Source: an uncultured Victivallales bacterium (GTDB taxonomy: Bacteria; Verrucomicrobiota; Lentisphaeria; Victivallales; UBA1829). Taken from it: a stretch of DNA of 64,000 nt. The position numbers and the translations under genes are program-made. Location: positions 124,001-188,000 of the forward strand of contig CALXRI010000004.1 in NCBI GenBank assembly GCA_944390795.1. The letters run 5' to 3'. The notes under the pieces were generated by a model. The model ran no database searches, was not told where the DNA came from, and saw only the letters and a list, made by a program, of their open reading frames with translations. Each line of letters begins with the position of its first letter. Within the stretch, counting starts at the first letter, position 1. Below are positions 1 through 64,000 of the stretch, piece by piece.

Positions 1-279
1 TCCTTTGCGAAATCCGCCTCCGAACGCTCGCAGGCCCTGAAATCCTATTCCCGGCTTGCGAAATCCGCCGTCCGGCTGCTGGAGCGGAACGGAATTCTGG
101 TTTTCGCCTCCTGTTCCAGCCGTGTCGGAGCGGACGAGCTTTTCGAGGAAGTGCACCGCGCCGCGGCGGACGCCGGGCGGCCTCTGACGGAATTTGACCG
201 CCGTGCCGAGGCTCCCGACCACCCCGCGCTGTTTCCGGAATCGCACTATCTCAAATGTCTTTACGCGCGCGTTCCGTGA
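1..279 (+). CDS. RlmI-like SAM-dependent rRNA methyltransferase, C-terminal fragment (5' end outside window)
   Basis: Frame 1 is open from the first base to the TGA at 277-279, giving 92 residues. The stretch LVFASCSSRV followed by a helix (ADELFEEV) matches the late Rossmann-fold motif of class I rRNA cytosine-C5 methyltransferases of the RlmI type, and the end (HYLKCLYARVP) is the usual terminus of that family. The catalytic and SAM-binding N-terminal part lies outside the window, so substrate position cannot be judged. No clear terminator follows; a GTTCCGGA-A-TCCGGAAC palindrome lies at 336-352. The family call is inference from a short C-terminal segment. Confidence 0.65.
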   Translation, partial: SFAKSASERSQALKSYSRLAKSAVRLLERNGILVFASCSSRVGADELFEEVHRAAADAGRPLTEFDRRAEAPDHPALFPESHYLKCLYARVP

Positions 280-335
280 AAAAACGATGCGCGTCATGCG
301 CGGCATCCCTTCCCGTCCGCTTCCTGATTGTCATC

Positions 336-352
336 GTTCCGGAATCCGGAAC
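336..352. promoter_or_regulatory. Perfect 8+1+8 palindrome upstream of regulator gene
   Basis: GTTCCGGA and TCCGGAAC flank a single A. The dyad lies 49 bp upstream of the -35 hexamer of the following regulator gene. It could be an operator or part of the 3' end of the preceding transcript. CCGGA words are common in this GC-rich genome, which lowers its weight. Confidence 0.3.
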
Positions 353-401
353 AATCTGCGCGCAGACGGCATGAAAAACCTTTTTTTTCCGGATCCGCAT
401 C

Positions 402-430
402 TTGACGCGAAGTTAGACCATCCATAAAAT
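402..430 (+). promoter_or_regulatory. Sigma70-type promoter of the regulator-pseudopilin-DUF4838 cassette
   Basis: TTGACG at 402-407 and TAAAAT at 425-430 are separated by 17 bp. The regulator ATG is 27 bp downstream, preceded by an ACGGAG ribosome site. It is the only promoter-like sequence I see before the gene string that runs to 6888. Confidence 0.6.
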
Positions 431-456
431 ATATTCCGGAAAACGGAGTTCCATAC

Positions 457-1575
457 ATGGCATTTCCATCGAAACAGAAGGCGATCTACGACCGTCTTGT
501 GCGGGAGATTGCGGAGCGGTATCCGCCGGGTGCGAAACTTCCGCCGGAACGGGCGCTTGCCGCTCGGCTGGGGATTGCGCGCATGACTTTGCGCGGCGCC
601 ATGGCGCGTCTTGCGCGTGAAGGCCGGATCGAAAGAAATGTCCGCGGCACCTTTGCATCCGGAGAAAATCCTCCGCCTGCTCTCGGGGAGAAAAGGCGGA
701 TTGTGCATGTTCTGCTTCCCTGTCCGGATTACACGGTCCGTTCGGGCGCCTCTTCCTGTTCGGCCGTCCGTTCCCTGATCCGCGGCGCTGTCCGGGCCGC
801 GCTCCGCTACGATGCGCAGGTTGTCACGATTCCGGTTTCGGATACGAACGATCCCGCCGCGTTTGACCGGAATCAGCTTGCGCCCCTCAGAAAGAACGAT
901 ATTGTTCTCTTTGTCGGTTCCTGGTATGAAAATCTCTTCCCTCTGCTTGCGGAACGTCAGTGCCGGGTCGGGTTCATTGTCAACGGCGTGGAACGGATTC
1001 CCGCATGCTTCCGGGACGGGAATCTGGCATATTGCGTCTTCTCCCGTCCGATTCTGGCAAATTATCTGCCCGAGGCGCTGCGTCATGCGAAACGCCTGCG
1101 CTTCCGGAAGGTTCTTCTCTTTCTCCGCAGGGATTTCTCCTTGTGCCGCTATCGCACCGAACTTCTGGATGCGGCGTTGAAGAAGGAGACCAGGGAAAGT
1201 CTGCCGATGCAGCTGAAAACTTTCATCTGCCGGAATGACGCTTCCCTGGCGGAAGAGTGCGCGCGGATCCGTTCTCTTTATGAGCGAGAGGCTTTTGACG
1301 CATTGATCTTCGATGCGGAAACGAAGGCCCGGTTCCCGCTTTCTCTTCACCGCCTCTGCAATCTTCCGTCCCATGTCGCGATTTATGTCCGCGGAATTGA
1401 TTTTCTCTGCGGGAGCGCGGAGGAAAGAAAACACCTTTATTTTTCCCGTCCCGCGTTTCGCGAGTGCGGCAGCGCTCTCGCCGACTATTTCCTTTCCGGA
1501 GAGCGGCACGGGGGGAAAATCCTGAATTTCAGGCATATCCTTGTGAATGGAGACAAAATATGGAGGAAAAGATGA
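457..1575 (+). CDS. GntR-family transcriptional regulator with periplasmic-binding-protein-like effector domain
   Basis: 372 aa. The N-terminal 75 residues are a GntR winged helix-turn-helix: the phrase [20 protein letters not shown] is the diagnostic helix pair, followed by a wing ([10 protein letters not shown]). The remaining ~290 residues have the alternating strand/helix pattern of LacI/AraR-type sugar-sensing domains (for example [10 protein letters not shown] and [12 protein letters not shown]), but the ligand cannot be read. The start has an ACGGAG Shine-Dalgarno site. It heads a same-strand set with a pseudopilin, a DUF4838 protein and an FAD oxidoreductase, so it probably controls uptake or degradation of a particular glycan (inference). 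A second regulator of this architecture lies at 59573-60586. Confidence 0.8.
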
Positions 1576-1693
1576 AAGACCAGAAAGGCGGAAACGGGGA
1601 GCGGATGATCCGCATTCCGGAGCTCATGCTGCCGGAAGCTGCCGGTGTACCAGAACTCATGTCTGCCGGGAATTCCGGGAAACGGAGGCGGTC

Positions 1694-2416
1694 ATGAAAC
1701 AACGCTTTACATTGATCGAGCTGCTGATCGTGATCGCCGTCATTGCGATTCTGGCGGCCCTGCTTCTGCCTGCGCTCAACAACGCCAGAAGCATTTCCAT
1801 CGGGATCAAATGCCTGTCCAACATCCGGCAGATCGGCGGCATTTATGCGCTCTACGGGACGGACTACCGCGATCAGATTCCTTCTCCTTATTCCATGCGG
1901 AACAATTCCGGAGCGGATTATTCTTTCTTCGGAAAACTTGCCTCTCTTTATAAAATTCCGTTCGGGAAAAATGCGGAAAACGGGATTTTCCGCTGTCCGG
2001 CCTATCCGAGGGAAGGGTATCTCGGGAATTCCTTCTACACCAGTTACGGAGGGAACACCTACGGGCTCACCAGGCAGCAGTCTCCGTCCGCATCCGGCGC
2101 AAACCAGCGGACAACCGTGTTTTTCAAGCAGCCGTCCAGAACGGTGTTCCTGGGAGAAAACCACAACCATCACAGGGTCGACATGGCCGGGACGGTTCTG
2201 CCGCCGGAAACCCATACGAATGCGACCATTGCATTCCGCCACAACGGGAAGGCTTCCTTTTCCTTCGCCGATGCGCATGCGGAACAGCGGTTGAAAAAGG
2301 CGGTTCCCTGCGTGCAGGGGTATCCGTTCATGACATCAGGCGCGGATCTGCTTCTTCTGAAAGGCAGCTACTTCTGGCATGCCTTTGCAACCGCGGAAGC
2401 TTTCAACGGAATGTGA
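1694..2416 (+). CDS. Type II secretion/type IV pilin-like pseudopilin, H-x9-D family
   Basis: 240 aa. The N-terminus [20 protein letters not shown] is a prepilin leader plus the hydrophobic alpha-helix used for membrane anchoring; peptidase cleavage is expected just before FTLIE. The C-terminus carries [14 protein letters not shown], i.e. H-x9-D, the mark of the PVC-group pseudopilin expansion. An open frame extends upstream to 1547, but the GGAGG site at 1684-1688 sits correctly for the ATG at 1694. It lies between the regulator and the DUF4838 gene, only 11 bp before the latter. Role unproven: it may be an extracellular or pseudopilus-borne accessory of glycan capture. Confidence 0.85.
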
Positions 2417-2427
2417 GGAGACCGAAT

Positions 2428-5274
2428 ATGAAAATCATTCTTCTGCTTGTCTGCGCGGCCATGAGCATGAACGCCTCGGAAATGACGATCGTGCGGGACG
2501 GGCGCCCGGAAGCGGTCATTGTTCTCAGGAAAAAGCCGACCGCCTCCGCCCAGATGGCCGCCTTTGAGCTCAACCACCATATCGAGATGGTGACCGGAAC
2601 CAGACTCCCGGTGAGGACGGAAGAAGGCATCCCCGGAAAAATACGGATCGAACTCGGCGGCGATGCGGAGCCTTCCGCGCATGAATACTCTTCCGTTCAG
2701 TTCCGGAAAGACCGCATTCAGATCCGGGGTTCCGATACGGCCGACTTTCACAAGGTTGACTACGGAAACAGCGCGACTTTCCCGAAAGGCTCTTACGGAA
2801 CGCTTTTCGCCGTCTACGATTTTCTGGAACGCTTCTGCGGCGTCCGCTGGTACGGACTGACCGACGATGCCACGGCGTTTGTCCCGCGAAGGACGCTGAC
2901 GCTGGAATGCCGGGATTTCCTGCACATCCCGAAAACGGACGCCTTCCGGAGCATTTACAACTCCGGCGGACGGGCGCAGACTTTGCGTGTCCTCTCCTAC
3001 ACGCCGCGCGACGAGGCGCTGATGAAATACCGCTGGCGCTGCGCCGCTTTTTTCGGACAGACCAATCACAATCTCTACCGGATTTACTTCACATACTGGG
3101 ACCGGGCGAAAAAGCCTGCGTATGCCGCGCTTTTCCGCGGCCGGAAGCCGGAGTATTTCGCGCAGGGATATGCGGGGAAAATGATGCCTCTTGACGGATT
3201 TCTCCGGCGGGAATACCCCGATGACCCGGACTGTCCGCCGGGCATCTGCTTTTCCTCTCCGGGTCCCGTGGAGTTCTTCGCGGAACAGGCCGTCGATCAG
3301 TGGAACGGAAAACCGATGCCCGGACTGCCTTCCGGCGGCGCTTACCTGAAACGTCTGCCGGGAAGACCCTTTTTCTCATCGGTTCAGCATCTGGATACGC
3401 AGGGACCCTGTTACTGCGCGGCATGCGCAAAACGGGCCGCGGAGAACGGACAGAACCATCTGATGTGGCAGTGGATTGCCGACATTGCGAACGCCGCGGG
3501 CGCAAAACAGCCCGGACTCGGAATCTCCACGCTGGCATACCAGCGGACCCTGGCTTATCCGGAACACGTGAAGCTGCCGGAGAATCTGTGCGTTCAGCTC
3601 TGCCTGGGCATTCATGCGTGGTGGAATCCGGAATTCTACCGGATCCAGCATGATGAAATTTACAGGAAATGGATGGAAAACAAAGGCGGCCGGGTCATGA
3701 CATGCTGGCTGTACCTGTTCGGACCGGGATGGGACTCCAAGACCCGCTACAGGCATAAATTCTTTCCCGGCGTCTATCCGCGCCATGCGGGGCGGATCGT
3801 CCGGGAGATGGTGCGGGACGGCATCCGGGGCGCGTTCCTCGAATGCGAATGGTCGCGCAACATGCTGGAAGTCTATCTTGCCGCCCGGCTCTTTTACGAT
3901 TCCGAACAGGATGTGGATGCGCTGCTGGACGAGCATTTCCGTCTTTTCTACGGACGGTCCGGCGATGACATGAAGGCGTTTTTCACCGAACTGGAGAACA
4001 TCTACTGGAATTGGAGGAATTACCCCGCGTCGATGTTCGGAAAGAACGGCGTGGCGTCGCGCCTGCGCGCCCATTCGCTGGGAACCGGAATGCTCAGCGC
4101 GGCGAACAACTGGAGTGTGGGGACTGCGGGGCGCATGAAACGTCTGTCCTCCCTGATCGACGCCGCGGAGGCGAAGGCGGACACCCCGTTGATCCGGAAG
4201 CGGATTTCCTGGATCCGGAAGGGTTTCTGGGATCAGGCTCTGGAAGGATACCGGGATCATCAGAAGAGGATGAAGCTTGAACGGATGCCGGAAAAAAGCA
4301 TTGTCATTGCGCGCTGTCCCGACGCGGACGGGAATCCGGATGCCGTGGACTGGACACTCGGAACCTCGGCGGGAGACGCGCACACGCTGGAGGACGGCAC
4401 CGTGCTTCCGAACACATTCCGTTTGAAACTTGCCGCGGACAGCCGCTATCTGTACTTCGACTTTCTGGAGGAGCGGAATCAGACGCAGCCCCGTCTCTGG
4501 AAAAATTTCTTTGAGATTTTTCTTTCGGCCGACGGCGCCATGCCGGTGACGCAGATCGCTTTCGCTCCATCCACGAAGACGCCGCTGTGCTACCGGACGG
4601 AAATGGTGAACGATGTCACCCATACCGGAACCTTTTCCCCGCCTCTGAAATTCCTCAGCACGGCGGAGGAGGGGAAATGGCGCTGGCGGATGGCGCTTCC
4701 TCTCTCCGTGATCGGTCCGGAGAGCCATCGGCGCTTCCGGATGAATTTCCGCCGTTTCCGGGAGGATTGCAAACTGGTCTGGAACAAGTTTTTCGCCTCG
4801 GCGCCCGATTGCGTCGGTAATATGGGATATGTCTCCATACGCGGCGGAAGTCCGACCGCCGTGAAGCTGGGATTCCATGAGGGGAGAATCCGCGGGGAAA
4901 TCGCCTCGTGGCATCTTTCCCGGGGAACAATCCGTTTCTCCTCCGTTCCGGATGCCGCCGATGTGGTGATGAAGGCGAAAGACGCTCTCATCAGCGCGGA
5001 GAAGATTCCCGTGGTGCAGGGTGAAACGGTCCGCATCCGGTGGAGGGCGGAGGGGGATCGTCTCCCCCGCTGCGGGCTTCAGTTTTTCAAGGGGTCCGGA
5101 CCGGGGAGCGGCGTCCTGCGCGGGAAAACGGGCCGGAAGAAGGGGGATCTCCGGGAAAGCCTCTTTTCCGTTCCGGAGGGGGCGACGGCCTGCCGCTGCG
5201 TCTTTTCCGCGGACGGCCCGCTTGCATTCCGGCTCTCGGATGTCACGGTTTCAACAGGAGAAAACATGCAATGA
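2428..5274 (+). CDS. Secreted DUF4838 protein with N-terminal alpha-glucuronidase-like fold and C-terminal CBM9-like domain
   Basis: 948 aa. Residues 1-18 are a signal peptide (MKIILLLVCAAMSMNA). The next ~120 residues have the FELNHHIEMVTGTRLPV pattern of the GH67/GH20-type N-terminal alpha/beta domain that precedes DUF4838. The central part contains FAVYDFLERFCGVRWYG and a C-x-C-x2-C motif (CYCAAC, ~residue 328) shared with the two other DUF4838 proteins here. From ~620 a CBM9/DOMON-like beta domain follows (DSRYLYFDFLEE). An in-frame GTG at 2413 lies upstream, but the GAGGAG site at 2415-2420 favours ATG 2428. The family is common in Lentisphaerota and Planctomycetota. Catalysis is not established and I assign none. 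Confidence 0.8.
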   Translation: MKIILLLVCAAMSMNASEMTIVRDGRPEAVIVLRKKPTASAQMAAFELNHHIEMVTGTRLPVRTEEGIPGKIRIELGGDAEPSAHEYSSVQFRKDRIQIRGSDTADFHKVDYGNSATFPKGSYGTLFAVYDFLERFCGVRWYGLTDDATAFVPRRTLTLECRDFLHIPKTDAFRSIYNSGGRAQTLRVLSYTPRDEALMKYRWRCAAFFGQTNHNLYRIYFTYWDRAKKPAYAALFRGRKPEYFAQGYAGKMMPLDGFLRREYPDDPDCPPGICFSSPGPVEFFAEQAVDQWNGKPMPGLPSGGAYLKRLPGRPFFSSVQHLDTQGPCYCAACAKRAAENGQNHLMWQWIADIANAAGAKQPGLGISTLAYQRTLAYPEHVKLPENLCVQLCLGIHAWWNPEFYRIQHDEIYRKWMENKGGRVMTCWLYLFGPGWDSKTRYRHKFFPGVYPRHAGRIVREMVRDGIRGAFLECEWSRNMLEVYLAARLFYDSEQDVDALLDEHFRLFYGRSGDDMKAFFTELENIYWNWRNYPASMFGKNGVASRLRAHSLGTGMLSAANNWSVGTAGRMKRLSSLIDAAEAKADTPLIRKRISWIRKGFWDQALEGYRDHQKRMKLERMPEKSIVIARCPDADGNPDAVDWTLGTSAGDAHTLEDGTVLPNTFRLKLAADSRYLYFDFLEERNQTQPRLWKNFFEIFLSADGAMPVTQIAFAPSTKTPLCYRTEMVNDVTHTGTFSPPLKFLSTAEEGKWRWRMALPLSVIGPESHRRFRMNFRRFREDCKLVWNKFFASAPDCVGNMGYVSIRGGSPTAVKLGFHEGRIRGEIASWHLSRGTIRFSSVPDAADVVMKAKDALISAEKIPVVQGETVRIRWRAEGDRLPRCGLQFFKGSGPGSGVLRGKTGRKKGDLRESLFSVPEGATACRCVFSADGPLAFRLSDVTVSTGENMQ

Positions 5275-5753
5275 AACATCTGGCAGCTCTCGTTTTTCTG
5301 TTTTGTTCCGCTTTTCTGACGGCGGATGAACTTTCCGAAGTGCAATGGCCGCCGGAAAACAGCGGGATTCCCGGCTGGAACGGGACATTTTCCGTGGGAA
5401 AAGGCGGCGGGATGGTCGTGAAAAAAGGTGTCGTCCACACCAGGAGCAAATATCCGGCCGGCGGCAGGCGCATCCTGAATGTCCGCTTCGCCTTGAAAGG
5501 GACCGGCGCGGGAATCGGGCTGTATTACTATGACCGGGCGGGCCGTCTCTTGGGAAGGGATCCCGAACGGATTCCGAATGCGGAGAACACGCGGGTTTTC
5601 CACGCCGTCTTCAAGATTCCGGACAGATGGGAAGGCAAGGAGATTTCTTCCTTCCGGATTTATTTCTCAACCGGAAGCGGGATGGCATTGTCGCAGTTTC
5701 ATGCGGATTTGCAAACGGGGAAAGGGATTGCAGATGTTCCGGAAAAATTATGA
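5271..5753 (+). CDS. Small secreted protein of unknown function (beta-rich, carbohydrate-binding-like)
   Basis: 160 aa. The ATG overlaps the stop of the DUF4838 gene (ATGA), so translation is probably coupled. A signal peptide is clear (MKHLAALVFLFCSAFLTADE). The mature part is beta-strand rich with aromatic patches such as GIGLYYYDRAGRLLG and SSFRIYFSTGSG, similar in style to the C-terminal sugar-binding-like halves of the proteins at 49270 and 52474. The gene ends inside the start of the next reading frame (20-nt overlap). I recognise no named family. Confidence 0.7.
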   Translation: MKHLAALVFLFCSAFLTADELSEVQWPPENSGIPGWNGTFSVGKGGGMVVKKGVVHTRSKYPAGGRRILNVRFALKGTGAGIGLYYYDRAGRLLGRDPERIPNAENTRVFHAVFKIPDRWEGKEISSFRIYFSTGSGMALSQFHADLQTGKGIADVPEKL

Positions 5754-6888
5754 CATTGCGGTGTGCGGCGCCGGAGTGGCCGGCGTCGCGGCGGCTCTGG
5801 CATGCGCGCGCCGGGGAATGAAAACCGCGCTGATCGAGAAGACGACGCAGCCGGGAGGTCTTGCTACGGGAGGTCTTGTGCTGGTCTATCTGCCGCTCTG
5901 CGACGGACTGGGGCGCCAGATGATCTCCGGCATTTCCGAGGAACTGCTTCTCGCCGCCAACCGCTACGGTCCGCGCAATCCCAATTTCGAATGGCGGACG
6001 CACGGCAGATACACCGCGAGGTTTTCCCCGTCCTCCTTTGTGCTGGCCCTTGACGAACTTCTGGAGGAATCCGGCGTGGAAGTCTGGCTTGACACGCTGA
6101 TTACGGGTGCGGAAACCGAACATGGCCGTCTGGTTTCCATTTCCGTGTCCAACAAGAGCGGTCCGGGAAACATTTCCGCAAACGTCTTCGTGGACGCCAC
6201 GGGAGACGCCGACGTTGTGCATCTCGCCGGGCATCCCTGCCGTTTCTCGGAGAATTCCATGACTTTCTGGGTGATCGAGCACAACGAAAATCAGCGTTCC
6301 AGCAACGATCTTGACCATTCCTGCCAGGTCGCCGTCCATGCGGACCCGCTGGAAAACGTTTATACCTGCGACCCCCTGAGCGGGAAAATGGTGACCGATT
6401 TCATACTGGAAGGGCGCAGGCGTTACCGGAGACTCCTGAAGACGGAGTATGCCGCCGGGATCGCCTCGCGGACTTCCCATTATCCGATCTCCCTGCAGAC
6501 CGTGCCGCCCATCCGGAGGGGACGTTCCGTCGTCGGGCGTTTTACATTGGATTCCACCATGGCCGGGCGTTCCTTTGATGACTCTGTCGGCGTCTTCGGC
6601 GACTGGCGGAAGAAAGGACGCCTCTGGCAGATTCCCTATCGGGCGCTGCTCCCCGCGGAACTCGCCGGCGTGCTGGTCGCCGGCCGCTGCATTTCCGCAA
6701 TCGGAGACGCATGGGAGGCCACGCGCGTCATTCCGGTTTCGGCAATGACCGGCGAAGCCGCCGGGACCGCCGCCGCACTTGCCGCGGCGGAAAACCGCCT
6801 CCCGCATGAACTGGATTATCCGCGCCTCGAAAGGGAGCTTCGTGAAAGAAACGGGTTCCGCCTTGCCTTCCCGCAGAGCGCCATCTAA
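5734..6888 (+). CDS. FAD-dependent oxidoreductase (FAD_oxidored / PF12831 type)
   Basis: 384 aa. The Rossmann motif GAGVAG lies at residues 12-17 after a short beta strand, with IEK as the ribose-binding acid region, then TQPGGLATGG as in PF12831 proteins. The second FAD fingerprint VFVDATGDADV is typical of the family. The C-terminal LVAGRCISAIGDA and VIPVSAMTGEAAGTAAA complete the FAD fold. No signal peptide, so cytoplasmic. It overlaps the preceding gene by 20 nt and is the last gene of the cassette; a terminator follows at 6908-6940. Substrate unknown; a sugar-derived compound released by the upstream secreted proteins is inference. Confidence 0.8.
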   Translation: MFRKNYDIAVCGAGVAGVAAALACARRGMKTALIEKTTQPGGLATGGLVLVYLPLCDGLGRQMISGISEELLLAANRYGPRNPNFEWRTHGRYTARFSPSSFVLALDELLEESGVEVWLDTLITGAETEHGRLVSISVSNKSGPGNISANVFVDATGDADVVHLAGHPCRFSENSMTFWVIEHNENQRSSNDLDHSCQVAVHADPLENVYTCDPLSGKMVTDFILEGRRRYRRLLKTEYAAGIASRTSHYPISLQTVPPIRRGRSVVGRFTLDSTMAGRSFDDSVGVFGDWRKKGRLWQIPYRALLPAELAGVLVAGRCISAIGDAWEATRVIPVSAMTGEAAGTAAALAAAENRLPHELDYPRLERELRERNGFRLAFPQSAI

Positions 6889-6907
6889 AGGATTTCCGGA
6901 GATTGTT

Positions 6908-6940
6908 CCGCCGGTGCCCTTCCGCGTCCGGCGGTTTTTT
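6908..6940 (+). terminator. Intrinsic terminator after the first cassette
   Basis: CCGCCGG (6908-6914) pairs exactly with CCGGCGG (6928-6934) across a 13-nt loop and is followed at once by six T. It begins 20 nt after the oxidoreductase stop. Confidence 0.75.
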
Positions 6941-7047
6941 CTTCCATTCTTGCCGCGCGTCTTCTGTTGAATGCCGCGGAGCGTGTTTCCGTCGCCTCGT
7001 TCCGGTGACCGTATTGTTTTTTTCATGATTTTATTGCCGATTCTTCC

Positions 7048-7076
7048 TTGACTTGCTGTTTATCTTATTATATATT
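7048..7076 (+). promoter_or_regulatory. Sigma70-type promoter of the glycerol-phosphate operon
   Basis: TTGACT (7048-7053) and TATATT (7071-7076) are spaced 17 bp in an AT-rich island. The first gene starts at 7183, behind AAGGAG. The transcript would have a leader of about 100 nt. Confidence 0.7.
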
Positions 7077-7079
7077 TTT

Positions 7080-7101
7080 ACTAAACAAATAACTAAACAA
7101 A
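7080..7101 (+). repeat. Direct repeat ACTAAACAAA just downstream of the -10 box
   Basis: ACTAAACAAA occurs at 7080-7089 and again at 7092-7101, a 12-bp period. It covers the expected transcription start of the glycerol-phosphate operon, a position where a bound repressor would block initiation. The XRE-cupin regulator encoded last in the operon is the obvious candidate ligand (inference). Confidence 0.45.
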
Positions 7102-7182
7102 ACTGAATTTGATGAAAACCCTGCTCGGGTCAGGCCGCTTTTTTCCTGTGGCATTTCCCGGAGGAGGGGAAGGAGATTTTTC

Positions 7183-8658
7183 ATGGTTTATGACGTGGCC
7201 GTCATCGGCGCGGGCGTCAGCGGCGCATCAACGGCATGGCGCCTGTCGCGCTATCAGCTGCATACGGTTCTGCTGGAGTGGCGTTCAGATGTCGGCTTCG
7301 GGGTTTCCAAGGCGAATTCCGGAATCATTCATGCGGGCTTCCATCACCAGCTTTCCACCCTGAAGGCGCGACTGGAGATTCGCGGCAACCTGATGTTCGA
7401 GGCGCTTCAGCACGAGCTCGGATTTCCGTTCCGGCGGACGGGAATTCTCGTCGCGGCATTTTCCCGGGAGGAGATGGCCACGGTTCACAAACTCTACGAG
7501 CAGGGGATCGCAAACGGTGTGCCGGGCATGGAAATGTGCGGGCGGGAGCGTCTGCTTCAGCTGGAAAAGAAGCTGAATCCCGAGGTGATCGGCGGCTGTT
7601 TCGCGCCGGGCGGGGGGACGATCGAACCATACCGCTATGTGTTCAGTCTGGTCGAGTCCGCGACGCGGAACGGGGTATGCCTGAAATGCGATTTCGAAGT
7701 TGCGGAGGCGTCGCGCGCGGAGGATGTCTGGAGGATCCGTTCCTCTTCCGGCGCGGAGGTGCGCGCGCGCTATGTCGTCAATGCGGCGGGGCTTTTTGCC
7801 GACCGCGTTTCCGGGATCTTCGGCGCGGAGGAGTTCACGATCCATCCCCGGAAAGGGGAGGAGTATCTGCTGGACCGCAGCAGCGCGGCGCGGCCGGAAC
7901 GGGTTGTCTTCCCGGTTCCGGGCGCGCATTCCAAGGGGGTGCTCGTCATCCCGACCGTCGAGGGGACGACGATGATCGGCCCGACTTCGGATGCGGTCGA
8001 TGACAAGTTCGACACGGCGGCAAGCGCGGAACAGATGCAGCGGATTCTTTCGCATGTCCGGAATCTGATTCCCGGAGTGTCACCGCGCGACCTGATTACC
8101 TCGTTCGCGGGGCTGCGCCCGGTCATGGACAACGAGGATTTCTACATCGCGCTGTCGGAAAAGGCGCCCGCGTTTGTGCAGGTGGCGGGGATCCAGTCGC
8201 CGGGCCTGACCGCGTCTCCGGCGATCGGGGAGTATGTCAAGGACCTCCTGAAAAGCGCGGGACTTCCGCTGCTGGAAAAGGTCCATTTCGCCGTCGAGCT
8301 CGCTCCGCGGCACGAGGTGCGGCATGAATCGCCTGCCGCACTGGACCGCCTGCACAGCGGGAATCCGGCATGGACGCACATCGTCTGCCGGTGCGAGAAA
8401 ATCTCCGAGGCGGAAATAGTCGAGGCGGTCCGCAAGGGACACACCACGCTTGACGGTGTCAAGTTCTACACCCGCGCCGGAATGGGACGCTGCCAGGGCG
8501 GTTTCTGTGCGGCGAGGATCATGAGAATCATCAGCAGGGAGACGGGAATCCCGATGGAGGAACTGACGAAAAAAGGCGGAAACAGCCGTCTTGCCGCCGG
8601 ACGCCTTGGCGATCTTCCGGTGAATACTGCGGAAGTGCGCGGAGGAGAAGGGGCATGA
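7183..8658 (+). CDS. GlpA-like FAD-dependent (glycerol-3-phosphate) dehydrogenase with C-terminal BFD-like [2Fe-2S] domain
   Basis: 491 aa. GAGVSG at residues 9-14 is the FAD site; NSGIIHAGFHH is the GlpA/LhgO-type active-site loop. The C-terminal third contains CRC at ~402 and CQGGFC at ~438, the four-cysteine pattern of the bacterioferritin-associated-ferredoxin-like [2Fe-2S] domain in anaerobic GlpA. Length fits GlpA-like proteins of Firmicutes and Thermotogota. AAGGAG precedes the ATG. The stop overlaps the next start (ATGA). With the two following genes it forms the GlpA / FAD-oxidoreductase / DUF1667 set that replaces E. coli GlpABC in many anaerobes. 2-Hydroxyglutarate or another 2-hydroxyacid substrate remains possible. 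Confidence 0.85.
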   Translation: MVYDVAVIGAGVSGASTAWRLSRYQLHTVLLEWRSDVGFGVSKANSGIIHAGFHHQLSTLKARLEIRGNLMFEALQHELGFPFRRTGILVAAFSREEMATVHKLYEQGIANGVPGMEMCGRERLLQLEKKLNPEVIGGCFAPGGGTIEPYRYVFSLVESATRNGVCLKCDFEVAEASRAEDVWRIRSSSGAEVRARYVVNAAGLFADRVSGIFGAEEFTIHPRKGEEYLLDRSSAARPERVVFPVPGAHSKGVLVIPTVEGTTMIGPTSDAVDDKFDTAASAEQMQRILSHVRNLIPGVSPRDLITSFAGLRPVMDNEDFYIALSEKAPAFVQVAGIQSPGLTASPAIGEYVKDLLKSAGLPLLEKVHFAVELAPRHEVRHESPAALDRLHSGNPAWTHIVCRCEKISEAEIVEAVRKGHTTLDGVKFYTRAGMGRCQGGFCAARIMRIISRETGIPMEELTKKGGNSRLAAGRLGDLPVNTAEVRGGEGA

Positions 8659-9920
8659 TTCAGGAGGAAAAATACGAAGTTGCCGTGATCGGGGCGGGCG
8701 CCGCCGGGCTTTGCGCCGCAACGGTCTGCGCGTCCGCCGGGAGGAATACGCTCGTCGTCGACCGCGAGGAACATCCCGGCGGAATTCTGCGCCAGTGCAT
8801 TCACAGCGGGTTCGGGCTCCGGTATTTCAAGGAGGAGCTGACCGGGCCGGAATATGCAGAACGGGTTGCGGAAAAGGCGGAACGCGCCGGGGTGCGCTTC
8901 CGGTTCGGGACGACGGTTGTCTCGATCCGCCGCGAGACGGACGGCGCGCTGTGCCTGACGTCGCTTTCCACTGCGGAGGGTGTCCGGATCATCCGCGCGG
9001 ATGCCGTGATCCTTGCAATGGGATGCCGCGAACGCACCCGGGGAAATCTGGCGGTTCCGGGGAGCCGTCCGGCGGGCGTCTTCACGGCGGGCGCGGCGCA
9101 GCGCCTGCTGAACATCGAAGGCATTCTTCCGGGGAAAAAAGCCGTGATCGCGGGTTCCGGCGACATCGGACTCATCATGGCGCGCCGTCTCACATGGGCG
9201 GGGATCCGCGTCGAAGCCGTGGTCGAAATCATGCCGTATCCGGCGGGGCTGACGCGGAACATCGTGCAGTGTCTGGACGATTTTCATATTCCGCTCCTGC
9301 TGGAGCATTCGCTTGTCAACATTCTGGGACACGGGCGGGTTGAGGCAGTGGAAGTCGCACCGCTTTCCCGCGGCGTTCCGGTGACGGAGCGCAAGTTCCG
9401 CATCGACTGCGACACGGTGCTGTTTTCGGTCGGACTGATTCCGGAAAACGAACTCTCCGCCGAAGCCGGCGTCGAACTCAATCCCGCAACCGGCGGGCCG
9501 CTGGTCGATTCCAGCTATGAAACGGGCGTGCCCGGCATTTTCGCCTGCGGCAATGTCCTGCATGTCCATGATCTGGTGGATTTCGTTTCGGAGGAGGCGG
9601 AACATGCGGCGCGGATGGTCCTCCGGCGTCTGGACGGGAGCGACGGAGGGAGCGGACAGTTCCCCGTGCGGGCGGAATCGAATCTGAAGTATGTGGTGCC
9701 GAACCGCTTTCTGCCGGGGTGCGGCACGCGTTTCGCGTTCCGGTCGCTGATTGTCTGCGATGACGGCGTTCTGGAGGCGGAGCAGAACGGGAAAATCCTT
9801 CTGTCGAAACGTTTTTCCTGCGTCCGCCCGGCGGAGATGCTGACGCTCGAAGTTCCCGGATCGCTTCTGAAGGAGCCCGGGGAACTCAAGTTCCGTCTGC
9901 GGAAAGGGGAGGAAATATGA
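8655..9920 (+). CDS. NAD(P)/FAD-dependent oxidoreductase, partner of the GlpA-like dehydrogenase
   Basis: 421 aa with two dinucleotide-binding motifs: GAGAAG at 13-18 (FAD) and GSGDIG near 168 (NAD(P)). It carries the HPGGILRQCIHSGFG stretch seen in the oxidoreductase subunit of GlpA/DUF1667 operons, and VPGIFACGNVLHVHDLVD near the end completes the FAD fold. Overlaps neighbours by ATGA on both sides, so the three genes are probably translated as a unit. It probably passes electrons from the [2Fe-2S] protein to NAD or another acceptor (inference). Cytoplasmic; no membrane segment. Confidence 0.82.
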   Translation: MIQEEKYEVAVIGAGAAGLCAATVCASAGRNTLVVDREEHPGGILRQCIHSGFGLRYFKEELTGPEYAERVAEKAERAGVRFRFGTTVVSIRRETDGALCLTSLSTAEGVRIIRADAVILAMGCRERTRGNLAVPGSRPAGVFTAGAAQRLLNIEGILPGKKAVIAGSGDIGLIMARRLTWAGIRVEAVVEIMPYPAGLTRNIVQCLDDFHIPLLLEHSLVNILGHGRVEAVEVAPLSRGVPVTERKFRIDCDTVLFSVGLIPENELSAEAGVELNPATGGPLVDSSYETGVPGIFACGNVLHVHDLVDFVSEEAEHAARMVLRRLDGSDGGSGQFPVRAESNLKYVVPNRFLPGCGTRFAFRSLIVCDDGVLEAEQNGKILLSKRFSCVRPAEMLTLEVPGSLLKEPGELKFRLRKGEEI

Positions 9921-10282
9921 AAAAACGGGATCTGATCTGCATCAGCTGTCCGTTCGGCTGCCGCCTGCATGCGGAATGGAGCGGAACGTTTGAAGAGTTG
10001 AAAATCACGGGAAACCGCTGTCCGCGCGGGGCGGCGTACGCCGACCGGGAGCTGCGCAATCCCGCGCGGATCGTGACGGCGGTCGTCCGGAGCACTTCCG
10101 CGGAACATCCGTGGCTTCCCGTGCGGACCGACCGGGAGCTGCCGAAGCCTCTGATCGACGCTCTTCTGAACCGTCTTTACCGGATGCGGGTGGAAGTTCC
10201 GGTTTCGCGCGGGGACATCCTGATCGAAAATTTTGAAAACAGCAGTGTCAATGTTATATTTTCCAGCACAACAACGAGGTGA
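9917..10282 (+). CDS. DUF1667 four-cysteine protein, third subunit of the GlpA-like complex
   Basis: 121 aa. Cysteines at residues 8, 11, 15 and 35 (CISCPFGC, then CPRG) are the DUF1667 signature and look like an iron-sulfur or zinc site. The RELRNPARIVTAVVR segment and the LPVRTDRELPK segment are standard for the family. Starts at an ATGA overlap with the oxidoreductase. Function is known only by association: it nearly always follows the GlpA/oxidoreductase pair. The GDPD gene begins 3 nt after its stop. Confidence 0.85.
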   Translation: MKKRDLICISCPFGCRLHAEWSGTFEELKITGNRCPRGAAYADRELRNPARIVTAVVRSTSAEHPWLPVRTDRELPKPLIDALLNRLYRMRVEVPVSRGDILIENFENSSVNVIFSSTTTR

Positions 10283-10285
10283 AAC

Positions 10286-11038
10286 ATGAGAAAAGTGGAA
10301 TGGATTTCCCATCGCGGCGAGTCGTTTGACGCGCCGGAGAACACGATCCGCGCATTTCAGCTGGCGATGGAGCGTGAAACGGACGGCATCGAAACGGACA
10401 TTCATCTGACCGCCGACGGCGCAGTTGTCTGCATCCATGACTCGGATACGGGACGGGTCGGGAACCGGAAACTGCCCGTCGAGACAACCCCGCTGAACGA
10501 GCTTCAGGAGGTGGATGTTTCCAACGGGATGGCGGAATTCAAGGGCGAAAAAATTCCTCTTTTCCGTTCCGTTCTGCGGATCCTCCGGCCGGGCCGGATG
10601 TTTTTCGTGGAAGTCAAGCAGAATGACGAACGGCTCCTGGAAGCCATGCGCAGGGAAATTGAAGAAGCCGGCGTTCCGCATGACCAGATTGTGATGATCT
10701 CCTTTTACCGGGAGATGGTAACGGCAAGCAAACGGATCATGCCGTCTGTCAGAACGCTCTGGCTGACGGGATTTACCGAGGAAAACGGGACCTTCCGGCC
10801 GACTCCGGAGGAGACGCTTGCGTTTCTGAAGGAGGCGAAAGCGGATGGAATCGACGCTCATGCATTGGAAAAAGTCTTTGACGCGGACTATATTAACGCC
10901 CTGAAGGATGCGGGTTTTTACGTCGCCGTCTGGACCGTGGACGACGCGGAACTCGCGGAACGCTATATCGCCATGGGGGTGGATTCCATCACCAGCAACC
11001 GCGCGGCGAAGCTGCGCTCGATTCTGAAAGGACAATGA
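10286..11038 (+). CDS. Glycerophosphodiester phosphodiesterase (GDPD family)
   Basis: 250 aa, the usual size of a single-domain GDPD. The catalytic histidine and arginine are in ISHRGESFDAPENT (H9, R10, E18); the metal-binding pair is in GIETDIHLT, and the second histidine is in CIHDSDTG. VEVKQ and the C-terminal VAVWTVDD and GVDSITSNRA complete the TIM barrel. No signal peptide, so intracellular: it would cleave imported or recycled glycerophosphodiesters to glycerol-3-phosphate, the presumed substrate of the GlpA-like enzyme upstream. That metabolic link supports the operon assignment. Confidence 0.9.
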   Translation: MRKVEWISHRGESFDAPENTIRAFQLAMERETDGIETDIHLTADGAVVCIHDSDTGRVGNRKLPVETTPLNELQEVDVSNGMAEFKGEKIPLFRSVLRILRPGRMFFVEVKQNDERLLEAMRREIEEAGVPHDQIVMISFYREMVTASKRIMPSVRTLWLTGFTEENGTFRPTPEETLAFLKEAKADGIDAHALEKVFDADYINALKDAGFYVAVWTVDDAELAERYIAMGVDSITSNRAAKLRSILKGQ

Positions 11039-11044
11039 CGGGTT

Positions 11045-11626
11045 ATGAACCTGCTGGAACTCTCCCGGACGATCCGCCGGGTGCGCCAGGCGCAGAAAAT
11101 GACGCTGGAGGCTCTGGCGAAACGAAGCGGTTACAGCAAGGGGTTCATCTCCCAGGTGGAGAATTTCCGAACGACTCCTTCTCTGAAGGCGCTTGAAAGG
11201 ATCGCCTGCGCGCTCGGCGTCGGGATCGGCGATCTTTTCTCGGGGAACAGTTCGGGAGAGGAGTTCTCGTTCTGCCGTCTGGACGAGGGCGAGGAGCTGG
11301 AACGCGACGACAGCGATCTTCACGGCATCCGCTATCTCGCTCTCGCCTACCGTCAGCCCGGACGGAAGATGGAGCCGTTCATTCTCGAATACACCGAGGC
11401 GAAGCCGCGCAAACTCATGTTCCATGATTCCGAGGAATTTTTCGCGGTGCTGGAAGGATCTCTGGATTATTGCATTTACGACAACCGCCGGCCGCGGCGG
11501 ATGGTCCCCGGCGACACAGTGTATCTGAAGGCCAACATTCCCCACCGGGCTGTGCTCGCGCCGGGATGTTCCCGCGCAAAGGCGCTGGTCGTCTATTCGG
11601 AACCGGCGGGGCTTCCCGCGGACTGA
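11045..11626 (+). CDS. XRE-family regulator with C-terminal cupin sensor
   Basis: 193 aa. Residues 8-65 form the XRE helix-turn-helix (MTLEALAKRSGYSKGFISQV, then ALGVGIGDLF). Residues ~105-185 form a cupin barrel with EEFFAVLEGSLDYCIYD, PGDTVYLKANIPH and a final VVYSEP strand. It is the last gene of the glycerol-phosphate operon, 6 nt after the GDPD gene, so it may autoregulate the operon through the direct repeat at 7080-7101 (inference). Relatives respond to small metabolites bound in the cupin; the ligand here cannot be read. Confidence 0.85.
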   Translation: MNLLELSRTIRRVRQAQKMTLEALAKRSGYSKGFISQVENFRTTPSLKALERIACALGVGIGDLFSGNSSGEEFSFCRLDEGEELERDDSDLHGIRYLALAYRQPGRKMEPFILEYTEAKPRKLMFHDSEEFFAVLEGSLDYCIYDNRRPRRMVPGDTVYLKANIPHRAVLAPGCSRAKALVVYSEPAGLPAD

Positions 11627-11650
11627 ACTTGGCGGGGAGGGAATCCCGCG

Positions 11651-12598
11651 TCAGGAATCAAGCGGAAAAGAGACTTCCGCAATGTCCTGCCTGTCTGCAA
11701 AAAGCATCACAAGACGGTCAAAGCCGAGCGCGGCTCCCGCGCAGGGCGGAATGCCCGCGTCGATCGCTTCCAGAAATGCCGCCGGCTCCGGATATTCCGC
11801 CAGATGCATTTTCTTGCGAGTTTCCGCGAATTGACGGAAGCGCGCGCGCTGGATCGCCGGATCGATCAGTTCCCCGTAGGCGTTGGCAAGTTCAATCCCC
11901 CCCATGTAGATTTCCCAGCGCTCGGCAAGAGTCGGATCGGAAGCCTTCGGACGGGCGAACGCGCCGAAACGGATCGGGTAATCCAGGAGGACGCAGGGGC
12001 GGTCCTTCGGCAATGCCGGTTCGATCCGGTCCACCAGAACATATTCGAAATGCGCCTCTTCTGCTGCGCAGCGGTCGGCATTCTCGCCGGCGAAACGTCG
12101 GAACGCCTCGCGGACGGGAATGATTTCCAGCTTGTCAATGTCAATCTCATTGCCTCCGAAATGGAAACGGTGCGAACCGTAGAGATCCGAGCAGATGCCG
12201 CAGAGGAAGGATTTGGTGAAATCCAGCAGTTCCAGATAGTCTGCGCCGGCCATGTAGTATTCCAGCATGGTGAATTCCGGGCGGTGCTTCGTTCCGTTTT
12301 CCCCCGCGCGGAAACAGGGGCCGAGCTGGTAGATCCGCTTCATTCCCGCGGCGATCAGACGCTTCATCTGAAGTTCCGGGGAGGTCCGCAGAAAAAAGGC
12401 CCCCGCGCGGGGAGCCTCGATGTATTCCTCCGGAGCGGGAGCCAGAATCCCGACCGGGGTTTCCGTTTCGAGAAAACCCGCGGATTCGAAGGCGCGCCGG
12501 AGCGACGAGGCGATTTTCGAGCGGAGCGCCAGGGCGTCTCCGAGCGCGCGGAGCGATGCTGTGGAGAGGCGCTCAGCCTTTGCTGACGCGTTCGGCAT
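11651..12598 (-). CDS. epmA: EF-P lysine lysyltransferase (EpmA/PoxA/GenX)
   Basis: 315 aa; a stand-alone class II lysyl-tRNA-synthetase catalytic core with no anticodon-binding domain, the hallmark of EpmA. Motif 2 is seen as FRAGENGTKHRPEFTMLEYY and motif 3 as GAALGFDRLVML. EpmA attaches (R)-beta-lysine to a conserved lysine of elongation factor P. Its start overlaps the end of efp by 26 nt, placing substrate and modifier in one operon. EpmB, the aminomutase that supplies beta-lysine, is not in the window. It converges on the XRE-cupin gene with 24 bp between the stops. Confidence 0.88.
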   Translation of the reverse strand: MPNASAKAERLSTASLRALGDALALRSKIASSLRRAFESAGFLETETPVGILAPAPEEYIEAPRAGAFFLRTSPELQMKRLIAAGMKRIYQLGPCFRAGENGTKHRPEFTMLEYYMAGADYLELLDFTKSFLCGICSDLYGSHRFHFGGNEIDIDKLEIIPVREAFRRFAGENADRCAAEEAHFEYVLVDRIEPALPKDRPCVLLDYPIRFGAFARPKASDPTLAERWEIYMGGIELANAYGELIDPAIQRARFRQFAETRKKMHLAEYPEPAAFLEAIDAGIPPCAGAALGFDRLVMLFADRQDIAEVSFPLDS

Positions 12599-13142
12599 AG
12601 AGACCGGTCCGGGTATCGACTTTGATCGTGTCGCCCTGATTGATGAAGAGCGGGACCATCAGCTCATAGCCGTTGTCGAGCTTTGCGGGCTTCTGAACGT
12701 TTGTGGAGGCGGTGTCGCCGCGGGCGCCGGGTTCGGTTTCCGCAACGACGCGCGTGATGAAGGTCGGCAGGGAGATGTCGATCGGCTTGCCGTTGAAGAA
12801 AAGCACATTGCAGGTCATGTTGTCGATCAGGAAGTAGACCTTGTCGCCGAGCTGTTCGGCGGAGACCTGAATTTCCTCATAGGTTTCCGCGTCGCTGAAA
12901 ATGTAGTTGTTCCCGTCGTGGTAGGAGTAGAACATCTCCTTTTCCTCGAGATTTGGCGTGTCCACCTTGTCCACCGGACGGAAGGTGCGGTCCATCGTGC
13001 TGCCGTTGATCAGATTCTTGAGTTTGCAGCGGTAAAGCGCGGTGCCTTTTCCCGGCTTGCAGAATTCAAATTCTGTGATGGCGTACGGAATGCCTTCAAT
13101 TTCGATTTTCAGGCCTTTTTTCAGATCAGCTGCGGAATACAT
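12573..13142 (-). CDS. efp: Translation elongation factor P
   Basis: 189 aa, normal length. The loop FCKPGKGTAL places the modifiable lysine at residue 32, equivalent to the E. coli beta-lysylation site KPGKG; this agrees with the adjacent epmA. Three beta-barrel domains end with the typical DTIKVDTRTGLYAERV. An upstream in-frame ATG exists at 13193, but GGAG at the correct distance supports the start at 13142. EF-P relieves ribosome stalling at polyproline. A good promoter lies at 13185-13213. Confidence 0.95.
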   Translation of the reverse strand: MYSAADLKKGLKIEIEGIPYAITEFEFCKPGKGTALYRCKLKNLINGSTMDRTFRPVDKVDTPNLEEKEMFYSYHDGNNYIFSDAETYEEIQVSAEQLGDKVYFLIDNMTCNVLFFNGKPIDISLPTFITRVVAETEPGARGDTASTNVQKPAKLDNGYELMVPLFINQGDTIKVDTRTGLYAERVSKG

Positions 13143-13184
13143 GTTTGCTCCATTGTTGAATGATTTCAGTTGCATGAACCGGAT

Positions 13185-13213
13185 ACTATACACCGCGGCG
13201 GTTCAAAAATCAA
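13185..13213 (-). promoter_or_regulatory. Sigma70-type promoter of efp-epmA
   Basis: On the minus strand TTGATT (13213-13208) and TATAGT (13190-13185) are spaced 17 bp. The efp start is 43 bp downstream. Confidence 0.65.
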
Positions 13214-13400
13214 CAGCGCACTTCAAAAAAACGGAAAACTGCGGTGTTTCCCGCTGTTGGAACGGGGAATCCAAAGCCGTGTTTTCTCTGAGCTTTACCG
13301 GAGAGAAAGAATCCGGAAGGATTCCGCAGATCGGGCGGTGCGGACAGTAAAAAGCCTATGCACCGGCTGTTTTGCGGGGGTATGCGCGGAACGGATGTTG

Positions 13401-13453
13401 AAAAGCCCGGCCGGGAACGGGACCCCGTCGTCTTTCCGTCCCCGGGGCTTTTT
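13401..13453. terminator. Possible terminator dyad downstream of the BI-1 gene
   Basis: AAGCCC (13403-13408) and GGGCTT (13445-13450) face each other and are flanked by A and T runs, so a weak hairpin with a short U tract could form on either strand. The inner pairing is poor, so confidence is low. Confidence 0.3.
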
Positions 13454-13471
13454 CCTCATTTCTGTTCCGCG

Positions 13472-14179
13472 TCAGTTTCTTCTGCCTCCGAAAATGCGGA
13501 GCAGATAAAGGAAGAGGTTGATGAAATCCAGATACAGCGTAAGCGCGCCGAGCACCGCGATCTTCCGGACGGTTTCCGAGTCGTCGGTTCCCGCGGCAAG
13601 ATACATCCGCTTGATTTTCTGCGCGTCATAGGCGGTGAGACCGACGAAGATCAGGACGCCTGCGTAAGTCACGATCCAGTAGAGGATGGAATTCTGCCAG
13701 AACAGATTCACGAGCGAGGCGATGATGAGTCCGATCAGAGCCATGAAGAAAAGATTGCCGAGACTTGTCAGATCTTTTTTCGTCAGGGTCCCGATGACCG
13801 CCATGGCGCCGAACGTCCCCGCCGTGACCGCGAAGGTTACGGCGATCGAGCCCAGCGAATAGGCGATGAAGATGAAGGAGAGCGTCAGCCCGTTCAGCAC
13901 GGAATACGCGATGAAAAGGGCGGTCGCGGTCGACGCCTGCATCCGGTTGATGCCGGCCGAAATCCAGAAGACCATGCCGAGTTCGGCAAGAATCAGGATA
14001 AGGAAGATCCCCCGGTTCTGGAAGATCATCCGGCTGAGCTCGGCGGAGGTTCCCACCGCCCATGCGGTTACTCCGCTGACCAGCAGCGCGAAGGTCATCC
14101 ACCAGTAGACGTTCGCAAGACATGCCGCCAGCGCCGGAGACGCGGCGGAGCGTTCCATTTGACAGTTGTCGTCGTACAT
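13472..14179 (-). CDS. Bax inhibitor-1 / YccA-family seven-TM protein
   Basis: 235 aa, all membrane: about seven hydrophobic helices can be traced, starting WWMTFALLVSGVTAWAVG. The family C-terminal motif TAYDAQKIK is present between the sixth and seventh helices, with the closing acid of the pH-sensing pair expected there. Members are proton-sensitive calcium leak channels or FtsH modulators (known for YccA/BsYetJ). An in-frame ATG 47 codons upstream is less likely; AAGGAG lies 8 nt before the ATG at 14179. Transcribed from the promoter at 14292-14320, back-to-back with the release-factor-like gene. Confidence 0.88.
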   Translation of the reverse strand: MYDDNCQMERSAASPALAACLANVYWWMTFALLVSGVTAWAVGTSAELSRMIFQNRGIFLILILAELGMVFWISAGINRMQASTATALFIAYSVLNGLTLSFIFIAYSLGSIAVTFAVTAGTFGAMAVIGTLTKKDLTSLGNLFFMALIGLIIASLVNLFWQNSILYWIVTYAGVLIFVGLTAYDAQKIKRMYLAAGTDDSETVRKIAVLGALTLYLDFINLFLYLLRIFGGRRN

Positions 14180-14291
14180 TGCATCACTCCTTGGTTTTCT
14201 CGTTTTTTGGTTCAGCCCGGCTTTCCGGTACGGCGGGATCTGCCGCAGGCGCGGCGGCGCTGGGCGGATTCCCCCCTCCGAATTCGGGGAA

Positions 14292-14320
14292 AATATAGCT
14301 TCCCAACTTGAATAAATCAA
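14292..14320 (-). promoter_or_regulatory. Sigma70-type promoter of the BI-1 gene
   Basis: Minus-strand TTGATT (14320-14315) and TATATT (14297-14292) with 17-bp spacing. It overlaps the divergent plus-strand promoter at 14308-14335. Confidence 0.6.
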
Positions 14321-14328
14321 ATTGGGAA
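14300..14328. repeat. 29-bp near-perfect dyad between divergent promoters
   Basis: TTCCCAACTTGA and TCAAATTGGGAA flank ATAAA; 11 of 12 positions are complementary. The dyad covers the -35 regions of both divergent promoters, so one bound protein could control both genes. Confidence 0.6.
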
Positions 14329-14335
14329 TTAAATT
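14308..14335 (+). promoter_or_regulatory. Putative promoter of the release-factor-like gene
   Basis: TTGAAT (14308-14313) and TAAATT (14330-14335) at 16-bp spacing. The ATG at 14364 is preceded by AGGAAAGGA. The hexamers share bases with the divergent BI-1 promoter. Confidence 0.5.
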
Positions 14336-14363
14336 TATTTCCCTCTGAACAGGAAAGGAAGCA

Positions 14364-14867
14364 ATGAATAGCTTGCGGAACAGCTGGCTGGAAGCCGATG
14401 ACGAACATCTGCTGCGAGACTGCGTGCAGGATTTTCACAAGGCTTCCGGAAAAGGGGGGCAGAAAGTCAACAAGACCTCCTCGGCGGTCCGTCTTACGCA
14501 CACTCCCAGCGGCATCTCCGTGACGGAGGCGGAAAACCGGAGCCAGACCGCGAACCGGCTCGGCGCACTGCGCAAGCTCCGTCTCCGCATCGCCATGACG
14601 CTTCGCTGCGAAATAGACGGCGGAGCTCCTGTCGCGGATCCCTTTTACATCCCGTCCGTTTCCAATGTTCATGCCTATGCGCCATGGCTGGCCGTGCTGC
14701 TGGATCATCTCGCATTTGACTCGTGGGATGTCAGGAAGACTGCGGAACGCTACGGAATCAGTCCATCCAAGCTTGTAAAAATCATATTCCGGGACGCGGA
14801 ACTGTGGCAGGAACTCAACCGGAAAAGAGCCGCCGCGGGACTTGCTCCGCTCAGAGGCGTCAAATGA
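14364..14867 (+). CDS. Peptide chain release factor-like protein (GGQ domain only)
   Basis: 167 aa. The catalytic loop reads ASGKGGQKVNKTSSAVRLTH, with the GGQ tripeptide that enters the peptidyl transferase centre. The codon-reading domain 2 of RF1/RF2 is absent, so it is a stand-alone hydrolase of the RF-H/ArfB-like group. The C-terminal third (AERYGISPSKLVKIIF) is a small helical domain seen in PVC-group relatives rather than the basic ArfB tail. It probably rescues stalled ribosomes (inference). No RtcB ligase gene is adjacent, unlike classical prfH loci. Its stop overlaps the next ATG. Confidence 0.75.
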   Translation: MNSLRNSWLEADDEHLLRDCVQDFHKASGKGGQKVNKTSSAVRLTHTPSGISVTEAENRSQTANRLGALRKLRLRIAMTLRCEIDGGAPVADPFYIPSVSNVHAYAPWLAVLLDHLAFDSWDVRKTAERYGISPSKLVKIIFRDAELWQELNRKRAAAGLAPLRGVK

Positions 14868-16450
14868 AAATATCCGTTGAAAATCTCACGCTTTCCGTCA
14901 AGGGGCTTCCCGCGACGATCGACCGGGAGCTGCATCCCCATATTGCCGCGCGGTGCGGCATCCGCGCTTCCGATGTTCTTTCCTACCGAATTGCAAAACG
15001 AAGCGTCGACGCGCGGCGCAAGCCCGACGTGAAACTGATTTACTCTCTCGTGGTCACGATCCGGGACGGCGCGGACGCGGCGTTTCCGCTTGTTCCCGCA
15101 CCGGAGGACATGGACAACGGCACCCCGCATTTCGAGTGCAGGAACGGGCTCATGCATCCGATTGTGATCGGTTCCGGTCCCGCCGGTCTCTTCTGCGCGC
15201 TGATTCTCGCGCAGGCCGGATGCCGTCCCGTTGTGCTGGAGCGTGGGAAGGACGTCGACCGCCGCCATGAGGACATCGACGGATTCCATGCGACACGCAG
15301 ACTCGACAGCGAGAGCAACTATCTCTTCGGGGAAGGGGGGGCGGGCACATGGTCCGACGGCAAGCTCTATACGCGCGTCCGGGACGGCCGTGTCGGTTAT
15401 GTTCTCGACACGTTCATCCGTTTCGGCGCGCCCCGGGAAATCGGATATTACAGTCATCCGCATCTCGGTTCGGACCGCCTTCCGCTGCTGGTTTCGGCGA
15501 TCCGCGACGAGATCATCGCGCTCGGCGGGGAGTTCCGCTGGAGCACGCGCGCGGAGACAATTTCCGTAAAAGACAATGTCTGCAGAGGCGTCGTGCTGGC
15601 GGACGGTGAAACCCTGGAAGCGCCCGCCGTTGTGTCCGCCTGCGGACACAGCGCGCGGAAATTCATTCTGAACCTGATGAAGGCCGGAGTGAAAACCTCC
15701 TTGAAGGGGTTCCAGATCGGGTGCAGGATCGAACATCCTCAGGAATACATCAATCTGCTCCGCTACGGCATGCGCAAGGCGCCGCCCGCGCTTGGAAGCG
15801 CGGAGTACGGATTTGTCTCGAAACCGGCGAAAAACGGGTCGGCGGGCGGCGCGACGACGTTCTGCATGTGCCCCGGCGGCGAGCTGATCCCCGCGACTTC
15901 CGACTGCGGACAGCTCAGCACCAACGGAATGAGCAACTCGGACCGCGACGGCTTCTTTGCGAACGCCGCGATTGTCACCGCGCAGGATATTTCGCGTTTT
16001 TCCGACGCCGCCGAAGCGTTCGCATTTCTGGATACGCTGGAGCGGAAAACGTTCGAGGCGGGCGGGGGCGACTACACCTGTCCGGCGCAGAACGCGGCGG
16101 ATTTTCTCCGCGGCACACTGGGCGAGCTTCCCGACAACGGTTCCTACGTGTTCGGACTCCGGAAATTCCGTGTGGATTCCCTGCTGCCGGAGGAGGCGAA
16201 ACACGCGATCCGTCGGGCGTTGAAGCACATCGGCGGCATGGCGCCCGGTTATATCGAGAACGGAGTCGTCGCCGGGTTGGAAACCCGTGTTTCCAGTCCG
16301 GTCCGGTTCGACCGTCATCCGGAGACACAGGAGACCTCCGTCACCAGTTTTTATGCGGTCGGCGAAGGCGCCGGCATGGCGGGTGGCATCACCTCTTCCG
16401 CTGTGGACGGCATCCGGATTGCGGAGGCGATGCTGAAAAAAACACTCTGA
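14864..16450 (+). CDS. NAD(P)/FAD-dependent dehydrogenase, COG2509 family
   Basis: 528 aa. The N-terminal ~95 residues form the helical lead-in common to COG2509 (YRIAKRSVDARRKPDVKLIY). The FAD motif GSGPAG follows (PIVIGSGPAGLFCALILA), then ERGKDVDRRHEDI and a GEGGAGTWSDGKLYTR loop typical of the family. Near the end AVGEGAGMAGGITSSAVDG closes the FAD fold. Starts at an ATGA overlap with the release-factor-like gene; an open frame runs further upstream, but coupling supports 14864. The reaction of this widespread family is unknown. Confidence 0.82.
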   Translation: MKISVENLTLSVKGLPATIDRELHPHIAARCGIRASDVLSYRIAKRSVDARRKPDVKLIYSLVVTIRDGADAAFPLVPAPEDMDNGTPHFECRNGLMHPIVIGSGPAGLFCALILAQAGCRPVVLERGKDVDRRHEDIDGFHATRRLDSESNYLFGEGGAGTWSDGKLYTRVRDGRVGYVLDTFIRFGAPREIGYYSHPHLGSDRLPLLVSAIRDEIIALGGEFRWSTRAETISVKDNVCRGVVLADGETLEAPAVVSACGHSARKFILNLMKAGVKTSLKGFQIGCRIEHPQEYINLLRYGMRKAPPALGSAEYGFVSKPAKNGSAGGATTFCMCPGGELIPATSDCGQLSTNGMSNSDRDGFFANAAIVTAQDISRFSDAAEAFAFLDTLERKTFEAGGGDYTCPAQNAADFLRGTLGELPDNGSYVFGLRKFRVDSLLPEEAKHAIRRALKHIGGMAPGYIENGVVAGLETRVSSPVRFDRHPETQETSVTSFYAVGEGAGMAGGITSSAVDGIRIAEAMLKKTL

Positions 16451-16506
16451 CGACTTCGCCGTCCTGTTCATCCTGTGACATTTTTGAAAAAAAAATGATT
16501 TCCGGT

Positions 16507-16535
16507 TTGACATTTTGCCGTCGGCGTGATAAGTT
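16507..16535 (+). promoter_or_regulatory. Strong promoter of the rplM leader / putative small RNA
   Basis: TTGACA (16507-16512), 17 bp, then TAAGTT (16530-16535). It lies 403 bp upstream of rplM, so the transcript must cross two terminator-like hairpins before the gene. The mraZ promoter candidate has the same -10 hexamer. Confidence 0.6.
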
Positions 16536-16536
16536 G

Positions 16537-16678
16537 CCGGAGCATTGGGATTGTGAGAGGTCCCGCTGCCGCCGTCATCCGGTTTTAGAGAGAGCCTGCT
16601 GGCGGTTGAGTCCGCTCCTGACTTTAAAAAGGAGATCAAAAAAGTGGGGGTGGAGGTCGAGAGGCCTTCACCTTTTTT
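16537..16678 (+). ncRNA. Structured leader or small RNA (~140 nt) upstream of rplM-rpsI
   Basis: The segment runs from the predicted start after the 16507-16535 promoter to a strong terminator. Pairings that can be drawn: GCCGGA (16536-16541) with TCCGGT (16578-16583), CCGCC with GGCGG, CTCCT with AGGAG (16616 to 16634 region), then the terminator. AAGGAG followed by GTG at 16644 could open a short frame. I cannot match it to a known riboswitch, 6S RNA or SRP RNA. It could be an attenuated r-protein leader or an independent small RNA. Confidence 0.45.
16649..16678 (+). terminator. Intrinsic terminator inside the rplM upstream region
   Basis: GGTGGAGGTC (16649-16658) pairs with GGCCTTCACC (16663-16672) as a 10-bp stem with two G-U pairs and a GAGA loop, then six T. 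It stands 232 bp before rplM on the same strand. Confidence 0.7.
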
Positions 16679-16777
16679 CTTTGGTCACTTCTGTGAAAAT
16701 GCGGGAAAATATTGGAAAAAAGTTCTGTTTTCCCTTTCCTCCGTCTTGAAAAAGGAAATCCTGATGTTACATTATAT

Positions 16778-16861
16778 GCTTCCGCGGCTGCATTTCCCGA
16801 TCGCGGCCCGGTGTCGGAGCCATGGCCTGGCAGCATGGGTTCCGGAAGCGAGTTTTTTTTT
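16778..16861 (+). promoter_or_regulatory. Second hairpin-plus-T9 element directly before rplM (attenuator candidate)
   Basis: GCTTCCG (16778-16784) pairs exactly with CGGAAGC (16843-16849) and is followed by GAG and nine T. Inside, GCTGC/GCAGC and CCGA/TCGG can pair. A weak promoter (TTGAAA 16746, CATTAT 16770) overlaps its 5' side. The nine-T run ends 48 bp before rplM and I see no promoter after it, so rplM transcripts should pass through it. Confidence 0.45.
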
Positions 16862-16909
16862 AGAGCAGGCTTGAATGCAAGTAATTTTTGGAAAGCGGAG
16901 AAGTAGAAA

Positions 16910-17338
16910 ATGAAGACGTATCTGGCAAAAGCCGGCGAAATCGAGCGCAAGTTCGTCCTTTTCGACGCGGCGGATGTTCCTCTGGGCCGTCTTGCAGTGA
17001 AAATCGCGAATTCCCTTCGCGGCAAAGACCGTCCCACCTATACGCCGCATGTTGACACCGGCTGTTTCGTGATTGTCATCAACGCGGAGAAAGTGCTCCT
17101 GACCGGCGCGAAGGAAGAAAAGAAGATGTATGAGTCCTTCTCGGGATACCGCAGCGGTCACAAGCTCAAAAAAGCCAGTGAGGTCCGCGCGAAGAAACCT
17201 GAGCTGATGATCCGCGAGGCTGTCTGGGGCATGCTTCCCAAAGGCCGTCTCGGCAGAGCGCAGTACGCGAAGCTGAAAGTTTATACGGGCGCGGAGCATC
17301 CGCATGCGGCGCAGAACCCCGAAGCGGTAAAACTTTGA
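16910..17338 (+). CDS. rplM: 50S ribosomal protein L13
   Basis: 142 aa, standard length. The segment VDTGCFVIVINAEKVLLTGAK is the L13 core motif, preceded by RGKDRPTYTPH and followed by YRSGHKLKKASE and the WGMLPKGRLGRAQYAKLKVY motif. L13 is an early assembly protein of the large subunit. AGCGGAG precedes the ATG. rpsI follows after 13 nt in the conserved rplM-rpsI order. The long structured region upstream suggests regulated transcription. Confidence 0.97.
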   Translation: MKTYLAKAGEIERKFVLFDAADVPLGRLAVKIANSLRGKDRPTYTPHVDTGCFVIVINAEKVLLTGAKEEKKMYESFSGYRSGHKLKKASEVRAKKPELMIREAVWGMLPKGRLGRAQYAKLKVYTGAEHPHAAQNPEAVKL

Positions 17339-17351
17339 TGGAGATTTTCGA

Positions 17352-17756
17352 ATGAACGCAGCAATGTCCAAATCTGAAATCGGCGCCACCGGACGCAGAA
17401 AAACAGCGAGCGCGAGAGTCCGCGTCTGCCAGGGGTCCGGCAAAATTAAAGTCAACGGCGAAAATTTCGACAAATATTTCAATGTGGAAGCCATCCGCGG
17501 CTTCATTCTTCAGCCCCTCACGCTGACCGGTCTCGGCAATACGCTTGACGTTTGCGCGACCATCACCGGCGGCGGAAAAACCGGTCAGGCTGGAGCTCTG
17601 CGTCACGGCATCGCGAGAGCGCTCATCAAATTTGACGAGTCTCTCCGTCCGGTTCTCAAGAACAGCGGAATGCTTACTCGCGACTCCAGAGAGAAAGAGC
17701 GCAAAAAGGCCGGTCAGCCCGGCGCCAGAAAGCGCTTCCAGTTCTCCAAGCGCTGA
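17352..17756 (+). CDS. rpsI: 30S ribosomal protein S9
   Basis: 134 aa. GRRKTASARVRV is the S9 N-terminal signature, QAGALRHGIARALIKFD the central one, and LTRDSREKERKKAGQPGARK with the FQFSKR end is the C-terminal tail that reaches the P-site tRNA. GGAG sits 9 nt before the ATG at 17352; an internal ATG at codon 5 is a possible alternative. Co-transcribed with rplM and closed by a strong terminator. Confidence 0.97.
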   Translation: MNAAMSKSEIGATGRRKTASARVRVCQGSGKIKVNGENFDKYFNVEAIRGFILQPLTLTGLGNTLDVCATITGGGKTGQAGALRHGIARALIKFDESLRPVLKNSGMLTRDSREKERKKAGQPGARKRFQFSKR

Positions 17757-17775
17757 TCGTTCCTGTGGCGATTCG

Positions 17776-17805
17776 GGGGAAAGAAGAAGTTCTTTCCCCT
17801 TTTTT
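17776..17805 (+). terminator. Intrinsic terminator of rplM-rpsI
   Basis: A perfect 10-bp stem (GGGGAAAGAA with TTCTTTCCCC) with loop GAAG, then six T. It starts 20 nt after the rpsI stop. Confidence 0.9.
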
Positions 17806-17877
17806 CTTTTTTGCGGTTTTGTTCAATCATATCAGAAAAATGCGGGTTGAGACGCCCGCCGGGAGTGGGGTAGTATC

Positions 17878-18906
17878 ATGTCTAAAGTTCGTGCGGCCAT
17901 CATCGGAGCTTCAGGGTATGCGGGAGAGGAACTGATCCGTCTTCTGATCCGCCATCCGGAAGTTGATCTGCGCGTCATCACCTCCAGAAAGGAAGCGGGG
18001 AAGAATATTTCCGACATTTTCCCGCGCTTCGGAGATTACGCACTGAAATTTTCCGCGCCGGATGTGAAGGCGATTTCGGAGAGCTGCGATGTTGCGTTTC
18101 TTGCTCTTCCGCACGGTCTTGCCGCCGAATATGCGGCGCCGCTGGTGGAAGCCGGCGTGAAGGTGATCGACATCAGCGCGGACTTCCGCATCCGCTCCAC
18201 CGCGAAATACAAGGAATACTACGGCGTGGAGCATCCCGCGCCCGACTTCCTGAAAAAAGCCGTCTACGGACTGCCCGAACGCTATCGCAGCCAGATCCGC
18301 ACCGCGGATCTGATCGCCTGTCCGGGCTGTTATCCGACCAGCGTCATTCTGCCGACGGCGCCCGTGCTTGCCGCGGGACTGGCCTCCCATGACAACATCA
18401 TCGTTTCCACGGACAGCGGCGTGACCGGCGCGGGACGGAAAGTGGATCTTCCCTATATTTTCCCGGAGTGCAATGAGAGTGTCCGGGCCTACGGGGTGGT
18501 GCGTCACCGGCATCTGCCTGAAATCGAGCAGGAGCTTGCCGTTGCCGCGGGGGTTCCGGACCTGGCGATGAATTTCATTCCGCATCTTGTCCCCGTGAAC
18601 AGGGGCATTTTCTCGACGATCATTCTCAAGGCATCCTCTTCCTGCACGATGGACGCGGTCGCGGAAGTTTATGAAAAAGCTTACGGCGCGGAGCGTTTTG
18701 TCCGTGTGCTTCCGAAAGGGAAGCTGCCGGACACCAAGCATGTCACCATGACAAATTCCTGCGAAATCGGTTTCGTTCTGGACGATCATACGGGCAATCT
18801 GATTCTCTGCTCCGTGATCGACAATCTGACCAAGGGCGCTTCCGGACAGGCCGTGCAGAATCTGAACATCCGTTTCGGACTGGATGAAACGGCCGGCCTG
18901 CTCTGA
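17878..18906 (+). CDS. argC: N-acetyl-gamma-glutamyl-phosphate reductase
   Basis: 342 aa. GASGYAGEELIRLL is the NADP-binding N-terminus of ArgC; the active-site cysteine is in ACPGCYPTSVILP, and the family histidine is in HRHLPEIEQEL. It reduces N-acetylglutamyl phosphate to the semialdehyde in arginine synthesis, which also feeds the arginine used by speA at 25754. It stands alone after the rpsI terminator. Its promoter is unclear: the best -10-like hexamer (17871) abuts the ATG. Confidence 0.95.
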   Translation: MSKVRAAIIGASGYAGEELIRLLIRHPEVDLRVITSRKEAGKNISDIFPRFGDYALKFSAPDVKAISESCDVAFLALPHGLAAEYAAPLVEAGVKVIDISADFRIRSTAKYKEYYGVEHPAPDFLKKAVYGLPERYRSQIRTADLIACPGCYPTSVILPTAPVLAAGLASHDNIIVSTDSGVTGAGRKVDLPYIFPECNESVRAYGVVRHRHLPEIEQELAVAAGVPDLAMNFIPHLVPVNRGIFSTIILKASSSCTMDAVAEVYEKAYGAERFVRVLPKGKLPDTKHVTMTNSCEIGFVLDDHTGNLILCSVIDNLTKGASGQAVQNLNIRFGLDETAGLL

Positions 18907-19013
18907 ACGGTCTTTATCCCCGGGGAGGACGGGCAGGAAGCGGTTCCGCGCTTCGCCTTTCCCCGCCGAATCCCGGAGATGAATCATGGAAAACAAGGAA
19001 GGTTGCCTGAAAA

Positions 19014-19322
19014 ATGCCAACAGCGGAAGAAATTTTTGCACGCGTGCCGAAAACCCACAACTGTGCGCAGTCCGTGGCCGCCGGATGCGGTCATGAGGAG
19101 CTTCTGGAAGAGCTGGCGGAATGCGGGGGCGGCCGCGCTCCCGGAGGATTGTGCGGCGCTTTGCATGCGGCGCTTGCCATGCTTCCCGAAGAAAAAAGAG
19201 CGGAAGCGAAAGCCGAGTTCATTCGCCGGATCGGTGCGGCGGACTGCAGAACGATCAAGACCGAATGCGGGACTCCGTGTTCCATGTGTGTGGCCGTTGC
19301 CGCAGCGCTCGTACAGAAATAA
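19014..19322 (+). CDS. C_GCAxxG_C_C family putative redox protein
   Basis: 102 aa. Cysteines occur as NCAQSVAAGCG, then GGLCGAL, DC, ECGTPCSMC: the spacing fits the small C_GCAxxG_C_C family of suspected redox-active or metal-binding proteins found in anaerobes. AAGGAAGG at 18993-19000 is a rather distant ribosome site. An out-of-frame ATG at 18986 gives no family match. It converges on the ABC transporter gene. Function unknown. Confidence 0.75.
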   Translation: MPTAEEIFARVPKTHNCAQSVAAGCGHEELLEELAECGGGRAPGGLCGALHAALAMLPEEKRAEAKAEFIRRIGAADCRTIKTECGTPCSMCVAVAAALVQK

Positions 19323-19364
19323 CCGGGACCGGCTTGCGGAATCTCAGGCGCGGGGAGGGGAGGC

Positions 19365-21083
19365 TTATTCCGATGCTGCCGCAGCCTGCCGCTGCGGGGC
19401 TTCCAGAGCGATTGTCCGGTCGCAGTACTCGAGACTGGAGAGGCGGTGCGCGATCATAATGATGGTGATGGAGCCTTTCAAGGCATGCAGGGCGTCGATG
19501 AACGCCTTTTCCGTCTCGTTGTCCAAAGCGCTTGTGGCCTCGTCCAGAATCAGGAGTTCCGGCTGCTGATACAAGGCGCGCGCAATGGCGATCCGCTGCC
19601 GCTGTCCGCCGGAAAGTCTCATCCCGAATTCTCCGATTGCCGTATATTCCTTTTTCGGCAGAGTCTGGACGAAATCGAAAATCTGAGCGGTTTTCATGAC
19701 TTCCGCAACTTTCTCGTCGTCGACATCCTCTTCGCGGCAGAACGCGATGTTGTTCCGTACGGTATCGTCCAGGAGATAGATGTTCTGGGAAACATAGCCG
19801 ATTTTCGAGCGCCATGCTTTCAGGTTTTCAAAGATGCTGACTCCATCGGCAAGAATGGCTCCGGAATCCGGCGTAAGAAAACCGATAATCAGGTCCGCCA
19901 ATGTTGTTTTTCCGCTGCCGGAGGGACCGGTGAAGGCTACGCATTCCCGGTGCCGGATGGTTGCGGAAAAGTGGTCAAACACGGGTGTTTCATCGTAGGC
20001 GAAGGATAGGTCGCGGATGGACAGTTCCTTTTCGAAGCGGACGGGAACCTCGGACCTTTCCAGGGATTCCACCTTGAAATCCGTGAGATCCTCATACAGT
20101 TTGTTCAGGATGAATACTCCTCCCCGGATATAGACCAGATTGTACTGGATTCTGGTGAAGGAGGGCAGGAGCCGGAACATCGCCGCGATGAAAACCGCCG
20201 CATACATGATGATATGGGAGAGGGACGTGTTTGTCCCGACCAGAAAAATCAGGATCAGCATGGCGAGAACGACGGCAAACAGTTCAATCATGAGGCGCGG
20301 CAGCTGGGAGATGTCATATGTCTTTTTTTCCGCGCGGGAAAGATTCCACCTGGCGTCGACGACGGAATTGATGAAGCAGGATTCGTCGCAGGAGAGTTTT
20401 ACCTCCTTGATGGTCGCGAACGCCTGAAGAAGGGCTTTCTGGTATTTGCCGTTCCAGACGAACTGTTCCTTCCCGAGCGTTTCGATCTTCTTTTTCAGCG
20501 GCAGGTAGGCGAGGAGGGAAAGAATCCCAAACAGCAGTACAAGACCCGCCGCGGCGGGCATGATGAAACAGATTCCAAGAACAAGCGCGGCAATGACGAA
20601 AATCTCCGAAAAAACAAGCAGAAGCGGTTGAAACACCTGTGCGAGCAGTGTCCGGATGCTCTGCACGCGGTTCATCAGATCGCTCATTCCGTTGCGGACA
20701 TGGAAAAGATAGGGCGCGGAAACATAGTTGGAAACCAGATTTTTTGTCAGAATCCGGGTGAGGTCCGCCACAAAACGCGATTGACTCCAGATCATCAGGT
20801 AATTGAATCCCGCTTTGAGGATGGCGAATGCGATCATGGCAAGCGCAAGGTAAATAATGAACACATGCTCGGAGGGGGATCCGCAGAGACGGTACAAGTG
20901 GTTCAGTCTGCCTCCGCCCGCGGTGGCGCCCGGATTGGATACGGTAAGAACCAGAGGCATCAGCAAACCGAGCATTCCGAGTTCCAGAACTGCGCTGCAT
21001 CCCATCATGACGATCAGGAAAATCGCAAAAAACTTATATTTCGGCGGTATGATCCGCCGCAGCTTGTAAATAATCTCCAGCAT
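19365..21083 (-). CDS. ABC transporter, fused membrane and ATPase domains (PglK-like / exporter type)
   Basis: 572 aa half-transporter. Six membrane segments occupy roughly residues 15-315 (first: FFAIFLIVMMGCSAVLELG). The ATPase has Walker A GPSGSGKTT, signature LSGGQRQRIAIARAL, Walker B LLILDEATSALD and H-loop IAHRL. The N-terminal LRRIIPPKYKFFA resembles PglK-type lipid-linked oligosaccharide flippases, but the substrate cannot be fixed. An upstream in-frame ATG (21128) is possible; AAGG before 21083 favours the shorter form. No glycosyltransferases are adjacent. Confidence 0.82.
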   Translation of the reverse strand: MLEIIYKLRRIIPPKYKFFAIFLIVMMGCSAVLELGMLGLLMPLVLTVSNPGATAGGGRLNHLYRLCGSPSEHVFIIYLALAMIAFAILKAGFNYLMIWSQSRFVADLTRILTKNLVSNYVSAPYLFHVRNGMSDLMNRVQSIRTLLAQVFQPLLLVFSEIFVIAALVLGICFIMPAAAGLVLLFGILSLLAYLPLKKKIETLGKEQFVWNGKYQKALLQAFATIKEVKLSCDESCFINSVVDARWNLSRAEKKTYDISQLPRLMIELFAVVLAMLILIFLVGTNTSLSHIIMYAAVFIAAMFRLLPSFTRIQYNLVYIRGGVFILNKLYEDLTDFKVESLERSEVPVRFEKELSIRDLSFAYDETPVFDHFSATIRHRECVAFTGPSGSGKTTLADLIIGFLTPDSGAILADGVSIFENLKAWRSKIGYVSQNIYLLDDTVRNNIAFCREEDVDDEKVAEVMKTAQIFDFVQTLPKKEYTAIGEFGMRLSGGQRQRIAIARALYQQPELLILDEATSALDNETEKAFIDALHALKGSITIIMIAHRLSSLEYCDRTIALEAPQRQAAAASE

Positions 21084-21292
21084 GCGCTGACGCCTTCCCG
21101 TTTGATTGCGGCATATTTTCCGTAACATATCCGGAATTCACCTGATTTTCAATACGGAGGAAGAAAAAAAAAGCCAATGAGAGCGTCCTCGCGGGAAAAG
21201 AGGCTTCTCCGCGGGACTTCCAGGCGGAGGCTGGAAACTTTTCCGCGGACGGCACAGTTTTTTCTGGGCAAGCATCTTCCGCGTCCGGGCGG

Positions 21293-23257
21293 TCAGTCTG
21301 TTGCGGCTGCGTCCGTCGTGGCTGTGTCATCGGGGAGGAGATAGCGCTTCCCGGAAGTTGCCTTTTCCCGGAGGCGCGGATGGTTGAGCGCATTGAGTGC
21401 ACGTGTCAGTTCCACCGTTTTTTTCAGCAGTTCATTCCGTTCCGCTCCGGGCGGAGTGGCGGCAAAGTTTTTTTTCAGTTCGCGCAGCTGTTTTTCAACG
21501 AAGAGAATCCGAATGCGCTTCAGGCAGTCGCCGGCTGTTTTCGCACAGTAGGAGCGGGAATGCTTCCTGGGTTCGGCAGCGAGAACGGCGCTCAGCGGTC
21601 CGCAGTCGAATTCGCATCCGATCAGGCGGCGTGCAATGACTGCGGGCGCGTCTTCCCACTCGTCGTTCATGCGCGACTGGATCACGGTTTCGACAGCAAC
21701 CGCGAACGGTCCGTTGTCGAGCATTTCCGGAGGAAGTTCGGCCTTGACGAAATCGGCGGCATCCGAATCACTTAAAATCACTTCCAGAAGTTCGGCAAGC
21801 GCTTTGGCCAGCAGCGGATTCGCGACGGATTCCGGGAGCGTGTCCGGCGGGGGAGCTGTGGATTCCGCCTCAGGTTTCCGGCGTTCGTGCGCTCCATGCT
21901 GAAAACGGTTTTTCCGCGCCTCCTTCGCAGAGATTCGCCGCACCTCGGCAAGCATGGCTTTCGCCTCGAGACCGAGTTTGGCGGCAAGCCATTGGATATA
22001 GGAGTCCCGCGCCACTTCGCTCTCCGGGAGCATGATGAATTTCAGGAGCTTTTCCGCGATTCTTGTCTTTACCGCGGGTTGTGCGAGATCCTGATTTTCC
22101 GATTCCCTTGCAAGAAGAAACGCAAAAAAATCCTCCGCATCTTCAACTGCCTTCCGGACGGCTTCCGCTCCGGCGTTTTTGAGCAGTTCATCGGGGTCTT
22201 TCCCACCGGGAAAGCGCGCGACCTTGAGCGTAAAGCCGAGCGGAAGAAGAATGGCCGCATCCTTGAGAATCGCATTGACGCCCGCGCTGTCCGAGTCGAG
22301 CGCAAGCGTGATGTTTTCCGTGTGGCGGTGCAGAATCATCGCCTGTTCATTGCCGAACGCGGTGCCCTGCGCCGCCACCGCGTTGGCGCAGCCCGCGCTG
22401 TGCATTGCGATGACGTCCATCTGCCCTTCGCAGATGACGGCGAAGCCCTTTTTCGCAATTTCCTGCCGTGCGAAGTTCAATCCGTACAGAATCCGGCTTT
22501 TTTTGAAAATGACGCTTTCGCTGCTGTTGACATATTTCCCGCCGCCCTGTTCGGGATCGATCTGGCGCGCACTGAATCCGACGACCCGTCCCTGTTCGTT
22601 CCAGATCGGGAAAATGAGACGGTTGCGGAAGAAGTCGAAGAACTTCCCCGGGGTCTGCCTGCTTTCGGAAACCAGGCGCGCCTCCTTCATTTCCTCGATC
22701 GTGAAGCCTTCGCGCTTCGCCCACTGGATCATGCCGTCCCAGAGATCGGGAGCCGCGCCGATCATGAACCGTTCGGCGAAAACCGGATCCATCCGGCGGG
22801 TTTTGAAATACTCGGCCGCTTTTGCCGCGCTGCCGTTCACCAGATTGGCCCGGTACCATGCCGCGAGTTTTTCATGCAGCAGAAAGACGCGTTCGCGCAG
22901 GTTGTAAGCGGCCTCCGCCGCCTCCTTGTCTTTTTTGCCGGAATGCCGGTGTTCGGGTTCGGGGATGATGACGTTGTATTTGCGTGCGAGCATCTGGGCG
23001 GCATCGGGAAACTGGAGGTTTTCGATCATCATGACAAAGGTGAAGACGTTGCCGCCCTTGCCGCAGCCGAAGCAGTGGAAGGTGTTCGAAGTCGGATTCA
23101 CAATGAAGGAGGGGGTCTTCTCCTGATGGAACGGGCAGCAGGCCTTCCAGCGCGAACCTGCGTGCTGGAGGGAGGGAATGTAACTTTGCACGACGTCGAC
23201 AATATCGGCTCGCGCTGCGATCTCGTCGATGATCTGATCTGGAATATATCTGCCCAC
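21293..23257 (-). CDS. dnaG: DNA primase
   Basis: 654 aa. The CHC2 zinc finger uses C41, H44, C62 and C65 (CPFHQEKTPSF, HCFGCGKGG). The catalytic TOPRIM region has VICEGQMDVIAMHSAG and LALDSDSAG, carrying the metal-binding acids; FSARQID lies in the polymerase domain. The C-terminal ~180 residues form the DnaB-interaction region. It makes RNA primers at the replication fork. It follows the TPR lipoprotein gene by 27 bp and is probably co-transcribed; no rpoD follows, unlike the common dnaG-rpoD order. Confidence 0.95.
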   Translation of the reverse strand: MGRYIPDQIIDEIAARADIVDVVQSYIPSLQHAGSRWKACCPFHQEKTPSFIVNPTSNTFHCFGCGKGGNVFTFVMMIENLQFPDAAQMLARKYNVIIPEPEHRHSGKKDKEAAEAAYNLRERVFLLHEKLAAWYRANLVNGSAAKAAEYFKTRRMDPVFAERFMIGAAPDLWDGMIQWAKREGFTIEEMKEARLVSESRQTPGKFFDFFRNRLIFPIWNEQGRVVGFSARQIDPEQGGGKYVNSSESVIFKKSRILYGLNFARQEIAKKGFAVICEGQMDVIAMHSAGCANAVAAQGTAFGNEQAMILHRHTENITLALDSDSAGVNAILKDAAILLPLGFTLKVARFPGGKDPDELLKNAGAEAVRKAVEDAEDFFAFLLARESENQDLAQPAVKTRIAEKLLKFIMLPESEVARDSYIQWLAAKLGLEAKAMLAEVRRISAKEARKNRFQHGAHERRKPEAESTAPPPDTLPESVANPLLAKALAELLEVILSDSDAADFVKAELPPEMLDNGPFAVAVETVIQSRMNDEWEDAPAVIARRLIGCEFDCGPLSAVLAAEPRKHSRSYCAKTAGDCLKRIRILFVEKQLRELKKNFAATPPGAERNELLKKTVELTRALNALNHPRLREKATSGKRYLLPDDTATTDAAATD

Positions 23258-23284
23258 GGCGGAGGCTCTTTCCCGGGAATGTCG

Positions 23285-24049
23285 TCAGCGGACGGCAATT
23301 TCCGTCAGGCGTTTCCGGACCTTCGCACGCAGCTCATCATATCCCGCCTTGTCTCCGGTCAGGCGCAGGAACTTGTTGTAATAGGGAACGGCGTTCATCG
23401 GGCTTTTCAGGGCGGAGTCGTTCACAACGGCGAGATTCAGCGCGATCAGCGGATTGTCCGGGGCGCGGCGTTCGGCGAGCGTGAAATAGGAGCGTGTGAG
23501 CGTCGGCCTTGTTTTCAGGAAAGTCATGCCCAGTCCGATCCATGGGGCGGGCGTGGGATAAAATCTGCGGTCGCGGGCGATGATCTTGTAGTATCCCGCA
23601 GCAGCGGTCGTGTTCCGGAGTTCCAGGGATGCCTGTGCCAGCAGAATTGCGCTGTTCATGTCGGTGGGGCGCAGGGAGCGGGCGATGCGCAGCGGTTCGA
23701 TGCACTGATCGTAATTGCGGTTTTTATAGAGCAGGTAGCCTTCCAGATATTGCGCGGTGAAACTTCCGGGCGCGAGCCTGACGGCTTTCCGGGATTCGTC
23801 AATCGCGCTCTGGAGACGGTCCGTGTAGCTGAGCGCGAGCGCATGGAGCAGCAGCGCCGTGACGTTGGAGGGTTCCTGATCGGCGGCTTGTTCGGCGAGC
23901 TCCGCGGCATTCTTCCAGTCTCCCGCCATGGCGCTGTCGAAGGATTTTTTTATCAGAACATCAGCCGGTTCCGATTTCGAGGAACACGCGGCAAGACAGA
24001 ATGCCAGAAGAAGCGCGGCGGAAAGCATGGCGGAAATTTTCAGTTTCAT
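23285..24049 (-). CDS. TPR-repeat lipoprotein
   Basis: 254 aa. Signal peptide with lipobox LAAC, cysteine 22. The rest is helical repeat with TPR-like pattern: AMAGDWKNAAELAEQAADQEP, SAIDESRKAVRLAPGSF and LEGYLLYKNRNYDQCIEPL units. Probably an outer-membrane-anchored scaffold on the periplasmic side. First gene of the transcript that includes dnaG; promoter at 24083-24111. No partner can be named. Confidence 0.82.
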   Translation of the reverse strand: MKLKISAMLSAALLLAFCLAACSSKSEPADVLIKKSFDSAMAGDWKNAAELAEQAADQEPSNVTALLLHALALSYTDRLQSAIDESRKAVRLAPGSFTAQYLEGYLLYKNRNYDQCIEPLRIARSLRPTDMNSAILLAQASLELRNTTAAAGYYKIIARDRRFYPTPAPWIGLGMTFLKTRPTLTRSYFTLAERRAPDNPLIALNLAVVNDSALKSPMNAVPYYNKFLRLTGDKAGYDELRAKVRKRLTEIAVR

Positions 24050-24082
24050 GATAACGACTCCGGATTGTTTTCATTCAGGGAA

Positions 24083-24111
24083 ACTGTATTATCAAAACGT
24101 CTTTTTGTCAA
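24083..24111 (-). promoter_or_regulatory. Promoter of the TPR lipoprotein-dnaG operon
   Basis: Minus-strand TTGACA (24111-24106) and TACAGT (24088-24083), 17-bp spacing, 33 bp before the gene. Confidence 0.55.
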
Positions 24112-24117
24112 GGGCTG

Positions 24118-24993
24118 TCATGCGAGATGATCGAAAATATAATTCGGGCGTTCCTCCTCCGGTGCGTGTTCCAGCGCTTCGCGCGTGGTCACGCCGGTCA
24201 TCATCAGGCCGGACCCCATGCCCATTGCGTTGGCGCCGGCGATGTCCGACTTCAGAAAGTCGCCCAGCATCAGGACCCGTTCCGGGCGCAGGGCGGTCAG
24301 GCCGCAGTCGCTGCGGAGCTCTTCAAGCGCATAGTCGAAAATCGCCCGGCAGGGTTTTCCGAGATAGAGCGGCTCCTTGACGATGCCGAGCTCCGAAAGC
24401 AGCTGAACGACATAGCGCGCCTGGGATCCGGCGCCGATGCCGTAGCCGCCCTCCGGTTCCGGATAGTAACTGTCCGGATTCGCCACGATGAAGGGTTTGG
24501 CGGGATTCCGGGCGAGCTCGTTGAAGACGGCGAGGATGGATTCGCGCCATTCATAGCGGCCTCCCGCGGCGAAAATCGCCGCGCATTCCGAAATCCTTGC
24601 CGGATCCGTGACGGGGTTCAGCGCCGCGTCGCGGATGTAGTCTCCCGGCGGAACGGGATTCCCCATCACGAAGATGTCGCGCCCCGTCAGGCCGAGACGC
24701 TGCGCAACTCCTTTCAGCGCGTGGGAGCAGCTGATGATCTCCTTTGGCGTCACGCGGATTCCCGCCTCCGTGACGAAGGAGCATTTCCGTTCGCGCGGCC
24801 GGTTGCCGTCGTTGGTCAGAAGACGGAACGGAGTGGAGCATGCGTGCAGATAGTCGATCGTCTCCGGCGCGCCCGGCAGGGGGTTCCCCCTTCCGAGGAT
24901 CAGCGTGCCGTCAATGTCGAACAGAATGGCGTCGTAATGTCTGCGGCCCTCCTGTTTCCACCAGTCGAGGAAGGCTGGATGTGTCTCCATCAT
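24118..24993 (-). CDS. HAD-superfamily IIA phosphatase (NagD-like)
   Basis: 291 aa. Motif I is AILFDIDGTLILG (nucleophile aspartate), motif II LLTNDGNR, and motif III/IV VLMLGDFLKSDIAGANAMGM. The cap domain between motifs II and III and the size fit the NagD/PGP subgroup acting on sugar or nucleotide monophosphates. The ATG overlaps the stop of the adenosyltransferase gene (TGATG), so translation is coupled. Why it is paired with a corrinoid enzyme is not clear; a link to cobalamin salvage is only a possibility. Confidence 0.82.
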   Translation of the reverse strand: MMETHPAFLDWWKQEGRRHYDAILFDIDGTLILGRGNPLPGAPETIDYLHACSTPFRLLTNDGNRPRERKCSFVTEAGIRVTPKEIISCSHALKGVAQRLGLTGRDIFVMGNPVPPGDYIRDAALNPVTDPARISECAAIFAAGGRYEWRESILAVFNELARNPAKPFIVANPDSYYPEPEGGYGIGAGSQARYVVQLLSELGIVKEPLYLGKPCRAIFDYALEELRSDCGLTALRPERVLMLGDFLKSDIAGANAMGMGSGLMMTGVTTREALEHAPEEERPNYIFDHLA

Positions 24994-25517
24994 CAGTATT
25001 CGATTCCTTTCTGGGCGGGCCGTCCCTGCGTGTAGTAATGTTTGCTGCACAGGATTTCCGAAACGAGGTCGGCGCGTTCCCTTGCCGTCTGCGGTGCGTT
25101 CCGTCCGGTCAGGATCAGCTCTGTTGCGCCGGTCCGGGCGTTCATCAGGGCGAGAATGTCCTCCTCTTTCAGGAGCTTTGCATGCATCGCGCCGAATATT
25201 TCATCGGCGAAGACGAGGTCGTAAGACTCCTGTTTCAGCGCGGAAACGAGAGCCTCAAGCGTACGTTCCGCCCGTGCAACTTCTCCGGGCGGGGGAGTCC
25301 CGATGATGAATTTTCCGCTGCCGCGGCAGAAATAATGAAAGCGGTCCGGCGCGCTTTTCCGGAGAAAGGCGATTTCGGAACTTGTGCCATCCTTCATGAA
25401 CTGGGCGAAAAAAATACGCCGTCCGGCTCCGAGCGCGCGTACGCACAGGCCGATTGCCGCCGTGGTTTTTCCCTTTCCGTCACCGGTATAGATGTGAATC
25501 TTTCCTTCCCTCTGCAT
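24993..25517 (-). CDS. cobO: Corrinoid (cob(I)alamin) adenosyltransferase, CobO/BtuR type
   Basis: 174 aa. P-loop GDGKGKTTAA right after the first strand (IHIYT) is typical of CobO/BtuR/CobA; FAQFMKDG, FADEIFGAMH and LILTGRNAP follow in family order. It transfers adenosyl from ATP to cob(I)alamin to make coenzyme B12. An in-frame ATG further upstream (25616) is less likely: GGAGG lies 7 nt before the ATG at 25517, and the promoter at 25539-25567 excludes the longer start. No other cobalamin gene is in the window, which suggests salvage or a dispersed pathway. Confidence 0.9.
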   Translation of the reverse strand: MQREGKIHIYTGDGKGKTTAAIGLCVRALGAGRRIFFAQFMKDGTSSEIAFLRKSAPDRFHYFCRGSGKFIIGTPPPGEVARAERTLEALVSALKQESYDLVFADEIFGAMHAKLLKEEDILALMNARTGATELILTGRNAPQTARERADLVSEILCSKHYYTQGRPAQKGIEY

Positions 25518-25538
25518 TTGCAATCCTCCGAATCGTTC

Positions 25539-25567
25539 AATATAGCGCGCCGCGGCCGCCTTTTCAA
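25539..25567 (-). promoter_or_regulatory. Promoter of cobO-HAD phosphatase operon
   Basis: Minus-strand TTGAAA (25567-25562) and TATATT (25544-25539), 17 bp apart, 21 bp before the ATG. Confidence 0.65.
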
Positions 25568-25661
25568 ACCCGGAAACCGGGGATCCGTTCCCGGATTTCC
25601 GCATGGAATGCGTCACGACGCCACGGGGCGGAAAGTGTTTGTTAAATTTTCATAAACTGAA

Positions 25662-25690
25662 TTGAATTTTCAGGCGTTTGAATCTATATT
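25662..25690 (+). promoter_or_regulatory. Promoter of the polyamine operon
   Basis: TTGAAT (25662-25667), 17 bp, TATATT (25685-25690). speA starts 63 bp downstream behind AGGAGGAAC. Confidence 0.65.
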
Positions 25691-25753
25691 ACCGGCATTT
25701 GTCTTCAACATGGGACCGGGATAGTTTTTAAGATTAGGAGGAACTTCCGGAGA

Positions 25754-27676
25754 ATGAACGTTCATAAAGACGCTTTTGAACACTGGACAGCCCGCGATTC
25801 CGCGGATCTCTACGGAATCAAGGACTGGGGCGCCGGCTACTTCGACATCAACGAGAAGGGAGAGCTTGTCGTGACGGCTTTCGGGCCGAAGGGGCCCGCG
25901 GTCAGTCTCATGGAAATCGTGAACGGCATTCAGGAGCGCGGCATGGACATGCCCGTGCTGCTCCGGCTCCGGAACATTCTGGATACGCAGATCCGGCTGC
26001 TACACGCCAGCTTCCGCAAGGCGATCCAGCAGACGAACTACACGGGACAGTACCGCGGCGTCTATCCGATCAAGGTCAACCAGCAGCAGCAGGTGATCGA
26101 GGAGGTCGCACGCTTCGGACGCGAGTTCCATCACGGGTTCGAGGCGGGAAGCAAGGCCGAGCTGATCGCCGCGATCGGCAACATGACCGATCCCGACGCC
26201 TGTCTCGTCTGCAACGGCTACAAGGACGAGGAGTTCATCGATCTCGGACTGTATGCGACGAAACTCGGCATCCGCTGCATTCTCGTCGTCGAGATGCCCG
26301 GAGAGGTGCCGGTCATCATCGAGCGGAGCAAGGCGCTCGGGATCAGGCCCAACATCGGGCTCCGCATGAAGCTTTCCACCCGCGCGGGCGGACAGTGGAC
26401 CGACTCCGGCGGCGACCGCAGCGTCTTCGGACTCAACACGGCCGAACTGATCGCGGTGGTCGACCAGATCCGCGACGCGGGGATGCTCGACTGCCTGAAG
26501 CTTCTCCATTACCACATCGGTTCGCAGATCCCCAACATCCGCGACATCCGCGCGGGGGTGATCGAAGCCTGCCGCGTCTACTGCGGACTGGTCGAGGAGG
26601 GGGCTCCGATGGGATATCTGGATCTCGGCGGCGGACTCGCGGTCGATTACGACGGCTCCCATACGAACTATCACGCCAGCAAGAACTACACGCTGGACGA
26701 ATACTGCGTGGACATCATCGAGGCAGTCGCGGAGACGCTGAACGCCAGGAAAATCAGGCATCCGAACATCATCACCGAGTCTGGGCGCGCGACCGTCGCC
26801 TATTATTCCGTGCTCCTGTTCAACATTCTGGACGTCACATGCTTCGCCCCGTCGAAGATGCCCGCGAAGGTGCCGGACGACGCCAACGAGATGACCAGGG
26901 ACCTGATGAACATCCTCGGCACGATCAACGCCAAGAATCTGCAGGAGTGCTACCATGACGCGATCTACTACCGCGACGAGATCCGCATCCTGTTCAAGAA
27001 CGGGCGCATCTCCCTGCGCGAACGGGCGCTGGCGGAAAACGCGTTCTGGCACATCATGGTTTCCGTGAACCGGGAGGTCAAGCGCCTGAAATACATTCCG
27101 GACGAATTCGAGGGCCTGGATGCCGCGCTTGCCGACATCTATTACGCGAATTTCAGCGTGTTCCAGTCGCTTCCGGACTCCTGGGCGATCAAGCAGGTCT
27201 TTCCGATCATGCCGATCCACCGCCTGACCGAACGCCCGACCTGCAACGGCATCATTTCCGACATCACGTGCGACTGCGACGGAAAAATCGACAAGTTCGT
27301 CGATCTGCACGACGAACGCCGGACGCTTCCGCTGCACCCCGTCAGCGACGATGACGAATATTATCTCGGCGCGTTTCTGGTCGGCGCCTATCAGGAGACC
27401 CTCGGCGACCTTCACAATCTGCTCGGTGACACCAACGTGGTCAACATCAACATCAGCCGCGAAACCGGGCATTTCGAAATCGTCAAGGAGATCGAGGGCG
27501 ACACCGTAGCGGACGTTCTCAGCTACGTGGAATACAGCCCCAAGGACCTGATAAACAGTTTCCGCAGCATCGCCGAACGCGCGATCGAGGAGAAGAAGAT
27601 CACCCCCGCCGAGCGGCGCACGATCGTCAACGCCTACGAGAACGGACTGCGCGGCTACACGTATTTTGAACGCTGA
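25754..27676 (+). CDS. speA: Biosynthetic arginine decarboxylase
   Basis: 640 aa, full length for the fold-III PLP enzyme SpeA. The PLP lysine is K107 in GVYPIKVNQQQ; GFEAGSKAEL, LHYHIGSQIPNI and YLDLGGGLAVDYDGS are family motifs, and ESGRATVAYYSVL holds substrate/PLP contacts. It converts arginine to agmatine. An AGGAGG-type site precedes the ATG. It is first in an operon with a carboxynorspermidine-type dehydrogenase and nspC, pointing to spermidine synthesis from agmatine or putrescine without S-adenosylmethionine. No agmatinase or agmatine deiminase is in the window. Confidence 0.96.
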   Translation: MNVHKDAFEHWTARDSADLYGIKDWGAGYFDINEKGELVVTAFGPKGPAVSLMEIVNGIQERGMDMPVLLRLRNILDTQIRLLHASFRKAIQQTNYTGQYRGVYPIKVNQQQQVIEEVARFGREFHHGFEAGSKAELIAAIGNMTDPDACLVCNGYKDEEFIDLGLYATKLGIRCILVVEMPGEVPVIIERSKALGIRPNIGLRMKLSTRAGGQWTDSGGDRSVFGLNTAELIAVVDQIRDAGMLDCLKLLHYHIGSQIPNIRDIRAGVIEACRVYCGLVEEGAPMGYLDLGGGLAVDYDGSHTNYHASKNYTLDEYCVDIIEAVAETLNARKIRHPNIITESGRATVAYYSVLLFNILDVTCFAPSKMPAKVPDDANEMTRDLMNILGTINAKNLQECYHDAIYYRDEIRILFKNGRISLRERALAENAFWHIMVSVNREVKRLKYIPDEFEGLDAALADIYYANFSVFQSLPDSWAIKQVFPIMPIHRLTERPTCNGIISDITCDCDGKIDKFVDLHDERRTLPLHPVSDDDEYYLGAFLVGAYQETLGDLHNLLGDTNVVNINISRETGHFEIVKEIEGDTVADVLSYVEYSPKDLINSFRSIAERAIEEKKITPAERRTIVNAYENGLRGYTYFER

Positions 27677-27734
27677 AGATCAGCATGAACCGGAACAGGA
27701 AAACCCAATTCATCATTATTCAGGAGAAGAAACC

Positions 27735-28937
27735 ATGGCACGAATTCTGATTATCGGCGCAGGCGGCGTCAGCGGAGTGGCGGTGCACAAGTGCGCACAG
27801 GCGGCGGACGTCTTCACGGACATCTGCCTTGCGAGCAGAACGAAATCCAAATGCGACGCGCTTGCCGCGCAGGTCAAGGCGAAATACAACCGCGACATCC
27901 GGACCGAACAGGTGGATGCCGACAATGTGCCGCAGCTCGTTGAACTCATCCGCAAAGTGAAGCCCGATGTCGTGCTGAATCTCGCGCTTCCCTATCAGGA
28001 CCTGCATATCATGGACGCCTGTCTCGAAACCGGCGTCAATTATGTCGACACCGCGAATTACGAACCGCCCGAAGAGGCGCATTTTGAATACAAGTGGCAG
28101 TGGGCGTATCAGGACCGCTTCAGGGAGAAGGGGATCATGGCGCTTCTCGGCAGCGGATTCGATCCCGGCGTGACCAACGTCTATACCGCCTGGGCGATGA
28201 AGAACCACTTCGACACCATCGAGACGCTCGACATCATCGACGCGAACGCGGGCGACCACGGCCAGCCGTTCGCCACGAACTTCAATCCCGAAATCAACAT
28301 CCGCGAAGTGACCTCCAAGGGCAGATACTGGGAGAACGGCAAGTGGATCGAGACCGAGCCGCTTTCCGTCAGGGAGACGATGGACTTTCCCGACGGAATC
28401 GGCCCGAAGAACATCTATCTCATGTTCCACGAGGAACTCGAATCGCTGACGAAGCATCTTGCGCCGAAGGGACTCAAACGCGCCCGCTTCTGGATGACCT
28501 TCTCGGACAACTACCTCAAGCATCTGGAGGTGCTCGAAAATGTCGGCATGACCCGGATCGACCCCGTGATGTACCAGGGACACGAGATCATTCCGCTGCA
28601 GTTCCTCAAGGCGCTGCTGCCCGATCCCGCCTCGCTGGGACCGCTCACGAAAGGCAAGACCTGCATCGGCTGCCGGATCAAGGGGACAAAGGACGGACGC
28701 GAGCGCGAATACTACATCTACAACGTCTGCAATCACGAGGACTGCTACAGGGAGGTCAGTTCGCAGGCGATCTCCTACACGACCGGCGTTCCCGCGATGA
28801 TCGGAGCGATGATGGTCGCAACCGGAACATGGAAGGGATGCGGCGTCTTCAACATGGAGGAGTTCGATCCCGCGCCGTTCATGGAAAAGCTCACGCAGTA
28901 CGGGCTTCCGTGGACCGAGGTGTTCCTGAAGAAATAA
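27735..28937 (+). CDS. Carboxynorspermidine/carboxyspermidine (or carboxyaminopropylagmatine) dehydrogenase
   Basis: 400 aa saccharopine-dehydrogenase-like protein. NAD(P) motif GAGGVSGVAVHKC, then VLNLALPYQDLHIMDACLETG and NYVDTANYE match carboxynorspermidine dehydrogenases; GSGFDPGVTNVY is the conserved catalytic-side loop. It joins aspartate semialdehyde to a diamine (or agmatine) by reductive condensation. The start at 27735 has AGGAGA in front; a frame open from 27666 overlaps speA and is less likely. It is between speA and nspC, so the pathway assignment is strong, though the amine acceptor is not decided by sequence alone. Confidence 0.92.
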   Translation: MARILIIGAGGVSGVAVHKCAQAADVFTDICLASRTKSKCDALAAQVKAKYNRDIRTEQVDADNVPQLVELIRKVKPDVVLNLALPYQDLHIMDACLETGVNYVDTANYEPPEEAHFEYKWQWAYQDRFREKGIMALLGSGFDPGVTNVYTAWAMKNHFDTIETLDIIDANAGDHGQPFATNFNPEINIREVTSKGRYWENGKWIETEPLSVRETMDFPDGIGPKNIYLMFHEELESLTKHLAPKGLKRARFWMTFSDNYLKHLEVLENVGMTRIDPVMYQGHEIIPLQFLKALLPDPASLGPLTKGKTCIGCRIKGTKDGREREYYIYNVCNHEDCYREVSSQAISYTTGVPAMIGAMMVATGTWKGCGVFNMEEFDPAPFMEKLTQYGLPWTEVFLKK

Positions 28938-28961
28938 GCCGTTTCAAAGGGACTTTCTTTC

Positions 28962-30113
28962 ATGGGGACAAGCTGTGTGACGCTTCCGGATGGAATTCCG
29001 ACTCCCTGTTTTGTTGTGGATCTTTCGCTTCTGCGTAAGAACCTGGCGGTTCTCTCTTCCGTCCGGCGGAAGACGGGAGTGAAGATTCTGCTCGCGCAGA
29101 AGGCGTTTTCGATGTTTTCCGTTTACGGCCTGCTCAGCGGGACGCTCGACGGCACCTGCGCAAGCTCCCCGCACGAGGCGCGCCTCGGACGCGAGGAGTT
29201 CGGCAAGGAGGTCACGGCGTTTGCCGCGGCGTATTCGGAGAAGGATCTGCGCGAACTGCTCGCCTGCTGCGACCGGATCATCTTCAACTCGTTCTCCCAG
29301 TGGAAACGCTTCCGGGCGGTCACGCGGGAGGCCTCCGGCGTGAAGTTCGGGCTGCGCTGCAATCCGGAGCACTCCGAGGGCGATGTCGCGATTTACGATC
29401 CCTGTGCGCCGAATTCGCGCCTCGGCATCCGGCGCGCGGATTTTGAAGGCGAGTCCCTGGAGGGGATCACGGGGCTGCATGTGCACAACCTCTGCGAGAA
29501 GAATTCCGACGCGTTCGCCCGCACGCTCGCGGTGTTCGAGGAAAAGTTCGCCGATCTGATCCCGCGCATGGAGTGGATCAATCTCGGGGGAGGGCACCAC
29601 ATCACGCGTCCCGACTACGACATCGACCTCCTCTGCCGCCTTCTGAACGGTTTCCGGAAGCGCTGGGGAACGCCGGAGATTTTTCTGGAACCCGGCGAAG
29701 CCGTCGCGCTGAACGCAGGCTATCTCGTCGCGACCGTGCTGGACGTGGTGCACAACGGAATGGACATCGCGATTCTGGACACCTCCGCGGAAGCGCACAT
29801 GCCGGACGTGCTGGAAATGCCCTACCGTCCGAACATCGCCGGCGCGGGACTGCCCGGGGAGAAAGCGCACACCTGCCGTCTCGCGGGGCACTCGTGTCTT
29901 GCCGGAGACGTGATCGGCGACTACTCTTTCGAAGAAAAACTCGATTATGGTTCCCGTGTCGTTTTTCTCGACATGGCCCACTACACAATGGTCAAGACCA
30001 ACACGTTCAACGGACTCAAGCTGCCCTCCATCGCGACCTGGGATCCGGAGACGGGGGAATTCAGACTCATCCGCGAGTTCGGGTATTCCGATTTCAAATC
30101 GCGCCTTTCATAA
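28962..30113 (+). CDS. nspC: Carboxynorspermidine decarboxylase
   Basis: 383 aa fold-III PLP decarboxylase. The PLP lysine is K47 in LLAQKAFSMF; LGIRRADF, GLHVHNLCEKNSDAF and EWINLGGGHHITRPDYD are characteristic, and EPGEAVALNAGYLVATVLD carries the C-terminal PLP contact. It removes the carboxyl group to give the finished aminopropyl product. Gap to the dehydrogenase is 24 nt. The mrp-like gene follows after 34 nt and may share the transcript. Confidence 0.94.
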   Translation: MGTSCVTLPDGIPTPCFVVDLSLLRKNLAVLSSVRRKTGVKILLAQKAFSMFSVYGLLSGTLDGTCASSPHEARLGREEFGKEVTAFAAAYSEKDLRELLACCDRIIFNSFSQWKRFRAVTREASGVKFGLRCNPEHSEGDVAIYDPCAPNSRLGIRRADFEGESLEGITGLHVHNLCEKNSDAFARTLAVFEEKFADLIPRMEWINLGGGHHITRPDYDIDLLCRLLNGFRKRWGTPEIFLEPGEAVALNAGYLVATVLDVVHNGMDIAILDTSAEAHMPDVLEMPYRPNIAGAGLPGEKAHTCRLAGHSCLAGDVIGDYSFEEKLDYGSRVVFLDMAHYTMVKTNTFNGLKLPSIATWDPETGEFRLIREFGYSDFKSRLS

Positions 30114-30147
30114 ATTCATCAACCACAGAATGCGAGGACAGGGAAAA

Positions 30148-30975
30148 ATGGCTTGCAACGGACAGTGTTCTTCCTGCGGGGAGAAGGGAAAATGCGAAGA
30201 CGAGAAACTGAATCTTGTTCTGGGTAAAATCAAGCACAAGATCATGGTGCTTTCGGGCAAGGGCGGCGTCGGAAAGAGTTCCGTCGCGGCCGCGCTCGCA
30301 GTCTCCCTTGCGAAGAAGGGATTCAAGGTCGGGCTGCTGGATCTGGATTTCCACGGTCCTTCGCAGCCGACGCTGTTCGGCGTCCAGCATCTGCGCATGG
30401 ACGGATGCGAGTCCGGGCTCCTTCCGATGGAGGTGGCTGCCGGCGTGAAGCTGGTTTCGGTCGGGCTGCTTCTGGAGGACGAGGATCAGGCTGTCATCTG
30501 GCGCGGCCCCGCGAAGATCGGCGTGCTCAAGCAGCTTCTGGAGGAGGTCGTCTGGGGGGAGCTTGATTTTCTCGTGCTCGACTTCCCGCCGGGAACGGGA
30601 GACGAGGTGCTTTCCGCCTGCCAGATGATTACCGGCGACAAGCAGGCCGTGATCGTCACCACGCCGCAGGAGCTTTCTATGGCGGACTGCCGCAAGTGCC
30701 TGGATTTCTGCGCCAAGGTCAATGTGCGCGTCGGCGGCATCGTCGAGAACATGAGCGGCTTCACCTGTCCCGACTGCGGACACACGCACCCGCTGTTTTC
30801 CAGCGGCGGCGGCGAGCGTCTTGCCAAGGCGTATTCGATTCCTTTGATCGCGCAGCTCCCGCTGGATCCGAAATTCATGGAACAGTGCGATGCCGGCGCG
30901 GTTGCCGAAGCGCTGGAAAAGGCTCCGGCGATCGGTTCCGCGCTTTCCGTTGCCGCGGAAATTCTCTCCCGCTGA
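30148..30975 (+). CDS. Mrp/NBP35-family Fe-S carrier ATPase
   Basis: 275 aa. Four N-terminal cysteines at 3, 7, 10 and 16 (CNGQCSSCGEKGKC) form the ferredoxin-like motif of NBP35-type proteins. The deviant Walker A is SGKGGVGKSS, switch LDLDFHGPSQPTLF, and Walker B FLVLDFPPGTGDE. A C-terminal CPDC (FTCPDCG) is the bridging-cluster motif of the dimer. It stores and delivers [4Fe-4S] clusters. An in-frame ATG at 30130 is possible; AGGGA placement favours 30148. Located behind nspC and convergent with the Ca2+ ATPase gene. Confidence 0.9.
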   Translation: MACNGQCSSCGEKGKCEDEKLNLVLGKIKHKIMVLSGKGGVGKSSVAAALAVSLAKKGFKVGLLDLDFHGPSQPTLFGVQHLRMDGCESGLLPMEVAAGVKLVSVGLLLEDEDQAVIWRGPAKIGVLKQLLEEVVWGELDFLVLDFPPGTGDEVLSACQMITGDKQAVIVTTPQELSMADCRKCLDFCAKVNVRVGGIVENMSGFTCPDCGHTHPLFSSGGGERLAKAYSIPLIAQLPLDPKFMEQCDAGAVAEALEKAPAIGSALSVAAEILSR

Positions 30976-30992
30976 CGGAATGAGGATTGCGG

Positions 30993-31020
30993 CATGCGGC
31001 GGCTGTCAGGCCGCCGCATG
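30993..31020. terminator. 11-bp perfect hairpin between convergent genes (no T run)
   Basis: CATGCGGCGGC (30993-31003) and GCCGCCGCATG (31010-31020) flank TGTCAG. It lies 18 bp after the mrp stop and 6 bp from the end of the ATPase gene. Neither strand has a U tract, so it may act as a processing or stability hairpin, or a Rho-assisted end, rather than a classical terminator. Confidence 0.5.
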
Positions 31021-31026
31021 AGGCTG

Positions 31027-33705
31027 TCAGCGTTTTCCGCTCAGCCGTGCGACCAGGCGGATGATTTCGCCGGCGGCCAGAACCAGCGCGCTGCATCCGA
31101 TCAGGCGGATCCACTGACCGAAATCCAGGGGAACGGTTCCGAACATTCTCCCGCCGAACTGGGTAATCAGAATCTGGCCGACGGGGATGATTGCGGCGAT
31201 GATCCAGAAGGTCGGATTCTCCTTCCATGCCGTGAAGACCGAGCGCGACGCTCCGAAACATTTCACATTCAGAAGATTCCAGAACTGGAGCATGACAAAT
31301 CCGCTGAAGATGATGCAGCGGTCCTCCGGGGAAATGCCGCTTCCGCCCGTGTGCGTCAGCGCGTACCAGATGAAAATCCCGATGAAAAGAGCCGCCGTGA
31401 AGAAGATGTCGAAAGCCATTTTTCCCGTCACGATGAAGGCGGACGGATTGCGCGGCGGGTGTTTCAGAAGTTCGGGATTCGGCGGTTCGGTCGCAAGCGC
31501 GAGCGCCGCCATCGTGTCCATGATGAGGTTGATCCAGAGCATCTGAATGACCGTGAGCGGCAGCGCGATTCCGAGGAAGGGGCCGAGCAGCGCGATCCCG
31601 AGCGCCGCGACGTTGATTGTGAGCTGGAAGACAAGGAAACGCTGGATGTTCAGGTAGAGCGAGCGTCCCCAGAGGACGGCGTTGACGATGCTTCGGAAGG
31701 AATCGTCCAGCAGAATGATGTCGGACGCCTCGCGCGCAATCGCGGTTCCGGTTTTCCCCATTGCGATTCCGACGTTCGCATAGTTCAGCGCGGGCGCGTC
31801 ATTGGTGCCGTCTCCGGTCACGGCGACGACCTCGTTGTTTTCCTGAAGCGCCTTGACCAGCTTGAGCTTGTCGTTCGGGCGGGCACGGGCGATCAGGCGA
31901 AGATTGCGCACCTCCCGAACCGTTTCCTCGTCGGAAAGTTTTGCAAACTCGCGTCCCTCGATCAGCGCACCTTCCGGCGGGCGGGGCGTTTCCCAGAGAC
32001 CGATCTGACGGCCTATTTCCGATGCCGTTCCCGGAGTGTCGCCGGTCACGACCTTGATTTCGATGCCCGCGCCGCGGCAGGCGCGGACCGCCTCCGGCAC
32101 TTCCGGACGGACCGGGTCGGCGATGCTGGCAAAGCCGAGATAGATCAGGTCGCGCGCGGCGTCCGCAAGATCATCGGCAGGAGTGTCCGTTTCGCGATAG
32201 GCCAGCGCCAGCGTGCGGCAGCCGGTTGCCTGCGCCTGCGCCAGTTTTTCCAGAATTTCCGCGCGGTCCTGATCCGTCAGAGTGCGGACGGAGGAGGGAA
32301 GGTGCAGAGAGGAACAGTGCGCAAGCACGATTTCCGGTGCGCCTTTTACGTAAAGTCTCCTGCTCCCCGAGAGCGGCGAAACGCCCTGCGTCGCCATCAT
32401 TTTCGTTTCCGTGGTGAACGTCCACTGCCGTTCCGTCCGGAATGCGGCGCGGATTTCCGCATATTCGGATCCGCAGCGGCGGACGTATTCCAGAAGCGCG
32501 CCCTCCGTAGGATTGCCGATGATCTCCGGATCCGGACCATCGCCGTGCAGACTGGCGGTGGAGTTCGCGCAGACGGACTCGGCGAAAAGACGCCATTCCG
32601 GACTTTCCCTGTCCGGAAGCCCGTCTTCCGGAAATGCCGGGACGTCGACGGCCCGCGTCCGCATCCGGTTCATCGTGAGCGTTCCGGTCTTGTCCGTGCA
32701 GATGACGGTGGTCGCGCCGACGGTTTCGCATGCGTGGAGTTTGCGGACGAGACAGTTGCTTGCGGTCATGCGGCGCATGCTGTAGGCGAGACTCAGTGTG
32801 ACGCTCATGGCGAGTCCTTCCGGCACCGCCACGACGATCAGCGTGACGGCGATCATGAAGAGGCCCAGCAGGGCATGGAGATTCTCCCACTGCGCATAAG
32901 CGCGGATCGAAGACGGCAGCGTGCCGTTCGCCGTTCCCTGCACGATCAGGATGACGAGCAGGAGAAGGGAAAGTGTCGTACCCACGGCTGCAATCAGCTT
33001 TCCAAGCTTGTTCAGCTGTTTCTGCAGCGGCGTTTCCACGGATGTGATATCGGTTGCCGCCCGTGCGGTCCGTCCCATTTCCGTTGCCCCGCCGACGGCT
33101 GTAATCCGGATGTAGGCGTTGCCTTCCAGGACGGTCGAGCCGCGCAGAAGCTGATGATACGGATAGGTCGCGTCGCGCATGGATTCCGGAATTTCGCCGG
33201 TCTGTTCCGGCATCTTGGGGACGGGTTCCGGTTCCCCCGTGAACTTGGACTGGTCGACATGCAGATTCACTGCGGAGAGCACTTCCGCATCCGCCGGCAC
33301 TTCCTCGCCGGTTTCAAGGAAAACAACGTCGCCGACCACCAGATCCTGTTTCGGAATCTGTATGAGCTCTCCGTTGCGGACGGTCTTAAACGGCAGCGTG
33401 TCGTCGACCTTGTTGAGAATGTCGAATTCCCTGCCCGCCCGGTATTCGTTCAGGAAGGCGATTCCCGTGGCGAGAATCACTGCAAGGATGATCCCGGCGC
33501 CTTCGATGAAGCCGCCCGTAAGGGCGGAAATCATGGCGGCGACGAGCAGAATGCAGATGATGGGATCCCTGAATTTTTCAAGGAAAAGCTTCCATGCCGA
33601 GGTGCGCGGCGGTTCCGGCAGGGCGTTTGCTCCGTGTGCTGCGCGGCTCGACGCAACCTCGGCGTCGGTCAGCCCTGAATAAGGGCACTGTGTCTTTTTT
33701 GTCAT
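31027..33705 (-). CDS. P-type Ca2+-transporting ATPase (PMCA/SERCA-like, type II)
   Basis: 892 aa. The phosphorylated aspartate is in ICTDKTGTLTMN (~residue 340). The M4 ion-site motif reads VVAVPEGLAMSVTLSLAYS, the PEGL form of PMCA-type pumps. The actuator loop is TGEP in place of TGES. The hinge TGDGTNDAPAL and the M5-M6 region (NLIMDTMAALALATEPP) are present, and about ten membrane helices can be traced. It exports Ca2+ or a related divalent cation from the cytoplasm. Probably transcribed with the small gene at 33763-34137. Confidence 0.9.
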   Translation of the reverse strand: MTKKTQCPYSGLTDAEVASSRAAHGANALPEPPRTSAWKLFLEKFRDPIICILLVAAMISALTGGFIEGAGIILAVILATGIAFLNEYRAGREFDILNKVDDTLPFKTVRNGELIQIPKQDLVVGDVVFLETGEEVPADAEVLSAVNLHVDQSKFTGEPEPVPKMPEQTGEIPESMRDATYPYHQLLRGSTVLEGNAYIRITAVGGATEMGRTARAATDITSVETPLQKQLNKLGKLIAAVGTTLSLLLLVILIVQGTANGTLPSSIRAYAQWENLHALLGLFMIAVTLIVVAVPEGLAMSVTLSLAYSMRRMTASNCLVRKLHACETVGATTVICTDKTGTLTMNRMRTRAVDVPAFPEDGLPDRESPEWRLFAESVCANSTASLHGDGPDPEIIGNPTEGALLEYVRRCGSEYAEIRAAFRTERQWTFTTETKMMATQGVSPLSGSRRLYVKGAPEIVLAHCSSLHLPSSVRTLTDQDRAEILEKLAQAQATGCRTLALAYRETDTPADDLADAARDLIYLGFASIADPVRPEVPEAVRACRGAGIEIKVVTGDTPGTASEIGRQIGLWETPRPPEGALIEGREFAKLSDEETVREVRNLRLIARARPNDKLKLVKALQENNEVVAVTGDGTNDAPALNYANVGIAMGKTGTAIAREASDIILLDDSFRSIVNAVLWGRSLYLNIQRFLVFQLTINVAALGIALLGPFLGIALPLTVIQMLWINLIMDTMAALALATEPPNPELLKHPPRNPSAFIVTGKMAFDIFFTAALFIGIFIWYALTHTGGSGISPEDRCIIFSGFVMLQFWNLLNVKCFGASRSVFTAWKENPTFWIIAAIIPVGQILITQFGGRMFGTVPLDFGQWIRLIGCSALVLAAGEIIRLVARLSGKR

Positions 33706-33762
33706 GATGTCTGAAAAATCCTTTTCGTCTGATTTGCAAGTTGCTGTCTGTGTTCCGGAAAA

Positions 33763-34137
33763 TCAGACGGAGGAAGGACCTGCCCGGACGGGCTGGCAGA
33801 CGGAAAGAAAATATTTGACGTAAGGAAGCACGGGAGAGCGGCGGAAAGTGTCCTGAGGCGTTTCGCACGCGAAGAGCGGAAACGGAGGAGGCTCAGCGGA
33901 GAGGAGCGGGGAAAAAAGCGGGGAATTCTCCTCGGCAATGCCTTTCTGACGGCTGGACTGGAGTCCCGAATTGTCGGGTGTGAAGAAGTCGTCGTCATAG
34001 GGGTTGTTGTCGCTGTTCGCGTCAAGAACGGCAATATCCGGCTTTCCCGCACAGAATGGATCGAAGAAAAAATAGGAGGCTGCGGCTGTCAGTGCAGACA
34101 GTGAAAGCAGAAACAACAGTGTTCGAAATCGGATCAT
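33763..34137 (-). CDS. Small exported or membrane-anchored hypothetical protein
   Basis: 124 aa. One N-terminal hydrophobic stretch (LLFLLSLSALTAAASYFFF) acts as signal or anchor; a short acidic, Asn/Asp-rich linker (DANSDNNPYDDDFF) and a proline-rich tail follow. GGAAGGG lies upstream of the ATG. No family recognised. It precedes the Ca2+ ATPase by 57 bp on the same strand, and the acidic patch would be exposed outside the cytoplasm. Divergent from adk. It could also be a chance frame, hence the moderate confidence. Confidence 0.55.
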   Translation of the reverse strand: MIRFRTLLFLLSLSALTAAASYFFFDPFCAGKPDIAVLDANSDNNPYDDDFFTPDNSGLQSSRQKGIAEENSPLFSPLLSAEPPPFPLFACETPQDTFRRSPVLPYVKYFLSVCQPVRAGPSSV

Positions 34138-34294
34138 TGCAACACCCTTCCCGTTCAGTGTCCGGTACTATACCCCGTTTCTTCCCGACTTTCAAGGAGG
34201 GAGAGGAAAGTGATTTGCCCTTGCTCCGTTCCCGGAAGGGAAGGCCCCCGGGATGCAGGCATGCGATAATCGTTTTTTTTCATGCGAAATGAAG

Positions 34295-34322
34295 TTGATT
34301 TTTTCCCTTGGAGTGTTATATT
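34295..34322 (+). promoter_or_regulatory. Promoter of adk-map-infA
   Basis: TTGATT (34295-34300), 16 bp, TATATT (34317-34322); the adk ATG is 35 bp downstream, behind GGGAGA. Confidence 0.6.
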
Positions 34323-34357
34323 GCAGTTTATTGAATTTTTGGGAGAACACAGCCATC

Positions 34358-35011
34358 ATGATCAGAAAAAGAAATCTTGTTTTTCTCGGACCGCCCGGCG
34401 CCGGAAAGGGCACCCTGTCCGAAATCCTCATCAACGATGAGAAGCTGGTTCATATCTCCACGGGGGATATTTTCCGGGCCGAGATCCGGAACGGGACCGC
34501 GCTCGGCAGCGAAGCCAAGGCTTACATGGATGCCGGGAAACTGGTGCCGGACCGTCTTGTCGTCGACATGGTGGCTGCAAGACTTGCGAAGGAAGACTGT
34601 GCATGCGGGTTCATTCTGGACGGTTTCCCCCGGACTGTCGTTCAGGCGGAAATGCTCAATGAAATCGCCGGAAAGACCGGACGGGGCCTGGACTGCGTCG
34701 TCCTTTTCGACGCACCCCGCGATCTCCTGATTCAGCGACTGACGGCCCGCCTGACCTGCCGGAACTGCAAGGCGAACTTCAACAAGCTCTTTTCGAAACC
34801 CCGGAAGGAGGGTGTCTGCGATCACTGCGGCGGCGAGCTCTACCAGCGTTCCGACGATTCGCTTGAGACCGCACAGAACCGTCTCAAGGTTTACGAGGAG
34901 CAGACCGCCCCCCTGATCGATTTCTATACCGGCAACGGACTGCTCGCCAGAATCGATTCCTCCCTTCCCAAAGACCGGGCCTATGCCGCCCTCCTTGCCG
35001 TGCTGAGCTGA
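34358..35011 (+). CDS. adk: Adenylate kinase with zinc-type LID domain
   Basis: 217 aa long-form enzyme. P-loop GPPGAGKGT, AMP-site ISTGDIFRAEI, FILDGFPRTVVQAE and RLTARLTC. The LID carries CRNC and CDHC, the four-cysteine zinc site typical of Gram-positive and many thermophile enzymes. It interconverts ATP+AMP and 2 ADP. An in-frame reading extends upstream, but the promoter at 34295-34322 and the position of GGGAGA set the start at 34358. map follows after 3 nt, the order seen at the distal end of ribosomal-protein operons, here without secY upstream. Confidence 0.96.
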   Translation: MIRKRNLVFLGPPGAGKGTLSEILINDEKLVHISTGDIFRAEIRNGTALGSEAKAYMDAGKLVPDRLVVDMVAARLAKEDCACGFILDGFPRTVVQAEMLNEIAGKTGRGLDCVVLFDAPRDLLIQRLTARLTCRNCKANFNKLFSKPRKEGVCDHCGGELYQRSDDSLETAQNRLKVYEEQTAPLIDFYTGNGLLARIDSSLPKDRAYAALLAVLS

Positions 35012-35014
35012 ATC

Positions 35015-35782
35015 ATGAGACCCGAATACGTTATTCACACCCCTCAGGAGATTGTTAAAATCCGCAAGGCGGCGCACATGACCGCGATTGCGCGCGACCG
35101 GATCTGTTCTCTGGTTCATTCTGGAATGACGACGAAGGATCTTGACAACATCGCCGGAGAGGTCATCCGTTCCATGGGAGGCGAACCGGTTTTTCTGAAC
35201 TACCGCGGATATCCCGGAAACATCTGCATCTCCGTGAATGACGAGGTCGTGCACGGAATCGGACGGCATGACCGCTTCATCCTCAAGGGGGATGTGGTCA
35301 GCGTTGACGTGGGCGTCGCCTTCGACGGCGGCGTCGGCGACAGCGCCCGGACGGTTTATGTCGGAAGCGAGGAGGAGATGCCTTCGGATATCGCACGCCT
35401 TCTGGAATACACCCGCAGATCCCTGGAGGCCGGGCTTGCCGCCGCGCACCCCGGCGGATACGTCCAGGATATCTCCCGCGCGGTCGAGGAGGTCGCGCAG
35501 GAGGCGCATCTCGGAATCGTCCGCGAATATGTCGGGCACGGATGCGGGACCAGGCTTCATGAACCGCCCGATGTCCCGAATTTCGCCCAGCATCGCAAGG
35601 GACCGAAGCTTCTTCCCGGCATGGTGCTCTGCGTCGAGCCCATGCTGAATCTCGGATCCCACAGGGTTTACACGGAAAGTGACGGATGGACGGTGCGCAC
35701 CCGCGACGGGGAGCCTTCCGCCCATTTCGAGCACATGATACTTATTACAGAGAACGGAACGGAGGTCTTAACTCGTGTCTAA
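35015..35782 (+). CDS. map: Methionine aminopeptidase, type I
   Basis: 255 aa. Family motifs in order: [50 protein letters not shown] (two metal-binding aspartates), [20 protein letters not shown] (metal-binding histidine and substrate histidine) and the C-terminal [14 protein letters not shown] (glutamate ligand region). It removes the initiator methionine. Its last codons overlap infA by 8 nt. Confidence 0.96.
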
Positions 35783-35990
35783 GGATTTGATCAAAGTCGA
35801 CGGCGTTGTCAAGGAACTGCTGCCGAACACCATGTTCATGGTGGAACTGCCGAACAAGCATACGGTTCTTGCTCACATCAGCGGAAAAATGCGTCTGAAC
35901 TTCATCCGCATTCTGCCCGGCGATACCGTGACGCTTGAAATGTCGCCTTACGACCTGACCAAAGGCAGAATCGTTTTCAGACAAAAATAA
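35775..35990 (+). CDS. infA: Translation initiation factor IF-1
   Basis: 71 aa S1/OB-fold protein. [31 protein letters not shown] and [21 protein letters not shown] are the IF-1 signature. It starts with GTG at 35775 inside the end of map, 9 nt after a GGAGG site, so translation is coupled to map. IF-1 binds the 30S A site during initiation. Confidence 0.96.
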
Positions 35991-36162
35991 TTTCCCGTCT
36001 CTGATCTCTCTTCTCCCGTCCTTTCCGTTTTCCTGCGGTTTTTTTTTGTGTACGGAACAGTTTTCCGCCGCCTTTTCCTGCCTTGCGGCAACGGCAGAAA
36101 GAATGTCTCCTGCGCTTTGAAACGCAGACGCGATGCCGCATTCAGAAAACGGAGGACGCTTG

Positions 36163-36990
36163 ATGAATGTTCGCTTTCACGGCATGAAACCTTACCGCGT
36201 CGCCGCCGTTCACGGTGGTCCGGGCGCAGCCGGAAGCGCCGCCGCTCTTGCAGAGGGACTGGCCGGGTCCTGCGGTGTTCTGGAACCGCTTCAGACAAAA
36301 GATTCTGTTGACGGACAGGTCGAGGAACTCGGGGAACAGCTCCGGATTTCCGGCGGGGGAAAGGCACTGGTCCTGATCGGGCATTCATGGGGGGCGTGGC
36401 TCTGCGCCATGACCGCGGCCCGGTATCCCGAACTGGCTGCCCGTCTGATTCTTGTCGGGGCGGGACCGCTGGAGGAACGCTATGTCCCGATCATTGAAAA
36501 GCGGCGCCTGTCACATTTTTCCGGAGAAGAGAGGAATCTCTACTTTTCCCTGCTTGAAAAGCTGCAGGATCCGCGATCTGCGAAAAAGAGCCGCCTTCTG
36601 CAATCCCTCGGAGAGTTATGCGGGAAAGCGGATTCCTTCTGTGAGCTTCCTGACACGGAGCCGCCCGTCATTCCGGACGGGGAAATCTATTCCCGTGTCT
36701 TTGCCGAGGCATCGGAAATGCGGAAGAACGGAATGCTCGCTGCAGAGTTCCGGAAACTCCGAGTCCCGCTGCTTGTCATTCACGGCGAATATGATACGCA
36801 TCCGCCGGAGGGGGTGACGGAACCGCTGGAAAAGGAAGGCGTCTCCTGCCGTTTCCAACTGCTGCGGAGATGCGGACATACTCCATGGCGCGAAGTATAT
36901 GCGCGGACACAGTTCTTTGCAATTCTGCGCCGGGAAATCCAGTCCGCAGGCGATTTCCGGGAACCCGGGCGTTTCATCTTTTCCGCATGA
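36163..36990 (+). CDS. Alpha/beta-hydrolase (proline-iminopeptidase-like oxyanion motif)
   Basis: 275 aa. HGGPG at 17-21 is the oxyanion-hole motif of proline iminopeptidase and related hydrolases; the nucleophile is S75 in LIGHSWGAW. A helical lid covers ~110-200. The acid lies in VIHGEYDTHPPEG and the histidine in RCGHTPWRE. GGAGG precedes the ATG at 36163; an earlier in-frame ATG (36133) has no such site. No signal peptide, so cytoplasmic. Substrate unknown: ester, lactone or N-terminal-proline peptide are all possible. Confidence 0.82.
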   Translation: MNVRFHGMKPYRVAAVHGGPGAAGSAAALAEGLAGSCGVLEPLQTKDSVDGQVEELGEQLRISGGGKALVLIGHSWGAWLCAMTAARYPELAARLILVGAGPLEERYVPIIEKRRLSHFSGEERNLYFSLLEKLQDPRSAKKSRLLQSLGELCGKADSFCELPDTEPPVIPDGEIYSRVFAEASEMRKNGMLAAEFRKLRVPLLVIHGEYDTHPPEGVTEPLEKEGVSCRFQLLRRCGHTPWREVYARTQFFAILRREIQSAGDFREPGRFIFSA

Positions 36991-37006
36991 AACGCCGTTT
37001 TGTCGT

Positions 37007-37753
37007 TCATTCCGCAAACGGCAGAAGAGCGTTTTCCTCCCATTTGTTGGCCGCCAGATCAATCCGGATCTCATACACGGGATACATCCAGAGAAGATTC
37101 ATGGAATTCTCCTTCGCCGGCCATTCATATGCCTTTTTCCCCGCAAGCGGATGCAGCCTGATCTGACCATCCTGTTTCCGGAAGTGCGCAATCAGAATCT
37201 GCCCGGAATCGCGGAGTTTTGCCGCGACAACGCCGCCGTCGCGCGGATATTCTCCCCATGCGATCAGAAATGCCGTGCCGTCCGGAAAAGAGGACTTGAC
37301 GGACGCATCGGAAGACAGTGCGAAATATCCGTCCTTCACTTCGCAGGCGAATTTCATGCTGCCGGAAGGTGCCGGATGCTTTTTTGTAAAATCCACGGGA
37401 GATTCGACAAGAGGGTCGAAATCTGTGAAATCCTTGAAAGCGGTAATGGGAACATCCGGATTTTCTTTCGAGACCTGTTCACTCCCGTAAGACGCCCGGT
37501 CGTCGCGCAGCTGATATTTCGCGGCATTCAGACTTTCCATTTCCTTGTAGTGGATACCGCCGGGCATGAACGGCTTCAGCTTCTGGTGTATTTTTTCTAT
37601 CCAGAGTTTGCCGCTTATGTTGGTCGTTTTTCCGCTGCGCCAGAAAAGGATGGTGCTGTGCGCTATGCCCAGGTGCTGGGCAAGCAGTGTAATGTTGCCG
37701 TAATAATCGCTGGCCCGATCGATCGCATCAAGAATTTCAGGAGTGACTTTCAT
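37007..37753 (-). CDS. HTH regulator with S24/LexA-like C-terminal domain, apparently lacking the catalytic lysine
   Basis: 248 aa. Residues ~15-60 are a helix-turn-helix (YYGNITLLAQHLGIAHSTILFWRS region). The C-terminal ~110 residues follow the LexA/CI fold: ASVKSSFPDG aligns with the GDSMEPTFPDG serine loop, and YPRDGGVVAAKL with the strand before the lysine, but where LexA has TVKRF this protein has LIAHF, so the general-base lysine is replaced by alanine. Autocleavage is therefore doubtful (inference). It has its own promoter (37798-37826) and lies apart from SOS genes. Ends 17 bp from the convergent hydrolase gene. Confidence 0.7.
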   Translation of the reverse strand: MKVTPEILDAIDRASDYYGNITLLAQHLGIAHSTILFWRSGKTTNISGKLWIEKIHQKLKPFMPGGIHYKEMESLNAAKYQLRDDRASYGSEQVSKENPDVPITAFKDFTDFDPLVESPVDFTKKHPAPSGSMKFACEVKDGYFALSSDASVKSSFPDGTAFLIAWGEYPRDGGVVAAKLRDSGQILIAHFRKQDGQIRLHPLAGKKAYEWPAKENSMNLLWMYPVYEIRIDLAANKWEENALLPFAE

Positions 37754-37797
37754 ATTTCCTTCTCGCTGTTCTACGGTATTTTTCCCATTGAAAGAAT

Positions 37798-37826
37798 ATA
37801 ATAATCCAATTCTCTCCAGGATGCAA
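37798..37826 (-). promoter_or_regulatory. Promoter of the S24-like regulator
   Basis: Minus-strand TTGCAT (37826-37821) and TATTAT (37803-37798), spacing 17 bp, 45 bp before the gene. Confidence 0.55.
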
Positions 37827-37936
37827 GGAGAGTTCAGATTTTTTTATTGGAAAGTTGGGCTCTTTCCGGACATATGACATGCGGGAAAGTTTTCCCGCAG
37901 GACTGCTTCCATCCTTATTTCGTTCCGAAACGTCAT

Positions 37937-37965
37937 AAAAAAAACGCAGCCTCTAAAGGCTGCGT
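37937..37965 (-). terminator. Intrinsic terminator of fba
   Basis: On the minus strand ACGCAGCCT pairs exactly with AGGCTGCGT over a four-base loop, followed by seven or more T. It starts 24 nt after the fba stop. Confidence 0.88.
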
Positions 37966-37989
37966 TTCCTGTGTCCCGGGGAGGGGATG

Positions 37990-39006
37990 TTATTTGTCGT
38001 ATGCGTGTCCGGCGGAGCCGAGCACGTTGATCACTTTGTGCGTATACATCGCCTTCATTCTGTCACGGGCCGGACCGAGATATTTTCTCGGATCGAATTC
38101 GGCGGGCTTTTCCGCGAAGACCTTGCGGATGCCTGCCGTCATGGCAAGGCGGGAATCGGAGTCGATGTTGATCTTGCAGACTGCGGATTTCGCAGCTTCG
38201 CGGAGCTGTTCTTCCGGAATGCCGACAGCGGCCTTGAGCGCACCGCCGTATTTGTTGATGATGTCAACTTCCTCCTGCGGGACGGAGGAGGCGCCGTGAA
38301 GAACGATCGGGAAGCCGGGAAGCTCCTTTTCGATCGCCTTGAGAATGTCGAATGCCAGCGGCGGCGGAACCAGTCTGCCGGTCTTCGGATCGACCGTGCA
38401 CTGCTCCGGCGTGAACTTGTAGGCGCCGTGGGAGGTGCCGATGGAGATCGCGAGGGAATCCACACCGGTCTTGGTCACGAAATCGACGACCTGCTCCGGT
38501 TTGGTGTAGTGGGATTCGGCCGCGGAGACCTCATCCTCGACGCCGGCGAGAACGCCCAGTTCGCCTTCGACCGTGACATCGCGCGGATGCGCGTATTCCA
38601 CGACCTTCTTGGTCAGTGCGACGTTTTCATCATAGGGGAGGGAGGATCCGTCGATCATGACCGAGGAGAATCCGAAATCAATGCAGGACTTGCAGAGTTC
38701 GAAGCTGTCGCCGTGATCCAGATGCAGAACGATCGGAATCGGGCCCTTGCCGTTGCTGATTTCCCGGGAGTATTCCACGGCTCCCTGCGCCATGTAGCGG
38801 AGCAGTGTCTGATTTGCATACTGGCGCGCGCCTTTGGAAACCTGGAGAATGACGGGGGACTCATTTTCCGTGCAGGCCTGGATGATCGCCTGCAGCTGTT
38901 CCATGTTGTTGAAGTTGAACGCCGGAATCGCATAGTGACCGGCCATTGCCTTTTTGAACATCTCGCGGGAATTCACGAGACCGAGGTCCTTGTAGCTTAC
39001 TGCCAT
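37990..39006 (-). CDS. fba: Class II fructose-bisphosphate aldolase
   Basis: 338 aa. Zinc and substrate motifs: PIVLHLDHGDSFELCKSCID, SSVMIDGSSLPYDENV, TVEGELGVLAGVEDEV, SIGTSHGAYKF and PIVLHGASSVPQEE. It cleaves or forms fructose-1,6-bisphosphate in glycolysis/gluconeogenesis; tagatose-bisphosphate aldolase activity cannot be excluded. AAGGAAAGGA precedes the ATG. Monocistronic between its promoter and a strong terminator. Confidence 0.95.
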   Translation of the reverse strand: MAVSYKDLGLVNSREMFKKAMAGHYAIPAFNFNNMEQLQAIIQACTENESPVILQVSKGARQYANQTLLRYMAQGAVEYSREISNGKGPIPIVLHLDHGDSFELCKSCIDFGFSSVMIDGSSLPYDENVALTKKVVEYAHPRDVTVEGELGVLAGVEDEVSAAESHYTKPEQVVDFVTKTGVDSLAISIGTSHGAYKFTPEQCTVDPKTGRLVPPPLAFDILKAIEKELPGFPIVLHGASSVPQEEVDIINKYGGALKAAVGIPEEQLREAAKSAVCKINIDSDSRLAMTAGIRKVFAEKPAEFDPRKYLGPARDRMKAMYTHKVINVLGSAGHAYDK

Positions 39007-39522
39007 TTTGAAATCCTTTCCTTAAAAGGTGAAAAACCTGTCCAGCTACTTTATACTCCAAACGGAAAATTTCAACTGCCGGAACATAAAAGTTTACACA
39101 ATTTGCTTGTGCCGGATCCGACATGAGGAATGCTGCTCGAATATGGAGTCCGGGGTGAATCCGGATATGGAAAAAGCAGAAGGGGACTCAACAGCATCAG
39201 GATACATCCGGCCGCAAATGGCATGCCGGTCCGATTCATTGTCCCAAAAGGTTTCCCGCAGCGGATTGTAAACAGCCTGAGCCCCCGGGGAACGGCATTG
39301 TCGCAGAGATTTTTCTGACGGATCCTGGTCGACATTCGGGTGCGGTTGTTGAAAAAACAGGAAACCGGGAATCGAAGCGCCGCCCTGATTTGAAAAAGAC
39401 CCGCGACTCGGTTGTCAAGGGGACGTCTGCGTGTCGCTCCTTCATGCGGAATCCATCCGCATCAAGAAAGATTTCCTGGAAAGGGTGCTGAAGCATTTCT
39501 CCGGAATGTAATCCGTTCGGCT
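39007..39522. other. 516-bp intergenic stretch between fba and the GH39-like gene
   Basis: It contains the fba promoter at its left edge. The rest has short open frames on both strands without ribosome sites or recognisable protein motifs. A 7-bp hairpin (ATGCGGA/TCCGCAT, 39444-39462) lies 60 bp downstream of the GH39-like stop and may belong to that transcript's 3' end. I see no repeat, tRNA or transposon remnant that I can support. Confidence 0.5.
39048..39075 (-). promoter_or_regulatory. Promoter of fba
   Basis: Minus-strand TTGAAA (39075-39070) and TAAAGT (39053-39048), spacing 16 bp, about 40 bp before the ATG. Confidence 0.5.
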
Positions 39523-40950
39523 TCAGCGGATCTCCGGAGCCGCCAGTCCTGCGAAATTCCTGTCGGGGCGGGCTTGTGTTCCGGCATCCGTTTTCCGCTC
39601 CGGAGCGGAAAGGGCTTCCGCGCTCAGCGGGATTCGCAGCAGGAGAACACTCTCCTGCGGAAGATGCAGGACGCGCCCGGAGAGTCTGCGCCGAGCTGTG
39701 TGCGGATGCCTCCTGTCAAGCAGGGTGGCGTCCGCATCCCGCAGCGGACGGCCTGTTTCCAGCTCCAGGATCCGTTCCCGTTTCGCGCGGTTCACCAGCA
39801 GCACTGCGCCCTCACCGGCATCCGCCGCCGCGAGGGCGAAAAATTTCCGGGGAGGTTTTCCGGAAAGCGCAATCCGTCCACCGAGGCGGTAAAGTTCGCT
39901 GAACATGCGGAAGACATGATAGGTCGGGGTGACAGACTCGCCGGGAAAGTAGAAGAGTCCGCAGTAGGTTCGTGTCGGTTCCGCGTCGTAATACATTGCC
40001 TTGTCGACGGGCGAGTCCTGCAGGCGGCAGAGTGCTTCCGCGGTGAAAAGCGCCCCGGGCATCTCTTTCATGGAGACGAAAACCGCGTTTCCCCTGCATG
40101 TCGGATCGATGAAATTCCATTCGCCGAAAATGTTTTCGGTCCGGGAGAAGCCTGCGTCCCGGAGTTTTTCCGCGACGTATTTCGCATGGGCGCTGATCTC
40201 GGCGGCATCCGAAGTGTAGAGATGCCAGGAGAAAAAATCCAGCGGCGCGTTTTCCTTTCGCACATGGCGGAGGAAGGCATCGAACCAGCGCGGAAAGGTC
40301 TGGAAAAAAACGCTTGTATTCTTTCTCGTGACGGAATAGAAGCCGCATGATCCGTATCCGCCGATCTTCAGGGCGGGGAATCTCTGTTTCAGATGCTTTG
40401 CCGTTATGGTGTAGAGACGGAAGAACTGTTCCATCGTGCCTGACCACATCGGCGGATTTTCCGGTTCGTTCCAGATCTCCCAGTATTCGATTGCGTAATG
40501 GAAGCCGTTCGCCCAGCCTTCGTTGTAATGGCGGATGACTCCTTCGCAGATTCCTGCCCATTTTTTGAAATCCGCAGGCGGCGCGGTCCGGTATGCCTTG
40601 ATTGCATGGAAGTTTTCGATGGAGATGCCGAGGCGGTAGAAAATCCGGCAGCCGGAGTTGACCAGATTCCGCAGATAAACATCGGTAAAGGCGAAGTCGT
40701 AGGATGCCGGATCGTCCGGATCGGCGTTGAAATCGCGGAAGATGTTCGGAATGTCGATCAGGATGCTGCGTCCGTAGGGGCCGCCGGAGTCATGCGTGCG
40801 TACAAACGGGATTCCCGCCGCCTCGAATTCCGGAATTTTCCCGTCATGAAAACGTACGGGGCAGTTGTTTACTCCGTGAAGCGGTTTGATTGTTTCCTGA
40901 GAACGCCGGAAATCAAGAGAGAGTTTGAAGGTAGCGCTTTTTCTTTTCAT
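39523..40950 (-). CDS. GH39-like glycoside hydrolase (beta-xylosidase / alpha-L-iduronidase type), cytoplasmic
   Basis: 475 aa. The clan GH-A pattern of GH39 is visible: GVNNCPVRF at the start, PFVRTHDSGGPYG after the second strand, the acid/base glutamate in EYWEIWNEPENPPMW, LDFFSWHLYT, and the nucleophile candidate in IFGEWNF, followed by a C-terminal beta sandwich. No signal peptide, so it should act on imported oligosaccharides. A TTG start at 40965 is possible; ATG 40950 is chosen as the more usual codon, with only a weak ribosome site. It sits directly behind ftsI, an unusual place for a glycosidase. Confidence 0.78.
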   Translation of the reverse strand: MKRKSATFKLSLDFRRSQETIKPLHGVNNCPVRFHDGKIPEFEAAGIPFVRTHDSGGPYGRSILIDIPNIFRDFNADPDDPASYDFAFTDVYLRNLVNSGCRIFYRLGISIENFHAIKAYRTAPPADFKKWAGICEGVIRHYNEGWANGFHYAIEYWEIWNEPENPPMWSGTMEQFFRLYTITAKHLKQRFPALKIGGYGSCGFYSVTRKNTSVFFQTFPRWFDAFLRHVRKENAPLDFFSWHLYTSDAAEISAHAKYVAEKLRDAGFSRTENIFGEWNFIDPTCRGNAVFVSMKEMPGALFTAEALCRLQDSPVDKAMYYDAEPTRTYCGLFYFPGESVTPTYHVFRMFSELYRLGGRIALSGKPPRKFFALAAADAGEGAVLLVNRAKRERILELETGRPLRDADATLLDRRHPHTARRRLSGRVLHLPQESVLLLRIPLSAEALSAPERKTDAGTQARPDRNFAGLAAPEIR

Positions 40951-41070
40951 GCCGGATGTTTTCAATCCTGTTTTCCAAGTGCCGGTTCCGTCTTATTTTT
41001 TTCGCGGCGGCTGCATCCTTCCGTCGCAGCTGTGAATGGGAGGCGCGGAGACGTTTCCCGGAGATTGGAT

Positions 41071-43008
41071 TCAGCGTCGCGCATAATTGCGGACGCGGTT
41101 CTTCGAAACGCCGCTCTGGGATTTCCGGATGGATTTGCGCTGTGCGCGTTCCGCGCGCTTTCTTGCTTCCTGTGCCCAGAGACGGCGTTTTTCCTCCATG
41201 ACCTTTGCTTTCGCCGCCTTGAATTTCGCGTCGTATACCGCAAGGTCCATGTCGGGCGGCGTCCGCATGAATTTCAATGTCCGCTCTGCAATGCTTCTGA
41301 AGTAGGGTCCGGAAACCGTGCCGCCGTAATAGGCACCGTGCGGTTCGTCGGCGGTCACGAGCAGGACGAATCGCGGTTTGTCCGCGGGGACGAACCCGAT
41401 GAAGGAAGCCGTGAATTTTTTATGGGAATATTCGCCGTTGATGAATTTCTGGGCGGTTCCGGTTTTCCCCGCAACGTGATAGCCCCGAATTGCCGCGATC
41501 GTGGCGGTTCCTCCGGGCTCCGTGACGCGCTTCATCATTTCAATGATTTCATGATGCGTGTCTTTGTTCCGGTATACGGAGGGGAGGCGCGTCACGGGAA
41601 TTTTTTCCACTTTTCCGGTTTCCGGATTTTCAATCCGGTCGACAAGACGCAGATTCACCGGATGACCGCCGTTGGCGAGCATGCAGTAACTGCGGACGAT
41701 CTGGAGGGGGGAGGCGGCGATGCCCTGTCCGATCGGAAAGCGCGTGATGGAAAGTTTGTCCCACTGCTTGAGGGGACGGAAGATTCCGGCTGTTTCCGGT
41801 TTCAGGGGGACGCCGGTTCTTTTTCCGTATCCGAATGCGCGCAGCGTGCTGTCAAGATTGCGTTCCCCCATCATCAGCGCAATCTTGGCTGTGCCGATGT
41901 TGCTGGAGTGCTGGATGATTTCCGAAACAGTGAGAATGCCCATCGAATGCGAATCCCGGAGCAGTTTTCCGCCATAGAACCATCTGCCTCGCTCGCAGTC
42001 GAATCTTGTTTCAGGGGAGACGACGCCGAGATCCAGGGCGCCCGCAACGGCAATCGGCTTCATGATCGAACCCGGTTCGAAGATGTCTTCGGCGATCCGG
42101 TTCCGCCATGCCTGCGGATTCATGTTTTCCCGGTCGTTGGGATTGAAGGTCGGACGCTGGGCGACGGCGAGGATGTCGCCCGTGTAAGGATCGGCCATGA
42201 TCGCATATGCCGCGCTAGCCCTGCTGACTTCCATCAGCTTGTCAAGCTCCTCCTCCAGAATCGCCTGAATCGGCTCCCGGATCGTCAGATAAAGATTCAG
42301 ACCGTCGTGGGCCTCTTCCCGTGAAATGTTGCCGAACGCGAGCGGGAGCCCGTCGCGGCTGCGTTCGAATTTTGTTTTTCCTTTGCCGGAGGTCATGTTC
42401 CTGTCGTAGAATTTTTCAAGCCCGATTACGGCGACGATTTTGTCCCGGTCGAGGTTCGTGAATCCCAGGATATTTGCAAGAAGCTCGTTTTTCGGGTAGC
42501 TCCGTTTGAAGGAATTCCGGAAATAAATGCCTTTCAGTCCGGCATTGGAGATTTTCAGCTTGAGACGCTCGAATTCGTCAAAGTCGATCACGTTTTTGAT
42601 GACGGCGTAGCGTTTCGGCACCGTTCTGCTTTTTCCGTCCTTGCCGCGTATGGAAATCGTGCGGGTCGTCAGGTCCCTGTAGATTTCGTTTTCATCCAGC
42701 GACAGTTCCTTCGCGAGAAATTCCGCCGTTTTGCGGCATTGCGCCTCGGAGCCCGTTTCTGTCGGATCCACGAAGATATTGCCGCATGGCACGTTGCCGA
42801 CCAGGAGATTGCCGGAATAATCGAAAATCTCCCCCCTGTGTCCCTGGCTTGTCTTTACCGTCGTATAGCGCTTTTTCGCCTTGGCGTAGAGCTCTTCGTG
42901 CCGGAGAATCTGGACGGTGTACAAATGCCAGGCCAGATATGCGAAAACAAGAAGAAAGACGATCCATGCCGCCTTCATCCGGATTCCGATGTAGCTGAGC
43001 TGTGTCAT
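41071..43008 (-). CDS. ftsI: Peptidoglycan transpeptidase FtsI (penicillin-binding protein 3 type)
   Basis: 645 aa class B penicillin-binding protein. One N-terminal membrane segment (AAWIVFLLVFAYLAWHLY), the RGEIFDYSGNLLV dimerisation-domain motif, then the transpeptidase with SxxK in FEPGSIMKP (~residue 314), SSN in QHSSNIGTAK and KTGT in HVAGKTGTAQKF. A very basic 50-residue C-terminal tail follows the domain. It cross-links septal peptidoglycan. The position after ftsL in the mraZ cluster makes FtsI the best name. Confidence 0.92.
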   Translation of the reverse strand: MTQLSYIGIRMKAAWIVFLLVFAYLAWHLYTVQILRHEELYAKAKKRYTTVKTSQGHRGEIFDYSGNLLVGNVPCGNIFVDPTETGSEAQCRKTAEFLAKELSLDENEIYRDLTTRTISIRGKDGKSRTVPKRYAVIKNVIDFDEFERLKLKISNAGLKGIYFRNSFKRSYPKNELLANILGFTNLDRDKIVAVIGLEKFYDRNMTSGKGKTKFERSRDGLPLAFGNISREEAHDGLNLYLTIREPIQAILEEELDKLMEVSRASAAYAIMADPYTGDILAVAQRPTFNPNDRENMNPQAWRNRIAEDIFEPGSIMKPIAVAGALDLGVVSPETRFDCERGRWFYGGKLLRDSHSMGILTVSEIIQHSSNIGTAKIALMMGERNLDSTLRAFGYGKRTGVPLKPETAGIFRPLKQWDKLSITRFPIGQGIAASPLQIVRSYCMLANGGHPVNLRLVDRIENPETGKVEKIPVTRLPSVYRNKDTHHEIIEMMKRVTEPGGTATIAAIRGYHVAGKTGTAQKFINGEYSHKKFTASFIGFVPADKPRFVLLVTADEPHGAYYGGTVSGPYFRSIAERTLKFMRTPPDMDLAVYDAKFKAAKAKVMEEKRRLWAQEARKRAERAQRKSIRKSQSGVSKNRVRNYARR

Positions 43009-43040
43009 ATTCCTTCCTGTTTCCGGTGTATTTCAGCGTG

Positions 43041-43493
43041 TCAGCGGGTCGAGGCGAGCGCTGCAGTGCGTTCCGCCTGTTTCCTGCCTGAAAATGAAGC
43101 CATATGGCGTTTTGCCGCCCGTTTTTCCGGCAGGTCGATGATCCGCAGATAGGAAATCTGCCGGTAATCCGCTTCGCGCAGTCCGAGATTGTACTGCTTG
43201 ATTTTCGCGCTGATGTAGGGATATGCCGTGAGTTCTTCGCGTTTGTTGCGCAGATTTGCGGAGATGAGATTGATCTTCCGGATGCGCATCTGGATTCTGG
43301 TCGCCTCCTTGTTCAGGGATTCGATTTTCGCGTTGTAGCGGACCCGGCAGGTCACAGCCGCGAAAATGAATGCGCACATCAGAATGATCTTAACGGCGAA
43401 GGCGAAAAACCAGGGTTTCGTTCCGTCTCTGCGCGATCTTGATGCGCCTGTCCCCGCGCCTTCCTCCTTCAGCGATCTCGTATAGGTGTTCAT
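43041..43493 (-). CDS. ftsL: Cell division protein FtsL
   Basis: 150 aa bitopic protein: basic cytoplasmic N-terminus, one membrane helix (FAFAVKIILMCAFIFAAVTC), then a coiled-coil stretch (SLNKEATRIQMRIRKINLIS). Sequence similarity in FtsL is always low; topology, size and position between rsmH and ftsI carry the call. Its ATG overlaps the rsmH stop (ATGA). It would join FtsB/FtsQ at the septum. Confidence 0.82.
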   Translation of the reverse strand: MNTYTRSLKEEGAGTGASRSRRDGTKPWFFAFAVKIILMCAFIFAAVTCRVRYNAKIESLNKEATRIQMRIRKINLISANLRNKREELTAYPYISAKIKQYNLGLREADYRQISYLRIIDLPEKRAAKRHMASFSGRKQAERTAALASTR

Positions 43494-44491
43494 AAAACGC
43501 TATCCTCCTTTGTCTTTCCGTCCGTTTCTTCCGTTTTTTCCGCCGCGCGCAGTTTGGCACATGCCGCCCGGGGATTTGCCCGGAGTTCATCCGTTTCCGC
43601 CGTGACCGGTTTCCTTGTCAGGATCCTCAGTTTCGGTTTCCAGTTGCAGATGCAGACCGGACAGCCGGGGGGACACTTGCAGGATTCCGCCATGCTCTGG
43701 AAAAACTGCTTGACGATCCTGTCTTCCAGGGAATGAAAACTGATGACGGCGATCCTGCCTTTCGGTTTCAGGAGCGCAAGAGCGTCCTGCAAAGCCTTCC
43801 GCAGCTGCCCGAGTTCATCGTTGACTTCGATTCTGAGCGCCTGAAAACAGAGGGTCGGCGCGGGCGGAGCGTTTTTCCTTACGGCGCGGTGCAGGACGCG
43901 TTCGCAGAGTCGGGCGAAAGCGCCCGTTGTTTCAAAGGGCGCAAGTCTGCGTTCCGCGACGACGGCGCGGGCGAGACGGTTTGCCTCCCTGAGTTCGCCG
44001 TATTCCCGGAAGATCCGTGCCAGCTCCTGTTCCGGATAGGTGTTCAGCACCCGGCTTGCCGTGAGCGGAGAACGCCTGTCCATGCGCATGTCCAGAGGCC
44101 CCTCGTGACGGAAGGAGAATCCGCGTTCCGGATCGTCGATCTGCGGAGAGGAGACGCCGAGATCCAGAAGAATCATATCCACGCCGTCGTCCCATCCGGC
44201 GCTCTGTGCCGCACTGCGGACGGAGGCGAAATCAGACTGCATGAGACGGATTCGCCCGTCCGCGAACGCCAGAACTTTTTCCGCTCTTGCAAGTGCGTCC
44301 GCGTCGCGGTCGATTCCGAGAAGTTCCGCCTGCGGAAGCTTCCGCAGGAGCAGCGCGCTGTGACCGCCGCAGCCGAGCGTGCCGTCGATGATGCGGCATG
44401 TGCCCTTCCGGGTTCCGGTCAGCAGTTCGACAGTCTGCTGCGGCAGAACCGGAATGTGTCCGTAATCGGCCCTTTGATCCTGCGTCTTCAC
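43490..44491 (-). CDS. rsmH: 16S rRNA (cytosine-1402-N4)-methyltransferase
   Basis: 333 aa. HIPVLPQQTVELL at the start, SAM motif DGTLGCGGHSALLL, LLDLGVSSPQIDDPERGFSF and the RIEVNDELGQL and VISFHSLEDRIVKQFF motifs are those of RsmH/MraW. It starts with GTG at 44491, overlapping the mraZ stop (GTGA). The C-terminal region has a C-x-C-P-P-G-C-P-V-C cluster often seen in this family. It methylates C1402 of 16S rRNA at the P site. Confidence 0.96.
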   Translation of the reverse strand: MKTQDQRADYGHIPVLPQQTVELLTGTRKGTCRIIDGTLGCGGHSALLLRKLPQAELLGIDRDADALARAEKVLAFADGRIRLMQSDFASVRSAAQSAGWDDGVDMILLDLGVSSPQIDDPERGFSFRHEGPLDMRMDRRSPLTASRVLNTYPEQELARIFREYGELREANRLARAVVAERRLAPFETTGAFARLCERVLHRAVRKNAPPAPTLCFQALRIEVNDELGQLRKALQDALALLKPKGRIAVISFHSLEDRIVKQFFQSMAESCKCPPGCPVCICNWKPKLRILTRKPVTAETDELRANPRAACAKLRAAEKTEETDGKTKEDSVL

Positions 44492-44985
44492 TGCTGCGTG
44501 ATTCCTTTCAAAACTCCGGCGAGACTTTCCGGCGTGTCGTTGATTCTCTGCATCACATCGAAAAATCCGTCATTGCCGCCGGATTCGACATTTTCCCAGG
44601 TTTCCGGCGAAACGATCTGGATCAGCCACAGCGAGCCGACCAGGACCGCCTTGTCCGTCAGCCCCGCATGTTCCATGAGCTTGGCGTTGATCTGGATTCT
44701 GCCCTGTTTGTCACAGGTGCATTTCATCGCGCGCGAGGCAAGTATCATCAGGTCGCGCATTGCCTTTGCATCCGCAAGGGACATCTTTTTGGCTTTTGCA
44801 AGAATCTCATCCTGAAACGTTGTCAGCGGAATTGCCTGAATGACGCGGTTTTTTGCGGGCAGGAGCACGAACTGAGTTTCTCCGTCCTTCCGCCTCCAGT
44901 CCGAAGGAATGGCGAATCTGCGCTGCGAATCAATCGCATGCGTGAAATTTTCCAGAAAGCAGAACTCTTCTCCCGAATTCGCCAT
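44488..44985 (-). CDS. mraZ: Transcriptional regulator MraZ
   Basis: 165 aa with two AbrB-like half-domains, each with the D-x3-R motif: AIDSQRRFAIP and CDKQGRIQI. MraZ binds repeated G-rich boxes ahead of its own gene and represses the dcw cluster in E. coli and mollicutes; such boxes are present here at 45012-45036. Ribosome site AAGGGG before the ATG. First gene of the short mraZ-rsmH-ftsL-ftsI operon. Confidence 0.93.
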   Translation of the reverse strand: MANSGEEFCFLENFTHAIDSQRRFAIPSDWRRKDGETQFVLLPAKNRVIQAIPLTTFQDEILAKAKKMSLADAKAMRDLMILASRAMKCTCDKQGRIQINAKLMEHAGLTDKAVLVGSLWLIQIVSPETWENVESGGNDGFFDVMQRINDTPESLAGVLKGITQQ

Positions 44986-45011
44986 ATTCGCCCCTTTATA
45001 ACAACTATCTT

Positions 45012-45036
45012 CCCCTAATTGCCCCTATCTACCCCT
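45012..45036 (-). promoter_or_regulatory. Three MraZ-binding boxes, AGGGG at 10-bp period
   Basis: On the minus strand AGGGG occurs three times (CCCCT at 45012-45016, 45022-45026, 45032-45036 on the plus strand), exactly 10 bp apart with 5-bp spacers. This matches the known MraZ box arrangement of three G-rich repeats one helical turn apart. They lie between the -10 box and the mraZ ribosome site, where MraZ would repress. Confidence 0.75.
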
Positions 45037-45064
45037 AACTTATCTCCTGAAACCCTTTCTGCAA
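45037..45064 (-). promoter_or_regulatory. Promoter of the mraZ operon
   Basis: Minus-strand TTGCAG (45064-45059) and TAAGTT (45042-45037), 16 bp apart, directly adjoining the MraZ boxes. Confidence 0.5.
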
Positions 45065-45495
45065 GTCTTTTTTTCAAAAAAAAATGAAAAAAAATGGAAA
45101 AATTGCGACTTTTGTTGAAACAGGGATCAGAGGACGATAGAAAAACTCCGTCCCGCGGGAAGATGCCTGGAGGATTTTCCGGGAAAACTGCCGCCGTCGC
45201 AGCAAAGGGAGTCCGCCGGCATAGGGAATCAGGACGGCTGTTTGAAGGCGTATTTCGTTTATGCGGATCAGGCTGCCTGGATTTGGACTGTCAGGAGCGA
45301 GGTTGCGCCATATATTTTCCGGCATTCCCGTCATGCTTCGCCACGTTTTCCGCATGTTGCGCACAAAATTACCATAGTTCGCACAGAAATCCCATACTTT
45401 TATGGAAAAGCGCCTTTCATTTTATGTTTTCAAATTTATATTTTTTCATGAAAAAGCGATCACTTCACTTGAAACCAAATCAAAAGGAAAACAGC

Positions 45496-46851
45496 ATGGC
45501 AAAAATCACATTCATGGGAGCGGGCAGCACGGTATTTGCAAAGAACGTGCTCGGCGACTGCATGTGCAGAGAGTCACTGAAGGATTCCCACATCGCGCTT
45601 TACGACATCAGCAGGGAGCGGCTTGTCGAATCGGAAAAGATGCTCACGACGCTCAACAGGAATATCAACGGAGGGCGTGCGAAGATCACGACGCATCTCG
45701 GTGTCGCCAATCGGAAGAAAGCTCTCAAGGGGGCTGATTTCGTGGTGAATGCCATTCAGGTCGGCGGTTATGAGCCCTCCACCGTGATCGACTTTGAAAT
45801 TCCGAAAAAATACGGGCTGCGTCAGACGATTGCGGACACGCTCGGCATCGGCGGCATTTTCCGCGCTCTCCGCACCATTCCGGTGATGATGGATTTTGCC
45901 CGTGACATGGAGGAAGTCTGCCCGAACGCCTGGTTCCTCAACTATACCAATCCGATGGCGATGCTGACCGGCGCAATGCTCCGCGGCACTTCCATCCGGA
46001 CGGTCGGACTCTGCCATTCGGTTCAGGTCTGCGTGCAGTCTCTCCTGTCGTCGCTCAAGCTCTATGACGAGAAGAAGGACGGCCCCTTTGAACAGCTCAA
46101 CTACCGTTCGAAGATCGCCGGCATCAATCATATGGGCTGGCTGCTCGAGCTTACGAAGGACGGAAAGGACGTTTATCCGGAGATGCGCAGGCTCGGACTG
46201 AAAACCGTCAAGAAATACCGCGGCGGCAAGGAAAAGCACGGAAATCTGATCCGTCTTGAAATGATGAACCGTTTCGGATATTATGTCACGGAATCCAGCG
46301 AGCACAACGCCGAATACGCTCCCTACTGGATCAAGGCAGCCTATCCGGAGCTCATCGACGAATACTTCATTCCGCTGGACGAGTATCCGCGCCGCTGCAT
46401 TCATCAGATTGAAAACTGGAAGAAACAGTACAAGGATATCTGCGGCAATCCGAAGCTGGATCACAAGCTGTCCCGCGAATACGGTTCCGGCATCATGAAT
46501 GCAATCGTGACGAACACGCCGTATCAGATCGGCGGCAACGTCATGAATCACGGACTGATCACCAATCTGCCGGACAACGCTGTGGTCGAGGTCCCCTGTC
46601 TGGTCGATGCAAACGGCGTCCAGGGCACCTATGTCGGAGCTCTTCCCCCGCAGTGTGCGGCGCTGAACATGACGAACATCAACGTGCAGCTTCTGACCAT
46701 TGAAGCGGCGCTGACGCGGAAACGCGAGCATATCTATCATGCCGCGATGCTGGATCCGCATACCAGCGCGGAGCTGAATATCGATGATATCGTCGCCATG
46801 TGCGACGATCTGATCGAAGCCCACGGCGACATGCTTCCGAAATATCATTGA
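45496..46851 (+). CDS. GH4-family alpha-galactosidase/alpha-glucosidase type enzyme
   Basis: 451 aa. The NAD motif is FMGAGSTVFAKN, and NAIQVGGYEP, DTLGIGGIFRALR, FLNYTNPMAMLT, GLCHSVQ (metal-binding cysteine) and INHMGWLLEL are the GH4 catalytic landmarks. These enzymes use NAD+ and a divalent metal with a redox-elimination mechanism. The CHS motif and absence of phosphate-site residues favour MelA-like alpha-galactosidase or alpha-glucosidase over 6-phospho-glycosidases, but not firmly. AAAGGA precedes the ATG at 45496. Cytoplasmic. Ends in a strong terminator. Confidence 0.88.
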   Translation: MAKITFMGAGSTVFAKNVLGDCMCRESLKDSHIALYDISRERLVESEKMLTTLNRNINGGRAKITTHLGVANRKKALKGADFVVNAIQVGGYEPSTVIDFEIPKKYGLRQTIADTLGIGGIFRALRTIPVMMDFARDMEEVCPNAWFLNYTNPMAMLTGAMLRGTSIRTVGLCHSVQVCVQSLLSSLKLYDEKKDGPFEQLNYRSKIAGINHMGWLLELTKDGKDVYPEMRRLGLKTVKKYRGGKEKHGNLIRLEMMNRFGYYVTESSEHNAEYAPYWIKAAYPELIDEYFIPLDEYPRRCIHQIENWKKQYKDICGNPKLDHKLSREYGSGIMNAIVTNTPYQIGGNVMNHGLITNLPDNAVVEVPCLVDANGVQGTYVGALPPQCAALNMTNINVQLLTIEAALTRKREHIYHAAMLDPHTSAELNIDDIVAMCDDLIEAHGDMLPKYH

Positions 46852-46889
46852 GTCCGCCGCTGTGCCCGGCGCTTTCCCGCCGGAAGATG

Positions 46890-46927
46890 CCGGCCCCGTG
46901 CATGTTTTCTGCTCCGGGGCCGGTTTT
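46890..46927 (+). terminator. Intrinsic terminator of the GH4 gene
   Basis: CCGGCCCC (46890-46897) pairs exactly with GGGGCCGG (46916-46923), then TTTT. It sits between the convergent GH4 and DUF4838 genes. Confidence 0.7.
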
Positions 46928-46966
46928 CATTTACCAGGTTCGGCTCGGCTGCGGGGAAGTTTCCCG

Positions 46967-49273
46967 TTACTCCTTCAGGAGCATTTCGGGAAAGGCCGCA
47001 GGCATGTGCGGTCCGGCTCCGGCATGGGAACTTGTTTCGGCATTCTGTCCGTCGGCGCGGTGGCGGACCGGAAGAATCCGGCACCTGTTGTTTACCGTGA
47101 TCCGAAGTCCGAGCTTGTCCAGAGGAATCCGCATGACGGCCTCCCAGGAGTCACTGTTCCGTCTTGCCGCATAGTCCCATGCCACATTCCAGCGGTGATT
47201 GTAGCCTTCCGCCTCATATTTTGCGCCGGAGGGGCTTCCCGCAAAGTGATGGTATGTCTTTGCATCCGCCGTCTTCAGGAAGAGCTCCACGCGGTCGCCC
47301 GGCGGAAGACGGCCCGGATAAGGCGCTTTCTGTGCATCCAGATGTTTCATGTCGGGTTCCGCGCAGCGGAATCTGACGTAAAGATTCCGGCGGTCGTGAA
47401 GGAAGGACACGCTTGTCCGGACTGCGGCGTCCTTGCTCCGGTTGCCGGTGATTTTGAAGTTTTCGATGCGCGATGCAGAGTTCCAGACCGGCGCATCGAA
47501 ATCCATGGCGGTTTTCCCGGCGTCTGCGGCAAGGGGAATTTCGAAGAGTGCGGGATTGCTCCGCGCGGCGCTCCGCATCAGGAACTCAAAGCGTTCGCGA
47601 TGATTCCGCACAAGCTGTTTTACGGCGTCCCGCCCGGCGAGTTTTTCCGCGGCGGCAAGTTTTTCCCGGAGCGTTTTTTCCATTCCCGGGCGGCGGATGT
47701 AGAGTTCCGCGCATTCGACGGCATTGTCATTGTACATCGAAATTCTTTTGTCCGCGTGCCATGCTTTGCGAATGGCCTCGTAATATTCCCGCATGGGAGA
47801 GGCGGCCGGGCCGTAGACCCGTTTCAGATATTCGTTCCGCAGCTCGCTCGGGTTCCGCGAGGAGTCCAGCATCAGGCGGCTCAGCACCCAGTATTCCATG
47901 GCGGAGACATCCCAGGCTCCGGCCAGTTTGTCCTGTTCCGGAGGCGTTTTCCGCACGTCCGGATAGGTTTCCGTCGAGAGGAAGTGGCGGATGCCGAGTT
48001 TGTTCCAGATCCGCAGATTTTCCGCCGCCGCATCCGCGACCGGGCGCGGAAAGTCGCTTGCGTCGCCCCAGTATTCGTAAATTCCCACCCTGGCGCCGGA
48101 TTTCGCCCAGTCGCGGCTCCGGACACCCCATTTTTCATTGCCTTTTCCGTCGATGGAAATCTTGTCGTTTTTCGGGTAGGGGCAGTAAATCACGGTAAGT
48201 TTCGGGTGGGGTTTCACCCGCGGGGGGACGGCGGCGTAAAGGTAGCCGAGCGTTTCCGCTTCCAGATGCGGATATTTCTTCAGCATGGCTTCCACGACGG
48301 CGTTCAGATAGAGAAAATACTGCGTGGAGCGGAAGGCGTCGTCATCGGGCGTGAGCTGTGAGCCGTCCGCAAGAGGAATCGGTCTGCGGCATTCCGGACA
48401 GTTGCAGAGACTCCAGGTGTCGCCGAAACCGAAATGGATTTTCCGGATTTCCGGCGTGAGGTCCCGCTCCAGAGCGGCAAGCATCTCCCGGACCAGCGCT
48501 TCGCGTCCCTCCCGGTCCGTATAGCAGAGCTGGGGGCCGTAATGCTCATATTTTTTTCGTTTCCCCTCCTGCCAGGCGTAGTAGCCGGGATGTTCCGCGA
48601 AGTATTTTTCATTCGGGAGAAAACGGCCCAGTTCGTAGGTCAGGACCCCCGAGAAAAACAATTCCAGCGTGGAGCGGATATGATATTTGTGGTAGAACAT
48701 TCCGCGCGAGTTGGAATAGTTGCGCCGCGCCCAGAGACTGGTCGGCGGGTCGAAATGGGCATGCACCAGACCGAACTCGCGGTAATTCCAGGAGGGGCGT
48801 CCCCGGAAATCCGTTTCCCGGAACGTCAGATCGGGGTCCGGCGTGAACAGGGCTTCTCCGTCCATGACCGGGCGCGGGAAGATGAGATCCGTATTCCGGT
48901 CGAACAGGAGAAACACGGCGTTTATGACGCCGCCGTCCTTCGGACCGGAAAGAAACAGTTTTTTCCCTTCCCGGCGGACAACCCAGCCGTCGGATTCCCC
49001 GATGAAGCGGAAATCCTCCTCCGGCGCGTAAAATTCCTTCCCGAGAAAAATCTTGTGATTGTTCTGCTTTGTCGGCGCGTGAAAGACGGCGGGTTCCGCT
49101 CCGGAGATGCGCCCGATCCATTTCTGAAGCTCCCGCGCGGCGAAGAGAAGTTCCTCCGAAGGCTCTTCCGGAACAATGATTTCCGAGACGCTTTTCCCTT
49201 GCGAGGAAACCTGGAACGCCGCGCAGAGGGCGGAGGCGGCGCATGCCAGAAGCAGTGCAAGTGTTTTCTTCAT
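46967..49273 (-). CDS. Secreted DUF4838 protein (paralogue B) with C-terminal CBM9-like domain
   Basis: 768 aa with signal peptide (MKKTLALLLACAASALCAAF). Residues ~30-130: alpha/beta N-terminal domain (ARELQKWIGRISGAEPAVF, KIFLGKEFY). The DUF4838 core has FGFGDTWSLCNCPEC with the C-x-C-x2-C motif near residue 291, then GIYEYWGDASDFPRP and GAWDVSAMEYW. From ~590 a CBM9-like domain (DRRNLYVRFRCAE, GDRVELFLKT). Closely related over its whole length to the protein at 50070-52454. The ATG overlaps the stop of the gene upstream (ATGA); an in-frame start at 49342 is less likely. Last gene of the pseudopilin-led operon. Enzymatic activity unproven. Confidence 0.82.
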   Translation of the reverse strand: MKKTLALLLACAASALCAAFQVSSQGKSVSEIIVPEEPSEELLFAARELQKWIGRISGAEPAVFHAPTKQNNHKIFLGKEFYAPEEDFRFIGESDGWVVRREGKKLFLSGPKDGGVINAVFLLFDRNTDLIFPRPVMDGEALFTPDPDLTFRETDFRGRPSWNYREFGLVHAHFDPPTSLWARRNYSNSRGMFYHKYHIRSTLELFFSGVLTYELGRFLPNEKYFAEHPGYYAWQEGKRKKYEHYGPQLCYTDREGREALVREMLAALERDLTPEIRKIHFGFGDTWSLCNCPECRRPIPLADGSQLTPDDDAFRSTQYFLYLNAVVEAMLKKYPHLEAETLGYLYAAVPPRVKPHPKLTVIYCPYPKNDKISIDGKGNEKWGVRSRDWAKSGARVGIYEYWGDASDFPRPVADAAAENLRIWNKLGIRHFLSTETYPDVRKTPPEQDKLAGAWDVSAMEYWVLSRLMLDSSRNPSELRNEYLKRVYGPAASPMREYYEAIRKAWHADKRISMYNDNAVECAELYIRRPGMEKTLREKLAAAEKLAGRDAVKQLVRNHRERFEFLMRSAARSNPALFEIPLAADAGKTAMDFDAPVWNSASRIENFKITGNRSKDAAVRTSVSFLHDRRNLYVRFRCAEPDMKHLDAQKAPYPGRLPPGDRVELFLKTADAKTYHHFAGSPSGAKYEAEGYNHRWNVAWDYAARRNSDSWEAVMRIPLDKLGLRITVNNRCRILPVRHRADGQNAETSSHAGAGPHMPAAFPEMLLKE

Positions 49274-50040
49274 CGGGCCTGTCCCCGCTTGTTCTCTTCG
49301 GTCAGATAAAACGCGGCGAACTTCCCGTCCAGAAGCAGACATTCCAGAAATGCCGCGGACGGCGGCGCGGTGAACTGCTTGGAGGCGGGGAAATCATTTT
49401 TCCAGTTCGCATAGAATGTAAACGACTGTTTCCAGTAATCGCGCTGATTGTCGAGCACGTTTCCGGTCTTGTCCAGGAAGCGGATGTAAACGCCGATGTT
49501 TTTCTTCGGATTGCCGGGACCTTCCCTGCGCAGGGAGACGCGGTATGTCCTGCCGGGCGTGACGGGAACCGGATCGGTCAGCGTCATTCCGTAACGGGAG
49601 TCGGAAACTTCCAGATAATTGCCGTCCGCACCCTTCCGGATCACGGACTGCGTGGTGCGGGCATATCCGGAATAATTTTCGCTTCCGAGCCTGAATTCCG
49701 GATTGAGGTTCAGATATTTCGAGTTGCCGACGGCTTCAAAGCGGACGTTTTCGACCTTGTCTTTCGTCCGGAGTGTCGCCTTCTTTGCGAAATGCGGGGT
49801 GTAGAACTCGCGTACATACGTGTTTTTCTCCGTGCCTCGGTATCGCTCCCCGCTGGAACTGAGAATTCCGCCGAGGGGGATGTTTCCGTCCGCATCCGTG
49901 AAGCGGATCTGCCATTCCGGAGGCGCGGGGGCCGTGAAAACGACCCGGTACTTCACATCGGGGCGGACTTCCGCGCTGAAATCCGCCGCGCTCAGAAGCG
50001 TTCCCGCCAGAAAGGCTGCAAGGGAAAAGATTTTTTTCAT
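49270..50040 (-). CDS. Secreted carbohydrate-binding-like protein, partner of DUF4838 protein B
   Basis: 256 aa with signal peptide (MKKIFSLAAFLAGTLLSAAD). Two beta-rich halves; the second contains LNLNPEFRLG, YSGYA, DPVPVTPGRTYRVSL and YIRFLDKTGNVLDN, which align with LNINPEFKLG, HSGFG, DPVPVEGGKNYVIEA and VIFFDKDMKQLKN of the protein at 52474-53469. GGAG lies 9 nt before the ATG. ATGA overlap with the DUF4838 gene downstream suggests one product unit. CBM-like role is inference from fold style and context. Confidence 0.75.
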   Translation of the reverse strand: MKKIFSLAAFLAGTLLSAADFSAEVRPDVKYRVVFTAPAPPEWQIRFTDADGNIPLGGILSSSGERYRGTEKNTYVREFYTPHFAKKATLRTKDKVENVRFEAVGNSKYLNLNPEFRLGSENYSGYARTTQSVIRKGADGNYLEVSDSRYGMTLTDPVPVTPGRTYRVSLRREGPGNPKKNIGVYIRFLDKTGNVLDNQRDYWKQSFTFYANWKNDFPASKQFTAPPSAAFLECLLLDGKFAAFYLTEENKRGQAR

Positions 50041-50069
50041 GACGACATACTCCATGGGGTTCCGAATTG

Positions 50070-52454
50070 TTATTGCATTTCAAGGTAGAGATTCTGAAAT
50101 CCGCTCATCTGGTGGACCTGTCCGCCGTTCCAGCTGCCGAAGGGGCCGCAGAACATTCCGCTGATCCTGTTTCCGGTATTCACGTTGATGCCGAGTTCAA
50201 GGAGAGGCACCGTGAAGATCGCTTCAAACGCCGCGGCCGTCTTGCGGACTTTCGCACGGAATCCGCAGTCGAACTTCGCATTGTATCCCTCCGCGTCATA
50301 CAGGGCGCCGTGATTGTTGCAGGCGAACTGGAAATATCTGCTGCGGTCCGGGGGCGCGAGGAAGAATTCCAGCGTCATCCGCGTGTTCACTCCGTTTTTC
50401 CAGACCTGGTCGCGCGGGTAGTTCCTGTCCGGGTTGCATTCCAGTTCCGGAAGCTGGAGCCAGCCCTTCTTCGCCTTCAGCGGCAGACGCTGGGTCCATT
50501 TGACGTAAAGGTTCAGGCGGTCATGCAGCAGCGTGATGACTGCGTCTTTGTCGGCGGGAAGTTTTTCCGCTGCTTTTCCGTAGGGACGCAGTCCGTCGAT
50601 TACGCCTCCCCTTTTCCAGAGCGGAGAGTCGAAATCCTCTCCCGCCTTCGCCGCGTCGGACAGGCAGGGCACGTTCAGCGTCAGAGTTTCCGGAATGGTG
50701 GCCGCGACTTCCACGAGATGTTCGAAGCGCGCACGCAGGTGATTCAGGAGCTTTGCGCTGGCGGGATGACGCACTTTCTCCGCCGCTGACTCGAGAGCCG
50801 CGCGCATGGCCTTCTCATTGCCTTTTTTCAGGATATAATAGGCGGCGGAGTTGTAGGCGATGTCATTCCAGTAGGCGGGGAAGGCGTCGCTGTACCAGGC
50901 CCGGTGCAGGATTGCGTAGAAGCGTTCCACATCCGGAGCGGCTTCCCGGTAGGCGCGGTGGAAGTATTTCCGCCGGAGTGCGCGGACGTCCTGCGACGGA
51001 TCCCACATCAGACGTCCGATGCACCAGTATTCCACGCCGGAGACATCCCATGCGCCGGCCATCAGGTCGTCCCTGACTTTCGGCAGACGGTAGTCCGGAT
51101 AGGTTTCCAGAGAAAGATAGCTGTTGATGTTCAAGCTGTTCCAGAAGCGCATGTCCTGCATCGCCGTATCCGCGATCGGGCGCGGGAAGTCGCTGGAGTC
51201 TCCGTAATATTCATAGATTCCGATGTTTCTGCCCGCCTTTGCCCATTCCCTGCTGCGTTTCTCCCATACCGCGTTCCCGGGAGCCGTGACGGGAATCTTG
51301 TCGTTTTTCACATAGGGGCAGAAGATCACGGTCAGGCGCGGGTGCAGCTTCACTTTCGGCGGAACCGCGGCGTAGAGATAGGCGAGGGTTGAAATTTTCA
51401 GATTCGGATAGGCTTTGGAAACGGCATCCGTGATCCGGTTCAGGTAACGGTAATACTGCGTGGAGCGGAATGCGTCGTCGTCCGGACGCAGAAGCGTACC
51501 GTCTTCACAGCGGATCGGTTTCATGCATTCCGGACAGAGACAGAGATCCCAGGTGTCTCCGAATCCGAAGTGAACTTCCGAGATTTCCGCCGTCATGTCG
51601 CGTTTCAGGGCTTTCAGAGTTTCCCGGATGAGGGTTTGAGCGCCTTCTCCGCTGGTGTAGCAGACCTGGACACCGTAATGTTTGTAAGGATGGCGTTTCC
51701 CCTCCTTCCAGCCGAAAAATTCGGGATGGCGCTCAAAACGTCCGTCTGCGGCGAGCAGCGTGCCGTATTCATAGGTGATGGAGGAAGTGAAAAAACAGGA
51801 GAGAGAGGAGAGTATGTGGTATTTGTTGAAGAACATGCCGCGGTAATTGGCGAAATTCCGCATGCTCCATTCGTGGCTCCAGGGATCGAAATGATGTCGC
51901 ACGAGCGCAAAATGGCGTTCCTTCCAGCCGGGTACGACGCGGAAATCCGTCTCGGTGAAGCGGAGATCGGATCGCTTTGAAAAAACGGTCCCGCATTCCC
52001 GGTCCGGACGGGCGAAAATGAGATCCGTGTTCCGGTCAAGCAGTTCATAAACCCCGTTCAGGACGCCGCGGTCCTGTGCGCCGAACACATACAGCTTGCT
52101 GCCCTCCCTCCGGACCGCAGTCCCGTCGCTTCCGGACATTGCCGCCAGATCCTCCCGGTACTTCCCGGCGAATTCCCGGCCCAGAAAGATTTTTGTGTTC
52201 GGTGTTTTTGTCGGCGCATGATAAATTTCAAGCTCCGCGCCGCTGATTGCGGCGATCCATTTCCGGAGTTCGCGCGCCGCGGTCGCGACGGGAGGGGAGG
52301 GGAGCTCCGGAACAATAATTTCCGCCATGCTTTTCCCGTTCCGCGCAATCTGCGCACCGGGATGATCCGTCTGCCCTGTCTGTCCGCCGCAGACGCATCC
52401 TGCAAGCGCTCCGCAGAGCAGGAGCGCGAAGATTCCTTTTCCTGAAAACCGCAT
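50070..52454 (-). CDS. DUF4838 lipoprotein (paralogue C)
   Basis: 794 aa. The N-terminus has a lipobox (LAGC) instead of a simple signal peptide, so this copy is probably anchored to a membrane. The core repeats the landmarks of paralogue B: ARELRKWIAAISGAELEIY, TKIFLGREF, FGFGDTWDLCLCPEC (C-x-C-x2-C near 306), GIYEYYGDSSDFPRP, GAWDVSGVEYW. The C-terminal ~200 residues are CBM9-like. It lies 29 nt before the carbohydrate-binding-like gene at 50040 and 19 nt after the one at 52474. It and paralogue B appear to stem from a tandem duplication of a two-gene module. Confidence 0.82.
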   Translation of the reverse strand: MRFSGKGIFALLLCGALAGCVCGGQTGQTDHPGAQIARNGKSMAEIIVPELPSPPVATAARELRKWIAAISGAELEIYHAPTKTPNTKIFLGREFAGKYREDLAAMSGSDGTAVRREGSKLYVFGAQDRGVLNGVYELLDRNTDLIFARPDRECGTVFSKRSDLRFTETDFRVVPGWKERHFALVRHHFDPWSHEWSMRNFANYRGMFFNKYHILSSLSCFFTSSITYEYGTLLAADGRFERHPEFFGWKEGKRHPYKHYGVQVCYTSGEGAQTLIRETLKALKRDMTAEISEVHFGFGDTWDLCLCPECMKPIRCEDGTLLRPDDDAFRSTQYYRYLNRITDAVSKAYPNLKISTLAYLYAAVPPKVKLHPRLTVIFCPYVKNDKIPVTAPGNAVWEKRSREWAKAGRNIGIYEYYGDSSDFPRPIADTAMQDMRFWNSLNINSYLSLETYPDYRLPKVRDDLMAGAWDVSGVEYWCIGRLMWDPSQDVRALRRKYFHRAYREAAPDVERFYAILHRAWYSDAFPAYWNDIAYNSAAYYILKKGNEKAMRAALESAAEKVRHPASAKLLNHLRARFEHLVEVAATIPETLTLNVPCLSDAAKAGEDFDSPLWKRGGVIDGLRPYGKAAEKLPADKDAVITLLHDRLNLYVKWTQRLPLKAKKGWLQLPELECNPDRNYPRDQVWKNGVNTRMTLEFFLAPPDRSRYFQFACNNHGALYDAEGYNAKFDCGFRAKVRKTAAAFEAIFTVPLLELGINVNTGNRISGMFCGPFGSWNGGQVHQMSGFQNLYLEMQ

Positions 52455-52473
52455 CCTGAAAACAGCCTTTTTG

Positions 52474-53469
52474 TTATTGATCCATTTTGATGACTTCCTG
52501 CGTCACCCGGATGGATTCGAAGGCGACATTCTTTCCTCCGTAGACCAGCATCCGCAGATACGCCGCGTTGTCCGGCGCAATGAAGTTGCCTTTTCCGGAT
52601 CCGTCCGCCTTTTTGACAAGAACCGTGCCGCCGCAGTTCTTGAGCTGTTTCATGTCTTTGTCAAAAAATATCACCTGGATCCGGGCGCCCTGAAGCGGAT
52701 TCGGGGCAAGTTTCGCCTCGATTACGTAATTCTTTCCCCCCTCGACAGGGACGGGATCGCCGCTGGCCCAGCTTGCGACGTTCAGAGAATACCCTTTTTT
52801 GTCCGGACGCTCCGTCATGCGGATGTTGATTCCGTATCCCGCCTGTCCGAATCCGGAATGGTCGTATTTTCCCAGCTTGAATTCCGGATTGATGTTGAGC
52901 GCGTCCTCCGTGAAGGTTTCCAGTTTCAGGTCGTCAATGAAAACCTTGTTTTCCGGAGACGGATTCTCAAAGCGGATTTTCATCTGCGTCGCACCCGGAG
53001 CGGGATAAAAGACATCGCTGCAGGTCCGGAACTGATTGGAGAGGATCACCTTGTGATAGGGAAACAGAATATGCGGGTTGCAGTATTTCGCCGTTTCGGA
53101 GGAAAACGTCAATCCCCATCCCGGCAGTTTCAGACCTTTGCTGCTCCGGTTGACGTCATAGAAGGCGTTTTCCAGCTGGGGATTTTCCTCCAGGCTGTCG
53201 GGACCGACGGAGCGGGCGCGGAAGGTCAGGCGGTATTTTGTTTTCCTGTCCACCTTCACGGCTTTGAAGATGGCCGAGGATTTCGGGCCGAGTTCCAGAA
53301 GGCGGCCGCTTTCCCCTTCCGGAGCCTTTACCAGAGCCGCGCCGCGGGACATTCCTTCCATTGCGGGGGCCAGCTTGTCCGCACCGTCAAAGTTTTCATT
53401 TAAAATCGTCTCCGCGCAGAGAGGCGACACCGCAATGGCGAGGCATCCGATCATCATTTCCAGTTTCAT
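52474..53469 (-). CDS. Secreted carbohydrate-binding-like protein, partner of DUF4838 protein C
   Basis: 331 aa. Signal peptide MKLEMMIGCLAIAVSPLCAE. An N-terminal ~180-residue beta sandwich (ETILNENFDGADKL, YRLTFRARSVG, KIRFENPSPENKVFIDDLKL) is of the CBM4/9/22 jelly-roll style; a second domain matches the 49270-50040 protein. AAGGAG is 7 nt before the ATG at 53469, whereas the upstream in-frame start has no site. Second gene of the operon, after the pseudopilin. Ligand unknown. Confidence 0.75.
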   Translation of the reverse strand: MKLEMMIGCLAIAVSPLCAETILNENFDGADKLAPAMEGMSRGAALVKAPEGESGRLLELGPKSSAIFKAVKVDRKTKYRLTFRARSVGPDSLEENPQLENAFYDVNRSSKGLKLPGWGLTFSSETAKYCNPHILFPYHKVILSNQFRTCSDVFYPAPGATQMKIRFENPSPENKVFIDDLKLETFTEDALNINPEFKLGKYDHSGFGQAGYGINIRMTERPDKKGYSLNVASWASGDPVPVEGGKNYVIEAKLAPNPLQGARIQVIFFDKDMKQLKNCGGTVLVKKADGSGKGNFIAPDNAAYLRMLVYGGKNVAFESIRVTQEVIKMDQ

Positions 53470-53576
53470 TTCATGGCTCCTTATGCTTTTTTTCAACCAG
53501 GATAAAAAGATTCGCGAATGGGGACGGAGAGGAACCGGTTTCCGCCCGGCGACTGACGGGCGGCATGCGTTTCCCT

Positions 53577-54407
53577 TCAGTTGTTGTCAAATCCCGAGTG
53601 TGTGTTCCTCCACCAGCGGGTATATTCCCTGTTCTGATACCGCAGCGACTCCTCGTAGACTTCCCTGCTTTTCAGGTTGATGACAGAATTGTCCGACAGA
53701 AGGGCGTTCACGCTGAGCTGATGCCTTCCGAAAAAAAGATCGGGATTGTTCGGCGCCTCCACGCCGGTGAGCGGAGGGATGGCGAACAGGCCTCCCAGAC
53801 CGGGAAGGGAAATGCCGGCGGTCTGCGGCTGCTTCGTCGTTTCCGTACAGATATAATTCGGATGTGTCTCGTTCCGGAGGGAATCCATGCTGATGAAGAG
53901 AGACGAGTGCTGCGGAAGGCGCATTGCCTTTCTCGAAAAAGTCATGCTGCGCATGATCGCCGCGTTGCATCCGTAGGCGCCGCCGTACATCGGGCATACG
54001 GTCGTGCTGGTTCCGACGCGCGGCGGGTTCGGGGTGTTCGGACACACCAGCGCCGTGGTGCGCTTGTAATAAGTTTCGTTTTTCAGTCCGAGATACTGTG
54101 CGATTTTCTGATACCATGCCTCTCCAGTGGTGGCATGATTTGTCGGATAATAGTCCTTGTTGTCGTTCAGATACATGCCGAACGCCATCCCCTGCTGGCG
54201 CAGACGGCCGACGCAGTCGATTCTTTTTGCCGTTTCCCTGGCGCGTCCCAGCGCCGGAAGGAGCATGGCGGCCAGAATTGCGATGATGGCAATCACAATC
54301 AGAAGCTCTATCAATGTGAAATTCTTCATCCGTCCGGCAGGACAGTATCCGGGAAACATCTTCCGGGAGTCATCATGTTTTCCGGGGCTGCTGCAATATG
54401 CGGTCAT
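53577..54407 (-). CDS. Pseudopilin, H-x9-D family, with unusually long leader
   Basis: 276 aa from the ATG at 54407, which has an excellent AGGAGG site 8 nt away. The prepilin motif [20 protein letters not shown] begins only at residue 27, so the leader would be about 29 residues instead of the usual <10; the internal ATG at 54329 has no ribosome site. C-terminal signature [14 protein letters not shown] (H-x9-D). Eight cysteines in the globular part suggest disulfides. First gene of an operon that continues with two [carbohydrate-binding + DUF4838] modules; promoter and a palindrome lie upstream. Confidence 0.82.
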
Positions 54408-54436
54408 TCGTTTTTCCTCCTGCGTGTCCGATTGAT

Positions 54437-54452
54437 GCTACTTCGTAGTAGC
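54437..54452. promoter_or_regulatory. Operator-like palindrome GCTACT-TCGT-AGTAGC
   Basis: Perfect 6-bp arms around TCGT, centred about 14 bp downstream of the expected start of the pseudopilin operon transcript. Its position suits a repressor site. No regulator gene is in this operon, so a regulator elsewhere would bind. Confidence 0.5.
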
Positions 54453-54465
54453 TTTATCTGTTTCT

Positions 54466-54493
54466 ATTATAATCGGAATTGAGGAAAATGCAA
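54466..54493 (-). promoter_or_regulatory. Promoter of the pseudopilin-DUF4838 operon
   Basis: Minus-strand TTGCAT (54493-54488) and a perfect TATAAT (54471-54466), 16 bp apart, about 60 bp before the ATG. Confidence 0.65.
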
Positions 54494-54671
54494 TACCGGG
54501 AAAGAAATTTTCCGCGTTTTTTTTTGCAATGCACGGTCAGGAGAAAGAAAAGGGGTGCCGTCGAATCCGTAGGAAGAGTGTGCGCGTTTCAGGGGCGGAT
54601 GATGGGCCGTGAACAGTCATGCCGTTTCCGGAACAGGTCAAGCCCGTTCCCGCGATGCAAGACGCCGGGAA

Positions 54672-54708
54672 CGGATTTTCCCCTGCGCCGCGTGGCAGGG
54701 AAAATCCG
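54672..54708. terminator. Strong hairpin downstream of the LamG-like gene
   Basis: CGGATTTTCCC-C-TGC pairs with GCAGGGAAAATCCG with one bulged C and an 8-nt loop. It lies 46 nt past the LamG-like stop on the minus strand. There is no separate U tract, so it could be a stability hairpin instead. Confidence 0.45.
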
Positions 54709-54753
54709 GAAAACCCCCTGCCGCAGCCTGGCGCTTCAGCTTCTGATTCTGTG

Positions 54754-55560
54754 TCAGAACAGCTGCTTTCTGGCAAGAACACCCCGCACGGCATGGTAAT
54801 ACTCCCGGATGGTGTCTTCATCCAGGGCGGAATCAAACAGAATGAACTCGTCAAAACGCGTTCCGATTCCGATGCTGCGCCCGAATGTGATGCCGCCGGC
54901 TGCTTTCCCTGCGGGAAGCGCCCGTTCCAGGTTTTTCTGCTTCAGAAGTTTCCCGTCCAGATAAAAGGCGACGTTTTTCCCGTTGCAGGATATTGCCGCG
55001 TGATGCCACTCTTCCGGGGAATGATCTCTGCTGAAATCGCCGGTCGCGGCATGATGGAGGTTCACGGAGCCCGGCAGATGATAGGCCTGACAGTAGAGGC
55101 CTGTTTTCTTCTGTCCGCCGATCCGGTTCAGACGGTCCTTGAGGAACATGGAAATCCAGCCGACGCTTTTCTGCGTTCCCGGAGGAAGTTCCCGGGAATG
55201 ATAAAGAAGATTGACTTCCGAACCCGGCGCCGGCGCTCCGTCGGTTTGGAACCAGACGGATACGGTTCCGCCTCCGCCCGGGGCAAGATCGCCTCCGGCA
55301 AGATGCCAGCCGATGGACCCCGGATCGAATGTGATGCAGGATCCCGTCAGTCCGTCCGGCCTGATCGCGGATTTGTTTGTCCGGATCTTCCATTGGCACG
55401 ACGGGTCGCGCAGACTCGCGGGCGTGTCGAAGCCGTTCCGGTAGACAACGTGCCCTTTCAGATTTTCCGGGAGCGGAATTTCCTCCGCGGGAAGAGGAAC
55501 AAGGGAGAGAGAACATGCAAACACGGCAAATGCGCATGAGAGTTTTTTTTCCGGATTCAT
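54754..55560 (-). CDS. Secreted LamG/concanavalin-A-like lectin-domain protein
   Basis: 268 aa with signal peptide (LSCAFAVFACSLSLVPLPAEE). The body has the LamG-type jelly-roll markers: GTVSVWFQTDGAP, EEWHHAAISCNGKNVAFYLDGK and FGRSIGIGTRFDEFILFDSALDEDTIREYY. These domains bind glycans; no catalytic residues are apparent. The ATG overlaps the stop of the 1097-aa protein (ATGA). Last gene of the minus-strand operon that begins at the Gfo/Idh gene. Confidence 0.8.
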   Translation of the reverse strand: MNPEKKLSCAFAVFACSLSLVPLPAEEIPLPENLKGHVVYRNGFDTPASLRDPSCQWKIRTNKSAIRPDGLTGSCITFDPGSIGWHLAGGDLAPGGGGTVSVWFQTDGAPAPGSEVNLLYHSRELPPGTQKSVGWISMFLKDRLNRIGGQKKTGLYCQAYHLPGSVNLHHAATGDFSRDHSPEEWHHAAISCNGKNVAFYLDGKLLKQKNLERALPAGKAAGGITFGRSIGIGTRFDEFILFDSALDEDTIREYYHAVRGVLARKQLF

Positions 55561-58500
55561 TTTTCATTTCTTTCCCTGTTTTTGAATTCCAGCGCGAGAA
55601 CCTCATAGGGGTTCAGCTTCAGCGTGAGGCGGCCGTTTTCCGTGGCGACGGATCCGCCCGTTTCAAAATTCGAGACGCTCCACCCCGCGGGACAGCGGAT
55701 TCCGACGTTCTCCTTTCTCCCGCTGTAGGAGCAGAGTCCGAGCAGCGCCTTTTTCCCCGGAACGCGGTGAATGATCCAGGCGATTTCCCCGTTTCCGACG
55801 GAAAAGTCAGGACATTTCCTTTCATCCCAGTAACGGAAGGTCTCCAGGGCGGGATCGTGCAGATATTGCGCGTGAACGGCCAGGTTGAGGGATTTCAGCG
55901 GTTTTGTCGGGACGAAATTGTAGCGGTCCAGCATATGAACCAGCGTCACTCCGGCGAAGGAGCGCTGAATGTCTTCCCGGTCCGCCAGGGGACCGGCGTC
56001 GTTGCACACAAACGGAGTGACTCCTGCCAGTTCTCCATGGGAGACAATCTGGCAGTAGTCCCGGCTGAAGCGGGTCTGCACCGGTCCCGCCGAGCGTTTC
56101 CATTCCCAGTCCAGCTGATAGGTGGCAAAGGAGAGCAGGGGGAGAATGGACAGGGAGGTCATGTGAGGCAGCGTGACAGGCGCCATGCCTTCCTCGCACA
56201 TCATGACGAAGGCGCGCTTGACCATTTCGCGCATCTGCCAGATACCGGCGGCGGGAACGACGCTTCCGTCCGCCGCGCGGTAGGCGTCGGTCATTTCCGT
56301 ATTGTAGGTGGGAACGATCATCATGTTGTCCCAGTAGATGCCGTTGTTCCGGTACCGGAAACTTTTCCTGTGCCAGTACAGCGAATAGTCGATATAGCTT
56401 TTGCTCGGAATGATGAAAATCTCATTGATGGACGGCACATAGCGCCGGGATTCGAAATCCGCGGCGGTCCACTCGTTCATGAATGTGGGGTATTCATCCA
56501 GTCCGTTGTAAACGGAGCGGTTGTAGTAGAAAATCATGCTTCTGCCGTAACTCGCTCCCCGGACGATTCTGTGGTACACGGTCCGGTTGTATCCTTTCTG
56601 ATAATCCGGCACGTCATAGGCTTTGAAATAACGGTCCGCGATCCGGATCAGGCTGTCGGCCGTTTTTTTGCGTTCCTCCCGCTGCGCCGGGGTCCTGACC
56701 GGTTCCGTATTCGCCTTTGCGAGCGCTTCCCAGAAAATCATTTCGCGTCCGGGGGGATAGACGCAGGCGCAGCAGCCGGGACCGCCGAGCCAGTTGACGT
56801 CCGTGCCGAGCACCGTGTATTTGTTGTCGATCCAGCGTGTCGCCCAGTCCGCCGGACGCGGCTTGACCGGCGCGGCCAGAAGCCCGAAGGAGAGCGTGCG
56901 CGCCTCCGTCACGGCGAGCGGCGCATTGACCAGATGGATGCGGAGGATCAGTTCCCCGCCTTTTCTCTCCACCTCCAGATTCGGCGTGCCGTGTTTCCAT
57001 CCCCAGTTCCGGTCGTTTTCCGCAAAGAAGCAGAGTCCCCGGTGCGCGCTGCCGAGATAGAGGTAGTTGCAGAAGCCCTCCGGCATGTTTTTGACAAGCG
57101 GAACATCCGTCGATTTCCACAGGATTCCGGGACGCTGTTCCAGGCGTTTCAGCCTGATATCGCGCATCATGCCCGCATAGGCGACGGGGATCAGTTCCCC
57201 TTTCAGCGGAATTTCCACTGTCAGACGCTCCACTCTGCCCGGCTGCAGCGTCAGATCGTATTTCAGCGCGCCATCATATTCCCAGCGCCCGGATGCGACG
57301 GCCGAAAAGCCCTTTCCCGTCAGAATCGACGAGGTTCTTACGCAGTCCTCCGCCTTTTCCCGGAAGGAGAGGGAGCCGGAAACCGCCTCCCCGTTGGCGA
57401 GAATGCGGCTTCCCGATGCAAGAAGATCGACTCCTTTGACCGTGATCTGTTCCGGGAGTCCGGTTTCCGCAAGACGATGTTCCCGCAGAACGGTTCCGAT
57501 GGTGCGCCCGCCGACCGTCATCGGCGTGAAAGGCGGATACACTTTGCGCGAGAGTCCGAGTTTGTTGTTTTCCCATTCGAAATGTTTGCGTTCCAGTTCT
57601 TTTTCCAGCGTCGCGCCGTTCATGTCAAAAAGAAGTCTGTATTTCCCGTTCAATTCCGGAACGGTGAATTCCGATATCGCGCCGTCCTTCCCCGGCAGGA
57701 AGTTTTTCCATACCGTCTTTCCGGTCTCCCGTTCCACCAGCGACACCGGAATTTTTTCAGGAATTCTGCCTTTGTAGGAGCGCAGCATGTTTTCAATCCG
57801 GAGTTTCCGCGCATAAGGGTAATGCGCGAACTCGAAATCAAAGGCGCTGACCGGAGCGGATGCAATGACCCAGCGCAGTTTCCGCGGGGGGACCGTCCAG
57901 ACATGCTGAAGAGGAATGAGCTCTTTTCCCGATTCGTCTTTCAGGGAAAGGGAAAGCTTGAAATCCGTGCAGGTGTTTCCCGTCAGTCTGGAGTCGAAAC
58001 GGAGATTTGCCGCTTCCCCCGGATTCAGCTGAAGGTCCTCCTCCTTCCGGGAGTCCGGCATATGGTTGTTGGTCAGCAGAACGGCGAAGCGGAACTTCCG
58101 CCGCGTCTGAGCCGTGTTCCGGACGGCAAGCGTCATGTCGATGTGTTTCAGAAAGGGATCCTTGTTCCAGCGGAATGCGAGAGCGGGATTTTCCCGGGAA
58201 AAGACGATGCGCACGTTTCCTCCGTTGAACTGTCCGGGGATGGAGGAGAAGACAAGCGGACGCATCCAGCTGCGGCAGATGCTGATTCCCCACGGCGATC
58301 CCGCAATTCCGCGCTTGAAAAGCGTCAGGGGAAATTTCACTTCGACTGTCCAGTTTCCGTTCCCTTTCGACTGGCGGAATTCCACCCCGCTCCGGCTCCA
58401 GTCCGGTTTCTCCGCCTTTCCGCGCGGCAGCGCATCGAAATCCGCGTTGCCGGCCGCATTCACCAGCAGATGGTAATTGATTCCCGACGCCGCATCCGGA

Positions 58501-58850
58501 GCGGGATCAACGAAAAACTCCGCAATGTCTTCAAAACAGGCCTGCACCCCCTTGCGCTGTTTGCCTGTGACCAGGCTCCTGTCCTCCGGCAGTTCCGTTT
58601 CCAGCGCAAGATAGAGCGCCTTTCCGTCCGTGCCGATGAAAGCCCTTGCGCGCCGCCATTCCAGAGCGCCTCCGTTATGCTGCCTCACGCCGTCGAAAGA
58701 GAGCGTTTCCTCCCATTCTCCGGGGGAAATCTTTCCGTCCAGCAGCGGCGCTTTCCGCATGACGGGGGCGGAAAAGTTCAGGTTTCCGCCGGCGGCGCAG
58801 AGCGACGCTGCCGCCAGAACGCCCAGAGCGGTCATTGCGATTTTGTTCAT
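55557..58850 (-). CDS. Large secreted protein: CBM9-like N-terminus plus glycoside-hydrolase-like region (GH123/DUF6067-like)
   Basis: 1097 aa with signal peptide (MNKIAMTALGVLAAASLCAAGG). Residues ~25-230 form a CBM9/DOMON-like domain (APLLDGKISPGEWEE, KALYLALETELPE). Middle beta domains follow to ~560. The ~650-1000 region resembles a barrel hydrolase: GTDVNWLGGPGCCACVYPPG, EYPTFMNEWTAADF, NNGIYWDNMMIVPTYNT, then a small C-terminal beta domain. Proteins with this layout in Lentisphaerota are usually labelled glycoside-hydrolase-domain or DUF6067; the activity is not known and I do not assign it. AAAGGA precedes the ATG. Confidence 0.7.
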   Translation of the reverse strand: MNKIAMTALGVLAAASLCAAGGNLNFSAPVMRKAPLLDGKISPGEWEETLSFDGVRQHNGGALEWRRARAFIGTDGKALYLALETELPEDRSLVTGKQRKGVQACFEDIAEFFVDPAPDAASGINYHLLVNAAGNADFDALPRGKAEKPDWSRSGVEFRQSKGNGNWTVEVKFPLTLFKRGIAGSPWGISICRSWMRPLVFSSIPGQFNGGNVRIVFSRENPALAFRWNKDPFLKHIDMTLAVRNTAQTRRKFRFAVLLTNNHMPDSRKEEDLQLNPGEAANLRFDSRLTGNTCTDFKLSLSLKDESGKELIPLQHVWTVPPRKLRWVIASAPVSAFDFEFAHYPYARKLRIENMLRSYKGRIPEKIPVSLVERETGKTVWKNFLPGKDGAISEFTVPELNGKYRLLFDMNGATLEKELERKHFEWENNKLGLSRKVYPPFTPMTVGGRTIGTVLREHRLAETGLPEQITVKGVDLLASGSRILANGEAVSGSLSFREKAEDCVRTSSILTGKGFSAVASGRWEYDGALKYDLTLQPGRVERLTVEIPLKGELIPVAYAGMMRDIRLKRLEQRPGILWKSTDVPLVKNMPEGFCNYLYLGSAHRGLCFFAENDRNWGWKHGTPNLEVERKGGELILRIHLVNAPLAVTEARTLSFGLLAAPVKPRPADWATRWIDNKYTVLGTDVNWLGGPGCCACVYPPGREMIFWEALAKANTEPVRTPAQREERKKTADSLIRIADRYFKAYDVPDYQKGYNRTVYHRIVRGASYGRSMIFYYNRSVYNGLDEYPTFMNEWTAADFESRRYVPSINEIFIIPSKSYIDYSLYWHRKSFRYRNNGIYWDNMMIVPTYNTEMTDAYRAADGSVVPAAGIWQMREMVKRAFVMMCEEGMAPVTLPHMTSLSILPLLSFATYQLDWEWKRSAGPVQTRFSRDYCQIVSHGELAGVTPFVCNDAGPLADREDIQRSFAGVTLVHMLDRYNFVPTKPLKSLNLAVHAQYLHDPALETFRYWDERKCPDFSVGNGEIAWIIHRVPGKKALLGLCSYSGRKENVGIRCPAGWSVSNFETGGSVATENGRLTLKLNPYEVLALEFKNRERNEK

Positions 58851-58870
58851 GAAACATCCTTTCCCTGTTT

Positions 58871-59555
58871 TCATTTTTCACTCCATGGATAACTGGTGAC
58901 AGCGACATTGGTCGGGTAAGCGGGGATGGACCTGCGGGTGCGCGTTTCGGCATGCCCGTCAAAAAAGAAAAAGTTTCCCGTTTCCCTGTGACGGAATGCC
59001 GCGAAGCGGATTTCGTCCGCGGTTTCCAGCGCCTTGTGCCCGAATTTTTTCTGTATCATCCAGGAGTTTGTATTGTTGACGCCGCAGCCGACTTCCCCCC
59101 CCCTGCATCAGGCGGGAGGCGCTTTTCACGTTTCTCCGTCCGCGCGCCGTGGCGGAAACATTGGTTCCTGACGCTCCGTTGAGGGCAATGTCGAAGGCCC
59201 GTCTGCGGATGGTTTCCACCGCCGGACATGCAAGGGATCTCAGTCGGGCGGAACTGCCGTCCTCCAGGAAGTAGTAGATTTTCCGCGTATTGAATATGCC
59301 TGCATTGTTCAGCAGTTCAATCCAGCAGACATAGGTTACGCCGTTATGATACATGTAGGGCATGAAATACGCGTAGGAGTCATAATACTGGGCGCAGAGG
59401 AGCGCCGACTGTTTTACGTTGTTCAGACAGCTCATGGCCCGGGCTTTTTCCCGCGCCGTGCCGAGAGCCGGCAGAAGGAGCGACGCCAGAATGGCAATGA
59501 TCGATATGACAATAAGAAGTTCTATCAGCGTGAATGAATTTCCCCGTTTCATCAT
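58871..59555 (-). pseudogene. Pseudopilin, H-x9-DG family, reading frame broken at a G9 run
   Basis: Starts [20 protein letters not shown] behind AGGAAG. The frame is normal for ~150 codons, then at the run of nine G (plus-strand C 59095-59103) it shifts. The original frame ends without family features at 58959, while the other frame continues GEVGCGVNN and ends with [17 protein letters not shown], the exact H-x9-DG signature, stopping at 58871. With eight G the frame would be continuous (227 aa). Causes could be true mutation, slippage-based switching or an assembly error. It lies between the GntR-type regulator and the 1097-aa protein gene. Confidence 0.75.
59095..59103 (-). repeat. Homopolymer G9 (minus strand) inside the pseudopilin gene
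   Basis: Nine C on the plus strand, at the exact point where the two halves of the pseudopilin change frame. Tracts of this length are prone to slippage in replication and transcription and to sequencing miscounts. Confidence 0.9.
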
Positions 59556-59572
59556 TTTCTTCCTCTCCCGTT

Positions 59573-60586
59573 TCATATTCTGATTTTCTCCGGTTCGATC
59601 ATTGTGAAATTCCGTTCCTTTCCGGAGAGGGCCAGCGCGTTCTTCCACATTTTCGTCAGGTTCAGCGGAACCGATGGAAATTCATGCCCGGGGAAGGAGG
59701 AATAAAGCATATTGAATACGCCCGCCTTCGGCAGGGAGAGCAGAGCCGGACACTCTTTCGCGGCCAGTTCCAGGAGCTTGGCGATATAATAGTCGGAAAC
59801 CGCGAAGAGCGCGTCGGGCATTCCGCGCGCCGCAAGGGATTTCAGGCTTGCGGGTTCCTGCCGGATCTCTTCGAAGGAAAAGGGCAGGAGTTCCTTTCCA
59901 AATGTGAATCCGGAGAGTTTTTTCAGTTCCTCCAGAATCTTCTGGCGGAACGGCATCTGGTATTTGTGCGCGTTGACGAAGAGGATTTTCCGCGCCCTGC
60001 TGCTTTCCCGGAGAAAGCGGAGCCCTTCGGCGTAGACGGCCGCATAATCCGTGATTACCGCGTTCCGAGGAGTTTCATCCCACTCCCAGCGGTTGACGAA
60101 AATATGCGGGATATCTTCCAGAAGGGCATGCACCAGTTCCAGCGGGAACAGCCGCCCTTCCAGATCCAGCAGCACCTTTTCCGGGGAACGTCTGCGGATT
60201 TTGTTCATGACATCGGCAAAATTCACCGGAGTCACCCGGCAGATCATCGGAAGCATTCCGGCCCCTTCCGCTTCCCGGAGAAAAGAGTCGATGTAGTTTT
60301 CGAAATTGTCCGTTTCCATGGAGATGACCAGAACCGCAAGGCGCGAGGGGCCGAATCTGAGCTGCGGATTCACGAAGGTGCCGCTTTTGGGCTTTCTGAT
60401 GATGATCTGCCGGTTTTCGAGAAGATTGCACACTTCGCTGATGACGGTGTCGCTGCACTGGAAACGTTCCGCCATTTCCCGCCGGGAGGCCAGACGGATG
60501 CCGGGCGCCAGCTTCCCGCCGAGAATTTCATCTTCCAGGATCTGGTAGATTTTCTGCTTTTTGCTTGTTTCCGTTACGAGCTTCAC
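59573..60586 (-). CDS. GntR-family regulator with sugar-sensing (LacI/AraR-like) C-terminal domain
   Basis: 337 aa. N-terminal winged [23 protein letters not shown], then [19 protein letters not shown] and GTFVNPQL. The rest is a periplasmic-binding-protein-like sensor ([37 protein letters not shown]). The start is GTG at 60586 with AGGTGA in front; another in-frame GTG at 60595 has no site. Same architecture as the regulator at 457. It lies 42 nt after the Gfo/Idh gene and 17 nt before the pseudopilin. 10-bp tandem repeats upstream of this gene match those in the Gfo/Idh promoter, suggesting autoregulation. Confidence 0.82.
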
Positions 60587-60609
60587 GGTTTTCACCTGTT
60601 ATTTATTGA

Positions 60610-60629
60610 AACCCAGTTTACACCAGTTT
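60610..60629 (-). repeat. Tandem 10-bp repeat upstream of the regulator (operator candidate, copy 2)
   Basis: Minus strand AAACTGGTGT followed by AAACTGGGTT. The core CTGGTGT/CTGGGTT at 10-bp period matches the repeat in the Gfo/Idh promoter (62020-62039). It lies right before the regulator gene, overlapping the Gfo/Idh stop codon. Confidence 0.5.
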
Positions 60630-61978
60630 TACGCCGGTCTGTCCGGATTTGCGGACGGCCGTTCCGGAAGCCAGCGGTCCAGTGCGTCAAGACGCACCGG
60701 CAGACCCGTCCGCGCGGACCGGTTCGCCCCCCAGCCGATCATCATGCTCGCCATTCCGTCCAGCGCGCCGGCAAAAACGCCGATTCTGTCGTCCGCAGTG
60801 CCGGCTTTCCGGAAGAGCGCGTTGAAGATCCGGTAATCGCCGCCGCCGTGTCCTCCCGGCAGATTCGGCACGCGGTGGAGACGGTCAAGGCCGCTGTGCG
60901 GCATGACATGGATGGTGTACTCGGATGGCCAGCTTGTCACCCTGGCCTCTTTGCCGCCAATTGTCCTGCCCTTTTTGTCGACGATCTGGAACTTCTCCTG
61001 CCAGCCGGGGAAGGGCTTGTTGTCCGTGATTCCGGTCTCCAGACGGCCTTTTGTGCCGTTGATTGCAAGATTCCAGCCTTCGAACGGCACCGAGGCGTCC
61101 AAAGTGTAGGAAAGAATGCCTCCGTTCCGGTAGCGCACCAGAAGCGCCATGGTGTCATAGATGTCCGAATCCTCGGAAAATACGCACCGGTCGCCGTCAT
61201 ACCCGCGGACTGCTCCGATCTCATAATTCAGCTCATTGGAACGTTTTTCGAGATCCGCGATATCGGAATAAAATTCGCATGCCGGGCCTTCGGAGCATTC
61301 CCGGCAGCGCGCAGCATGCATTTTTCCGCCGGCTCTGCCGAAAAAATTCTGCGCGCAGAGGGCGGAAACGCTTTCCGGATAATCGCCGAAGAACCAGTTG
61401 GCAAGGTCGAAATGATGCGCCGCCTTTGTAATCAGGAGCCCTCCGGAGTTCTTCATGAGGCGGTGCCAGCGCCGGAAGTAGGACGCCCCGTGTCCTTTGT
61501 AGTCGAGATACCAGGAAAGATTCATGGAAACCGGGCGTCCGATTTCTCCGTTCAGAATGACTTCCCGGATTCTGGTGCAGAGCGGAATATGGCGGTAGTT
61601 GAATCCCATGAACAGGCGTTTCCCGCATTCGCGCTCCGCGGCAAGAATGGCGTTTCCCTCCTCCGGGGTCAGGCAGAGGGGCTTTTCCGACGCCACATCG
61701 CAGCCTGCGTGAAACGCTTTCACGATCTGGCCGGCGTGAACATGGTCCGGAGATGTCACGATGACCAGATCAGGCCTTGCCGCGGCGAGCATGGCGTCGT
61801 AGTCGGAATATTCCTCCGCGGAGAGGCCAAACGCCGCGCACATGTCATGGCAGCGTCCGGGAACGGGGTCGCACAGGGCAATGATTTCCGCGACATCGGA
61901 ATAGGTCTTCGCCACTTCGGAAATCCAGGTCCGGGAACGATGCCCGATCCCGCTTATTGCACAGCGCATTCTGCTCAT
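60629..61978 (-). CDS. Gfo/Idh/MocA-family oxidoreductase
   Basis: 449 aa. N-terminal Rossmann segment MRCAISGIGHRSRTW, then DLVIVTSPDHVHAGQIV and the family EKP motif in ASEKPLCLTPEEG (catalytic-side lysine). FMGFNYRHIPL, LITKAAHHFDLANWFFG (histidine of the active site) and a long C-terminal beta sheet follow. A cysteine-rich insert (ARCRECSEGPAC) is unusual. It probably oxidises or reduces a sugar or inositol derivative with NAD(P). A frame open upstream to 62161 runs across the promoter, so ATG 61978 is chosen. First gene of the regulator-pseudopilin-hydrolase operon. Confidence 0.85.
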   Translation of the reverse strand: MSRMRCAISGIGHRSRTWISEVAKTYSDVAEIIALCDPVPGRCHDMCAAFGLSAEEYSDYDAMLAAARPDLVIVTSPDHVHAGQIVKAFHAGCDVASEKPLCLTPEEGNAILAAERECGKRLFMGFNYRHIPLCTRIREVILNGEIGRPVSMNLSWYLDYKGHGASYFRRWHRLMKNSGGLLITKAAHHFDLANWFFGDYPESVSALCAQNFFGRAGGKMHAARCRECSEGPACEFYSDIADLEKRSNELNYEIGAVRGYDGDRCVFSEDSDIYDTMALLVRYRNGGILSYTLDASVPFEGWNLAINGTKGRLETGITDNKPFPGWQEKFQIVDKKGRTIGGKEARVTSWPSEYTIHVMPHSGLDRLHRVPNLPGGHGGGDYRIFNALFRKAGTADDRIGVFAGALDGMASMMIGWGANRSARTGLPVRLDALDRWLPERPSANPDRPA

Positions 61979-62014
61979 GGATTCATGCTCTTCTTTTTCC
62001 GTTTCTTTTATATG

Positions 62015-62043
62015 ATTATACACCAGATAACACCAGATGTCAA
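62015..62043 (-). promoter_or_regulatory. Consensus sigma70 promoter of the Gfo/Idh operon
   Basis: Minus-strand TTGACA (62043-62038) and TATAAT (62020-62015) with 17-bp spacing, a full match to both consensus hexamers. Such a promoter would be strong unless repressed. Confidence 0.85.
62020..62039 (-). repeat. Tandem 10-bp repeat in the promoter spacer (operator candidate, copy 1)
   Basis: On the plus strand ACACCAGATA then ACACCAGATG, i.e. minus-strand TCTGGTGT twice, one helical turn apart, filling the spacer between the -35 and -10 boxes. Confidence 0.6.
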
Positions 62044-62087
62044 GGGGCGGACATGCGAAATTTTCCTTTTTTTGAAACGGCCGCTGA

Positions 62088-62118
62088 AGAAAAAAGAGAG
62101 AAGCCCCGGGGGTGGGGC
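62088..62118 (-). terminator. Likely terminator downstream of the AraC-type gene
   Basis: Minus-strand GCCCC (62118-62114) pairs with GGGGC (62107-62103) across a 6-nt loop, followed by TTCTCTCTTTTTTC. It is about 125 nt past the stop. Confidence 0.4.
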
Positions 62119-62242
62119 CGTTTCGGAGGAGAGCCTGTGCACTTTCCTTCTCCTGTGACATTGCCCTTTTTCCGGCGCGGAGCGCATCCGTGAGGCATCT
62201 GCAGGAATTGTCCTGGAAAATTTCAGTTCCGGGAAGAGGGGT

Positions 62243-63031
62243 TCAGAAAGCCGGAGAGACCGTCTGTTGCGTGCGCCGCATGCGTCGCCTGGTCTCTTCC
62301 GGAGAGCGGGAGTTGTATTTCTTATAGAGGCGCGCGAAATAGTTGGGATTCTCAAATCCGCTCAGAGCCGCGGCCTCGGAAATGGAGTAGTATTCATTCC
62401 GGAGGAGATTTTCCGCGTGGGAAAGCCGCAGCGCAATCAAATATCGCTTGGGGGAGACTCCGCATGCGGAGAGAAAGAGTTTCCGCAGACGGCTTTCGCT
62501 CATGCCCGCGTGCCGCGCCGCTTCCGCCACCGTGACGGGAGAACGGAACTTCTGCCCGAAAAAATGGATTGTTTTTCTGACCGCCGGGTGCATTTCCGCA
62601 TGGATTCCGCGGGATTCCTCGAAGTGTGAGAGCCGCACCAGAAGCGTATACAGGATGCCTTCCGCGCCCAGGTGGTCTCCGCGCAGCGTCATGGAGAGAA
62701 GCGCGAAGAGGAGTCTGGACACCCAGGGATCCTGCGTCAGGCTCCATTTCCGGAAAGAGGTCTCAAACAGTTCCCCGGAATGGCTGAAGACGCAGTAAAT
62801 GTTGCGTTCCCCTTCGGAATTGATCTGGTTGTGAGACACCCCTCTCGGGATGTACAGGACATCTCCGCGATGGAGTGTTTCGTTTCCGACTGGAGTTTCC
62901 ACCCGGCAGGAGCCTTCGAGCTGGAACAGGAGTTCCGGCGCATGATGGGTGTGAAAAGACACTTTCTTTGCGCCTTTGTGATCGCCGGCATAGAAAAAAA
63001 TGCACGGGAACTCCTCTTCCGTACGATTCAT
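62243..63031 (-). CDS. AraC-family regulator with N-terminal cupin sensor
   Basis: 262 aa. Residues ~20-95 form an AraC-type cupin (HTHHAPELLFQLEGSCRVE, GDVLYIPRGVSHNQI). The C-terminal ~100 residues hold two HTH motifs: VTVAEAARHAGMSESRLRKL and YSISEAAALSGFENPNYFAR, the latter with the highly conserved second-helix pattern. Divergent from the nucleoside hydrolase gene (185 bp apart), which it may control. Ligand not readable; a sugar is usual for this layout. Confidence 0.88.
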   Translation of the reverse strand: MNRTEEEFPCIFFYAGDHKGAKKVSFHTHHAPELLFQLEGSCRVETPVGNETLHRGDVLYIPRGVSHNQINSEGERNIYCVFSHSGELFETSFRKWSLTQDPWVSRLLFALLSMTLRGDHLGAEGILYTLLVRLSHFEESRGIHAEMHPAVRKTIHFFGQKFRSPVTVAEAARHAGMSESRLRKLFLSACGVSPKRYLIALRLSHAENLLRNEYYSISEAAALSGFENPNYFARLYKKYNSRSPEETRRRMRRTQQTVSPAF

Positions 63032-63147
63032 GCGCTTTCACCTCCCTTCCGGAACAATCTAACACCGCATTCCCTTGCAGGCAAGCGCAAAAGGAGGAAA
63101 AGGAGCGGTTTGTGCTATTCTTTTGCCGTTTTATTCTTTTCGCGGCA

Positions 63148-63175
63148 TTGTTTCCGCGCCAGAAATGCGTATAAT
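63148..63175 (+). promoter_or_regulatory. Promoter of the nucleoside hydrolase gene
   Basis: TTGTTT (63148-63153), 16 bp, then a perfect TATAAT (63170-63175). The ATG is 41 bp downstream behind AGAGGAG. Confidence 0.6.
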
Positions 63176-63216
63176 CTTTTTTCAGGAGTTTCCGTTTGCA
63201 ACAGAGGAGCTGAAAA

Positions 63217-64000
63217 ATGGATTTCAATCGCGACATATGGCTTGACACGGACATCGGTACGGATATTGACGACTCATGGGCTCTCGCGTTTCTGCTGCGG
63301 TCTCCGGAGCTGCTCCTGCACGGCATCTCCACCGTGACCGGCGATACGCGCTACCGCGCCCGGATTGCGGAACGTCTGCTGCGCGCGGAGAAAATTTCTC
63401 TTCCCGTCCGGCCCGGCGAATCGGCTCCGGACGATGAACATATCATGCTGTCCCTTGCCGAAGGTGATTCCCCCGACGGGGTGCGGACACGCTTCACGGA
63501 CACTGCCGTTCCGGAAAACATTGCCGCCGCGCTTGGAACCATGAAAAAAAATCCCGCCGTAATCGCCATCGGCCCGATGACCAATCTGGCAGAAACGCTC
63601 GTCCGTTTTCCCGGCTGCGAATGTTCCTGCGACCTGATTGCCATGGCGGGAGCCGTTCAGGATGCGTCCGCGCAGGCTCCGGAATACAATATTCGAGTTG
63701 ACATTGATGCCGCCGCCAGGGTCATGGACGGAAAGTGGAAAAGCATCACCCTGCTGCCGTTTGAACTTTGCAGGCAAATCACGCTTCCGGGGTCCTTTCC
63801 GGAGATTCTGGAGGCTTCCGGCGATCCCCTCTGTGTGGAGCTTGCCCGTCAGAACGCACTCTGGAACGAGCGTGTCAGAGGGGGCGGAAAGCATCCGTTC
63901 ACCTCTCCTCTCTTTGATACGGCGCCGGTGGCCTTTGCATATGACGAATCATTTTTCCATGTTCGGGAAACAAGTGTCAGGGTGACTCCCGACGGCAGGA
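63217..64000 (+). CDS. Inosine-uridine-preferring nucleoside hydrolase family (3' end outside window)
   Basis: 261 codons to the window edge, no stop. The calcium-binding aspartate cluster is at the very start: WLDTDIGTDIDDSWAL. IAIGPMTNLAE is the second family motif; a later PEYNIRVDIDAA segment supplies the N-R/D region that contacts ribose, followed by ITLLPFELC. It hydrolyses the N-glycosidic bond of nucleosides or, in divergent members, other ribosides. AGAGGAG precedes the ATG. Divergent from the AraC-type regulator. Confidence 0.85.
   Translation, partial: MDFNRDIWLDTDIGTDIDDSWALAFLLRSPELLLHGISTVTGDTRYRARIAERLLRAEKISLPVRPGESAPDDEHIMLSLAEGDSPDGVRTRFTDTAVPENIAAALGTMKKNPAVIAIGPMTNLAETLVRFPGCECSCDLIAMAGAVQDASAQAPEYNIRVDIDAAARVMDGKWKSITLLPFELCRQITLPGSFPEILEASGDPLCVELARQNALWNERVRGGGKHPFTSPLFDTAPVAFAYDESFFHVRETSVRVTPDGR

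Follow-up and report, generated by a model that had tools for sequence, protein, structure and literature searches.

The window analysed here, a 64,000-nucleotide stretch from the genome of an uncultured Victivallales bacterium (G000), contains three loci in which a gene for a pseudopilin precedes genes for secreted-like proteins. It raises the question of whether each pilin serves the proteins encoded after it, or whether the pairing arises simply from the abundance of such genes.

Gene content of the three window loci

The three cassettes lie at 457-6888 (+ strand), 54407-46967 (- strand) and 62161-54754 (- strand). Their genes and associated features are as follows.

Cassette 1
457-1575, + strand: GntR-family regulator, 372 aa (PF00392, 57 bits)
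1694-2416, + strand: H-x9-D pseudopilin, 240 aa, with an FTLIELL motif (TIGR02532, 20 bits)
2428-5274, + strand: DUF4838 protein, 948 aa, secreted-like, signal peptide-like start (PF16126, 63.9 bits)
5271-5753, + strand: small secreted-like protein, 160 aa (gene model, signal peptide-like start)
5734-6888, + strand: FAD-dependent oxidoreductase, 384 aa (PF12831, 219.6 bits over a 452-aa ORF)
Cassette 2
53577-54407, - strand: H-x9-D pseudopilin, 276 aa as called (TIGR02532, 21.2 bits)
52474-53469, - strand: secreted-like protein, 331 aa (gene model, signal peptide-like start)
50070-52454, - strand: DUF4838 protein, 794 aa, secreted-like (PF16126, 138.3 bits)
49270-50055, - strand: secreted-like protein, 261 aa (gene model, signal peptide-like start)
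46967-49273, - strand: second DUF4838 protein, 768 aa (PF16126, 132.2 bits over a 791-aa ORF)
Cassette 3
60629-62161, - strand: Gfo/Idh/MocA oxidoreductase (PF01408, 71.3 bits)
59573-60595, - strand: GntR-family regulator, 340 aa (PF00392, 44.6 bits)
58959-59576, - strand: pseudopilin, frame-broken, 205 aa as read (PF07963, 27.4 bits; PF07596, 25.2 bits)
59095-59103, - strand: run of nine G (nine C on the + strand), the point of frame change in pilin 3
55557-58874, - strand: secreted-like protein with a GH123_N region, 1105 aa (PF19543, 39 bits)
54754-55560, - strand: secreted-like LamG protein (Laminin_G_3), 268 aa (PF13385, 32.5 bits)
Associated features
62243-63031, - strand: AraC-family regulator (PF12833, 73 bits)
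about 54550-62170, no strand: module missing from the sibling genome L092, comprising all of cassette 3 (gene order comparison)

The genes that the initial annotation had named in all three loci are present, as gene models and Pfam matches, and the three DUF4838 proteins all exceed the PF16126 cut-off of 26.6 bits. The large secreted protein of cassette 3, given there as 1097 aa, was found with its called start 8 aa earlier; the description of the 331-aa and 261-aa proteins of cassette 2 as carbohydrate-binding-like was not borne out, neither having a Pfam match. An H-x9-D pilin had also been assigned to every locus. This is correct for pilins 1 and 2, but the reading frame of pilin 3 lacks the motif, and an H-x9-DG sequence lies past the G run in another frame (58946-58996), where it scores 15.7 bits against TIGR04294 (C4:182946-182996), below the cut-off. 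The counterpart of pilin 3 in a genome of the same genus (G059) is intact, at 234 aa.

In L092, a relative with 90-94% identity, cassette 3 is absent as a whole and the AraC-family gene stands directly before cassette 2; all three window cassettes are therefore regulator-first. An insertion signature for cassette 3 was sought by comparing 54381-54760 with 62101-62420, and no direct or inverted repeat of at least 12 bases was present. Loci in relatives were collected with a 4-sequence DUF4838 alignment, which gave 6 loci (a 10-sequence alignment gave no usable pattern); in the relatives L095 and L097 there is a DUF4838-type gene with no pilin within the stretch read.

Recurrence of the plan across genomes

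The genome of the window (3.44 Mb) encodes approximately 104 pseudopilins of the H-x9-D type, about one per 33 kb, and the plan recurs with them: in about 100 copies there is usually a local regulator, then an H-x9-D-type pilin, then secreted-like proteins, many of them from glycan-acting families. The gene after the pilin is co-directional with it in 94 of 97 readable cases and the gene before it in 79 of 98. On gene and signal-peptide calls made with home-made heuristics and checked by eye alone, a signal-peptide-like protein is found at positions +1 to +3 in 78 of the 97 cassettes and is missing from 19, as compared to 19 of 101 signal-peptide-like proteins among background genes. The gene before the pilin matches GntR, LacI or AraC in 53/97, provided that no gene matches two of these. 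Pfam tallies of the neighbours, covering the 25 commonest families per set and compared with a background sample of 120 of 167 genes, were likewise counted in favour of the cassette model. The set of 100 pilins behind these counts excludes two false hits of the regular expression and four canonical pilin-like genes; the counts also exclude a degenerate copy, C8:89055, together with C62:662 and C3:190751.

Order and orientation were compared with 2000 random placements, in which the pilins were distributed uniformly within their own contigs on a random strand. This test used 104 pilins, with C5:28770, C47:3361 and C53:9740, which the gene caller had missed, and the C62 copy restored by position and the length of contig C62 guessed. 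A pseudopilin starts 0.5-1.6 kb downstream of 25 of the 51 GntR matches and 18 of the 40 LacI matches, where random placement predicts 1.2 and 0.9 and the mirror orientation yields none for either. Similarly, a pseudopilin lies no more than 3 kb upstream of 28/46 DUF4838 genes (two fragments of one gene were merged, giving 46 from 47 matches), against 2.6 expected by chance and 3 in mirror orientation. Chance adjacency is thus ruled out by random placement and by the mirror orientation, and the claim that the neighbours of these pilins are non-random was upheld, with replication in two further genomes. The association is not exclusive: 18 of the 46 DUF4838 genes lack a pilin 0.3-3 kb upstream, 14 lack one even within 6 kb, and roughly one in two of the GntR and LacI matches stands outside such cassettes. 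That each locus has exactly one pseudopilin is true of the window's three and of nearly the whole genome, the exception being on C8, where a degenerate H-x9-DG protein directly precedes a pilin (C8:89055-90679); tandem pilins are present in relatives.

The plan is repeated in a second genome, G025, and, less strongly, in a third, G006. Cassettes with a signal-peptide-like partner number 82/112 in G025 (from 80 of 100 stretches, equivalent to 109 of 129 positions, 5 of 134 hits being omitted) and 29/53 in G006, where 24 lack one; the G006 sample covered 40 of the 113 merged stretches of contig C1, or 51 of the 142 C1 hits, out of at least 150 hits, 8 on C2 being left out. No published description of the regulator-pseudopilin-secreted protein arrangement was found in the literature searched.

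Pilin features and inheritance with the partner proteins

The pilins are uniform in their core. Phe(+1) and Glu(+5) occur without exception in the 99 aligned sequences, and around a conserved two-cysteine, H-x9-D core the His is present in all 99 and the Asp in 92; by regular expression, H-x9-D occurs past position 80 in 77 of 100. Size from the motif onwards is also uniform, with quartiles of 221-246 aa, and of the 267 pilins read none is a long form with a carbohydrate-binding fusion, the maximum being 288 aa. A glycine before the cleavage site is the rule in prepilins. Here position -1 is varied, with Gly in 9/100 (G000), 9/114 (G025) and 1/53 (G006) and in none of the three window pilins, so that processing and assembly of these pilins are uncertain.

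All three window pilins exceed the TIGR02532 cut-off of 16.3 (20.0-21.2 bits). Against PF07963 (cut-off 21.2) pilin 3 alone passes, pilin 1 scoring 17.5 bits (289-aa ORF) and pilin 2 20.4 bits; the latter is 250 aa if counted from its N-terminal motif, and is 96% identical to the L092 copy. PF07596 (cut-off 23.3) is likewise matched by pilin 3 and not by pilins 1 or 2. For TIGR04294 the genome has 64 hits, of which 21 score at or above the cut-off of 19 bits; pilin 1 scores 16.4 (C4:126234-126281), and pilin 2 is not among the hits listed. Scores against GspG (TIGR01710) of 20.1, 28.2 and 25.0 bits are far from the cut-off of 88.85. A profile search of the PDB returned 19 matches, all named as pilins, fimbrial proteins or pseudopilins; they span at most profile positions 2-111 of 254, with no match to the C-terminal two-Cys H-x9-D part, and AlphaFold2 models from two 9-sequence alignments gave no confident fold (mean pLDDT 38 and 49).

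Pilin and partner are co-inherited above chance but incompletely, on a binomial that treats cassette pairs as independent. An orthologous pilin is kept with an orthologous partner in 3 of 21 cassette pairs between G000 and G025, with identities (C-terminal part of the pilin versus partner) of 30 vs 57%, 32 vs 41% and 76 vs 58%, and one distant cassette retains its orthologous pilin. The co-divergence that had been anticipated is thus seen in part; against it, of the five partner pairs with the highest conservation two lack an orthologous pilin, and in the more distant G006 none of 15 reciprocal-best partner rows has reciprocal-best pilins (partner identity is at most 33.4% where more than 60 aa align, and one G006 pilin is ranked first, not reciprocally). 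Within G000, covariation of pilin and partner is weak (r 0.085) and the top-scoring pilin pairs, the best of which is 42% identical in the C-terminal part, have unrelated partners. Pilin and regulator do not covary there (r 0.02, p 0.17); regulator and partner do.

Possible roles of the pilin

Several known systems resemble these cassettes in part. As in the SusCD-type polysaccharide utilisation loci (PULs) of Bacteroidota, there is a local regulator with co-directional secreted glycan-acting proteins, in many loci that are present or absent as a whole between relatives; unlike them, a pseudopilin holds a constant slot after the regulator, and the +1 protein is polytopic in 1/96 cases in G000, 0/107 in G025 and 0/49 in G006. 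The TonB plug domain (PF07715) has no match in G000, which is 95% complete, with positive controls in E. coli, Caulobacter and Bacteroides, and SusC is therefore unlikely to be present. The proposed likeness to a PUL without SusCD gains from this as far as SusC is concerned, and also from the local sugar-type regulators. The pilins share the N-terminal FTLIE helix with Glu5 of the type II pseudopilins GspG-K, but differ from these in their roughly 104 scattered copies and their C-terminal two-Cys H-x9-D part. The Verru_Chthon cassettes (TIGR02596-TIGR02600) are also PVC-type cassettes with pilin-like proteins, and C14 of this genome has sequences that weakly match their proteins A and C; in contrast to them, among the 8 window proteins scanned the pilins alone matched, to protein D, through the shared N-terminal motif and at 17.6-19.7 of 70 bits. 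In protein kind and expansion the pilins also resemble the DUF1559 or H-X9-DG families (PF07596, TIGR04294), of which Rhodopirellula baltica has 74 DUF1559 genes, termed a solute-binding family (PMC2754498), and Planctopirus limnophila 68 paralogues without a known function, of which two are essential (PMC10632474). The parts of these planctomycete accounts that were consulted give no gene context, whereas most copies here lie within regulator-pilin-secreted cassettes.

Our tentative reading, which we consider plausible without regarding it as established, is that the cassettes are self-contained modules for glycan degradation, each induced by its substrate and each with a pilin that acts in the export or surface display of its proteins. 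The regulator, on sensing its own sugar signal, would induce pilin and enzymes in concert; once inserted in the inner membrane, the pilin would join the pseudopilus of a type II secretion machine common to the cassettes, for which the candidates are the GspD, E and F genes (below equivalog cut-offs) and a GspG-like gene on contig C5. It could then help to export the proteins of its own cassette or to hold them at the surface, variable pilin loops providing the match to those proteins, and, no TonB plug domain having been found, the pilin system would replace, rather than supplement, a SusCD-type organisation. The order, orientation and recurrence of the plan, the presence or absence of cassette 3 as a unit and the pilins retained with orthologous partners speak for this reading. 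Against it, one set of pseudopilins in known type II systems serves many substrates; the regulators and DUF4838 genes outside cassettes, the pilin-free stretches of L095 and L097, the cassettes lacking a signal-peptide-like protein, the weak covariation within G000 and the scarcity of Gly(-1) also weigh against it. A broader proposal, which we regard as doubtful, is that the lineage has a distinct class of polysaccharide utilisation: about 100 exchangeable modules per genome, each with a sugar-sensing regulator, a pilin and an enzyme set per glycan, the interchangeable, cassette-specific pilin working on a shared secretion or pilus machine in the place of SusCD, and with prepilin processing that would not need Gly(-1).

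The main rival to an export or display role is that the pilin captures glycan at the surface in the manner of SusD, as part of a type IV-type filament whose variable C-terminal domain binds the polysaccharide of its cassette. This is possible, if on the unlikely side. The strong divergence of the C-terminal parts between cassettes would suit it, as would their greater divergence than that of the partners in 2 of the 3 co-inherited pairs, the uniform size and conserved core, and the lack of a TonB plug match; type IV pili of Fimbriiglobus ruber are said to aid adhesion to chitin (PMC11131199). Conversely, no pilin read is long enough to carry a fused binding domain, structural matches are confined to the N-terminal part with no confident fold, and nothing was found that links the pilins to a pilus operon.

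Alternatively, the pilin could be an inner-membrane anchor or periplasmic scaffold for the cassette enzymes, left uncut for want of Gly(-1) and forming no filament. The varied -1 residue in three genomes would agree with this, as would partners with Sec-type starts and few lipoboxes at +1 (7 in G000, 2 in G025, 1 in G006), and yet a plain anchor would have no need of invariant Phe(+1) and Glu(+5). Furthermore, the GspG-like protein encoded with the secretion genes itself has Asp at -1, so that the missing glycine looks lineage-wide; we consider the anchor improbable. Least probable is that the pairing is a by-product of pilins being so common, or of their hitch-hiking with regulators, with no functional link to the enzymes. 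At their genomic density three pilins in 64 kb are not unusual, and regulators covary with partners and not with pilins, but order and orientation far exceed random placement and vanish or shrink in mirror, the plan is found in two further genomes, and cassette 3 is present or absent whole.

The DUF1559-type paralogue families are very large in the two model planctomycetes, and their role is unsettled. The slot that the pilins hold here, after a sugar-type regulator and ahead of secreted proteins of glycan-acting families, recurs about 100 times and in three genomes, and it leads to a directly testable hypothesis, one pilin per glycan. If true, this would go some way towards accounting for glycan degradation in a cell that has no TonB receptors, and it would give a simple rule for finding new glycan-acting enzymes, which is to look at the genes after the pilin; the regulator of each cassette would then be a route to its substrate.

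Three regulator-first cassettes in the window

Cassettes of regulator, pseudopilin and secreted-protein genes exist, and one of them is present or absent as a unit. The three loci of the initial annotation, each with one H-x9-D-type pseudopilin (hereafter pilin), were found as laid out there, with corrections to the pilin of cassette 3 and the regulator of cassette 2.

Features bearing on cassettes 2 and 3 (window positions)
58959-59576, minus strand: pilin 3, frame-broken
59095-59103: nine consecutive G within pilin 3, where the frame changes; the H-x9-DG segment lies beyond
about 54550 to 62170: segment missing from L092, Gfo/Idh through LamG genes

The H-x9-DG segment of pilin 3 lies in another frame (TIGR04294 match C4:182946-182996, window 58946-58996). 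In G059, a genome of the same genus, cassette 3 is present and its 234-aa pilin is intact, running 4 bases into the following gene; it is possible that the break reflects phase variation, a dead gene, or a sequencing or assembly error.

Cassette 2 had been listed without a regulator, but this gap is only apparent. In L092 (uncultured Victivallales bacterium BRZ_DM bin34; 90-94% nucleotide identity to the window) cassette 3 is wholly missing and the AraC gene of window 62243-63031 stands immediately before pilin 2; the regulator-first order therefore applies to all three cassettes, and cassette 3 has been gained or lost as a unit. The edges of the missing segment are without a direct or inverted repeat of at least 12 bases. 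The match of G059 to the window ends around 170 bases beyond the LamG gene, and since the sequence past that gene is unlike the window, cassette 3 has another setting there.

Window 7183-10282 holds genes for an FAD oxidoreductase with a BFD domain, a pyridine nucleotide-disulphide oxidoreductase and a small Cys-containing protein, a set which we take to resemble that of anaerobic glycerol-3-phosphate dehydrogenase.

Cassette layout within and beyond the genome

The genome of the window (G000; 3.44 Mb, 66 contigs) has PF07963 matches at 94 places and 64 TIGR04294 matches (E up to 1), 14 of which are not downstream of any PF07963 place. Eighty stretches around these matches were fetched and their genes called by a small codon-usage caller aided by the pilin motif; the resultant set comprises 100 non-canonical pilins, the window's included. 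Comparison was made with G025 (same family, other genus) and G006 (other family), for which the pilins are those of the stretches read, a part of each genome's matches.

Genes around the pilin in three genomes (secreted-like genes of G000 are also co-directional; the last column for G000 is a signal-peptide-like protein among contiguous +1 to +3 genes by a second, more tolerant rule)
Genome; pilins; +1 co-directional; -1 co-directional; -1 median; +1 secreted-like; -1 secreted-like; cassettes with signal-peptide-like partner
G000; 100; 94/97; 79/98; 354 aa; 62/97; 8/98; 78/97
G025; 114; 105/112; 92/112; 354 aa; 72/112; 7; 82/112
G006; 53; 49/53; 36/53; 351 aa; 24/53; 1; 29/53

By the same tolerant rule a signal-peptide-like protein occurs at -1 to -2 in 12/98 cases in G000, and 19/101 background genes are signal-peptide-like. 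Polytopic proteins are nearly absent (one each at +1, +2 and +3). The genes are closely spaced: the regulator-to-pilin gap is 60 bases or less in 56 of the 79 co-directional cases, 18 of them overlapping, and the pilin-to-+1 gap is 150 bases or less in 83 of 94. At C8:89055 a degenerate H-x9-DG protein directly precedes a pilin. Tandem pilins were found in G006, where one cassette (L133:5112-7350) has three consecutive pilins, and in L096, which also has three.

Neighbour families were assigned with Pfam (E up to 0.001). Counting both strands, the -1 proteins (97 distinct) include 25 GntR, 16 LacI and 12 AraC-type HTH proteins, that is 53/97 provided that no protein matches two of these three families, and 30 carry a Peripla_BP_3 domain. 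The 97 +1 proteins were scanned as 53 and 44, and the tallies cover the commonest 25 of 41 and 25 of 38 families; among the families listed are DUF4838 (16), Laminin_G_3 (9), CBM9 (8), the GH67 N-domain (7), GH42 (5) and the GH20 domain (4), with single rhamnosidase, heparinase-like, esterase and pectate-lyase-like proteins and also non-glycan singles, among them an ABC transporter ATPase and an O-antigen ligase. In 120 background genes sampled from the same stretches AraC occurs 5 times and DUF4838 twice, and GntR and LacI are both missing from the 25 commonest families, of which the least frequent has 2 members. In G006 the -1 proteins (n=48) include GntR 13, LacI 9 and AraC 4, and the +1 proteins (n=48) GH123 catalytic 7, GH42 5 and DUF4838 4.

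The reverse association was compared with 2000 random placements and a mirror-orientation control. For 25 of the 51 GntR matches in G000 (48 above cut-off), a same-strand pilin starts 0.5-1.6 kb downstream (random mean 1.2, highest 6; mirror 0), and the same holds for 18 of the 40 LacI matches, 39 of which are above cut-off (random mean 0.9, highest 5; mirror 0). Similarly, for 28/46 DUF4838 genes a same-strand pilin lies 0.3-3 kb upstream (random mean 2.6, highest 9; mirror 3), 4/46 have one upstream on the opposite strand, and 32/46 have one within 6 kb (random 4.9, highest 13; mirror 6). The random and mirror counts rule out chance pairing: the regulator-pilin and pilin-DUF4838 linkages are not chance. 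About half of the regulators and 18/46 DUF4838 genes lie outside such cassettes.

TIGR04294 (E up to 0.1) was run over 59 genomes of the phylum. In two families of the window's order 14 of 17 genomes have 12 to 95 matches, the exceptions (G014, G022, G034) having one each; three genomes of a third family have 0-2. Outside the order, three of 39 genomes have 13-16 and the others at most 6. From these counts the expansion is strongest in the window's order, yet patchy, and the ranges inside and outside the order touch. The stretches read of L095 (Lentisphaerae) and L097 (Kiritimatiellae) have DUF4838-type genes without a pilin.

Among the open-licence papers listed, no title or abstract sets out this arrangement. 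The related pilin-like family DUF1559 is counted in Rhodopirellula baltica (74 genes), where it is named a solute-binding family (PMC2754498), and in Planctopirus limnophila (68 paralogues; PMC10632474). CAZyme clusters and pili are treated in PMC11131199; "pilin" and "type II secretion" are absent from the main text of PMC6388578, PMC10880615 and PMC8857213.

Inheritance of pilin, partner and regulator

The proposed co-divergence of pilin and partner holds for some cassettes and fails for others. Within G000, the C-terminal similarity of the pilins shows a weak correlation with that of the partners (Mantel r 0.085, p 0.0005) and none with that of the regulators (r 0.02, p 0.17), partner against regulator giving r 0.10 (p 0.001). 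Some duplicate cassettes match in both pilin and partner; the two top-scoring pilin pairs have unrelated partners. The pilin of a cassette in L094 (ADurb.Bin242) has as its best match among the 100 G000 pilins that of the similar cassette on C37 (47.6%, E 2e-59; runner-up 26%, E 1e-6); its partners are 53 and 60% identical and its regulator 41%. Pilins of L096, L141 and L143 have no comparably clear counterpart among the 100. Of 21 distinct G000-G025 cassette pairs with a reciprocal-best partner, 3 also have reciprocal-best pilins (chance P 2.6e-5, cassette pairs assumed independent), and in 2 of these 3 the regulators are reciprocal best as well; where partner identity is at least 40% over at least 180 aa (n=5), the pilin is kept in 3 and not in 2. 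Against the distant G006, 0 of 15 cassette pairs with a reciprocal-best partner have reciprocal-best pilins. By these comparisons the pilin has been co-inherited with its partner in some cassettes; elsewhere it has been replaced or is too diverged to recognise.

The pilin protein and its possible role

Pilin length is uniform. Over 99 aligned G000 pilins Phe+1, Glu+5, Pro (column 26), Cys (column 40), Tyr (54) and the His of H-x9-D (column 183) are invariant; its Asp is present in 92/99 and a second Cys (CP, column 101) in 96/97. The plain H-x9-D pattern finds 77/100 (G000) and 47/53 (G006), and since it misses some pilins, either the spacing or the alignment is not constant. The PDB matches extend over the N-terminal part. 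Immediately ahead of the prepilin cleavage site the residue is highly variable, being Gly in 9/100 (G000), 9/114 (G025) and 1/53 (G006). Prepilin peptidases generally require Gly there; as it is mostly missing, the lineage's peptidase may be either relaxed or inactive on these pilins.

G000, which carries many secreted glycan-acting genes, yields 12 T2SSE-type ATPase matches above cut-off, 9 secretin matches and no TonB plug domain match.

Secretion gene set by profile scores
C5:86573-102646 (L088, L146, L053): GspD, E and F genes, then a pilin-like gene

The D, E and F proteins score best to GspD, GspE and GspF, though under equivalog cut-offs; the next gene is presumably GspG-like, and its product has Asp before the cleavage site. 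On the strand of this set, and several genes upstream of it, lies an H-x9-D pilin cassette (C5:98936). Further secretion-ATPase clusters, L090 (C32) and L091 (C1), look Tad-type to us, with apparently FHA-like N-termini, and a separate pilin-type cassette (L058:197-5479, C14) has weak Verru_Chthon A and C matches.

Type II secretion is a possible exit for Sec-exported folded proteins, and GntR and LacI proteins that carry Peripla_BP domains respond to small molecules, in many cases sugars. Against this background we tentatively favour the pilin as an exporter or display component for its own cassette's proteins. That it instead captures the glycan is rather unlikely, and that it anchors enzymes in the periplasm is improbable. 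The genes of a cassette would be induced jointly, and on the favoured reading each pilin would export or display the proteins of its own cassette.

Follow-up and report, generated by a model that had tools for sequence, protein, structure and literature searches.

The DNA ahead of rplM in the window (the whole stretch analysed, 64,000 nucleotides of a contig from an uncultured Victivallales bacterium) raises the question of whether the rplM-rpsI message reads through two successive terminators or whether two transcription units lie side by side. The initial annotation described a promoter at 16507 with none after it and two terminator-like hairpins in series, the second closed by GCTTCCG/CGGAAGC and followed by a T9 run; it proposed either an attenuating leader or an independent small RNA of ca. 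140 nt and a separate r-protein leader. The hairpins, the upstream promoter, the heptamers and the T9 run are all present in the sequence; the lack of a later promoter and the arrangement of terminators in series do not hold. From the comparison of relatives, we think it rather probable that the locus consists of two neighbouring but separate units, a small-RNA gene and then the rplM-rpsI operon with its leader (Table 1). The second gene of this operon we take to be rpsI from its sequence, the gene order and general knowledge of such operons.

Table 1. Features of the small-RNA and rplM-rpsI units, in positions of the window.
Feature	Position	Strand	Description
Small-RNA promoter	16507..16535	+	TTGACA 16507-16512, 17 nt, TAAGTT 16530-16535
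Small RNA, ~138 nt	16542..16679	+	Both ends inferred; conserved 3' segment GGAGAUCAAAAAAGUGGGGGUG
Small-RNA intrinsic terminator	16646..16679	+	Hairpin 1 of the initial annotation; stem 16646-16675, T-rich tail
rplM-rpsI promoter	16746..16773	+	TTGAAA, 16 nt, TACATT; TG precedes the -10
rplM-rpsI leader (5' UTR)	16780..16909	+	Start inferred from the promoter
Hairpin P1	16786..16808	+	Arms GGCTGC/GCGGCC around loop ATTTCCCGATC; CCCGATC 16796-16802 conserved
Hairpin P2	16815..16844	+	Arms CGGAGCCATG/CAT(g)GGTTCCG; loop GCCTGGCAG at 16825-16833
T9 run	16853..16861	+	Terminator tail of the initial annotation; probably a U-rich spacer
Shine-Dalgarno GGAG	16897..16900	+	9 nt upstream of the rplM ATG
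rplM, ribosomal protein L13 (uL13)	16910..17338	+	ORF; homologues in 176/198 class genomes
rpsI, ribosomal protein S9 (uS9)	17352..17756	+	ORF; second operon gene
Intrinsic terminator after rpsI	17775..17810	+	Found by scan

The comparison covers 198 genomes of the class, in 176 of which rplM was located. In all, 110 rplM upstream regions were collected, 30 in a first search plus 60 and 20 more (by region); one of them (L023) was too short and was left unused. The set of 20 served as a hold-out, being fetched only once the loop motif described below had been defined. We denote the family of the window f1 and the other families of the same order f2 to f8; the genus of the window is g1 (L001-L004, with L001 the window itself) and that of L005 and L006 is g8. 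Two covariance models were used: R1, built from an alignment (A1) of six copies of the small RNA, and R2, which describes the f1 leader. Covariation was scored by shuffling the left and right arms of a hairpin between leaders and comparing the fit of each arm to its own partner with the shuffled fit. This was preferred to counting pairs because some P1 stems, with a linker of 3 or 4 nt, are out of register in the first MAFFT alignment.

The promoter at 16507 was correctly seen, and TTGACA-17-TAGATT or a similar pattern is kept in the sister species L002-L004. Hairpin 1 likewise stands as described: both the scan and the MFE structure give a strong GC-containing stem with a U-run immediately after it, as in intrinsic terminators, and the hairpin is conserved in alignment A1 with compensatory differences between genera. 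In the four genomes of g1 (4/4) the small RNA lies on the rplM strand. In both g8 genomes the entire unit, terminator included, lies on the opposite strand and diverges from rplM, and the inverted copy of L006 is preceded by a clear TTGACT-type promoter. Since its ends are kept while its orientation is not, the small RNA is an independent gene with hairpin 1 as its terminator, and its separation from the rplM transcript is strongly supported by these sequence comparisons. This agrees with the second proposal of the initial annotation, for which the opposite-strand copies, the separate promoter and the covarying leader all speak. The R1 search returned a single copy in each of six genomes and none in the other 192; the 22-mer GGAGATCAAAAAAGTGGGGGTG likewise occurs at loci L001-L006 only. 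All six copies adjoin rplM, whichever their orientation. The gene is lineage-specific and has kept its place beside rplM, despite opposite orientations in the two genera. An Rfam scan of 16440-16930 gave no small-RNA family (6S, SRP RNA or others) above chance. Pairing of the small RNA with the rplM leader was considered and set aside, the duplex energies being equal to those of shuffled sequences or within ca. 1.8 sd of them.

A second promoter, which the initial annotation had held to be missing, was found by the scan between the two hairpins, with an extended TG element. The general pattern TTGNNN-N15-19-TANNNT occurs upstream of CCCGA in 30/30 f1 leaders against 3/58 control windows, and its -35 element starts at -49 to -51 from CCCGA in 27 of these 30. 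The other families present the same pattern in 43 of 53 leaders, compared with 8 of 103 controls. The rplM transcript should therefore start near 16780, past the small-RNA terminator, so that the rplM-rpsI mRNA need not cross hairpin 1, let alone read through both hairpins as had been supposed.

Within the region of the second hairpin, the conserved helices are not GCTTCCG/CGGAAGC; they are two shorter hairpins, P1 and P2. P1 follows directly on the promoter, and in f1 it starts within a few nucleotides of the inferred transcription start. Most of the f1 loops read N4-CCCGAUC, while (N)YCCGAUCAUC is the form seen in much of f8. The CCCGAUC motif is not confined to f1: the order's other families have it in 52 of 60 leaders, and it recurs in 19 of the 20 hold-out leaders; beyond the order it is rare. 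The arms of P1 match their own partners far better than shuffled ones (mean 12.5 vs 7.2 ± 0.4; z = 12.1, n = 52 distinct leaders), near-identical leaders having been removed for this and the other arm-shuffling z values and the remaining kinship between leaders being uncorrected. The hold-out set gave z = 4.8 for 19 leaders, with 0/5000 shuffles as good, and five to six standard pair types are seen at every pair from the first to the fifth in the 58 leaders whose stem is well formed. L041 and the f4 leaders have a slight stem or none, and in L038-L041 (families f4 and f5) the motif is kept without a good stem. P2 carries the conserved, f1-specific loop YCUGGCRG, and its arms also covary (z = 9.1, n = 21 distinct f1 leaders). 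The initial annotation had suggested looking for covariation in the rplM upstream regions of relatives, and both hairpins display it.

The second element of the leader differs between families. Its counterpart in f8 is a hairpin with the loop GUGCGA(A), present in 24/43 leaders vs 0/43 of the control sequence, with arm matching of 16.0 against 8.8 ± 0.8 on shuffling; covarying stems around this loop, which stands in for the YCUGGCRG hairpin seen in f1, occur in L050, L054, L058, L061-L065, L068, L069 and others. Four leaders of f8 genera without GUGCGAA (L048, L049, L055 and L070) have AUGAUGCA in common downstream of P1, which may represent the second element in a third form. Since P2 varies between families and is missing in at least one f1 genome (L071), the leader as a whole has no single fixed fold. 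Single-sequence folding of the window leader is uninformative and gives no better energies than shuffles do. Sequestration of the Shine-Dalgarno sequence by the 5' end or by the P1 and P2 loops was rejected, within-genome pairing being no better than pairing across genomes. Searched against the 198 genomes, R2 gave 30 matches above 35 bits, each in a different genome and each immediately ahead of rplM. Of all other matches, the highest scored 28 bits; as R2 was built from most of the sequences that it then matches, its value lies in this lack of a second strong copy.

The leader combines a covarying 5' UTR structure with association to one r-protein operon, rplM-rpsI, two features of r-protein leaders in general. 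Near-invariant loops on drifting stems are, moreover, the usual pattern of r-leaders that bind proteins. Most likely, to judge by the sequences, the second unit carries an autogenous r-protein leader that is structurally distinct from the known uL13 leaders. We infer that uL13, the product of the first gene, is the likeliest ligand because it represses rplM-rpsI in E. coli and further, structurally unrelated leaders have been described or predicted for L13. It would presumably repress the operon, and would do so at the level of translation and not through termination. In such a scheme, rplM-rpsI would be transcribed from the promoter at 16746-16773 into a leader of ca. 130 nt that opens almost at P1 and continues with P2. 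Free uL13 in excess of the available 23S rRNA would bind this P1/P2 leader, and the bound leader would lower the translation of rplM-rpsI.

The initial annotation could not place the leader in a known r-protein leader class, and rightly so: within the window nothing in Rfam 15 reached gathering score, and 20 leader loci gave no match at E-values up to 0.5. Like the Firmicutes L13_leader (presumably RF00555), the leader precedes rplM and has uL13 as predicted ligand; it matches the covariance models neither of this family nor of the L13 leaders of Bacteroidia. In E. coli, uL13 autogenously represses rplM-rpsI through a structured 5' UTR of 157 nt, as PMC10931766 summarizes, citing Aseev 2016. 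The leader studied here resembles the one outlined in that account in operon, in having several hairpins and in length (ca. 130 nt), and differs in its GGAG Shine-Dalgarno sequence from the three-hairpin fold and unusual GGGU sequence given there for E. coli and the γ-proteobacteria. Neither the three hairpins nor GGGU was found in the window leader. Conversely, the E. coli MG1655 leader lacks the CCCGAUC and YCUGGCRG loops, and its longest antisense match to 23S rRNA is of 9 nt and lies elsewhere. Structurally distinct L13 leaders have been predicted in Firmicutes and, as a third type, in Bacteroidia (PMC7247131). The latter is closest in kind, being a lineage-restricted rplM-rpsI leader found by covariation (Eckert and Weinberg 2020, PMC7247131), and is described there as structurally unrelated to the leaders of E. 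coli and Firmicutes; the main text of that paper mentions neither Lentisphaerae nor Victivallales. For the phylum, our Rfam scans and literature search brought up no r-protein leader. The present leader would add another structurally distinct solution for rplM-rpsI control, built of two hairpins, with one loop retained throughout the order and the other swapped between families.

The P1 loop has a further property. In most genomes examined, the loop CCCGAUCAUC is exactly complementary, in antiparallel sense, to GAUGAUCGGG in 23S rRNA. This site is equivalent to 1128-1137 in E. coli and, by the usual helix limits, would lie between H42 and the H41 3' strand. Across leaders this complementarity spans 7-12 nt. 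The unpaired CCCGAUC(AUC) might therefore pair with 23S GAUGAUCGGGAC (ca. 1128-1139 in E. coli, H42/H41, near the uL13 site), and either free or nascent 23S rRNA would be sensed directly or the mRNA would be tethered to the assembling 50S subunit. The rplM message would then read nascent 23S rRNA at or near the assembly site of uL13, replacing or joining repression by uL13 or, in an alternative form of the same idea, would be delivered to it. We regard the pairing and these consequences together as unlikely. Occupancy by uL13 has been connected with H1 and H41 being stabilised (PMC9687910). Exact matches of 9-12 nt speak for the pairing; L045/L046 have them, as does most of f8, the larger family. 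L041, where the motif is kept without a good stem, matches over 11 nt (GUCCCGAUCAU), and L040 (GUCCCGAUUGUC) forms 12 pairs, two of them G-U, with its own 23S rRNA. G196, a genome of 3.2 Mb, contains the 10-mer at just three sites, namely the rplM leader and, in antisense, both 23S genes. The element is single-stranded with or without the stem. Against it, a 10-mer match within 2.9 kb has a chance of ca. 0.3% and several motifs were examined, the target varies too little to yield covariation, f1 conserves just 7-8 nt, and the match is disrupted in genus g9 (loop CCCGAAU vs 23S AUAAUCGGG). The complementarity may be a coincidence; as the loop is antisense to 23S rRNA near the uL13 region, the idea that an r-protein mRNA senses rRNA directly can be put to the test, and we offer it as a side proposal.

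Mimicry of 23S rRNA on the same strand was also considered and rejected. None of the three full-length Victivallales 23S sequences checked contains CCCGAUC on its sense strand; CUGGCRG occurs in one of them (G186) and GUGCGAA in none. Both of the latter are present in E. coli 23S rRNA and were judged to be 7-mer coincidences. Besides its two full-length 23S genes, G186 has fragmented additional copies (C1:1223076-1224976 and 2697671-2698908). A 2.9-kb 'plasmid' of an E. coli assembly (L144, NZ_AP027616.1) is itself a 23S gene without the E. coli landmarks searched, and is probably an assembly artefact.

The autogenous uL13 leader is also to be weighed against attenuation, in which P2 and the T-run, aided by GCTTCCG/CGGAAGC, would form a conditional terminator under the control of L13 or S9. 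The complementary heptamers (16778-16784 and 16843-16849) and the T9 run had been correctly noted, a T7-T9 run follows P2 in three of the four g1 species, and T6 does so in most of g9. The two heptamers occur together in the window sequence only, their closing pair being absent from every relative tested; the T-run is lacking in L004, a sister species, and in the majority of genera other than g1 and g9; in L001 and L002 it is separated from the P2 stem by 8-11 nt. Together with a folding energy of hairpin 2 no better than that of shuffled sequence (z -0.27), this speaks against hairpin 2 as an intrinsic terminator or attenuator. The read-through attenuation of the initial annotation is unsupported: hairpin 1 precedes the rplM promoter, and hairpin 2 is conserved neither in its T-run nor in its closing helix. 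Attenuation in the rplM leader is unlikely, though less so for g1 and g9.

P1 and P2 might instead be conserved promoter-proximal hairpins that stabilise the 5' end without a specific regulator, as the closeness of P1 to the inferred start site in f1 would suit; we consider this quite improbable, given that the loops are near-invariant across the order while the stems vary freely, which is the signature of ligand-binding loops. That uS9 is the ligand in place of uL13 is very unlikely: its gene, rpsI, belongs to the same operon, but the regulator of rplM-rpsI in E. coli is uL13 according to the account in PMC10931766, and the 16S genes checked have no match to CCCGAUC. Downstream of rpsI, a clean terminator (17775-17810) closes the rplM-rpsI unit ahead of the next ORF (17878).
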